Notes: generated from the letters alone by a model not told the origin. A stretch of 32,256 nucleotides of DNA from a virus (IMGVR_UViG_3300006638_000014:1-32256); one strand, 5' to 3'; positions 1 to 32,256 are shown, counted from the stretch's first letter. A program made the numbers and translations.

Positions 1-138
1 CGTGTTAATATGTCTCTGGGTCTCAGCGATGTCGAGGAAACCCCTACCGATTCAAGGGCGTTCAGCTGCCTGCGAGCAAGTCGACGCTTCTGCTAGGGTA
101 AGACGGCAGATAATAAATAATGAGGGTGGCCCACTTAT
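1..138 (+). other. Unassigned 3' end of a plus-strand transcript
   Basis: This stretch lies upstream of a strong plus-strand terminator, so a transcript from left of the window probably ends here. Frame 1 is open from the window edge only to a TAG at 94-96. A longer frame reaches 280 but crosses the terminator and overlaps the opposite gene, so it is not credible. I looked for tRNA, tmRNA and RNase P signatures and found none convincing. It could be the tail of a protein gene or of a small RNA. Confidence 0.3.
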
Positions 139-177
139 AACCGGTATAGATGCCATCATGCTCTGTGCCGGTTTTTT
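139..177 (+). terminator. Rho-independent terminator
   Basis: Arm 139-150 (AACCGGTATAGA) pairs over 12 positions with 162-173 (TCTGTGCCGGTT), using two G-U wobbles, around an 11-nt loop. A run of six T residues (172-177) follows. The orientation ends a plus-strand transcript coming from left of the window. It sits just beyond the stop of the minus-strand gene at 183, so it separates two convergent units. Confidence 0.8.
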
Positions 178-182
178 AGTGC

Positions 183-500
183 CTAGAACAGAGCTTGGCC
201 AGGTGACTTGCCCTGTGTCTGATCCTCAGACATCGAAATATCATCATTATTTATTGGCTTTGACCAAAAATGCCTCTTGAATTGGATACCTAAGTGCTGC
301 TCGATCTTACGGACACGCTTATTGAGCACCCCAACTTGGCTGAATAGATCAAATATATTGTCTTGATCGATGTCGGTTTTAGCATCAACTATGTCGTCCA
401 TGTTGAGTAGGGCCACACAAAGTGGGCACTCTTTAGCATCGTACATTATTGGGTTATGGTTGTTACTGCAGCTTTTAAGCGTTGGTAACTTGTTGATCAT
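183..500 (-). CDS. Small zinc-motif hypothetical protein
   Basis: This 105-residue protein has no family I can name. Near the N-terminus it has a Cys, a following NNH, then CPLC about 15 residues later, a likely single zinc site. A segment rich in I, L, V, K and E in the middle (DLFSQVGVLNKRVRKIEQHLG) looks coiled-coil, and the C-terminus is polar. I chose the ATG at 500 because it overlaps the TGA of the upstream membrane-protein gene in an ATGA junction, implying translational coupling; an in-frame start at 521 is possible. Small phage proteins with an N-terminal CPLC motif are common, but their role is not known to me. Confidence 0.7.
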   Translation of the reverse strand: MINKLPTLKSCSNNHNPIMYDAKECPLCVALLNMDDIVDAKTDIDQDNIFDLFSQVGVLNKRVRKIEQHLGIQFKRHFWSKPINNDDISMSEDQTQGKSPGQALF

Positions 501-934
501 GCGATGCCACCAGTAACCCATTCACAAATAACCACCAAGACTGTGACTAATAACACGCCGTAGAAGACCTCACGAGTTAGCTTTGGATCTCGGCCACGAA
601 GCCGACCAACATACATGCAGGTTAGGTACATACCTATCAGACTAAAAGCATAGGCGAAGAAACCATGTAATAAAATAAACGGCAGTGCTGGTATGAATGT
701 ACCAAGCCCAGTAGCTCCCCCGATCACGAATGCTCGACGTTCGACACCCTCACCGTCAGCTAACCATTCGCCATATCCCATGGATAAGCCCGAGCTTACA
801 GCAAGACCGAGCACGATATTAAACAGGTGAATCTGACCTTGGTGTTGCAAGAGCAAGGCAATTAGCACTCCGAGCCCAGAAGTTAGGCCGTCAAATGCTC
901 CGAATATAGCTTGGGTTTTGTCGTTTTCTTGCAT
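497..934 (-). CDS. Reduced VIT1/CCC1-like membrane protein
   Basis: A 145-residue protein with about four hydrophobic helices. The start (FGAFDGLTSGLG) matches the first-helix signature of the VIT1/CCC1 iron/manganese transporters, including the Asp of the DG motif. GLSMGYGEWLADGEG matches the second-helix region ending in GE. The following GTFIPALPFILL matches the proline-rich third helix. In full-length family members (about 230-260 residues) a cytoplasmic metal-binding helical domain sits between helices 2 and 3; here it is absent and the helices are joined by a short linker. Metal transport is therefore an inference and may be lost. It is the first gene of a minus-strand pair with a TATGAT -10 box upstream. 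It could instead be a host-envelope or lysis-timing membrane protein. Confidence 0.7.
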   Translation of the reverse strand: MQENDKTQAIFGAFDGLTSGLGVLIALLLQHQGQIHLFNIVLGLAVSSGLSMGYGEWLADGEGVERRAFVIGGATGLGTFIPALPFILLHGFFAYAFSLIGMYLTCMYVGRLRGRDPKLTREVFYGVLLVTVLVVICEWVTGGIA

Positions 935-966
935 GATGTTTGTTATAACTTTCTAGTTTCTATCTT

Positions 967-972
967 ATCATA
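967..972 (-). promoter_or_regulatory. -10 box for the minus-strand membrane gene
   Basis: Read on the minus strand the sequence is TATGAT followed by AAGATAG, about 33 nt before the ATG at 934. The same TATGATAA string precedes the endolysin at 26072. No good -35 box is visible. The divergent position and the repeated motif make it a reasonable promoter call. Confidence 0.45.
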
Positions 973-1053
973 CGAGCCTTATACCCAAGATATGCACATA
1001 TCCCCTGTGGATGATGTATTTTTTATTGTTTGTATTTAGGTACGCGGAAGGTC

Positions 1054-1059
1054 TATGAT
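1054..1059 (+). promoter_or_regulatory. Putative -10 box of the leader RNA and right operon
   Basis: TATGAT lies 12 nt before the structured element that starts at 1071. A weak TTGTAT lies 18 nt upstream (1030-1035). Transcription would start near 1066 and run into the inverted repeat and then the hairpin at 1173. This is the most plausible plus-strand promoter between the two divergent units. Confidence 0.4.
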
Positions 1060-1065
1060 GATGAG

Positions 1066-1199
1066 TACTGATTCCATGTAGTAATTGAGTCAGTGATATT
1101 TCTAACTAAGGGGCTTGCCAAGTGGGCATTATTTGTGGTACTTTTAAAGCACTACATGGAATGATCTCTTGTAAAGACCCCGATCGAAGGGTCTTTTTA
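1066..1199 (+). ncRNA. Structured leader or small RNA (candidate)
   Basis: A perfect 12-nt inverted repeat, ATTCCATGTAGT (1071-1082) and ACTACATGGAAT (1151-1162), would close a domain of about 90 nt. The 68 nt inside include short self-pairing elements such as CTTGCCAAG (1114-1122). Eleven bases later comes an intrinsic-terminator hairpin. The arrangement of -10 box, closed domain, terminator and start codon looks like a cis-acting attenuator or riboregulator, or a stand-alone small RNA. I do not recognise a known riboswitch or RNA family. Confidence 0.4.
1173..1198 (+). terminator. Terminator hairpin overlapping a ribosome binding site
   Basis: AAAGACCC (1173-1180) pairs perfectly with GGGTCTTT (1189-1196) around an 8-nt loop, with a five-T run at 1194-1198. 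The ATG of the next gene is at 1201. The only Shine-Dalgarno candidate, AAGGG at 1187-1191, is formed by the loop end and the 3' arm, so a folded hairpin would both end transcription and hide the ribosome site. Confidence 0.7.
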
Positions 1200-1200
1200 A

Positions 1201-1440
1201 ATGGCAACAAAGGTATCTGCGGCTGAGTTCTGGACGCATAACTACGTTAAAGGACTACCGCCATTCGGTAAGTTCTGTCTGTACTACGCTTTATCATTTG
1301 AATACGACGGTAAAAAAATTATAATTGAAGATATGGCGAGTTCGACAGGGCTAGATAATAGCGTATGTGGCGATTGGCTGCAGCACTTTATTAGCGATGG
1401 TATGATCGAGCGTAACTTAGTATTGGATACGGTGCTATGA
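1201..1440 (+). CDS. Short winged-helix-like protein, DnaD-N type
   Basis: This 79-residue protein begins like the 217-residue protein two genes downstream: FW, a short spacer, a hydrophobic position, L-P, then a helix with paired Tyr/Leu. It continues with 'IEDMASSTGLDNSVCGDWLQHFISDGMIERN', which reads as a helix-turn-helix plus wing. I infer a short paralogue of the N-terminal winged-helix domain of phage DnaD-like replication proteins. Its start sits directly after the terminator-like hairpin, with AAGGG as Shine-Dalgarno. It ends in an ATGA overlap with the next gene. Function is unproven; DNA binding is likely. Confidence 0.65.
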   Translation: MATKVSAAEFWTHNYVKGLPPFGKFCLYYALSFEYDGKKIIIEDMASSTGLDNSVCGDWLQHFISDGMIERNLVLDTVL

Positions 1441-1604
1441 CTGATCAAGTTGGCACTACCAGCGTTTGGTATCGTAGCAATAATATAGTCGCCCGGTCAA
1501 AGCGACAGGCTAAGATATTTAAGCGACGTTGGCCCAGCATGAATATTTATTATCATCCCAGTAAGCTCGAGAGAATTATAGAGATCGTGCGAGGTAAGAA
1601 ATAA
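1437..1604 (+). CDS. Small basic hypothetical protein
   Basis: A 55-residue ORF starting in the ATGA overlap with the previous gene and ending in a TAATG overlap with the next. Both junctions favour translation by re-initiation. It is rich in Arg and Lys (SKRQAKIFKRRW near the middle) and ends in a helical stretch with RGKK. No family is recognised; nucleic-acid binding would suit the charge. Confidence 0.6.
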   Translation: MTDQVGTTSVWYRSNNIVARSKRQAKIFKRRWPSMNIYYHPSKLERIIEIVRGKK

Positions 1605-2257
1605 TGGGCAAGAAACGAATGATCGATACGGATTTCTGGTCTGATCCTTGGGTAGTAGATAACCTTAATCCGATGGATCGCTATTTATTTATCTACCTAT
1701 TCACTAACTACCATACGACGATTGCAGGAGTATATGAGCTTAGTCTTAAGTTTATGGGCTTCGAGACTGGCTTCGAACGCGATCTACTTATAAATATGCT
1801 TAAACGATTAGAGCCCAAAGTTTATTACAAAGATGGTTGGGTAATATTGCGAAATGGTATTAAAAATCAGGCATATAAGTCGCCGAAGATAAAAACTGGT
1901 ATAGAAATCGCTTTATCGACCGTTCCTCCGCACATTTTACAACACGTTGATTGGCCTAAAGACTTCGGTAGTCCTAAGCCAGAGGGATCAAAACAAACAC
2001 AACTTTTGGATACTCTATCTATACCCCATGATACAGTATCGCATTCTATTAGATCTAATATTATTAAATATAATTCTAATACTATTGCGGACAAGCCGCA
2101 GGGTTTAAATAAAAAGACTTACGCTAAGGCAGTTCGAGCAGACGAAGATTTGGCTATAAAAGAAAGTCATGCTAGAACTAGACCAGCAGAAGGATCTGGA
2201 TATAGCTCAGCTAGGAAAGTGATTGATGATATTAAGGCTAAGAGGGATAAGAAATGA
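1604..2257 (+). CDS. DnaD-like phage replication protein
   Basis: This 217-residue protein opens with RMIDTDFWSDPWV and a following helix (NPMDRYLFIYLFTN), the usual start of phage replication-initiation proteins with an N-terminal winged helix. Helix-turn-helix-like sequence follows to about residue 85 (VYELSLKFMGFETGFERDLLINMLKRLE, then the YYKDGWVILRN wing). Residues 115-217 are polar and low in complexity, and end in lysines. No ATPase motif is present, so it would act as a DNA-binding initiator or helicase-loading factor. It sits in a chain of overlapping genes, overlapping the next by 4 nt. Assignment rests on N-terminal similarity only. Confidence 0.65.
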   Translation: MGKKRMIDTDFWSDPWVVDNLNPMDRYLFIYLFTNYHTTIAGVYELSLKFMGFETGFERDLLINMLKRLEPKVYYKDGWVILRNGIKNQAYKSPKIKTGIEIALSTVPPHILQHVDWPKDFGSPKPEGSKQTQLLDTLSIPHDTVSHSIRSNIIKYNSNTIADKPQGLNKKTYAKAVRADEDLAIKESHARTRPAEGSGYSSARKVIDDIKAKRDKK

Positions 2258-2448
2258 TTGATGTAGACTTTAGAAAACTAATTAACCAAGATGCTGACTT
2301 CCAGACGTTCTGTAAAGAGGTCTTGTATGGTGCGATGATCAAAGGTAATGAGGATTTTATAAAATCGATACATAGTTTTTATCAAATTGGTATGACGATC
2401 GACCAGGTAGTAAAGTTTATGATTAACCAAATGAGAATGAATCAATGA
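2254..2448 (+). CDS. Small hypothetical protein
   Basis: A 64-residue, mostly helical, acidic-to-neutral protein with no recognisable motif. It is locked between neighbours by 4-nt ATGA overlaps at both ends, which supports translation. The C-terminal helix ends in KFMINQMRMNQ. It may partner the DnaD-like protein encoded just upstream; that is inference from position alone. Confidence 0.6.
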   Translation: MIDVDFRKLINQDADFQTFCKEVLYGAMIKGNEDFIKSIHSFYQIGMTIDQVVKFMINQMRMNQ

Positions 2449-2729
2449 ACTACGACCAAGAGATTCAAGATATTGTTGCAAATATTAAATCAGATAAATC
2501 TATCGTTCAGCCGTGGCGTAATAAAGCTATGGCCCGACTTGAAGAGGCTCAGGCTTTTATTCGCATGGGTAAGACAACTAGCTTAGAGAAGCCAGACGAT
2601 CCACCTGGTGCTAATCGATTCCCGATACCCAATCATGTTAGTGAACTTAACAACCCTAATAGATGTACTTGTGCTCCTCTCGAAATAGATCCAACTTGTC
2701 CAATTCATGGCAACTACACTCCCTTGTGA
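2445..2729 (+). CDS. Small protein with C-terminal Cys/His motif
   Basis: A 94-residue protein. The N-terminal half is helical and charged. The C-terminus carries NRCTCAPLEIDPTCPIHGNY, a CxC...CPIH arrangement that could bind one zinc ion. It starts in an ATGA overlap with the previous gene and is the last gene before the terminase promoter at 2727-2735. No family is recognised. Confidence 0.6.
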   Translation: MNYDQEIQDIVANIKSDKSIVQPWRNKAMARLEEAQAFIRMGKTTSLEKPDDPPGANRFPIPNHVSELNNPNRCTCAPLEIDPTCPIHGNYTPL

Positions 2730-2741
2730 TATGCTTAAATC
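2727..2741 (+). promoter_or_regulatory. Extended -10 promoter, leaderless start of TerS
   Basis: TG (2727-2728), one base, then TATGCT (2730-2735), then six bases to the ATG at 2742. No Shine-Dalgarno is present. Transcription starting 6-7 nt after the -10 box would begin at the start codon itself, giving a leaderless mRNA for the terminase operon. Confidence 0.5.
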
Positions 2742-3263
2742 ATGCAACCCAGTGCAACAGACCAAAATGTTAAAACAGAGATAAAACCCAGAAAACTTGA
2801 TGCGTTCGAGGGTTATATAACTTGGCGCGCTCTTGGCGGATTGATCATTGACGAAGAGTATAAGGGCACCGACGAACGAGGCAACCCTAAGACATTTACT
2901 AATCATGTTCGGCAAATGACACTTGGTGAGTTCTGCGAAGCGTTTAATGTTGACCGGGCTACAACATGGCGATGGCGAACCAATACACCAAACCTTGCTG
3001 AGTTGGTTGAGAAACGTCGTAACGAAATAATACCTGTGGCTCGAGTATCAGCTGCCTGGAATCAATTATTCTTACTAGGCATGCAATCGGGCGACAAACG
3101 AGCAGCGGTTGATGCACTAAAGACCTTTCTAGGTCATTATGGCAACCTACAATTGCCGGTACAGCGAGAGATCGTCAAACATGAGGGTGAATCATGGGCA
3201 TCGCTAGTAGCTGCTAAACGTAAGCAGGTCGAAAGTACGACAAATGCCACCACAAGCGACTAA
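2742..3263 (+). CDS. terS: Terminase small subunit
   Basis: A 173-residue protein immediately upstream of, and overlapping by 20 nt, the large terminase gene. It contains a helix-turn-helix (TLGEFCEAFNVDRATTWRWR, about residues 66-85), as expected for recognition of packaging-site DNA. A helical region follows (MQSGDKRAAVDALKTFLGHYG) that resembles the oligomerisation part of small terminases, and then a short tail that would contact the large subunit. The start lacks a Shine-Dalgarno and lies 6 nt after an extended -10 box, so it is probably read from a leaderless transcript. The call rests on position plus HTH architecture; small subunits diverge quickly. Confidence 0.8.
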   Translation: MQPSATDQNVKTEIKPRKLDAFEGYITWRALGGLIIDEEYKGTDERGNPKTFTNHVRQMTLGEFCEAFNVDRATTWRWRTNTPNLAELVEKRRNEIIPVARVSAAWNQLFLLGMQSGDKRAAVDALKTFLGHYGNLQLPVQREIVKHEGESWASLVAAKRKQVESTTNATTSD

Positions 3264-4884
3264 AGAGGACATCGACTTTCTAAGAGATATTTATCTCAAA
3301 GAGCCTCAAGACTTTGTTACCGAGGTGCTGGGTGCTAAGTGTTGGGATATGCAGGTTGAGATCACTAAGTCAGTATTTGTTAACAAAATAACAGCCGTTA
3401 AGACTTGTAACTCAGTTGGCAAGAGTTTTATCGCTGCCAGAATCGTTGTTACCTGGCTGATGCTCTACGAAGACTCGATTGTTGTTACAACTGCACCAAC
3501 TTGGTCGCAGGTTACTGACGTACTTTGGCGAGAGATCGCTACGACTGTTAAATTATCAAAGTTCAAGCTAACCGATAACGAAGTCTTGACTGCCGGGCTA
3601 AGTTTAGGTGAGAAGTGGTATGCCGTTGGGCGATCGACCAACCGACCTGAGAACTTTTTTGGTTACCACGCTGATCATCTACTTGTTGTTGTTGACGAGG
3701 CAGGTGGCGTTGATGAGCCAATATTCAAGGGCGTTGCTGCTATTACGCCAAACGTTAATGCTCACATCTTGCTGATCGGTAACCCAACCAAGCCTAGCGG
3801 CACGTTCTTTGATTACTTTGATAAACCACAACTTGGTGCACGGTGCTTTACGATCTCGGCGTTTGACTCGCCTAACTTTACGGCCCTGGGAATCAAGACA
3901 GTTGAAGACCTAGTTGCTATGTTCAAGCCACCTGAGGGTACTGACCAAGTTGACTTTATTAGGCAGGTTAATGCCGAAATACAATCACGGCTCGATCCAA
4001 CGTTCACGGCTTTAATCGACCCGGCGACAGTTTATGGTCGTTTCTACGAGTGGGGTCAAGATTCGGCCGCCTGGCAAGCGTTGGTCATGGGCGAGTTCCC
4101 AACTCATGCTGAACAACAATTGATTCCAACCGACCTTGTTATGCTGGCAATGAACATGTCTGGTGTTGATGAAGCCAGCGGCAAGACTTATGCCGAGTTA
4201 TCTGGTTGGGATATACCTGATGGCCCACCAGAACATGGAGTCGATATGGCAAGGTACGGTAACGACTCAACTGTTGATACGCCCCGGCATGGTGGTTGGG
4301 TTGAGAGGCAGATCGTTTGGAATAAGACTAGTCTGATGGACTCAGCCGATAAGATACTGGTAATTATTAACCCACTCGATCCCAATACCAGAGTCGATAT
4401 TGACGATACCGGTAATGGTGGCGGCACAACAGACCGCCTTAGACAAATTGGTGGTATTGAACAACGCCGGGCAGGTAAGCCGGTTCACCAATACCAATTA
4501 GTTGCCTACAACTTCTCGAGCAAAGAGTTGATGCGAGAGCCAGACAAGTTTCACGACATTACCAGCGAGTTATATTGGAATCTGCGGACTTGGTTCTTTA
4601 AGCACCAGATCGCCCTGCCAAATGACGTACAATTACGTGATGAATTGATCGCCAGGCGTTGGTCGATATTGCCTAACGGCAAAATTAAGGTCGAGTCAAA
4701 AGATGAATACAAAAAGAGAACAGGCGGCCGATCGCCCGACCGATCTGACTCGTTGGTATTAGCCTTTGCTGGTGGCAAGCGTTCGGTTCGCAATACAACT
4801 GCACCAATAAACCCAGATGACCGAGAAGCAAAGATTAAACCTTATACATCAAGTCTTGGTAGCTTAAATCAACGTGGGTGGTAG
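3244..4884 (+). CDS. terL: Terminase large subunit (packaging ATPase and nuclease)
   Basis: This 546-residue protein is the DNA-packaging motor. The N-terminal ATPase has a Walker A at residues 54-61 (TCNSVGKS, a variant P-loop), a Walker B at 146-152 (LLVVVDEA) and the coupling motif LLIGNPT at 176-182. The C-terminal RNase H-like nuclease has acidic residues in VDMARYGND (about 333-341), VDIDDTGNG (384-391) and SPDRSDSLVLAF (498-509), the usual three-part metal site. The nuclease start resembles Mu-type terminases. It overlaps terS by 20 nt and precedes the portal. Length is typical and all motifs are intact. Confidence 0.95.
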   Translation: MPPQATKEDIDFLRDIYLKEPQDFVTEVLGAKCWDMQVEITKSVFVNKITAVKTCNSVGKSFIAARIVVTWLMLYEDSIVVTTAPTWSQVTDVLWREIATTVKLSKFKLTDNEVLTAGLSLGEKWYAVGRSTNRPENFFGYHADHLLVVVDEAGGVDEPIFKGVAAITPNVNAHILLIGNPTKPSGTFFDYFDKPQLGARCFTISAFDSPNFTALGIKTVEDLVAMFKPPEGTDQVDFIRQVNAEIQSRLDPTFTALIDPATVYGRFYEWGQDSAAWQALVMGEFPTHAEQQLIPTDLVMLAMNMSGVDEASGKTYAELSGWDIPDGPPEHGVDMARYGNDSTVDTPRHGGWVERQIVWNKTSLMDSADKILVIINPLDPNTRVDIDDTGNGGGTTDRLRQIGGIEQRRAGKPVHQYQLVAYNFSSKELMREPDKFHDITSELYWNLRTWFFKHQIALPNDVQLRDELIARRWSILPNGKIKVESKDEYKKRTGGRSPDRSDSLVLAFAGGKRSVRNTTAPINPDDREAKIKPYTSSLGSLNQRGW

Positions 4885-4895
4885 AATAGACTTAA
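4882..4895 (+). promoter_or_regulatory. -10 box before the portal gene
   Basis: TAGAAT at 4882-4887 is followed by AGACTTAA and the ATG at 4896. The 16-nt string from TAGAAT onward matches the one before 25584 at 14 positions. No Shine-Dalgarno is placed correctly for the portal start, so a near-leaderless transcript is likely. Confidence 0.45.
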
Positions 4896-6395
4896 ATGGA
4901 TAACCAACCGACTCAACCAACCAATACGCCAGCCATATCCTTACCCCCTCAGGCTCAGCAACCAATTGGAAAATCAGGTACTTACTTCTTTAAGGGCTAC
5001 ATAACCGCTGAGGAATACTCGATTGATCTGCAAGGTAAATATGCTTTACAGGTCTATGACGTTATGCGTAAAAGTGATGCTACAGTTCACGCGGCACTTT
5101 CGATTATTAAGCAACCAATACTTGGTGCTGATTGGGACTTTGACCCGGCTAGTAAGGACGAAGTCGACATTGAGGTTTGTGATCGCATGAAGCGTGAGCT
5201 TATGGGTCGCAAGATCATCTTTCATGATTTGCTTAGAGAGGTATTAACATTCCTAGACTTTGGGCACTTTGTTGCCGAGGAAGTCTTTGAGAATACCGAG
5301 GACGAGAACGGTCCATATATTGGCTTCGCTAAGATCGCCAGTCGTAAGCAACGATCGATACTTAAGTGGTCACAAGACGACGATACTCCAGGTATTACTC
5401 AGATATTGCCCTCAGGTGGTAGCGTTAATATCCCTCGGCAGAAGCTACTTTATGTAGTTAACGAGCAAGAGGGTGAGAACTACCTCGGCGTTAGCTTGCT
5501 GAGATATATCTACAAACCTTGGAAGATCAAGGACTCGCTTGAGATCATGAACGCTATTAGCCTAGAGAAAATGGGGCTTGGGATACCTTATATCAAAAAA
5601 AATGTTAATGGTTTGACGACTGACGAGACTGAACTTGAGGATGCCAGAGATATGTTACGCCAACAACGAGCTAATGAAGAGGCTTATTTTGAATACCCAG
5701 ACAGCATAGAAATCGGCTTTACTGATATGAAAGGTAGTACCACCAAAGAGATTATTCCGACAATTGAATATCAAGATCACCAGATATTGCTGTCGGTCTT
5801 GGCACAATTCTTATTGTTAGGCTCTAACGATAGTGCTGGGTCAAAAGCCGTTAGTGCCGATCACAGTTCAATGTTCGTTAAGTCTATTCAAGCCGTAGTA
5901 CAAATCGTTAAAGATGCCATTACACGAGACGTGGTACAAAGGTGGGTTGATCTTAACTACTCAAATCTCGAGAACGGTTACCCACAACTAAAATGTACCG
6001 GCATTGATGATGAAGACATGATCAGCGTATCAACTGCTATTGCGGCCGTATTTACAGCTGGGGCAATGCAACCTTCAGCCGAAGTTGAGAATCTACTGCG
6101 TAAATTATTCGACATACCTGAGATGACCGACGAGGAAGTTGAGGCTTATGACGAGAAAGTTGCGGCCAATAAACCTGCACCGCCAGTATTTGGTCAACCG
6201 GGCGTGCCTGTTGATCCTGCCAACCCAGTTGTTACGCCTACACCCAAGCAAGGTCTACCAGATACTAACGGCGATCCTAAGCTAGATGATGCTGAGGGTG
6301 CTCTTGAGGCTAAAAAAGCTGCTAAGACCAAGGCAGCGATTGATAATGCTCGTGCTGCCCAGAAGCAACTACTTGGTGCGTTCGCAGGTTTTTAG
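4896..6395 (+). CDS. Portal protein, Mu gp29/DUF935-like
   Basis: This 499-residue protein forms the dodecameric ring through which DNA enters the capsid. 'AALSIIKQPILGADWDFDPAS', the helix with CDRMKREL and 'LTFLDFGHFVAEEVFE' match the pattern of DUF935 portals related to Mu gp29. Further support is its position directly after TerL and before a MuF protein. The N-terminal 30 residues are Pro/Gln/Thr-rich and the C-terminal 70 are Pro/Ala/Lys-rich, so both ends look flexible. The start lies 8 nt after a TAGAAT box without Shine-Dalgarno. Confidence 0.88.
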   Translation: MDNQPTQPTNTPAISLPPQAQQPIGKSGTYFFKGYITAEEYSIDLQGKYALQVYDVMRKSDATVHAALSIIKQPILGADWDFDPASKDEVDIEVCDRMKRELMGRKIIFHDLLREVLTFLDFGHFVAEEVFENTEDENGPYIGFAKIASRKQRSILKWSQDDDTPGITQILPSGGSVNIPRQKLLYVVNEQEGENYLGVSLLRYIYKPWKIKDSLEIMNAISLEKMGLGIPYIKKNVNGLTTDETELEDARDMLRQQRANEEAYFEYPDSIEIGFTDMKGSTTKEIIPTIEYQDHQILLSVLAQFLLLGSNDSAGSKAVSADHSSMFVKSIQAVVQIVKDAITRDVVQRWVDLNYSNLENGYPQLKCTGIDDEDMISVSTAIAAVFTAGAMQPSAEVENLLRKLFDIPEMTDEEVEAYDEKVAANKPAPPVFGQPGVPVDPANPVVTPTPKQGLPDTNGDPKLDDAEGALEAKKAAKTKAAIDNARAAQKQLLGAFAGF

Positions 6396-6396
6396 C

Positions 6397-7251
6397 ATGA
6401 CTGAGCTAGAACTTGAAGCAGTTAAGATCACTGCCATGATATTGTCGACTGAAGGTTGGGCAAAATCTTATTTCAAAGCACCTGATCAACACAAAGAACT
6501 TATCGATCAAACCGCCAAGTTTACTGTATTGCTAACAAAGTTTTTTAAAGAAATGGCTAAAGATGCACCGAACTTTGTTAATTGGGATCACTATAATTAC
6601 CAAGTTAGCCTTGATTACAAGGTAGATGTGATCGTAAATGGCGAGACAATAGCTAACTGGGATACTAACTTCATTAAGGTCAATTACAAGGTTATTAACA
6701 ATTTAATTGCTGCTGGGGCAGTTGCCGGTCAAGAGACCTACAATATACCTCTCGGTATCCAAAGTACCGATGCAATTATTCAACAATTAAGCCTCAAGCA
6801 AATTGCCGGGCTAGTTGGTAAGTCAGTGGCCAAGGACGGCAGTATAATCGATAATCCAAACCCTGCTTATGATGTACTCGATACTGTAAGAAACGACATT
6901 ATGCAGTCGGTTAAAACTAGTCTGGCGACTGGAGCTACTACTGATGAGGCAATAGCTGATATGCAAACAGTTATTTCTAACCCAGCAAGAGCAGTAATGA
7001 TCGCTAATACTGAATCGGTTAATGCTTATCAAGCCGGCTTAAGTGAGTTTGCCAGTCAGAGTGATGCTGTAGGTAAAGAGTGGGAGACAGCCGATGATCC
7101 ATGCGATATATGTCAGGCCAACGCTGATGAAGGCCCAATCGCAATTGATGATACCTTTGACTCTGGTGATGATGAGCCAACTGCCCACCCAAATTGCCTT
7201 TGTGGCGACCGGCTAATTTACCAACAAGAGTGGGACGGCTTGCAAGGTTGA
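6397..7251 (+). CDS. MuF-like minor head protein
   Basis: This 284-residue protein is the minor capsid/head morphogenesis protein of the Mu gp30 (MuF) type. The C-terminal signature is clear: MIANTESVNAYQAG, then W-E-T-A-D-D-P-C-D-I-C, then AHPNCLCGDRL, the Cys/His pattern typical of the family. I chose the ATG at 6397, one base after the portal stop, because the frame's earlier start at 6286 lies inside the portal gene. The N-terminal half is helical and would contact the portal. The product is usually a few copies per virion, sometimes ejected with DNA. Confidence 0.9.
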   Translation: MTELELEAVKITAMILSTEGWAKSYFKAPDQHKELIDQTAKFTVLLTKFFKEMAKDAPNFVNWDHYNYQVSLDYKVDVIVNGETIANWDTNFIKVNYKVINNLIAAGAVAGQETYNIPLGIQSTDAIIQQLSLKQIAGLVGKSVAKDGSIIDNPNPAYDVLDTVRNDIMQSVKTSLATGATTDEAIADMQTVISNPARAVMIANTESVNAYQAGLSEFASQSDAVGKEWETADDPCDICQANADEGPIAIDDTFDSGDDEPTAHPNCLCGDRLIYQQEWDGLQG

Positions 7252-7285
7252 CAATATCTTTTGGCTAGTAGATTATTAAATCAAC
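7248..7285 (+). promoter_or_regulatory. Sigma70-type promoter with leaderless start
   Basis: A perfect TTGACA (7248-7253), 17-nt spacer, GATTAT (7271-7276), then nine bases to the ATG at 7286. The start codon has no Shine-Dalgarno, so the transcript would have a leader of about two or three bases at most. The -35 box overlaps the stop codon of the MuF gene. This would give separate, strong transcription of protease, scaffold and capsid genes. Confidence 0.65.
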
Positions 7286-8563
7286 ATGCTAAAAACCGAC
7301 GACCCGAACATTAAAATGTACCGAGTGAGTAAAGTTGAACTTGATGCCAGTGGTCAGCCACCTAGTCGAATTATGATTATGCAGACCGGCAACTGGCCTG
7401 ATTCAATGAAGGGTAATTTTACAATTAACCTAGATGACCTTAAGCAAATTAAAGAGAACTTTGATAATAAAATAGGCTTCCCAACGGCCGATGCTTCGAC
7501 TGGGTTGGCGATCGACTTCATGCACAACTACGCTGCTCAGGCTGGTGCTTGGATCAAGGGACTTGAACTAGACATTGATCATAACGACCCAACTCAGGGT
7601 AAATTATTTGCTACACCAATTGAATGGACTGATGCCGGAAGTAAAGCGGTTATGAGTGGCGAGTTTAAAATGATTAGCCCCAGCGGATATTTTGGTAGGA
7701 AGAACGGCAAACTCAGTATGTGGCCGAATCCACAGGATTTAAAAGAGAAAGTTGCTAATGTACTTGACGGAGCAGGATTAACTAATATACCATTTCTACG
7801 TGGAATGAGTCCGATTCGAGCATCCGCCGAAGACGATTTGGACAACAAACTTGAGTATGATAAAGTAATTTTTATAAGCGAAAAACCAAACAAGGAGCTA
7901 GAAATGACACTCGATCAAATTAGAATCAAAGAAGCCAACAGCCTAAGTACCGAAGAGAAGGCTTTTTTGGAAGAGCATCGTAGTGAACTGTCAGTTGAAG
8001 AGATTAAGAAGTTCGACATGGAAGCCAAGGAAGAACTATCTGCCGAGGATAAGGCATTATTAACACCAGAAAATAAAGAACTTCTTGCTTCAATTAAGTC
8101 TGGTGAAAAGAAAGTTATTAACGCCAGCGACGAGTCAGTTGATAAGACTCGACTTGACTCACTTGAGGCTACAGCCCTAGAATTCAAGACCGAGAAAGCT
8201 AATACTGTTGTTGAAGCTCATGTTAAGCGTGGTGCTATCAAACAAGATGCTGCAGAGAATTGGACTAAGCGATTATTGTCAGTTGACACAGCTGAGCGAA
8301 CTGCACTTGAAGCAGACCTTGCGGCATTACCTTCTAACGAATTATTGTCTAATGAGATTGGTTCTGGCGAGGACACTCATGCCGGTAATACTGCCCGAGA
8401 CCAACTGCACGTAATTGCTAATAAGAAAGTCGAAGAGGCTGCTAAGGGTGGTAAGGAATTACTATACTCAGATGCCCTCAAGCAAGCCATTCGCGAGAAT
8501 GAGGCTTTGTCGACTCAGGACGGTATTGAGCAAAAAACTAAATTCACAGGAGTAGGAGTTTAA
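7286..8563 (+). CDS. Prohead protease with C-terminal scaffold domain, Mu gpI-like
   Basis: This 425-residue protein combines a maturation protease and a scaffold. Residues 1-140 follow the Mu gpI pattern: IDFMHN (76-81), AGAWIKGLELD (86-96), a GKLFATPIEWT segment (105-115) and EFKMISPSGYF (126-136). Residues 205-425 are acidic, helical and rich in Glu/Lys/Ala, as in scaffolds. An internal in-frame ATG at residue 207 with a strong Shine-Dalgarno probably makes the scaffold alone. The start is leaderless behind a TTGACA promoter. I could not identify the catalytic residues with certainty. Confidence 0.82.
   Translation: MLKTDDPNIKMYRVSKVELDASGQPPSRIMIMQTGNWPDSMKGNFTINLDDLKQIKENFDNKIGFPTADASTGLAIDFMHNYAAQAGAWIKGLELDIDHNDPTQGKLFATPIEWTDAGSKAVMSGEFKMISPSGYFGRKNGKLSMWPNPQDLKEKVANVLDGAGLTNIPFLRGMSPIRASAEDDLDNKLEYDKVIFISEKPNKELEMTLDQIRIKEANSLSTEEKAFLEEHRSELSVEEIKKFDMEAKEELSAEDKALLTPENKELLASIKSGEKKVINASDESVDKTRLDSLEATALEFKTEKANTVVEAHVKRGAIKQDAAENWTKRLLSVDTAERTALEADLAALPSNELLSNEIGSGEDTHAGNTARDQLHVIANKKVEEAAKGGKELLYSDALKQAIRENEALSTQDGIEQKTKFTGVGV
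7904..8563 (+). CDS. Nested scaffold protein from an internal start
   Basis: Within the protease gene, AAGGAG (7892-7897) lies six bases before an in-frame ATG at 7904 (residue 207 of the long form). The product would be 219 residues covering only the acidic helical scaffold part. This matches the known I/Z arrangement of phage Mu and C/Nu3 of lambda, where the scaffold is read from inside the protease gene. The long form lacks a Shine-Dalgarno while this internal site has one of the best in the window, so scaffold may be made in excess. Confidence 0.7.
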   Translation: MTLDQIRIKEANSLSTEEKAFLEEHRSELSVEEIKKFDMEAKEELSAEDKALLTPENKELLASIKSGEKKVINASDESVDKTRLDSLEATALEFKTEKANTVVEAHVKRGAIKQDAAENWTKRLLSVDTAERTALEADLAALPSNELLSNEIGSGEDTHAGNTARDQLHVIANKKVEEAAKGGKELLYSDALKQAIRENEALSTQDGIEQKTKFTGVGV

Positions 8564-8564
8564 C

Positions 8565-9005
8565 ATGGCCAATTATTCAGAAGGTAGATACATTGATCGA
8601 GTAGCAGGTGCAGACCTTAGTGGTGTAAACCCAACCGGTACTGCTCCCTCAAATTGCTTATTTAGAATTGTAAGCTATCAAGCAGATGCAACTAACCCAA
8701 CCGGGCGATCGGTTGTAATGACCACTTCTGCAACGGACGCTAATATACTTGGTGTTCTTAACAACCAGCCAGTAGCTGGTGAGACCGCTTCGGTCATGGG
8801 CCGCAATGGTTCTGGTACATTCAAAGTTGTCGTAAGTGCCAACTCTTCCGGTGTAGCAATTGGTGATGCCCTTACTGCCTCTTCAGATTCTGGTGCAATT
8901 ACTACTACCACTTCAACTAATCAGATAATTGGTTATGCTCAAGAAGCTGGTGCAGCTGGGCAAGTCATTGAATACTTACCAGCAAATCATAAATACGGTA
9001 ACTAA
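8565..9005 (+). CDS. Capsid decoration/cement protein, DUF2190-like
   Basis: This 146-residue, Gly/Ala/Ser/Thr-rich beta protein lies between scaffold and major capsid genes, the classic place for a head-stabilising protein. 'ILGVLNNQPVAGETASVMGRNGSGTFKVVVSANSSGVAIGDALTASSDSG' and 'IIGYAQEAGAAGQVIEYL' follow the pattern of DUF2190 proteins, which form trimeric or monomeric studs on capsids. A good Shine-Dalgarno (AGGAG) precedes the ATG, and only one base separates it from the scaffold stop. Confidence 0.8.
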   Translation: MANYSEGRYIDRVAGADLSGVNPTGTAPSNCLFRIVSYQADATNPTGRSVVMTTSATDANILGVLNNQPVAGETASVMGRNGSGTFKVVVSANSSGVAIGDALTASSDSGAITTTTSTNQIIGYAQEAGAAGQVIEYLPANHKYGN

Positions 9006-9027
9006 TAAATAAAAAGGAACTAACAAT

Positions 9028-9966
9028 ATGCAAGGCCAATTTTTTACCCCAGATATACCACTAACAAACGTTAGCCAGGCATATCGTAACGATCCAATGC
9101 AGTTTATTGCCGAGCAGGTATTCCCTGTCGTCAATGTTGCCAAGAAGCGATTTAACATCTACTTCTACGGTAAAGAGAATCTAAAAGAAGTCGTTGATGA
9201 CACTCGAACTAGATTCGGTGACACCAAGCAAGCTCAATATAGTGTTACTAGCAAGCCATTTGGCCCACTTACTGGTCACGAACTTATGGACGGCATCGAC
9301 TTCGATCAGGACGAAATGACCGAAGCACCTCTTGATACAGAAATTGATATTGTTAACGCTCTAAGTGAAATGATGGCCTTAGTTAAAGAGCGAATAGTTG
9401 CTACCGCCTGCGGTAACACAGCTATTATGACTCAGAACACAACATTGTCTGGTACAAGTCAGTGGAATGATTACGCTAACTCAACTCCATTTGAAGATCT
9501 TAAGACTGCTACTCAGCAACAACGCCTATACGGTCTACGACCGGCTAATACCTTGATCCTATCGTTCTTAACATTCTCTGTCTTACAGCAACACCCTGAC
9601 TTTCTAGAGCGAGTTAAATACTCAGGTCTAGCATCATTGACCCTAGAGCTCATGACTACCCTACTTGGTCAGTTCGGCATTACCCGAATCTTAGTCTCAA
9701 GTGCAGTCGAGGATACTGCAGGCGAAGGTTTAACAGCCAGCAATTCATTTGTCTGGGGTAAGAACGCTTTACTAGCCTATATTACCGGTGCTCCAAGTCT
9801 ACGAACAGTTAATGGTGGCTATACATTCGTGCTCAACAATGGTCGCTACGTTGATAGCTGGTTCGAACAGAAGAAAAAGACTAAGTGGATTCGAAATAAC
9901 GACTACTATGTACCTCAAGTAGTTGGCCCAGAAGCATTTTACTTGATTAAAAACGCTGTAGCGTAA
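9028..9966 (+). CDS. Major capsid protein (HK97-type)
   Basis: This 312-residue protein follows the decoration gene and has the composition expected of a major capsid protein. The N-terminal 'IAEQVFPVVNVAKKRFNIYFYGKENLKEV' and the central segment from DTEIDIVNALSEMMALVKERI (about 105-125) resemble Mu-like coat proteins, with a long spine helix and a P-domain region. 'YGLRPANTLILSFLTFSVLQQHPDFLERVKYSG' is typical of the coat proteins in this group, where a query position and peptide binding loop follow. AAGGA precedes the ATG. There is no obvious N-terminal propeptide, in keeping with a separate scaffold. Confidence 0.85.
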   Translation: MQGQFFTPDIPLTNVSQAYRNDPMQFIAEQVFPVVNVAKKRFNIYFYGKENLKEVVDDTRTRFGDTKQAQYSVTSKPFGPLTGHELMDGIDFDQDEMTEAPLDTEIDIVNALSEMMALVKERIVATACGNTAIMTQNTTLSGTSQWNDYANSTPFEDLKTATQQQRLYGLRPANTLILSFLTFSVLQQHPDFLERVKYSGLASLTLELMTTLLGQFGITRILVSSAVEDTAGEGLTASNSFVWGKNALLAYITGAPSLRTVNGGYTFVLNNGRYVDSWFEQKKKTKWIRNNDYYVPQVVGPEAFYLIKNAVA

Positions 9967-9976
9967 GGAGTCTAGG

Positions 9977-10591
9977 ATGGGTGCATTGATCCGTAACGAC
10001 AACGAACGCATAGTATTTGCTGAAGCAATGAGCAAAAAGGGTTACATCCGAGTTCAGACTTGGACTGCTCCGTTGGCTTCTAGTGCTACAAAAATACTTG
10101 CTGCAACAGCCCTACTCGTTACAACTCAGCCGGGTTACACAACTGGGCTAGTTAACCCAGACTTCCCACGTAATATCAGTATTACCGGTGGTTTCAGTGG
10201 TCAAGCCGGTAATGTGGTAATTCACGGTACAAATATTCGTGGAGCAGTTATCTCTGAGACAATCGCCTTAAGTGGTACTGCAACTGTTGTCGGTGCTAAA
10301 GCCTTCGCGACAGTTACAAGTGTTGATCTCCCTGTCTATACCAATAACGGTAGCGATACTGTGAGTGTTGGTATCGGTGTAAAGCTTGGTCTTGATCGAC
10401 TACTATCCAACCGATTTATCTTAATGGAGGCAGTTGACGGAACTAATGAAGCGATCTCAGCTCAAGTTAATTCGGCTACCGCGATCGAGAGCAATACCGT
10501 TACTACAACTACTGCTCCTAATGCTTCTCATAACTTTGCGATCTGTTTTGTAAGTACCGAAATCGCTCTTGCCACCCAGTCAACAACATAA
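9977..10591 (+). CDS. Phage structural protein, unknown
   Basis: This 204-residue protein is rich in Thr, Ala, Val and Gly. After a short N-terminal charged segment (NDNERIVFAEAMSKKGYIRVQ) it is almost wholly predicted beta-strand with patterns such as 'GNVVIHGTNIRGAVISETIALSGTATVVG'. Such proteins directly after the capsid gene are usually virion components, for example head or tail ornament proteins. A strong Shine-Dalgarno (AAGGAG) precedes the ATG. No family named with confidence. Confidence 0.7.
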   Translation: MGALIRNDNERIVFAEAMSKKGYIRVQTWTAPLASSATKILAATALLVTTQPGYTTGLVNPDFPRNISITGGFSGQAGNVVIHGTNIRGAVISETIALSGTATVVGAKAFATVTSVDLPVYTNNGSDTVSVGIGVKLGLDRLLSNRFILMEAVDGTNEAISAQVNSATAIESNTVTTTTAPNASHNFAICFVSTEIALATQSTT

Positions 10592-10605
10592 TAGGAGTTT
10601 AAATT

Positions 10606-11142
10606 ATGCCACAGTATGTAGCTACAGCCCGAATCAACCATAATAACACCGTATATGATATAGGTGATGTTATTGCCGATCTTGACGAACAAGCTACTCA
10701 AGACCTGCTCGATGCCCAAGTTATCCAAGAACTTGAGACTAAGGGTAGCAAATCAAAGCCTGCTAAGACTAACACTGAAGACACAACCCCACCAGAAAAT
10801 ACCGATAATGGTGCAGAAAACACAAACCCCACCACGTCTGATGCAATTGACGAACAAGCAGCACCAGCTGATAATAGTGCTCAAGACAACACATCAACAA
10901 CTGATAACTCAGGTGCGGAGGTTGAAACTGGCAATGACCCTTTAGTACCGGCAAGCGACCCAGCTTCAGCCAGCGATTCAGTTCCGTCAACCGACTCTTC
11001 AACCACCGATCCAAGTAATACAAACACTACTTCAAATAACGACCAGGTTACACCACCTGCAGCACCAGCTACGCCTGATGCCCCAGTTGCCGGTCAACCT
11101 ACACCTGATGAAGTAGCTAAGACAGCTGCACAAGTCAGCTAG
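10606..11142 (+). CDS. Small head-region protein with long acidic disordered tail
   Basis: A 178-residue protein. Residues 1-45 look folded: an ATARINHNNTVYDIGDVIADLDEQ pattern followed by a helix (DLLDAQVIQEL), resembling short phage head-assembly proteins that begin with 'AR..y....y..Gd'. Residues 46-178 are extremely rich in Thr, Asn, Asp, Pro, Ser and Ala, with no predicted fold. TAGGAG precedes the ATG. The tail would be an extended, negatively charged arm; its function is unknown. Confidence 0.65.
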   Translation: MPQYVATARINHNNTVYDIGDVIADLDEQATQDLLDAQVIQELETKGSKSKPAKTNTEDTTPPENTDNGAENTNPTTSDAIDEQAAPADNSAQDNTSTTDNSGAEVETGNDPLVPASDPASASDSVPSTDSSTTDPSNTNTTSNNDQVTPPAAPATPDAPVAGQPTPDEVAKTAAQVS

Positions 11143-11154
11143 AGAGTTTAACTC

Positions 11155-11874
11155 ATGGCTGAACCTAAATACCGAATACAGCACTACACATCAAGCGTGA
11201 CTATACCGGCTGGATCAGCCAGTATTAGCGATGTACTTGGTAACGATCTAAACGGCCTAGTTCGTGGCCTTATTATTACTCCACCAGCCAGTCTAACAGG
11301 CAGCAGCTATAGTGTGGTAGTCAGCGGTTATTACACCATATCAACCCTTGCCGCCAACAGCAAAGAGATTGCCTTAGCAGATGCTAACAGTAACCCCTTG
11401 GCCTTTCCAATAGCCAACAAAGCCGGTGATAGCTGGCTAATGATAGCCGTTGCTGGCGATACAGCCGCCCAGGGCATTTTAACTGACGGTAACACTAATA
11501 ACGCTGCTGACGGCAACACCGTTACTATTGGCACAACCGTTTACCGCTTTAAAAATACTTTGGCCCAGCTTTATGACGTTAAAATTGGTGCAAGTGCCGA
11601 TGCTACATTGCTTAGTTTAGCTAAGACAATCAATGGTACAGGCGTTGCTGGCACTGACATGTTTGTTGGTACACCAGCACATGCCTTAGTAACTAGCACC
11701 AGTTCCGTAAGTAGCCATACCATTACTATTACTGCCAACAGCGAAGTTATTGGCGGCGATAGCATTGCTACCACAGCAACTGGCAGCTATATGACTTGGG
11801 GTCATGCTACTTTAATCGGCAGTGGCGAGGCTAGCGATCGAGTTTTTAGCATTGAAGCATATATAGAAAGGTAA
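11155..11874 (+). CDS. Structural protein with a phage beta-repeat domain
   Basis: A 239-residue beta-rich protein. Residues 1-100 look like an outer domain (TSSVTIPAGSASISDVLGNDLNG). From about residue 104 to 215 there is a module with 'DGNTVTIGTTVYRFKNTLAQLYDVKIGASADATLLSLAKTING', a pattern I have seen repeatedly in phage tail and head-fibre proteins (VTIG...Y.F...DV.IG...A...L...ING). The final 25 residues return to the outer domain, so the module looks inserted. The product is likely displayed on the virion surface. The Shine-Dalgarno is weak (GAG). Confidence 0.65.
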   Translation: MAEPKYRIQHYTSSVTIPAGSASISDVLGNDLNGLVRGLIITPPASLTGSSYSVVVSGYYTISTLAANSKEIALADANSNPLAFPIANKAGDSWLMIAVAGDTAAQGILTDGNTNNAADGNTVTIGTTVYRFKNTLAQLYDVKIGASADATLLSLAKTINGTGVAGTDMFVGTPAHALVTSTSSVSSHTITITANSEVIGGDSIATTATGSYMTWGHATLIGSGEASDRVFSIEAYIER

Positions 11875-11881
11875 AATAGAC

Positions 11882-12439
11882 ATGGCAGCAACATTTGAAT
11901 TTGAAGAAGACAACGGTACACAGACTGGCTCACCCCTAAAAGGCACAACCCGAACTGCTGCACGTATTGAGGTTAACTGGAAGAATATCGACGACTCGAC
12001 AACCGCTTATAGTTCTGACCCAATAGTTGCCGGTAATAACTCTTATCCTAAGAATCAGTTTGGTCATTTTAGCGGTACGTTTGATCAGGTCAGTGCCGGG
12101 TTATTTGCACATACTCTTACAGCATTTAGCACAGGTTTAACTCTAATGGGGCCGCCTGCCTGTACTTCAACGGCTACAGCCCTAGTTTATGCCACCCCAA
12201 CAACCACGACCGATGCAGCTCTAACTACTAACATGACCTCAGCCATATCAATTGGCTCTGGCGTAGCAGTTCAGTTTACTGCAACAGGCCCAGAGAACTC
12301 AGCGACTGCCTCAGCCGCTTCCTTGACCACGAACCCCTGTTATACAAATTATCTACGGACTCAACTTCAGACAACTACCAGTGCTTCGCCAGGCGATACC
12401 GCTCAAGTAACGCTAACGCTTCAATATAATGAGAACTAG
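11882..12439 (+). CDS. Structural protein, unknown
   Basis: A 185-residue Thr/Ala/Ser-rich beta protein starting seven bases after the previous stop, with AGAAAGG upstream. N-terminal 'FEFEEDNGTQTGSPLKGTTRTAARIEVNWKNIDDSTTAYSSDPIVAGNNSYPKNQFGHFSG' is followed by low-complexity Thr-rich strands. Virion surface or head-fibre role is inferred from position between capsid and connector genes. No family is recognised. Confidence 0.65.
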   Translation: MAATFEFEEDNGTQTGSPLKGTTRTAARIEVNWKNIDDSTTAYSSDPIVAGNNSYPKNQFGHFSGTFDQVSAGLFAHTLTAFSTGLTLMGPPACTSTATALVYATPTTTTDAALTTNMTSAISIGSGVAVQFTATGPENSATASAASLTTNPCYTNYLRTQLQTTTSASPGDTAQVTLTLQYNEN

Positions 12440-12493
12440 ATTAGAATATATTATGCAGGTTAAGTCAATACCATCAATAACACCCAAATGTAG

Positions 12494-12505
12494 TAGAATT
12501 GAACT
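12494..12505 (+). promoter_or_regulatory. -10 box for the HNH endonuclease
   Basis: TAGAAT (12494-12499) then TGAACT and the ATG at 12506; no Shine-Dalgarno. Same 6-nt distance as at 2742 and 27897. An own leaderless promoter is consistent with a mobile gene inserted within an operon. Confidence 0.45.
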
Positions 12506-12958
12506 ATGTCAAGATGGGAGCATGATAAGCCAACAGCACATACTGCCTATATGCGAGAGTGGAAAAAGACACCGGCAGGCGAAGCATACCGTCTTAGACA
12601 TAATGCGTACATTAAAGAATGGCGCAAGAAAAATCCTGAAAAATTCCATGCTACTCAAAAACGTGCTATCGAAAAAATGCGCTATGATACTTTGTCTCAT
12701 TACTCTAACGGTGAGCCAAAATGTGCTTGCTGTGGTGAGGTGGAGATTCTATTCTTACAAATTGACCACATCAATGACGACGGCGCAAACCACCGCCGAC
12801 AAATGGTTAAAGAACAAGGCTATATTTCGGGCGGCAACAACCTCCCTTATTGGCTTAAAAAGAATAATTACCCACCAGGCTTTCAAGTTTTATGCGCAAA
12901 CTGCAACTGGGGTAAACGGCTTGCAGGCAAATGCCCTCACCAATTAACGAAAGGATAA
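12506..12958 (+). CDS. HNH endonuclease (probably a free-standing homing type)
   Basis: A 150-residue nuclease. CACC at 73-76 and CANC at 130-133 form the usual zinc-binding knuckles. Between them QIDHINDDGANHRR (85-98) supplies the H88 metal/general-base position and N90, and FQVLCANCNWGKR supplies the final Asn of the HNH motif. The basic N-terminus (YMREWKKTPAG, a repeat-like NAYIKEWRKKNPEK) would bind DNA. It interrupts a run of structural genes, has its own -10 box, and differs in Lys/Cys-rich composition from its Thr/Ala-rich neighbours, all suggesting a mobile endonuclease. A package-linked role is less likely because it is far from the terminase. Confidence 0.85.
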   Translation: MSRWEHDKPTAHTAYMREWKKTPAGEAYRLRHNAYIKEWRKKNPEKFHATQKRAIEKMRYDTLSHYSNGEPKCACCGEVEILFLQIDHINDDGANHRRQMVKEQGYISGGNNLPYWLKKNNYPPGFQVLCANCNWGKRLAGKCPHQLTKG

Positions 12959-12962
12959 TATT

Positions 12963-13379
12963 ATGGCAGATACACCAACCGTACTTACCAAAGAAATCTT
13001 TAACGCCACAACTCAAAAAGTCGAGAGTGCCGTCTTAAGCGTTGACGCGAACAACGAGATTATTGCCACCTTTGCTAACGATGCTTTTATTAAGTTCCCC
13101 CCCGGCTTAGACGAGGCAGGCTTCGAAGCTCACGTCGCCGCCATACATGAGTCTAGCGATAGTCAAGAGATTATTACTGATGAGTTGTTGCAACAGCAAG
13201 CACAAGCCACTGCGGCCGCTCACGACTTACTTAAAGCTGTTGGTACACCAACTCCAGTCGAACCCTCACCTACAGCACCAATAACGCCACCAGTCGCTCC
13301 AACAACTAACCCAGGCAATACAATGCCAGCAGGAGACCAAACCAATGTCCCAGCAACTCCAAGCACCCCAGCAAGCTAA
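12963..13379 (+). CDS. Hypothetical protein with Pro/Thr/Ala-rich tail
   Basis: A 138-residue protein: residues 1-60 look folded (KEIFNATTQKVESAVLSVDANNEIIATF), residues 60-95 are helical and Gln/Ala-rich, and residues 95-138 are Pro/Thr/Ala-rich and disordered. AAAGGA precedes the ATG. Its last 35 nt overlap the next gene. The architecture (small domain plus disordered tail) recalls the 10606 and 18433 genes. Function unknown. Confidence 0.6.
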   Translation: MADTPTVLTKEIFNATTQKVESAVLSVDANNEIIATFANDAFIKFPPGLDEAGFEAHVAAIHESSDSQEIITDELLQQQAQATAAAHDLLKAVGTPTPVEPSPTAPITPPVAPTTNPGNTMPAGDQTNVPATPSTPAS

Positions 13380-13839
13380 ACTACATCTTGATTGGTTATT
13401 TGTCGCTTTCTTCGCCAATGGCTATACGATTCAACAAACCCACGATGATAAGTGCTTAACCCGAGATGACGGTACAGGGAGTGCTTTTACCGACGTTCGC
13501 GAGAGAAACGAGCGTGACCACGATCTTGTTGCCTTTGAGCTCAGGCACATCGACGGCGACAAGGCTGTAATGGTTGACTTAAAGACCGGTGCATTTATGG
13601 CCAATGGTATTCCTATGCACCTGCATAACCAGAACTTTGACCCAACAAAATACGATCTTAAACTAATCTACTTCCGTGAAACTAGGGTTGATCAAAACGT
13701 CAAGGCGACAATTCTCGATGATATGAGCGTTAGCCAAAAGCAAATTGGTGATCTGCACCACTACGTTAACCGCTATTTTATTGGCTGGGAGACCGAAGTT
13801 AATGGTAAGAAGAAACAACAAACCCTAGCGGTCGGCTAG
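13345..13839 (+). CDS. Hypothetical protein
   Basis: A 164-residue protein with balanced, globular composition unlike its low-complexity neighbours. It includes RDHDLVAFELRHIDGDKAVMVDLKTGAFM-like beta segments and ends with 'HHYVNRYFIGWETEVNGKKKQQTLAVG'. The start overlaps the end of the previous gene by 35 nt and is supported by AGGAG about 10 bases upstream. I do not recognise a family; a virion-associated or assembly role is possible. Confidence 0.65.
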   Translation: MSQQLQAPQQAKLHLDWLFVAFFANGYTIQQTHDDKCLTRDDGTGSAFTDVRERNERDHDLVAFELRHIDGDKAVMVDLKTGAFMANGIPMHLHNQNFDPTKYDLKLIYFRETRVDQNVKATILDDMSVSQKQIGDLHHYVNRYFIGWETEVNGKKKQQTLAVG

Positions 13840-13854
13840 AAGGAGTAATATAAC

Positions 13855-15099
13855 ATGAAATTTGATTCTCACAATTTATTAGCTTACGGTACAATAACGG
13901 TTGCCCCTAGTCCCGACACATCTGGTACAACTCTATCAATGTCAAACGCTGATGCCGCACAATTCTCTGATCCCTCAGTAACAGCACCCTATAATGCTAC
14001 TGACTGGCCAACAGCCACACCACTACCCTTAATTGGCAATTCCGAGATTATTCGAATAACTGCCAAGGGTGCGGCTAACTCTGGCGGAAGTGGCAATACT
14101 GAGTTTACGATTGTTCGTGTTCAAGAGGGATCAAGTGCTAGGGCAATAACCATCGGCGATCAAATAGCCAACACTGAAACGCCAAAGACATTAACTGATA
14201 TAGAGTCTGCCACAATTGTATCTAACGGAGTATTACTCAGTAATATCTTTCAGGCAGCATCTTTAACAACTCTCAGTTCAAGTGCTACTGAACTGATACG
14301 GATAGACCTTGAAGATACTAAAAATATCGCTACCGTAACAGATATAAGTTGTCCCGACCTCGTAACCATAGATGACACCATAACTATCGAAACATTAACC
14401 GCTTTAACCACTATAGATTTCTCATCACTTGTAACTGTAACTAACGGTTTATTTCTTAAGGCATCACCGATTACTACTGTAGCCTTTCCATCATTAACTA
14501 CGGTAGGCGCTGGGGGCATAGAGCTATCGTTACCCGATTGTACTTCACTCGATTTATCGGCACTCACGTCTGCCGAGGGGATACTCATAGATAACATAGG
14601 TTCTGGAATAGACTTAGACTTCTCTGCCCTAACAACACTTGGTACTATTGGTTTTGTCTCTCTGACAAATAGTGTTGTTTCAATAGAACTCACAAATGTA
14701 GTTTCTACGACCGGCGGCATAAATATATCGGAAGCCTTACTAACGAGTCTAAATATATCTTCATTTACTACTGGTAGTTTAACTATTGGCAACACTCAAC
14801 TTACATCACTAGATTTGTCGCTAATGTCTACTGGGAATAGTGGCAATAACCTCCAGCTAGTAAGTAATCTTCTTACGTCTATAATAATATCTTCAACGTT
14901 GGACTGTACCAACATTAACTTTGGCGGTAATGCACTAACTCAAACCGCAGTTGATGACATTCTAGCTAATCTCGATACCGCTGGATATTCTAATGGTTCA
15001 CTTAACCTTTCCAGTGGCACAAGCTCAACTCCATCATCTGCTGGTTTAATATCCGCAGGTAACTTAACTGGTAAGGGCTGGAGCGTAACTACTAACTAG
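13855..15099 (+). CDS. Leucine-rich-repeat virion protein (adhesin-like)
   Basis: A 414-residue protein. Residues 1-115 form a domain with 'NSEIIRITAKGAANSGGSGNTEFTIVRVQEGSSARAI' and TPKTLTDIE, a pattern often found at the start of phage head or tail fibres, probably the virion anchor. Residues about 120-345 are leucine-rich repeats of roughly 20-24 residues, e.g. LTALTTIDFSSLVTVTNG and TSLDLSALTSAEG, similar to receptor L-domain or BspA-like repeats. The last 60 residues (from NALTQTAVDDILANL) resemble the cap that ends such repeats (GWSVTTN). A strong Shine-Dalgarno (AAGGAG) precedes the ATG. Binding of a host or environmental ligand is inferred. Confidence 0.75.
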   Translation: MKFDSHNLLAYGTITVAPSPDTSGTTLSMSNADAAQFSDPSVTAPYNATDWPTATPLPLIGNSEIIRITAKGAANSGGSGNTEFTIVRVQEGSSARAITIGDQIANTETPKTLTDIESATIVSNGVLLSNIFQAASLTTLSSSATELIRIDLEDTKNIATVTDISCPDLVTIDDTITIETLTALTTIDFSSLVTVTNGLFLKASPITTVAFPSLTTVGAGGIELSLPDCTSLDLSALTSAEGILIDNIGSGIDLDFSALTTLGTIGFVSLTNSVVSIELTNVVSTTGGINISEALLTSLNISSFTTGSLTIGNTQLTSLDLSLMSTGNSGNNLQLVSNLLTSIIISSTLDCTNINFGGNALTQTAVDDILANLDTAGYSNGSLNLSSGTSSTPSSAGLISAGNLTGKGWSVTTN

Positions 15100-15108
15100 G
15101 GGATCTAT

Positions 15109-16362
15109 ATGTTTGGCTCTAACTACTTTGGCTCTAACTACTTCGGTGAGGCGTATCCCGGCGTTAACTCTAGTTCTACGCCGACTACCCAGAACATCAC
15201 CGGCAAAGCTAGAATAACCGCAACAATCGCACAAAACCAGCTCGGTAAGTCTCGGATCGCTATAACTACGGTCAAGACTATAGCTGGCAAATCTCGTATA
15301 ACTATCTCGACACCTAAAACTCAGCCGGGTAAAGCAAGAATAACGGCCACCACTCTACAAACGATTTTAGGTAAGAGTCGTATAACTACTACCGATTTAA
15401 AGACAATTCAGGGTAAAGCCAGGGTTACTATTAGCACCGATCAGACCGTAACTGGTAAGGGTCGCATTACCACAATCACCGATCAGACGATCGCAGGCAA
15501 ATCTAGGGTAACGGCGACCACTGCTCGCACTCAGCTAGGTATGGCTAATATTGGTACTCCTACCGACCAGACGATCTTAGGTAAGGCTAGAGTCAGAGTA
15601 ACCACGCTACAACTACAAACTGGTAAAGCTAGAATCACAGCTATTACTGTTAAAACGGTTACTGGTAAATCGCGAATCACCATATCTACCGATCAAACTA
15701 TTGTCGGCAAGGCTAATATTATTGCCACCACGCCAAGAACTATCCCCGGCAAAGCACGTATTACGGCAATAACTTTGCAAACTATCTCGGGTAAGTCACG
15801 AGTCACTAATACAACTCTTCGTACAATCTTGGGTAAATCACGTATTACAATATTGACCCTTCAGACTATTACTGGTAAGTCTCGGATAACAGCAATAACA
15901 CTCCAGACAATTAGTGGTAAATCTCGCATCCAAGTAACCTCGTCTCAGCAGCAACTAGGTAAATCTAGAATTAGTGTAGCTAGCTCAAAAACTCAACTCG
16001 GTAAGGCTTCAATTCTTATTACAACCACTCGCAATAACCTAGGCAAAGCTCGCCTAACCGCGATTACCGCACAGACCCAATTAGGTAAATCTCGCCTATC
16101 AATGCTAAGCAACAGAACCCAACTCGGTAAAGCTAGAGTAGCCCTAATATCAAGCCAGACTCAGTTAGGTAAGGCCTCAATTATTACCCCACTGAGACCA
16201 ACTAAGCCGATCTATATTAACCAAATTGACCTAATTGCCCGATTACGACAGAATCAAAGCGGCATATTGGTAGCTGACAATGATGACAATATGATTTATG
16301 GCCGGCAATATAGCGACGTGGCTATCGCCCTTGATAACTCACCAGAAAATATCAACTTGTAG
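15109..16362 (+). CDS. Tandem-repeat protein, about 24 copies of a 14-residue unit
   Basis: A 417-residue protein. The N-terminus has FGSNYFGSNYFGEAYPG, an aromatic/Gly signature seen at the start of some phage structural proteins. Residues about 32-367 are uninterrupted repeats of 14 residues following G-K-[AS]-R-[IV]-x-[IV/A]-x-[ST]-x-x-[TN]-x-x. The unit is 42 bp, and DNA copies have diverged at synonymous sites while the GK[AS]R core is held, so the protein pattern is selected. Alternating beta residues suggest a beta-helix or stacked strands with a ladder of Lys/Arg. The last 50 residues are not repetitive. The protein is probably a virion fibre or surface element; no family name is known to me. 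Confidence 0.75.
   Translation: MFGSNYFGSNYFGEAYPGVNSSSTPTTQNITGKARITATIAQNQLGKSRIAITTVKTIAGKSRITISTPKTQPGKARITATTLQTILGKSRITTTDLKTIQGKARVTISTDQTVTGKGRITTITDQTIAGKSRVTATTARTQLGMANIGTPTDQTILGKARVRVTTLQLQTGKARITAITVKTVTGKSRITISTDQTIVGKANIIATTPRTIPGKARITAITLQTISGKSRVTNTTLRTILGKSRITILTLQTITGKSRITAITLQTISGKSRIQVTSSQQQLGKSRISVASSKTQLGKASILITTTRNNLGKARLTAITAQTQLGKSRLSMLSNRTQLGKARVALISSQTQLGKASIITPLRPTKPIYINQIDLIARLRQNQSGILVADNDDNMIYGRQYSDVAIALDNSPENINL
15202..16209 (+). repeat. 42-bp imperfect tandem repeats inside CDS
   Basis: About 24 in-frame units of 42 bp, each beginning with GGTAAA- or GGCAAR-like codons for Gly-Lys followed by Ala/Ser-Arg. DNA identity between units is moderate because codon third positions vary, so this is an old repeat kept by protein-level selection more than a recent slippage product. 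Confidence 0.85.
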
Positions 16363-16378
16363 TAATATAGGAGTAACG

Positions 16379-17401
16379 ATGCCAACACAAACATTAACTC
16401 TCACAAATTTTGACTCAGGCAATATAACCGCTCAGAGTCAATTAACTTCTAACATTGCTGCTGCCGTTAGCTCGCTACCAGTCGACAACACGGCAGATTT
16501 TGTTACTACTAACTTTGTGCTTATTGGCGTAATTGGAAGTAATGTAGCCGAGTTAGGTGCTATTACTGGCATTACCGACCCGACAGATATTGCCACAACT
16601 AGCCCTACGAAAGTCGCTCACACTCAATACGATCCTGTCTATCAGTTACTTGGCGATCAGCTCAGAGTCTACCGAGCCGCTAACGTTGACGACAGTCAGC
16701 CTGCCGATACTGAGTTCAGTGTAATTGCGACAATTGATATTATTCCGAATCAAACATCTACTCCTTACACAGATAATAGCGGTGGTGGCAACTATTGGTA
16801 CAAATACACTCACTACAACTCGGTATCGTTTGCCGAAACGTCACTAGCCTCGAGTGTGGCGATACGTGGTAGTTTCACTGTTAACTATGCTTCAATTGAC
16901 GAGATTCGACAACGTGCTGGCTTCCAGTATGCTCCCTATGTTACTGACACGATGATCGATGCCGCCCGGCAATCGGCTCAGGACGAGGTTAATGGTGCTC
17001 TTGATGAGTTTTATGAGACACCACTCCAACCCCCAATTAACGATTATCTTAGAGATATAGTCGTTCGCTTAGCTGTTGGCCATTTACTACTTGATCAATA
17101 CGGCCAGAGTTCAGCCGGTACAACTGCTGACGGCAAAGCCAAGCTAGCTGATGCTCAGGGCGATCTAAAGAAGTTAGTGCTTAAAGAGCGAGTATTGGTT
17201 GGCAAAGACGGTAAGGCTCTCGACGGCCCGGGTGCAACTGGTGGCATCGGTGGCTGGCCAAATAAGACTACAAGCTTTGCCAGTAGACATGACGGTGGTG
17301 CTCCTCGGCAGTTTAGAATGAGCGATATAGCTGGGCGACGAGAATCTGGCAATAACCCTAGCAATCAAGGCGACAATATTTATTACGGCAGAAAGTATTA
17401 G
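16379..17401 (+). CDS. Head-tail connector, gp36/DUF1320-like, with N-terminal beta domain
   Basis: A 340-residue protein. Residues 1-165 are a beta domain with SLPVDNTADF and GVIGSNVAELG patterns, plus an apparent fibronectin-like strand set (YWYKYTHYNSVSFAETSLAS). From about residue 175, YASIDEIRQRAGFQ, TDTMIDAARQSAQDEVNGALDEFYETPL and DIVVRLAVGHLLLDQYG match the helical head-tail adaptor group that includes Mu gp36. The final 70 residues are Gly/Arg-rich. TAGGAG (16368-16373) sets the ATG at 16379; earlier in-frame starts lie within the repeat gene. It probably sits between portal and tail. Confidence 0.78.
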   Translation: MPTQTLTLTNFDSGNITAQSQLTSNIAAAVSSLPVDNTADFVTTNFVLIGVIGSNVAELGAITGITDPTDIATTSPTKVAHTQYDPVYQLLGDQLRVYRAANVDDSQPADTEFSVIATIDIIPNQTSTPYTDNSGGGNYWYKYTHYNSVSFAETSLASSVAIRGSFTVNYASIDEIRQRAGFQYAPYVTDTMIDAARQSAQDEVNGALDEFYETPLQPPINDYLRDIVVRLAVGHLLLDQYGQSSAGTTADGKAKLADAQGDLKKLVLKERVLVGKDGKALDGPGATGGIGGWPNKTTSFASRHDGGAPRQFRMSDIAGRRESGNNPSNQGDNIYYGRKY

Positions 17402-17404
17402 TCA

Positions 17405-17869
17405 ATGGGACTAGCGATTGGCGTTACTATCTCTGGCGATGCTCGAACTATAGATATATTAAGGGGTGCTAAGACTGTTCTTGAGGACTTTACTAATGTC
17501 TTTGAGCAACTTGGGCTTTGGCTGGTTGGGTATTATGGCGGTGAGGCGTTTAAGTCTCAAGGTGGCGTATATGCTATACCTTGGCCAAGATTAGCCCCTG
17601 CTACTCAGGCTTATAAGATCAAACACTATCGGCAATATACTACCGTGCCACTTATGGCTACTGGTACTATGAGCCGAAGTTTTATTTATAAGGCAACTAG
17701 CAGAACACTAACGATCGGCAACACAGCACCATATTTTATGTACCACCAAAGTACTGCACCTCGAACCAAGATACCATGGCGACCAATGATGTTGATTAAC
17801 ACTCCTATTAAAGATACTATTAAGGCTGTTATCACAGATGATATAAATGCAAAGATAAGTACTCTATAA
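17405..17869 (+). CDS. Phage virion morphogenesis protein, Mu gpG-like
   Basis: A 154-residue protein. 'GGVYAIPWPRLAPATQAYKIKH' corresponds to the W-x-P/L-s-x-x-T segment of the tail-completion family, 'LMATGTMSRSFIYKATSRTLTIGNTAPYFMYHQ' to its L-x-x-tG-x-m-r-x-s and iGs..pYa..HQ core, and PWRPMMLIN to the final R-P. This family (Mu gpG / HK97 gp10-like) attaches or seals the head-tail interface. Only 3 nt separate it from the connector gene and no clear Shine-Dalgarno is seen, so coupling is likely. Confidence 0.8.
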   Translation: MGLAIGVTISGDARTIDILRGAKTVLEDFTNVFEQLGLWLVGYYGGEAFKSQGGVYAIPWPRLAPATQAYKIKHYRQYTTVPLMATGTMSRSFIYKATSRTLTIGNTAPYFMYHQSTAPRTKIPWRPMMLINTPIKDTIKAVITDDINAKISTL

Positions 17870-17870
17870 A

Positions 17871-18392
17871 ATGGCTGATCAATTACTATTTCCCGATGCT
17901 GCTCAACGAATAATGAGCCTAATTCGAACCACTTATGGTGACACATTTAAGGCTTACTTCTTAGGTGTACCTGATGATTTCCTGATTCCTGAAGCTGGCT
18001 ACCCGGCATGTATTGTGCAAAAGACCGTAGGCACATTTAAGGTAGGCCCAACTACGGCCGATGATATTACTGAGCAGGTATATATTCATCTGATCGTTAA
18101 TAACAAGACAGGCTTTGGTGCTCCTGACTCTGATTACACAATAATGCGACAGCTCCAGACTTTTGTTGAGGGACGTGATCCAACCAACGGCTATCTATTA
18201 CCTAACACCTTAATGTTTGCCCTTCGAACCAATCTTACCCTTAAGACAACTATTGCCCCCGGACTAGTTACGATCAACAACGATGTTCACATTAACTACG
18301 ACGTGGCCGAGCGAAAGAATATGCCAACAACTACCGAGGCAGTTATTGACGTAACAGTTACCGAGAGACAGATTGTTCTCAACCGTCGTTAA
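17871..18392 (+). CDS. Tail terminator-like protein
   Basis: A 173-residue alpha/beta protein starting one base after the gpG-like stop. The order (connector, gp10/gpG-like, this gene, then tail tube) and layout fit a tail terminator: N-terminal helix (DAAQRIMSLIRTTYGDTF), strand (AGYPACIVQKTVGTFKVGPT), strand (TEQVYIHLIVNN), helix (YTIMRQLQTFVEG) and a late beta segment. No Shine-Dalgarno is visible, which suggests coupling. The family call is by position and predicted fold. Confidence 0.65.
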   Translation: MADQLLFPDAAQRIMSLIRTTYGDTFKAYFLGVPDDFLIPEAGYPACIVQKTVGTFKVGPTTADDITEQVYIHLIVNNKTGFGAPDSDYTIMRQLQTFVEGRDPTNGYLLPNTLMFALRTNLTLKTTIAPGLVTINNDVHINYDVAERKNMPTTTEAVIDVTVTERQIVLNRR

Positions 18393-18394
18393 CA

Positions 18395-18432
18395 TTGACA
18401 CCTAAATACCAATAGCTTAATATAAGGTCAAC
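18395..18432 (+). promoter_or_regulatory. Sigma70-type promoter before the tail genes
   Basis: A perfect TTGACA (18395-18400), 17-nt spacer, TAATAT (18418-18423), nine bases to the ATG at 18433. AAGG at 18424-18427 might act as a Shine-Dalgarno if transcription starts early, but a start 6-7 nt after the -10 leaves only a 2-3 base leader. It would drive the tail operon. Confidence 0.65.
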
Positions 18433-18693
18433 ATGCCATATAAATACCAAATAGAAAAAGGGCAAGAGAGTCGGATATTTGCTAATGCACGTAACCTTGG
18501 TGACGGAACTGTCGAGAGCGATACTGAGCTTAGTAGCCCATGGCTTACACTTGTTAATGATAAATCTACGCCACCTGCAGCTAATGATTCGCCAGTTACT
18601 CCGAGTGCGACCCCACCTATTCCTCAGACTCAAGCTGTAAACCCAGTGCCCCCAGCACAAACACAAACAAACCCTAATCAGGAGACTAAGTAG
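18433..18693 (+). CDS. Small protein with disordered tail
   Basis: An 86-residue protein. The first 45 residues look folded (MPYKYQIEKGQESRIFANARN, then DTELSSPWLTLVND); the last 40 are Pro/Thr/Gln/Asn-rich. It lies between the tail terminator-like and tail tube genes behind a strong promoter. No family is recognised. Confidence 0.6.
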   Translation: MPYKYQIEKGQESRIFANARNLGDGTVESDTELSSPWLTLVNDKSTPPAANDSPVTPSATPPIPQTQAVNPVPPAQTQTNPNQETK

Positions 18694-18695
18694 CC

Positions 18696-19898
18696 ATGCC
18701 AGAACGATTATTTAATGTAGGTTATGTAGGCTTTGCCGTTGAGGTAACCCCCGGCGTAGCATTAACACCAACTGACTTCGGTCAGGCTTATGATTTCGGC
18801 ATGACAACCAATCGTAACCTAGAGAAGTTAGCCCCTGCAGCAGGTAATGTTTTTGGTACACAAAACGTTGTGCCGGGTCTACGAGATCACATGGGCGATA
18901 CGACTCTAGTATTCGAGCCTAATACTGCCGAGAAACTAGTAGCAATGATGCTAACTGCAGGTAGCCGAACTGGTGGTGGGCCTTACATTCAACCTTTTAC
19001 ATTGACTTCAAACAACCCCTCTGGTAGTACTTATACTATAGAAGTATCTGACGGCAACACCGCCCAACGATATTTTGGCTGTCAGGTAGAGAAGTTAACC
19101 CCAGCGTTCTCCGGTAACGAAGTTCAAATCAAGCCTACAATAAGTGCCGTTGGTTCATTCCAAGGCCGCGAAGTAGCTAGCGTTGCTGGCACGAGTCCTT
19201 ATGTTATTACTCTACTAACTGATTACGATCCAGCTCCAGCTACAGGTATAGTTATTGGTGATATTATGCAAGCCTACGAAGTCTCTGGTGGTACAACAAT
19301 TAACTTTACCGTTAGTGCAGTTACCGCTACCAGCATATCAACTACCACCAATGTAGCTGCCCTATCAAGTGGTGACTCAGTTCGACTTAGGGCTCTAACG
19401 CCTAGCTTTACAATGCTCTCACCAATATTATGGTCAAACACTCAGTTCTGCTTTGGGGCAGATGCTACTGCTGCTTTAGCTGCTGCACAAACTCGAGTTG
19501 AGTCGGGCTCAACATGGGAATACAGCTATCCGTTTAAAGATAATAAGGGCGAACACCGATCGGGTGGTCAAGACCCTGCTACCTTACTCCGTAAACCAGC
19601 CGATGGTACTCTTACGATTAAGAAGTACTTTGATACACCACAGGATGTTATTAACTACAACAACCTTAATAAGAGTGCTTGTGTAGTTAGACACTTCGTT
19701 TATACCACTGGCGAGGGTGGCCCAACGACCTATGAATTTAGAATTACCTTCCACAACTTAACTACTAACGACCCAACTCCTAAATTTAAAGCTGGCGATA
19801 TTAACTATTCTGAGATAAAATACCTCGCAAAGCAGGACACCTCAGACAACGCTGCAGTAGATATTATAGTTAAAAGTTCGAACGCTACACTAACATAG
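18696..19898 (+). CDS. Major tail tube protein
   Basis: A 400-residue protein upstream of the frameshifted chaperone and tape measure, the fixed place of the tail tube gene. The N-terminus (NVGYVGFAVEVTPGVALTPTDF) is typical of siphovirus tube proteins ('g.i.va.E...g.a..p....'), followed by 'HMGDTTLVFEPNTAEKLVAMMLTAGS' and the strand FGCQVEKLTPAFSGNEVQIKPTISAVGSF. A central segment (about 165-235, VITLLTDYDPAPATGIVIGD) looks like an inserted Ig-like beta domain. AGGAG precedes the ATG. The rather large size agrees with such an insertion. Confidence 0.82.
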   Translation: MPERLFNVGYVGFAVEVTPGVALTPTDFGQAYDFGMTTNRNLEKLAPAAGNVFGTQNVVPGLRDHMGDTTLVFEPNTAEKLVAMMLTAGSRTGGGPYIQPFTLTSNNPSGSTYTIEVSDGNTAQRYFGCQVEKLTPAFSGNEVQIKPTISAVGSFQGREVASVAGTSPYVITLLTDYDPAPATGIVIGDIMQAYEVSGGTTINFTVSAVTATSISTTTNVAALSSGDSVRLRALTPSFTMLSPILWSNTQFCFGADATAALAAAQTRVESGSTWEYSYPFKDNKGEHRSGGQDPATLLRKPADGTLTIKKYFDTPQDVINYNNLNKSACVVRHFVYTTGEGGPTTYEFRITFHNLTTNDPTPKFKAGDINYSEIKYLAKQDTSDNAAVDIIVKSSNATLT

Positions 19899-19907
19899 GA
19901 GTCATAA

Positions 19908-20306
19908 ATGGAAGATAACAAGACACTAACCTTACCGTTAACTGGTAAATCAGTAGTTATAAAAGCCTACATGAGTGGCTTTGACGATCAAGAGATCCAA
20001 ACAATACTAGCGGCCGCCAACAAGACCACCTACGAGACAGAGGTTAATCCAACCGGTGATAACAACGTCAAGATAAACCCCGGTGCTACTAAGGTTATTA
20101 TGGCCGTTGACCCAACCGTCAAGTTTAGAGCCGATCAAAAAACCCTTGAACTTATGGTGCTATCAGTTGACGGTGTGACGACAGATGTTGTTAACGCCGT
20201 ACTTGCTCTACCAAAGCAAGATGTTGATTATATAAAAGAGCAGATCAAGGGCGTTGAGAACACCAGCAAGGTAGTGGCTAACGACCCAAAAGTACCGACC
20301 GCCTAA
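19908..20306 (+). CDS. Tail assembly chaperone, short form (G-like)
   Basis: A 132-residue protein between tail tube and tape measure, the site of the G/GT chaperones. TAGGAG precedes the ATG. It ends at a TAA (20304-20306) just after the heptamer CCCAAAA. It includes 'LTLPLTGKSVVIKAYMSGFDDQEIQTILAAAN' and 'ADQKTLELMVLSVDGVTTDVVNAVLALPKQDVDYIKEQI', which match the usual pattern of these proteins (an N-terminal strand pair and a helical core). It is expected to bind the tape measure during tail assembly, with the long form recruiting tube protein, and not to be in the virion. Confidence 0.8.
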   Translation: MEDNKTLTLPLTGKSVVIKAYMSGFDDQEIQTILAAANKTTYETEVNPTGDNNVKINPGATKVIMAVDPTVKFRADQKTLELMVLSVDGVTTDVVNAVLALPKQDVDYIKEQIKGVENTSKVVANDPKVPTA

Positions 20307-20506
20307 GAGAACAGTTACAAAAAGATTACTTTCTAGCGATAAAAAATAAGGGCGGTACTGTTGATCAGCGGTTTAACGCTCTCTCTGTCATGGAGAAGTT
20401 TGGCTGGACTTATGAACAATATTTGCAACGTCCGCTATGGTTTGACCCCCTCTATGAGATAAAATGTAAGGCAGAGGCTAAACTCCAAGATACAAACAAA
20501 TCATGA
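19908..20506 (+). CDS. Tail assembly chaperone, frameshifted long form (GT-like)
   Basis: Ribosomes shifting -1 at CCCAAAA (20285-20291) would bypass the TAA at 20304 and add 71 codons, giving about 199 residues. The added part, starting STDRLREQLQKDYF and ending QDTNKS, contains DYFLAIKNKG, VMEKFGWTYEQYLQRPLWF, the helical W/Y pattern typical of T-domain extensions. Its TGA overlaps the tape-measure ATG. The -1 frame has a TAA at 20279-20281, so the shift must occur in a 25-base window, and the heptamer is the only slippery sequence there. Zero-frame reading is gac-cca-aaa, as required. Confidence 0.82.
20285..20291 (+). promoter_or_regulatory. Slippery heptamer for -1 ribosomal frameshift
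   Basis: CCCAAAA with zero-frame codons C-CCA-AAA fits X-XXY-YYZ. It is the only slippery sequence between the -1 frame stop at 20279-20281 and the zero-frame stop at 20304-20306. No strong downstream hairpin was obvious by eye. Confidence 0.78.
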
Positions 20507-22626
20507 ACGAAGGCACAACAATCAATATAGGCATAACCGCAACCGATGAAGCATCGGTGGCATTGCAGGCTTCTGCTGATAGTGTCGGTGCTCTACAGGC
20601 CGAGATTATAGACAGTACACCAAGTATTAACGCCTATGCCGATAGTCTAGATCGCACAGCTGCTGCAGGCGAGGTAGCAACTCCAGCAATAGAAACAAGT
20701 GGTGCTGCTGCTGCTGATGCCAGTGGTGGTTTTAATTTATTCAATAGCTCAATGCTAAAAACTCTAGCCCCCTTGGCCGCTTTATTCTTAGGATTTGAAG
20801 GCTTAAAAAGTATATTTACAGAGGCAAAGACCAATACTGATCTTTGGAACTCATCGACGGGACAGATAAATAACACACTCAAAAATACTAATGATGCTGT
20901 TGGGCTTACAATAACTCAATTACAGAAAATGGCCGATGCTAATGCTAAGGGTTTACCAATTACAGCCTCAATGAATCTAGCCGCTGAAAATACATTGCTG
21001 ACTTATAAGGCTATAGGTAAAGATGTATTCCCTGCTGCATCGGCTCAAATCGCTAACTTGGCAACGGCAATGGCCAACACCAAGGGTCAGACAGTGGCCA
21101 ACAGTGAAGAAATGGCTCAAGCTGCTAAACTGCTCGGCAAAGGCCTTGAAGACCCAGCAACAGGCATGACAGCTCTTTCAAAAGTTGGTGTTAAGTTTAG
21201 TGCCGATCAGGTGGCTGCCGTTAAAGCCCTTGAGACAACTAAGACTGTAACTGAAAAGTTAGTACCGACATTAAATAGTCACGGCAAAATGGTTGAAAAA
21301 TTAACTAAAGTAACTGAGAAAACTACTGATGTGGCGGCTGCTCAAAAGTTAATGATGTCTGATCTAGCCGATGTAGTCCAGGGTAAGGCTTCAACTTCGG
21401 CCGATACTTTCTCTGGTAAATTGGCAATTATTAAGAAAACAATGGCCGAGGATTTGATACCGGCAATTCAGAAGGTAGAAAAAATCCTTGAAGATTTTGG
21501 CTCAGCAATTCTAGCGATTGGTATATTCCTAGATCAACATAAGGTATTGTTAGTAGCTATTGGTGCGGTCTTGGGTACTGTGCTGGCAGTTGCCATTTGG
21601 TCAGTTGTGGCTAGTGTTATAGCTTGGTCAATTGCTATGATGCCCTTAATCGCTGCCTGGATTACTTTTAATGCTACGATGCTGATTTGGATTGTCGCTA
21701 TTGCAGCAGTAGCAGTTATAGCTTATGAGATAATTACCCACTGGAATGATGTCAAGCAATGGTTTATGGATTTCTGGAGTTGGATCAAGCATGTATTTGA
21801 TGACATCGTTGGATATATAAAACGAAACTGGGAGTTGCTTGGTGCTATCTTACTAGCCCCAGTTATGCCAGCGCTCCTAATTTGGGAGTTGTTTCACAAG
21901 CAAATAACAAAAATATTCGATGATGCCCTAAAAGATGTTGAGAATATCTGGAATGCTATAACCGGGTTCTTCAGTGGGCTTTGGGACGGCATAAAGGCTA
22001 TATTTGATACGATCGTTGGCTTTATTGTGCATATATTCCAAGACGAGTGGAACGGCATGGTGGCTATATGGAATGGTATAGGTAACTTCTTTGGCTCAAT
22101 AGTAAGTACTATAACCAATGCTGTGCATGGGTTTAGGTCTCTATTATATAATGCCGGCAAAGATCTAATTCAAGGGTTAATCAATGGTGTCACAGACATG
22201 GCAGATAAGGTCAAAAATGTAGTTGGTGGTGTTGGTAAAGATGTTATGCACGCCTTTACTGACGTTACGCAAATATTCTCACCATCCAAAGTATTCATGC
22301 AATACGGTCAATATCTTGGGGAGGGTTTAGTCCAGGGTATTCAAGGAAGTAACACGGCCGTGACTCAGGCTTCCACTCAGTTGGGTCAGTCGGCTATTAC
22401 TGGGGTTAGTTCAGTGCCATCACTAAATACAAATAATAGCCCCTCAACGGTTTCAAATATTAGCAGTACCGATGCTAGCAGTAACACTAGCCAAAATATT
22501 ACTATCCAAAATCTTATTGTTCAAGCTCCTAATGGTGCAACCATAGCAAGCATAATGGCTTCAATCAACCAGGATACTCTTAACGCCTCCAAGGGGCTAA
22601 CAGTATCTCAAGGATCAACTGCATGA
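20503..22626 (+). CDS. Tape measure protein
   Basis: A 707-residue protein following the chaperone pair, with its ATG overlapping the stop of the frameshifted product (ATGA). The N-terminal 250 residues are Ala/Thr/Lys-rich and helical. Hydrophobic stretches lie in the middle (about 21490-21740, ILAIGIFLDQHKVLLVAIG and onward). These are followed by Trp-rich helical repeats (IWNAITGFFSGLWDGIKAIF, IWNGIGNFFGSIVSTIT) and the standard 'FSPSKVFMQYGQYLGEGLVQGIQG' near the end. It sets tail length; at about 0.15 nm per residue this predicts roughly 105 nm. The C-terminal hydrophobic parts may enter the host membrane. Confidence 0.93.
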   Translation: MNEGTTINIGITATDEASVALQASADSVGALQAEIIDSTPSINAYADSLDRTAAAGEVATPAIETSGAAAADASGGFNLFNSSMLKTLAPLAALFLGFEGLKSIFTEAKTNTDLWNSSTGQINNTLKNTNDAVGLTITQLQKMADANAKGLPITASMNLAAENTLLTYKAIGKDVFPAASAQIANLATAMANTKGQTVANSEEMAQAAKLLGKGLEDPATGMTALSKVGVKFSADQVAAVKALETTKTVTEKLVPTLNSHGKMVEKLTKVTEKTTDVAAAQKLMMSDLADVVQGKASTSADTFSGKLAIIKKTMAEDLIPAIQKVEKILEDFGSAILAIGIFLDQHKVLLVAIGAVLGTVLAVAIWSVVASVIAWSIAMMPLIAAWITFNATMLIWIVAIAAVAVIAYEIITHWNDVKQWFMDFWSWIKHVFDDIVGYIKRNWELLGAILLAPVMPALLIWELFHKQITKIFDDALKDVENIWNAITGFFSGLWDGIKAIFDTIVGFIVHIFQDEWNGMVAIWNGIGNFFGSIVSTITNAVHGFRSLLYNAGKDLIQGLINGVTDMADKVKNVVGGVGKDVMHAFTDVTQIFSPSKVFMQYGQYLGEGLVQGIQGSNTAVTQASTQLGQSAITGVSSVPSLNTNNSPSTVSNISSTDASSNTSQNITIQNLIVQAPNGATIASIMASINQDTLNASKGLTVSQGSTA

Positions 22627-23396
22627 GTGTAAATGTCTCATTTAACGGTAATAGTTTGCAGACTGCTAATATCATTACTAATACAATTAACCATGCAGGC
22701 TTACCTACCAAGCGAGCACAGTCTTACGCTTTATCTCACGCTAACAGGAGTTTTATACCATTCGTCGAATATCCCACTAAACCGATAACAATAACCGGTA
22801 CACTGGTAAGCGATAACATTGCCGACATGGATGCCTTGATTGATACTTTTGATAGTTATTTTGTCCAGCAAGATGCTAACTTAGATATTGATTATAACGG
22901 TGGTACTAGGCGATATATATGTACGGCAACCAACATGGCGGTTGATCGTCCGGGGAACTTAGCTTGGGCTAATTTCACTGTCACCTTTACTTGTACTCAG
23001 GCATTTGGTCAAGACACGACAACTACCACAGCATTAAGTGCTTCGGGTAGAACGTCATCTACTTACTCAGACTCTTACACGTTCTTAGGTACTGCTCCTT
23101 TCCAGTTACCAATAGTGACCATTACTCTTACGGCTGTTAGTGATACTACTGGTGGTTATATAATTTGGGGTAATGCTAGCACTGGACAAGCTATATATAT
23201 TAACCGTACATGGTCAAATGGTGATGTGCTAGTCATCGACTGTGTTAATAAAGTCGTTACAGTTAATGGGTTACCCGTTAGCTTCTCGGGTGCATTTCCG
23301 ATGTTCGCACCAGGTGCTGACACGATGTCATATTCCGATAGTTTTGCTAGTCGTACATTTACTATAGGAGTCGTTTATACAAGGATGTATCTGTAA
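22623..23396 (+). CDS. Distal tail protein (Dit)
   Basis: A 257-residue protein with a 4-nt ATGA overlap with the tape measure. 'VSFNGNSLQTANIITNTINHAGLPTKRAQSYALSHANRSFIPFVEYPTKPITITGTLVSDNIADMDALIDTFDSYF' matches the N-terminal hexamer-forming domain of siphovirus Dit proteins. The rest is a beta-sandwich (galectin-like in relatives) with NGDVLVIDCVNKVVTVNGLPVSFSG, the strand-turn motif common in this family. It links the tail tube to the tip hub encoded next. Confidence 0.87.
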   Translation: MSVNVSFNGNSLQTANIITNTINHAGLPTKRAQSYALSHANRSFIPFVEYPTKPITITGTLVSDNIADMDALIDTFDSYFVQQDANLDIDYNGGTRRYICTATNMAVDRPGNLAWANFTVTFTCTQAFGQDTTTTTALSASGRTSSTYSDSYTFLGTAPFQLPIVTITLTAVSDTTGGYIIWGNASTGQAIYINRTWSNGDVLVIDCVNKVVTVNGLPVSFSGAFPMFAPGADTMSYSDSFASRTFTIGVVYTRMYL

Positions 23397-25567
23397 TGTC
23401 ACCTACTGGTCCATTGTTTCCTACTACTGCGAGTAGTGGTAGTGGTGCTAATACCGCTTGGACTAATCCAACAAATGCTGAGGCAAGCGATGCCGTATAT
23501 GCTACCGCTACCCTAAGTGCCAGCAGCACCAACAATCTACTAGTGTCGGGTTATGGGTTTAACTTACCCTCGACGGCCGTAATTGATGGTATTTTTGTAG
23601 AGATCGAGCGTTATGGTACAGGTGTCAGCACTAAGAATGTTCAACTGCAAAAAGCTGGTTCGCTAGCTGGGACTGCCAAAGCCGGTATTGACGCTTGGAG
23701 TCCAGCTAACCATTACTTTGGATATGGCTCGCCAACAGATTTATGGGGCACAACCTGGTCGACATCAGACATAAATAACAGTGGCTTTGGGGCTGCTGTT
23801 AGTGCCATCGGTACAGGCACGGCTTCTGTTGATGCCGTCCGCATAACCGTTTATTGGCATACCCCCCCTACGAGTGTATTCAAAGAATACTATTATAAGG
23901 TTGCGAATAATCTTGGCATACCTCTGGGGTTACTACCAATACCAAGTAGCGACCTAAAATTTAGTCAAGACATCAACACCGGTGGATCGCAGACTACAAT
24001 AATCATACCAGTTTCTGCTGATACGAGTGCCTTGCCAGTAGATGTATTAACTGATGAAGCAGGTAATATATTGACCGACGAGAACAGTAATACTCTAACT
24101 GATGAAGGAAAGATACCACTATTTCTACCCGGAAGTTCCAGCCAAAATGCTCTTATTAAAAATGGCAATACTATTCAAATAGTAGTTGTTAATTACTGGC
24201 ATCCTAACGGTAAGGTTATATTCAATGGCATTATGGAAAACTGTGAAGCAACGTTTGGTGGCGATTCTCAGGACGATAGTATAACTATAATTGCTTATGG
24301 TGACGGTGAAGATTTGCAAAATTATATGCTATTAACTGCCCCAACGCTCGACCAATCACAGACTAGTTATAATAGTAATTTCTTAATTAACGCCGCTCAG
24401 ACAATACCGCAAGTCGGTCAAGCCATCAGTCCAGGTGCTGGTGTTACTGGCATTGATCGTATCACCCTAAAATTAGCAGCAGTTATAGCTAATAATCCAG
24501 CCGTAACGGTAAGTATTTATGCCAGCGGTTCGGGAGTATCTAACTTGGCTAGAGCAGCTGCTAACGCTGTTCCAGATGCAACGGCCAGTCAGTTAATTAC
24601 TTCTACATCAGCTCTTAATTATGACTTTGTTTTTAATTACAATTTTCCAGGTACACCACCAGCTTACTATGTAGTAATGGTTACCTGTATTGATGCCAAT
24701 GGAGTTAATGTCTCTTACCAAAATACCAGCGTTTACGCCGACAGCATGGTTACTCAGGCTAACATAACTGGTGATTTGTACTTTCAAACCTACACTCCAA
24801 CTACAGACACAAAGCCGACTTTCACCAGTGAAGATCCATCAAACATGCTACTTAATGCTCTGGGTAGTTATAATGGCGGTATTATTAAATATTCTAATAG
24901 CTCAATCAAAGCTACAGGGTTGTCGTTAACGGCACTCTTTACTACCAGTACAATATATGAGGCGATTCAGGAAGTGCTTACTCTGTCTCCCAGTGGCTTT
25001 TACTTTTATGTTGATCTAGGTACAGACATTTTCTACTTCTTGCAGGCCAGCGTGACTGCCGATATTGTGCTGACTAAAGGTTTGCACATGAACCAGATAA
25101 AGCTAATCTCTACGATTGAGTATGTTATTAACACAGTATTCTTTACCGGTGCTTTAGTATCTGGTGCTAATATCTATACCTATGATCAGAGTGCTAGTAG
25201 TGTAGCTAATTACCGAACAAGGTTAGATCGACCAACCGACTCTCACGTTCTCGACACAACTACCGCCCACACAGTTGCTAAGTCTGAAATAACTCAGAAT
25301 AAAGGTGAACAATACCAGACTGTCGTTACGGTGCTTGATACGGTAATTGATATCTATAGCCTTCACGTTGGTCAAGTCGTCGGTTTTAATGGCTTTGGTA
25401 CTTTTGCCGATAGCATCTTAGCTCAGATTGTCAGAATCGATTATGAGGCCGAACAGGCCACCCTAACTCTTGGTCTAATACCTAAGCGACAGACTAATGT
25501 TGTCGAGACACTTACTAAAGGTTTGATCGCCTTAAATACAATAAATAACCCAACGACTCCGTCGTGA
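23396..25567 (+). CDS. Tail tip hub/tail-associated protein with binding domains
   Basis: A 723-residue protein starting on the last base of the Dit gene. Residues about 15-160 form a beta-sandwich domain with YGFNLPSTAVIDGIFVEIERYG, YGSPTDLWGTTWSTSDINNSGFG and VDAVRITVYW, a module widespread in phage tail proteins. The hub core includes the strand VVVNYWHPNGKVIFNGIMENCEATFGG and the C-terminal part (FYVDLGTDIFYFLQAS, then TRLDRPTDSHVLDTTTAHTVAKSEI) typical of gp27/Tal-like hubs. A second beta-sandwich (about 320-450) is inserted. An LTDE motif repeats three times near 217-240. No peptidase motif was seen. Confidence 0.78.
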   Translation: MSPTGPLFPTTASSGSGANTAWTNPTNAEASDAVYATATLSASSTNNLLVSGYGFNLPSTAVIDGIFVEIERYGTGVSTKNVQLQKAGSLAGTAKAGIDAWSPANHYFGYGSPTDLWGTTWSTSDINNSGFGAAVSAIGTGTASVDAVRITVYWHTPPTSVFKEYYYKVANNLGIPLGLLPIPSSDLKFSQDINTGGSQTTIIIPVSADTSALPVDVLTDEAGNILTDENSNTLTDEGKIPLFLPGSSSQNALIKNGNTIQIVVVNYWHPNGKVIFNGIMENCEATFGGDSQDDSITIIAYGDGEDLQNYMLLTAPTLDQSQTSYNSNFLINAAQTIPQVGQAISPGAGVTGIDRITLKLAAVIANNPAVTVSIYASGSGVSNLARAAANAVPDATASQLITSTSALNYDFVFNYNFPGTPPAYYVVMVTCIDANGVNVSYQNTSVYADSMVTQANITGDLYFQTYTPTTDTKPTFTSEDPSNMLLNALGSYNGGIIKYSNSSIKATGLSLTALFTTSTIYEAIQEVLTLSPSGFYFYVDLGTDIFYFLQASVTADIVLTKGLHMNQIKLISTIEYVINTVFFTGALVSGANIYTYDQSASSVANYRTRLDRPTDSHVLDTTTAHTVAKSEITQNKGEQYQTVVTVLDTVIDIYSLHVGQVVGFNGFGTFADSILAQIVRIDYEAEQATLTLGLIPKRQTNVVETLTKGLIALNTINNPTTPS

Positions 25568-25583
25568 TACAATAGGCTTAAAT
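25565..25583 (+). promoter_or_regulatory. Extended -10 box before the tail tip gene
   Basis: TG-A-TACAAT (25565-25573) followed by AGGCTTAAAT and the ATG at 25584. It shares 14 of 16 bases with the 4882 box. The leader would be 3-4 bases; only a weak AGG lies upstream of the ATG. Confidence 0.5.
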
Positions 25584-26069
25584 ATGAGTAGTAAATTATC
25601 AGGATTACCGACAGAAACAACCTTTGGGTTAACTGATCTTCTAGTTAAGGTAAAGGCATCGGCTGCCGGTGATGTTATAGTGACACTTGCTAAGTTACTT
25701 GCAGCAATGCCGGTCAAGCTTGGTACACTTACGGTTCCTGCATCAACTGGTAATCTTTCAGTAACTGGTCTTGGATTCACTCCACGACTAGTGAGGTTCA
25801 CTTATTTGCCGACAAGTAACACAACATCGGCAGTAGGTGCTTACGGTGTAATGACGGCAGCTGGTCAATTTACAACTGCCTGGTTTGCAGAGAGTGCTGG
25901 TTACAGCCGATACTCAGATCCTTCTGCACATGCCATAGCTATCAACACTGTTGCCTCTACTACCCCTATTGCCAGTGCTTCATTCGTAAGTATGGACTCC
26001 GGCGGATTTACTATTAATTTTGATAATGTCGTTTCTGGATTAATCATAGGTTATGAGGCCCTAGCTTAA
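25584..26069 (+). CDS. Tail tip or receptor-binding protein (candidate)
   Basis: A 161-residue protein between the hub and lysin genes. After a short helical stretch it is beta-rich: NLSVTGLGFTPRLVRFTYLPTSNTT, and then a C-terminal part with 'MDSGGFTINFDNVVSGLIIGYEALA'. These two patterns (GLGFtPklVrf... and sdGFt...n....i.YeAl) occur at the C-termini of phage tail fibre proteins with an H-type-lectin-like fold. Host attachment is inferred from fold pattern and position. Confidence 0.6.
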   Translation: MSSKLSGLPTETTFGLTDLLVKVKASAAGDVIVTLAKLLAAMPVKLGTLTVPASTGNLSVTGLGFTPRLVRFTYLPTSNTTSAVGAYGVMTAAGQFTTAWFAESAGYSRYSDPSAHAIAINTVASTTPIASASFVSMDSGGFTINFDNVVSGLIIGYEALA

Positions 26070-26071
26070 GG

Positions 26072-26091
26072 TATGATAAACTAAAGAAAGG
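26072..26091 (+). promoter_or_regulatory. Promoter and Shine-Dalgarno for lysis cassette
   Basis: TATGAT (26072-26077), AAACTA, then AGAAAGG (26085-26091) ten bases before the ATG at 26102. Unlike most promoters of this window the transcript would carry a leader of about 18 bases with a Shine-Dalgarno. Confidence 0.45.
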
Positions 26092-26101
26092 TTAACGATT
26101 T

Positions 26102-27460
26102 ATGCCATACGCACAAACTAATTATCAACAAAAAGTAGGTAACGGTCCTTATACGATCGCCGAGATTGGCTGTTTTATTACTGCCTTTTCTAATCTTGAA
26201 GAAGCCTTTAGCATCTCTCTCGATCCAGCAACTCTTAACGCTTTTTTTACAGATCACTATGATTACCTAGCCGACCCGAGCGACGGTGCTGGAGTTAAAG
26301 ATGATCTTGGCTGGGAGTCTATAGCAGCTTTTGATTCGACAATTCATGTATCAAGAATCGTTGATCATGGGACTGAACAGACAGCAGGATGGCCGTCGAC
26401 ATCAAACTCAATCGTTAAGTTTTATTACACCGGTCACTCAGGAGTTAAAGAGACTCACTTCTGTAAGGTGGCTGATCCAGTTGCTGGCACTATTGTTGAC
26501 TCTTGGGACGGCAAGGTTAAACTACCCGGTAGCTATTATGGCCAACCAGTAGCATTTGCTGAATATGCTAAGATCGCCCCACAGCCAGTAATTGCTCCAA
26601 TCTCACAGCCCCCAGCCATCGTAGAAGCCCCTGTAGCCCCTCCAGCACCAGAAGTGCCACCACTACCACCTGCACCAGTAAAGCCTGCTAATACGCTTTA
26701 TACGAAGCTAGAAACGCCACTTGATTTAGTGACTAATAAGCAGCCGACCAACAAGTGGGCTCTTGACTTCCCTAACGATACTAAGGCCGTATCTGTTGAG
26801 CAGTTTACTGAGGCTACACCATTCTTGGCTTATGGCAAAGCTCAACGAACAGATAACGACAAGCCCTGTTACTACATGACTCAAGCTGACTTTGGCGAGG
26901 CTGATACGACTGGTATACCGACCAACAACAACGGTGTTAATACGGTTGATCTTAGCCCAGCACCAACGCCTGAGGCTACTTCTATAACTGCAGTACCAAC
27001 CCCAGAGGCTACAGCCCCTAACCCTGACGGTAGCGAGAATATCAAAGTTACAGTCAAGCCCACTAACTGGCAAAGTAGCTATACCAAGTTCTTAGGTATT
27101 ACTGAGTATGTAGCCAACTCGACAGTAACCATTCACGACATCGACGATGATGTATCTGGCCTACCAGACAAGGAACTACTTAAAGGCCAGACAGTGAATG
27201 TGGCAGGTATATTCGATCGAGACGGAGTTAAGTATTATCGAACGGCTATCAGTGCCGCAAACGGCACTTGGTTTGGTATACCGGTAACTGCTCTCACTAA
27301 AGTCGGTGATCTGGACGATGATGAGTTTGACAAAATTGTAGCTGACCTTAATAAAGATGTTAACGATCTGACCGGGCATGAGAAGACGATTGCCAAGGTC
27401 GCGACCACCAACGGCTTTATCCAAAGGTTATTACATAGAAATAAAAACGTAAAGGAGTAG
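26102..27460 (+). CDS. Endolysin-like C39-type peptidase with cell-wall domains
   Basis: A 452-residue protein. Residues 1-150 resemble a papain-fold C39-like peptidase: IGCFITAFSN places a catalytic Cys at 24, KETHFCKV a His at 119, and VADPVAGTIVDSWDG the Asp site (125 or 133). A Pro/Ala-rich linker (about 155-195) follows, then a segment of about 80 residues resembling a wall-binding or SH3-like repeat. A second linker rich in Pro/Thr leads to a C-terminal SH3-like domain (about 330-420, TVNVAGIFDRDGVKYYRTAI...GTWFGIPVTAL). The holin gene follows after 4 nt. The product would cut peptide cross-links in the host wall. A virion-associated lysin cannot be excluded. Confidence 0.75.
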   Translation: MPYAQTNYQQKVGNGPYTIAEIGCFITAFSNLEEAFSISLDPATLNAFFTDHYDYLADPSDGAGVKDDLGWESIAAFDSTIHVSRIVDHGTEQTAGWPSTSNSIVKFYYTGHSGVKETHFCKVADPVAGTIVDSWDGKVKLPGSYYGQPVAFAEYAKIAPQPVIAPISQPPAIVEAPVAPPAPEVPPLPPAPVKPANTLYTKLETPLDLVTNKQPTNKWALDFPNDTKAVSVEQFTEATPFLAYGKAQRTDNDKPCYYMTQADFGEADTTGIPTNNNGVNTVDLSPAPTPEATSITAVPTPEATAPNPDGSENIKVTVKPTNWQSSYTKFLGITEYVANSTVTIHDIDDDVSGLPDKELLKGQTVNVAGIFDRDGVKYYRTAISAANGTWFGIPVTALTKVGDLDDDEFDKIVADLNKDVNDLTGHEKTIAKVATTNGFIQRLLHRNKNVKE

Positions 27461-27464
27461 AATC

Positions 27465-27881
27465 ATGCACCAAATATTATTTGGTTCAGTAACAGTCGGC
27501 ACAGCCCTAGCTTATCTAGGCGGTGGTGTTGGCGTATCAATTGTAGTTCAGTTATTTAAGCGAGTCTTTGGCTTAAAGAGCTCTAAGATTATCCAGTCAG
27601 TAGTTGCTATATTATCAGTAGCTGCCTCAGCTCTTGCTCAGGTTATATCAGTAGCCCACACCAACCCGACATTGTTAGCCGGTCATGCAGTTGGGATACT
27701 AGGTCTAGCCAACGCTGCTCACACGTTTATCGTGAGCGATGCCGACCAGTTTATAGGTAAAGTTAAAACTGCTCTTAACACTCAAGCAGTCACAACCCCA
27801 CCTAGTACAACCGTCATCACTCCGACTGAAGCTAAACCAGCACAAAATACGAACACTCCCCCTCCATCTGCCGCTTTCTAG
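27465..27881 (+). CDS. Holin-like membrane protein
   Basis: A 138-residue protein directly after the endolysin. Three hydrophobic segments occur in residues 8-32 (TVGTALAYLGGGVGVSIVV), 43-62 and 70-90, with Lys/Arg between the first two, followed by a Pro/Thr-rich soluble tail of about 35 residues. A strong AAAGGAG precedes the ATG. Size, topology and context fit a class I holin, which would make pores for the lysin at a set time. No specific holin family is identified. Confidence 0.7.
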   Translation: MHQILFGSVTVGTALAYLGGGVGVSIVVQLFKRVFGLKSSKIIQSVVAILSVAASALAQVISVAHTNPTLLAGHAVGILGLANAAHTFIVSDADQFIGKVKTALNTQAVTTPPSTTVITPTEAKPAQNTNTPPPSAAF

Positions 27882-27896
27882 TGATATTATGTACTG
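27882..27896 (+). promoter_or_regulatory. Extended -10 box with leaderless GTG start
   Basis: TG-A-TATTAT (27882-27890) then GTACTG and GTG at 27897. Spacing is the same 6 nt as before terS and the HNH gene, and no Shine-Dalgarno exists. Confidence 0.5.
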
Positions 27897-28367
27897 GTGA
27901 AACAACCGGTATTAAGACCATATCAACCGCCCAGACGTTATATACCCAAACACGTTAAGCATGAAGAGAACCTGCAGCGGCAGGTCTGTACTTATTTGCG
28001 AATGCAATATCCTCACGTTATTTTTAGAAGTGATTACGGTAGCGGATTACTCTTAACCCAGAATCAAGCACGTAATCAAGCTAGTATGCAATCGGGTCGC
28101 GGCTTCCCCGACCTCTTTATTTATAATTCTCAGCGTGGTTACCACGGTCTGGCCCTCGAACTCAAGCGTGAAGGAGTGACCCTATATCTTAAGACCGGGC
28201 CGCGTAAAGGTAAATTGACCGGCGATCTACATATTCAAGAACAAGCTGCTATGCTGCAGGCACTTAATAATGCCGGTTATTTTGGCAGATTCGCCGTTGG
28301 TTTTGATAGTGCTCAAAAGATAATCGATTGGTATATGGGCAAGCCAGCCAATGCTAGCTTATTCTAG
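27897..28367 (+). CDS. VRR-NUC domain nuclease
   Basis: A 156-residue protein of the VRR-NUC group of PD-(D/E)XK nucleases. Key residues: E24 in the first helix (HEENLQRQVCTYL), D72 in GRGFPDLFI, E88 and K90 in GLALELKREG, and Q114/Q116 in the following helix. Members act on branched DNA or Holliday-junction-like structures. It starts with GTG after an extended -10 box, with no Shine-Dalgarno. It follows the holin, at the end of the plus-strand run. It may resolve recombination intermediates made with RecT/YqaJ, or help packaging; both are inferred. Confidence 0.82.
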   Translation: MKQPVLRPYQPPRRYIPKHVKHEENLQRQVCTYLRMQYPHVIFRSDYGSGLLLTQNQARNQASMQSGRGFPDLFIYNSQRGYHGLALELKREGVTLYLKTGPRKGKLTGDLHIQEQAAMLQALNNAGYFGRFAVGFDSAQKIIDWYMGKPANASLF

Positions 28368-28382
28368 TTTACAGCCTCAAAG

Positions 28383-28407
28383 TATAATAAGGGGCTTCGT
28401 TATTATA
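28383..28407. terminator. Hairpin between convergent operons
   Basis: TATAATAA (28383-28390) and TTATTATA (28400-28407) are perfect inverted repeats around a 9-nt loop. AAAG and GTTT flank them, extending pairing with one mismatch. The hairpin lies between the ends of the plus-strand nuclease gene and the minus-strand gene, so it may act both ways. The stem is AT-only and weak. Confidence 0.4.
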
Positions 28408-28434
28408 GTTTGCAACAACTATTTAGCCACTCGA

Positions 28435-28662
28435 CTAAATTTGCTTGCAAGCATCATCTTGGCAGGCAAAGGGAGTATTAGCCTTATGGCCCTGGTTGAT
28501 AGCCCGGTCTTTATAGTGAGCCCAGATAATATGATCACGCTTAGATTTAACCAGTAACCACTTCAAGAAGTTACTAAGCTGATCGGCCGACCACTCGACG
28601 AGGATATACTTAACAAGTAGAGTGCTAAGCACAAACACAATTACATCTTTAACCTCGATCAT
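28435..28662 (-). CDS. Small membrane-anchored hypothetical protein
   Basis: A 75-residue protein on the minus strand. Residues 5-22 (KDVIVFVLSTLLVKYILV) form one hydrophobic segment. The rest is polar with several Lys/His and two Cys (ACQDDACKQI) near the end. AAAAGG lies upstream of the ATG. It is the last gene of the minus-strand run. No family recognised. Confidence 0.55.
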   Translation of the reverse strand: MIEVKDVIVFVLSTLLVKYILVEWSADQLSNFLKWLLVKSKRDHIIWAHYKDRAINQGHKANTPFACQDDACKQI

Positions 28663-28681
28663 TTTTGTTTTACCTTTTTAG

Positions 28682-28999
28682 TTACTGAAGGCTTGGTGCT
28701 GGGGTTGTTGGCTCAGCTGGAGTTGCCGGTGTTTCGACACTTACATCACTAGCACTTGTCTCTGGAGTTACCTCAGGTGCTGCTTCAGGTGCCGGGGCAA
28801 CTGGCTCGGTGGGTGCAGGTGGGTTAACTGGTTCGGCCGGGGCGGCAGTAGTATCTACCTTAGATGCTAGCCAATTCTCTAGTACAGTTACCTCACTTTT
28901 GAGCTTATCAAGTAGCTTATTAGCTTCCTCAACGGCTACCTTCTCGAAGCCAGTAACGTTTAATAATTCGCCCTCTGCACTTACTATTAGATTCGACAT
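28682..28999 (-). CDS. Small protein with Pro/Ala/Glu-rich tail
   Basis: A 105-residue protein. Residues 1-48 contain a strand (NLIVSAEGELLNVTG) and a helix (AVEEANKLLDKLKSEVTVLENWL) that looks coiled-coil. Residues 49-105 are nearly all Pro, Ala, Glu, Thr, Ser and Val and disordered. TAGGAA lies upstream of the ATG and an AT-rich TATAAA region beyond that. No family is recognised. Confidence 0.6.
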   Translation of the reverse strand: MSNLIVSAEGELLNVTGFEKVAVEEANKLLDKLKSEVTVLENWLASKVDTTAAPAEPVNPPAPTEPVAPAPEAAPEVTPETSASDVSVETPATPAEPTTPAPSLQ

Positions 29000-29039
29000 G
29001 ATTTTATTCCTATCTTTAGATTTATAATTTATAACGGTA

Positions 29040-29052
29040 GTGATATTATCAC
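29040..29052. repeat. Palindrome, possible operator
   Basis: GTGATATTATCAC is a perfect palindrome around a single central base. It lies 41-53 bases upstream of the minus-strand start at 28999, at or just before the -35 position. It could bind a dimeric regulator; a small HTH protein is encoded at 29865-30074. Confidence 0.4.
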
Positions 29053-29057
29053 AAATT

Positions 29058-29078
29058 TTGACTGTAATTAACAGTCAA
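29058..29078. repeat. Inverted repeat after a stop codon
   Basis: TTGACTGT (29058-29065) and ACAGTCAA (29071-29078) are perfect inverted repeats around five bases. On the minus strand it directly follows the TAA of the gene at 29079. With no T-run it is a weak terminator, and it might equally be a second operator half. Confidence 0.4.
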
Positions 29079-29390
29079 TTATGCTTCTCGAGTGTCAGTC
29101 TTATGTATTTTTTTACTGTTGGCGTGAGCAGATTTATCTAAATTAGAGCCAATCTTGGTCGGTATGTTTATAGCTTGCTTATCACCATCGACCTTAATAA
29201 CTCTGGTGTAGCCCTTCTTAGTGAATAAGCGGTTCTTAACCTTACGCCGAGTCTTTTTACGATTTGTACCTATTTGCTCTATGGCTGGGCGTTTAATGAT
29301 TGGCTTCTCAATACCGCTAAGACCTGCCTCACGTCGAGCACGGTAGACCTCTTTGGCACTGCTAATAGTGTTCGCTTTATGTTCGCTCAT
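29079..29390 (-). CDS. Basic hypothetical protein
   Basis: A 103-residue, strongly basic protein with KKTRRKVKNRLFTKKGYTR in the middle and Lys/His-rich C-terminus. It overlaps the upstream gene by 4 nt (ATGA). No motif is recognised. The charge suggests nucleic-acid binding, or a role with the recombination genes of the same run; that is inference. Confidence 0.55.
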   Translation of the reverse strand: MSEHKANTISSAKEVYRARREAGLSGIEKPIIKRPAIEQIGTNRKKTRRKVKNRLFTKKGYTRVIKVDGDKQAINIPTKIGSNLDKSAHANSKKIHKTDTREA

Positions 29391-29668
29391 AAGCTTAGGG
29401 CTATTTTAGGCTGCTGTTCAAACAGGTGAACGATCTTATTGTGCTTCTCGTCGACTAGGGTTATTCTATAGCCCGGCACAAGTGATGGATCGATATTGGA
29501 GTTGTCGTCAATGACTATAAGATTAGCTGCTGGCTTTGTCTTATCTAGCGGATCGATAATTGCCCAGGCAGTTGGGATACCGTTAGGGATACCATAAGAT
29601 AGGGGTCGAACCATATTAACGATTCTAATAATACCGTCTTTGTTGGGTTGTATACCGACAACTTTCAT
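29387..29668 (-). CDS. Small hypothetical protein
   Basis: A 93-residue protein of mixed beta composition: 'MKVVGIQPNKDGIIRIVNMVRPLSYGIPNGIPTAWAIID', LIVIDDNSNIDPSLVPGYRITLVDEKHNKIVHLFEQ. It overlaps both neighbours by 4 nt, which supports coupling within the operon. No family is recognised. Confidence 0.55.
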   Translation of the reverse strand: MKVVGIQPNKDGIIRIVNMVRPLSYGIPNGIPTAWAIIDPLDKTKPAANLIVIDDNSNIDPSLVPGYRITLVDEKHNKIVHLFEQQPKIALSL

Positions 29669-29868
29669 TTAGTCCTCTTGCCGAGAGCACCGCCCTTACG
29701 ACCAAGCTCTCTCACCTTATCCAGTTGACCGTGAGCCTTCATGTAGGCGAAGCCACCGCCATGACCCTTTGCACCGCCAAGAGCCCCCATTTTTTTATAA
29801 TAATCAGGGTCAATAGCTAGCAACTTATCACGCTTTATCTTACCGGCTTCGACATTCTTCTGGCTCAT
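29665..29868 (-). CDS. KGG-repeat small protein
   Basis: A 67-residue protein with 'GALGGAKGHGGGFAY' and 'RELGRKGGALGKR', the Gly-Gly-Lys pattern of the KGG (con-10/stress-induced) family. Small phage and host proteins of this group are common and their job is poorly known. An N-terminal Lys-rich helix (AGKIKRDKLLAIDPDYYKKM) precedes the repeats. 4-nt overlaps with both neighbours. Confidence 0.7.
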   Translation of the reverse strand: MSQKNVEAGKIKRDKLLAIDPDYYKKMGALGGAKGHGGGFAYMKAHGQLDKVRELGRKGGALGKRTK

Positions 29869-30074
29869 GATTTCTTACCAAATATCTCTATCCAGCGGTA
29901 GATGGTCTGCTTCTCGACATTGAACGCCTTGGCGATAACTGTCTTAGGCTCTTGCAGTTCAACTCGTTGCACAAACTCAGCATAGCCTAGACCATTGTGC
30001 AGGGCTTTAGAGTCGTTAAGATATTTCTCGAGACCTACGTCTTCAATGCTGGGGCGTTTGGGTACTACTCTCAT
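29865..30074 (-). CDS. Small helix-turn-helix protein
   Basis: A 69-residue protein. The last 35 residues, 'ELQEPKTVIAKAFNVEKQTIYRWIEIFGKKS', form a homeodomain-like helix-turn-helix (KTVIAKAFNVEKQTIYRWI). The N-terminal part is polar. It may bind operator DNA, and the palindrome at 29040 is the nearest candidate site. It overlaps its neighbours by 4 nt. Confidence 0.7.
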   Translation of the reverse strand: MRVVPKRPSIEDVGLEKYLNDSKALHNGLGYAEFVQRVELQEPKTVIAKAFNVEKQTIYRWIEIFGKKS

Positions 30075-30277
30075 GTTGTGCCCTCTAGATCGCTATTTCT
30101 TATAAGATCAGACTTTGGGAAGTTGCCGTTATCTTCCTGCTCGATAGCGAGATTTGTCGCCAACAATTCTGTCGCCTCTATAAGCATTTTTGAGGTGACC
30201 GACTTGTCCTCGAACTCCATTTCTAACTTATAACTATGACCCTTATATGTGAGCAAAACTGCTAAACTGTTTTTCAT
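30071..30277 (-). CDS. Small hypothetical protein
   Basis: A 68-residue acidic protein. A strand region (LAVLLTYKGHSYKLEMEFED) is followed by a helix (SKMLIEATELLATNLAIEQE). No family recognised. It sits between the exonuclease and HTH genes with 4-nt overlaps at both ends, so it is part of the recombination operon. Confidence 0.55.
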   Translation of the reverse strand: MKNSLAVLLTYKGHSYKLEMEFEDKSVTSKMLIEATELLATNLAIEQEDNGNFPKSDLIRNSDLEGTT

Positions 30278-31134
30278 ATCGTTACCGCCTTTTTAACGTT
30301 ATTTAATAGAGTTAGCTCGGCAGGTTTAATTATCTTTGTAAGTCTTATATTATTAGAGTAACAGTCTGGGCAAATATTAGTGTAGCTGGCGAACACGATG
30401 CCACAGTCTTTACATACCCTATCGGCTAGCGGCAGGTAGCGTAGAAATAAGTTATAGTCCCTTTCAACTTCGCCTAAGAACTTAAATAGCTCTTCTTTAA
30501 GATAGGCAATTTTGAGCTCACGTTCTTCGTCTCTTTCAACGTTCACGGCCAATAAATCGATACCCTGTGGCGCACGAGAGTCATAGCCAACAAAGTGGGT
30601 GTAGTCTCGAGCAGTAACCAGTAACTGAAAATCAACCTGATCTTCGAACTGATCGGGTAGCTCGTTATGCAAAACAATCTCATATAAGTGATTGCTAGGC
30701 GTAAGATTTTTAATCTCAAGGTTGCCATCTTCGTTAACCAAACCATCGGTACTACAGCCAGCCATAACGTCTACTAGCTTGCCAGTCTTAGGGTCTTCGA
30801 TTTGATAAATACAAAAGCCCTCTTCACTGACCTTGTTACCTGAGAATAGTTTGTAGGCCGTCCTAGCTATACCTTCGTTTAAAGTACCCCAGCGCATGGC
30901 TTCATTAACATAAACTTCTTCGACACCAGCCATACCGTAGATGCGTTCGGTCACTAATTGTCGGCGGTACTTGGCCCGGGCTTCAAGTTCTGGATATTCA
31001 ATCTCGTCAGTCTCGGGATTCTTCTTACCACGAGTTGAATACGCCATCATGTCTTTGGCTCGTGAGGCTGTGGCTTTGCCTAGCCGGCTCTGATACCACT
31101 CTGGCGTGTACTGTTCGCTAGTGACAAATCTCAT
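30274..31134 (-). CDS. YqaJ-type exonuclease with C-terminal zinc ribbon
   Basis: A 286-residue protein of the YqaJ/lambda-exonuclease family, a PD-(D/E)XK nuclease that chews 5' ends. Residues (from the ATG) include R25 in ATASR, MRWGTLNEG (about 80-88), D130 in STDGLV, E140 and K142 in NLEIKN, and DFQLLVTARDYTHFVGYD with the conserved Gln. After the nuclease, C241, C244, C255 and C258 make a zinc ribbon (CKDC...CPDC). I chose the ATG at 31134, five bases past the recT stop; an in-frame GTG at 31149 would add five residues. It works with RecT in single-strand annealing. Confidence 0.88.
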   Translation of the reverse strand: MRFVTSEQYTPEWYQSRLGKATASRAKDMMAYSTRGKKNPETDEIEYPELEARAKYRRQLVTERIYGMAGVEEVYVNEAMRWGTLNEGIARTAYKLFSGNKVSEEGFCIYQIEDPKTGKLVDVMAGCSTDGLVNEDGNLEIKNLTPSNHLYEIVLHNELPDQFEDQVDFQLLVTARDYTHFVGYDSRAPQGIDLLAVNVERDEERELKIAYLKEELFKFLGEVERDYNLFLRYLPLADRVCKDCGIVFASYTNICPDCYSNNIRLTKIIKPAELTLLNNVKKAVTI

Positions 31135-31138
31135 TATC

Positions 31139-32122
31139 TTATAGCTCACTCATTCGTTTATCAATCAATGGCTGGGCTAGTTTTTTCTCAGCAGGATTTA
31201 ATTCGTCAAGTACAGTTTGTAAGTCTTCGAAGTTTTTAGCGGCATCGATCTGATCGGTAATATACTTAGGCAGCTCGGCTAGTTCACCTTCAATCACGTT
31301 CCCTGCATGGTCGAGTTTAAGCTTGCCGGCTTCAGCTAGGCTATCCATAGCCACAGCTTTAGCTAGTACATCGTCTTTAGGCAGCAACTGAGTAAGACGC
31401 TTTAGGACTGTCTTTATGGCTTGTCTCTCTGGCCATTTTTGCCAAGGGGTATCAGTACTAGAAGACTTGGCGGTAGCCTGTATTTTATTTAATTCTTTTC
31501 TGGTCATTACTACAAAGACATCCTCACCGTTAGTTAGTCGAGCTGTAGCGTAGGCATTAGTAACAGATTCATACTTAGTACGATCGATGTCGAAGTTGGG
31601 GGTGTGACGAATGCGGCGGTCAGTACCATACTCAACCTCAAAGTCTTCATCTTTAAAAACAAGCTCTGCGCTAATAGTTTTGATTTCGCCACTGCGCCTG
31701 GCTAATTTGATTAACCCTTTGTAGCCGGTTTGGAACTGAACCTTATCGCCATAAGGGATAATGTAGGCATCACCTTCTGGCGTGTTAGGCATAAGGTTTA
31801 AGCTCACACTAGCCATATAAGCACTCAGGAAGCTATCGGGGTTCTTTTCTATAGCCTCAGCTAACTTAGAGTTGTCACGAGCTATTAGGGCTACTCTAGT
31901 AGCAAACTCAGTAGCGCGTTCTTTATCAAATAAAGCTGTAGCGAACTTAATAACATCAGTTTGAATTTTTTGAACCGGTAATAATGTTGGTTGTTTTTTA
32001 GCTATAGCCTTGTCGTTACTTGTAGTTGGCGCAGCCGTAACCTGTTGCTTATTTGTACTTACCTCTGTTGGCTTGCTATCAAGAAGCGAGCCTTGATCAC
32101 TGTTCTTAGGCTTGTTATCCAT
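31139..32122 (-). CDS. recT: RecT-family single-strand annealing protein
   Basis: A 327-residue protein. Residues 1-45 are polar, Thr/Lys-rich and disordered. The core matches RecT: 'SFLSAYMASVSLNLMPNTPEGDAYIIPYGDKVQFQTGYKGLIKLARRSGEIKTISAELVFKDEDFEVEYG', 'ATARLTNGEDVFVVMTRKELNKIQATAKSS' and TPWQKWPERQAIKTVLKRLTQLLP. The C-terminus is a helical tail. A strong AAGGAGG precedes the ATG. The exonuclease gene starts right after it, giving the usual RecE/RecT-type pair. RecT binds ssDNA and anneals complementary strands, probably for replication or repair. Confidence 0.95.
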   Translation of the reverse strand: MDNKPKNSDQGSLLDSKPTEVSTNKQQVTAAPTTSNDKAIAKKQPTLLPVQKIQTDVIKFATALFDKERATEFATRVALIARDNSKLAEAIEKNPDSFLSAYMASVSLNLMPNTPEGDAYIIPYGDKVQFQTGYKGLIKLARRSGEIKTISAELVFKDEDFEVEYGTDRRIRHTPNFDIDRTKYESVTNAYATARLTNGEDVFVVMTRKELNKIQATAKSSSTDTPWQKWPERQAIKTVLKRLTQLLPKDDVLAKAVAMDSLAEAGKLKLDHAGNVIEGELAELPKYITDQIDAAKNFEDLQTVLDELNPAEKKLAQPLIDKRMSEL

Positions 32123-32146
32123 TTAAAACCTCCTTAAGGTTATATA

Positions 32147-32239
32147 TTATATCTCAATAAATTGCTGCCACCAGGGGCGTTCCGACTCAACTTTAATAAT
32201 AAGTTTTCGTCCAAGTTTTTTGAAATTTATTTTTTGCAT
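32147..32239 (-). CDS. Very small ORF upstream of recT
   Basis: A 30-residue ORF (starts MQKINFKKLGRKL, ends WWQQFIEI) with AAAAAGG upstream of its ATG and 24 bases to the recT start. It is basic in the first half and Trp-rich in the second. It may be a tiny phage protein or a leader peptide of recT; it lies near the window edge, so its upstream context is missing. Confidence 0.45.
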   Translation of the reverse strand: MQKINFKKLGRKLIIKVESERPWWQQFIEI

Positions 32240-32256
32240 TTTATTACCTTTTTAGT

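Follow-up and report, generated by a model that had tools for sequence, protein, structure and literature searches.

IMGVR_UViG_3300006638_000014:1-32256 is an entire IMG/VR phage record of 32,256 bases, and the window analysed here (the whole stretch of DNA) covers all of it. The phage is siphovirus-like, and its packaging, head and tail genes are listed with the promoter sites in Table 1. Within the head-tail gene run, the protein encoded at 15109-16362 is built mostly from repeats of ~17 residues (GKARITxTTxxTxx / GKSRIT type). Two tail genes lie ahead of the tape measure gene, at 19908-20503, with 196 nt from the end of 19908-20306 to 20503, and their position would fit a tail assembly chaperone frameshift pair. 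A short membrane protein encoded on the minus strand (497-934) matches the VIT1 family weakly (Pfam E 3.5e-5, under the curated cut-off).

Table 1. Genes and putative promoter sites in the window; gap, nucleotides between the end of the -10 box and the start codon; SD, Shine-Dalgarno sequence.
Feature	Position	Strand	Details
TerS -10 TATGCT	2730-2735 (site 2730..2744)	+	gap 6; start codon 2742; extended -10 (TGA-TATGCT)
TerS-like gene	start 2742	+	name inferred from position and size
TerL	start 3244
Portal -10 TAGAAT	4882-4887 (site 4882..4898)	+	gap 8; start codon 4896
Portal	start 4896	+
Head morphogenesis protein	start ~6397
Protease promoter	site 7248..7288	+	-35 TTGACA 7248-7253; 17 bp; -10 GATTAT 7271-7276; gap 9; start 7286
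Head maturation protease	start 7286	+
SD-class contrast region	8551..9030	+	decorator and major capsid protein starts
Decorator-like protein	ATG 8565	+	SD AGGAG; name inferred from position and size
Major capsid protein (MCP)	ATG 9028	+	SD AAGGA
HNH endonuclease -10 TAGAAT	12494-12499 (site 12494..12508)	+	gap 6; start codon 12506
HNH endonuclease	start 12506	+
Extra site, -10 TAATAT	16363-16368 (site 16363..16381)	+	abuts stop codon; gap 10; ATG 16379
Promoter of 18433 gene	site 18395..18435	+	-35 TTGACA 18395-18400; 17 bp; -10 TAATAT 18418-18423; gap 9; start 18433
Tail tube-like protein	start 18696		name inferred from position and size
Tape measure protein	start 20503
-10 TACAAT	25568-25573 (site 25568..25586)	+	gap 10; start codon 25584
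Nuclease-like gene -10 TATTAT	27885-27890 (site 27885..27899)	+	gap 6; GTG start 27897
Nuclease-like gene	GTG start 27897	+
RecT and YqaJ-type exonuclease		-

Start-adjacent -10 boxes in the window

All seven -10 hexamers reported by the first-pass annotation are present, with gaps to the start codon of 6, 8, 9, 6, 9, 10 and 6 nt, and its account of their surroundings also held. These starts lack an SD, as it had claimed for most of them, save for an AAGG at 18433, just downstream of the 18418 box, that is not conserved; perfect TTGACA boxes stand 17 bp upstream of the -10 at two sites (7248 and 18395); 14 of 16 bases are identical between the boxes at 4882 and 25568; and three sites have TG one base before the -10, in each case within a TGA triplet. 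Two of these triplets, before 2730 and before 25568, are the upstream gene's stop codon, and the portal box at 4882 opens with TAG, the TerL stop codon. The genes are tightly packed, with stop-to-start distances of 12, 11 and 16 nt at TerS, portal and 25584, respectively. GATTAT at 7271 is a weak hexamer, and the conserved -35 carries that site. A perfect small inverted repeat (ACGACTCCGTCGT; 25551-25565), possibly an operator or the mRNA end of the upstream gene, adjoins the 25584 gene's TGATACAAT -10 on its upstream side.

Boxes were scored with a -10 position weight matrix (PWM) built from general E. coli box frequencies. The window has a box (PWM>=4, gap 5-11) before 6 of its 13 non-SD starts and before 36 of its 501 other ATGs (7%; p=2.3e-4), an excess that is modest but significant within the window alone. 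In the relatives without the window (gap 6-11), boxes were found at 29 of 143 non-SD starts vs 5 of 146 SD starts (p=5e-6). Because stop codons supply letters to some boxes in tightly packed genes, shuffles that preserve the upstream stop codon were used as a control for the relatives; these gave 9.0 ± 2.9 boxes against the 29 observed, none of 500 reached 29, and a stop-codon artefact was rejected on that basis. Promoter-like sites in a generic sigma-70 scan were in no overall excess over shuffles, and the promoter signal is positional rather than one of overall abundance.

Sites for column analysis (36) were selected by hexamer alone, leaving the flanking letters independent of selection. 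G stands two bases before the box at 25 of the 36 (69%; p about 3e-8) and TG one base before it (TGn) at 14, and this presence of TGn before the hexamer beyond chance points to extended -10 promoters. The pooled -35 signal of the phage sites, with TTGACA perfect at the two sites named above, is not significant (z 1.3). Gaps in the clade range from 6 to 11 with a mode of 8, and a box occurs at 20.8% of its non-SD starts, vs 5.2% in distant TerL relatives (about 24-37% identity), in which no peak was seen and low-GC members reach 7.2%.

Conservation among close relatives

A TerL search yielded 18 close relatives (53-79% identity), of which five long records were read, and orthologous starts were compared. 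All 13 TerS orthologs compared lack an SD, and 12 of them have a -10-like hexamer at gap 7-9 from the ATG (TATAAT, TATGAT, TAGACT, CATAAT, TATACT, TACTAT, TATCAT, TATTAT, TACCAT or TATGCT). Over the 40 bases upstream of the ATG, sequence identity does not rise above background (median 28%, maximum 47%), and from 9 to 283 nt separate TerS from the gene before it; the boxes persist despite these differing surroundings. At the portal gene, a -10 stands at gap 8-11 in 8 of 14 orthologs and an SD precedes the start in 2 of 14; the remaining orthologs have a recognisable promoter farther upstream and a longer leader, for example TTGCAA-17-CATAAT. Such longer leaders were found at the portal genes of relatives L005, L009 and G007 and at the 25584 gene of G003. 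Among 47 starts from seven control families (head morphogenesis, decorator, capsid, tail tube, 22623, peptidase and holin), no -10 stands at gap 6-11 (0 of 47; Fisher test, p 9e-12 for TerS and 1e-6 for portal). All 8 decorator orthologs and 6 of the 10 for MCP have an SD, and none of either has a -10 at that distance.

Relatives retain full -35/-10 promoters at the protease and 18433 starts. The protease promoter takes the form of TTGACA then GATTAT in G006 and G007, of TTGACA then CATCAT in G004 and of TTTACA...CATAAT in G005, and 2 of 13 protease orthologs pass the strict -10 test. The 18433 ortholog in G003 (56% amino acid identity) retains TTGACA-17-TAATAT-9-ATG but not the AAGG, and orthologs of the nuclease-like gene have TATTAT (G006) or TAGAAT (G007) at gap 6, each before ATG. 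The single ortholog of 25584, in G003, has TATAAT at gap 16 and an SD-like AGGAA instead, and the HNH endonuclease at 12506 has no ortholog in the relatives compared.

The division into two classes suggested by the first-pass annotation, of -10-adjacent starts without an SD and SD starts inside gene runs, is conserved across relatives on both sides, and a reading of the boxes as genuine promoter elements at leaderless spacing is supported. From gene to gene, the predicted start mode (SD or leaderless) has been conserved as this uncultured phage clade diverged.

Predicted leaderless starts and transcription units

Sigma-70-type promoters, often with an extended -10, likely explain the TerS, portal, protease, 18433 and nuclease-like gene starts, and HNH and 25584 are probably also served by -10-adjacent promoters. 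The -10 box of such a promoter would end about 6-11 nt ahead of the start codon, and RNA polymerase, starting about 7 nt past the box, would produce an mRNA leader of roughly 0-5 nt; with a leader too short for an SD, ribosomes would initiate as on a leaderless message, and in-run genes without such promoters would use their SD on read-through transcripts. The gaps of 6-10 nt at the seven sites, and the clade excess at gap 6-11, agree with the spacing of leaderless genes. Conserved N-terminal regions of the TerS and portal proteins precede any later Met, so the codon beside the box is the true start of both; the starts of 27897 and the HNH gene are predicted ones. The distance from a -10 box to the transcription start is usually 6-9 nt, and leaders of ~0-5 nt should therefore be expected for TerS and portal; with 8 as the commonest clade gap (range 6-11), a leader of 1-5 nt is as likely as none. 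The start at 27897 is GTG, unusual in a leaderless message. Transcription start sites, leaderless translation and timing are all predicted here.

Module-by-module transcription, as read from the same boxes by the first-pass annotation, found no backing: no terminator-like site was detected on the + strand just upstream of the promoters, in a search that weak or unusual terminators may escape, and internal promoters superimposed on read-through fit as well as strict transcription by module. At 16379, an SD (AGGAG) sits between the -10 and the ATG; orthologs of this gene have TATACT or TACAAT at gap 9-10 (G004, G006, G007 and L016) or TAATAT at gap 12 (G005), with an SD-like stretch within the same gap in most. 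An mRNA begun at the neighbouring promoter would lack such an SD, whereas read-through mRNA would carry it; this suggests that the phage uses both kinds and that this start may be read in two ways.

The coexistence of -10 and SD at 16379, in the window and in most relatives, together with the lack of + strand terminator-like sites ahead of the promoters, would also suit real promoters that mainly boost one long operon, the read-through mRNA being mostly translated and the leaderless starts a minor product; however, an SD is found in none of the 13 TerS orthologs, so that, without coupling, initiation on read-through mRNA would be poor at this gene, and we regard this reading as unlikely. It is very improbable that the boxes are chance -10 look-alikes in AT-rich stop and spacer DNA, with the SD-less starts reached by termination-reinitiation from the upstream gene, since the tight packing at TerS, portal and 25584 and the three boxes that adjoin or contain a stop codon would favour this, but stop-preserving shuffles fail to give the excess (0/500), the TerS boxes persist while flanks and distance to the previous gene change, and SD genes packed as tightly have no boxes (0/47).

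The reading that we prefer for the phage, leaderless expression driven by ORF-adjacent -10 boxes, describes a phenomenon already known in several bacterial groups. In a bacteria-wide survey, leaderless genes were marked by a TANNNT signal some 12 bp before the start, and operon-distal genes used an SD (PMC3160421); such signals have been tested in Deinococcus (Deinococcus-Thermus; PMC12340547). The phage resembles these genes (PMC3160421, PMC12340547) in a -10 that ends shortly before a start without an SD, in the GGAG-type SD on other genes, in the SD at operon-distal genes and in the extended TG, there seen in medium and low GC genomes. Unlike them, the putative sites here belong to a phage, and their distance to the start codon is a little longer and less uniform (commonest gap 8 vs about 6). 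Lambda cI, the first leaderless mRNA found in phage (mentioned in PMC3160421), likewise has a phage promoter and a transcript (here predicted) that begins at or beside the start codon; cI is one regulatory gene, whereas here the arrangement is repeated at structural and packaging genes of one phage clade, and the comparison implies no kinship between the phages.

Candidate hosts

It is plausible that the host translates leaderless mRNA well, and we infer a lineage with many leaderless genes. Saccharimonadia are the best candidate host among those tested, not a demonstrated one; the genomes considered are presumed members of this class. In seven Patescibacteria genomes positive for the 16S primer TM7-580F, a box ends 6 nt before the codon at 18.6% of non-SD starts and 7 nt before it at 8.2%, whereas the background is about 1.5% per position; SD starts show no peak. 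One of the presumed Saccharimonadia, G130, which matches four TM7 primers (TM7-580F and three others), carries a box at gap 6-11 before 41.9% of its non-SD starts vs 5.9% of its SD starts, is of similar GC, and correlates in tetranucleotide composition with the window and with four of the five long relatives (0.54-0.65). These correlations are among the highest of 25 genomes or loci sampled, with G131 and G026 similar, and the composition match to a Saccharimonadia host is suggestive only.

Infection of Saccharimonadia (TM7) by the phage clade, with start signals copied from a host rich in leaderless mRNAs, would draw on these similarities, that is, the two start classes of the TM7 primer-positive genomes, gap 6-7 in 27% of their non-SD starts, and the box frequencies and composition of G130. 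Against it, no prophage or close gene was found in the sampled genomes, the commonest gap is 6 rather than the 8 of the phages, and other Patescibacteria (G131, G143) likewise show peaks or similar composition; we hold it as a tentative and somewhat improbable proposal. The genomes searched for close phage genes, 185-245 of the class, gave none, and a TerL profile search in Patescibacteria gave remote matches only (about 33% identity or less). A TerL search of the genome collection for prophages found no credible one. Its one close match, L044 (contig JAGXRF010000063.1 of a 'Flavobacteriales' MAG, 62% TerL identity), was rejected as a prophage and read as a probably misbinned phage contig, because it has the same genes as virus record L006/G005, in which a terminal repeat of 127 bases is present. 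Other genes were tried as host clues and set aside: RtcB of relative G006 has its best match (56%) in Patescibacteria genome G305, whose upstream regions are unlike the TM7-like ones, and in Saccharimonadia the genes for a glycosyltransferase, a peptidase and a VIT-like protein had either no match or matches of 33-35%.

Like the phage, the Saccharimonadia genomes have two start classes, an extended -10 and medium GC; unlike the phage, they have a narrower gap distribution that peaks at 6 and a clear -35 signal (z 8.7), and no genes shared between the two were found. It is rather doubtful that Saccharimonadia both use leaderless mRNAs at large scale, with an adjacent -10 at about a third to half of non-SD starts, and are infected by this phage clade, which would keep leaderless promoters where its packaging and head genes adjoin, to be translated by such ribosomes; in the papers covered, neither was described. 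A signature of this kind, read from sequence alone, could help link such phages to leaderless-rich hosts.

No report on leaderless or SD usage in Saccharibacteria, Patescibacteria or CPR was found, with partial coverage of the literature, and the boxes beside their starts suggest that leaderless expression may be abundant in Saccharimonadia. The leaderless signature was seen at presumed Saccharimonadia loci L135-L156 and L165-L169 (genomes G197, G175, G130, G088, G038 and G185), where the extended -10 peaks 6 nt before the ATG of non-SD genes and is accompanied by the -35 signal.
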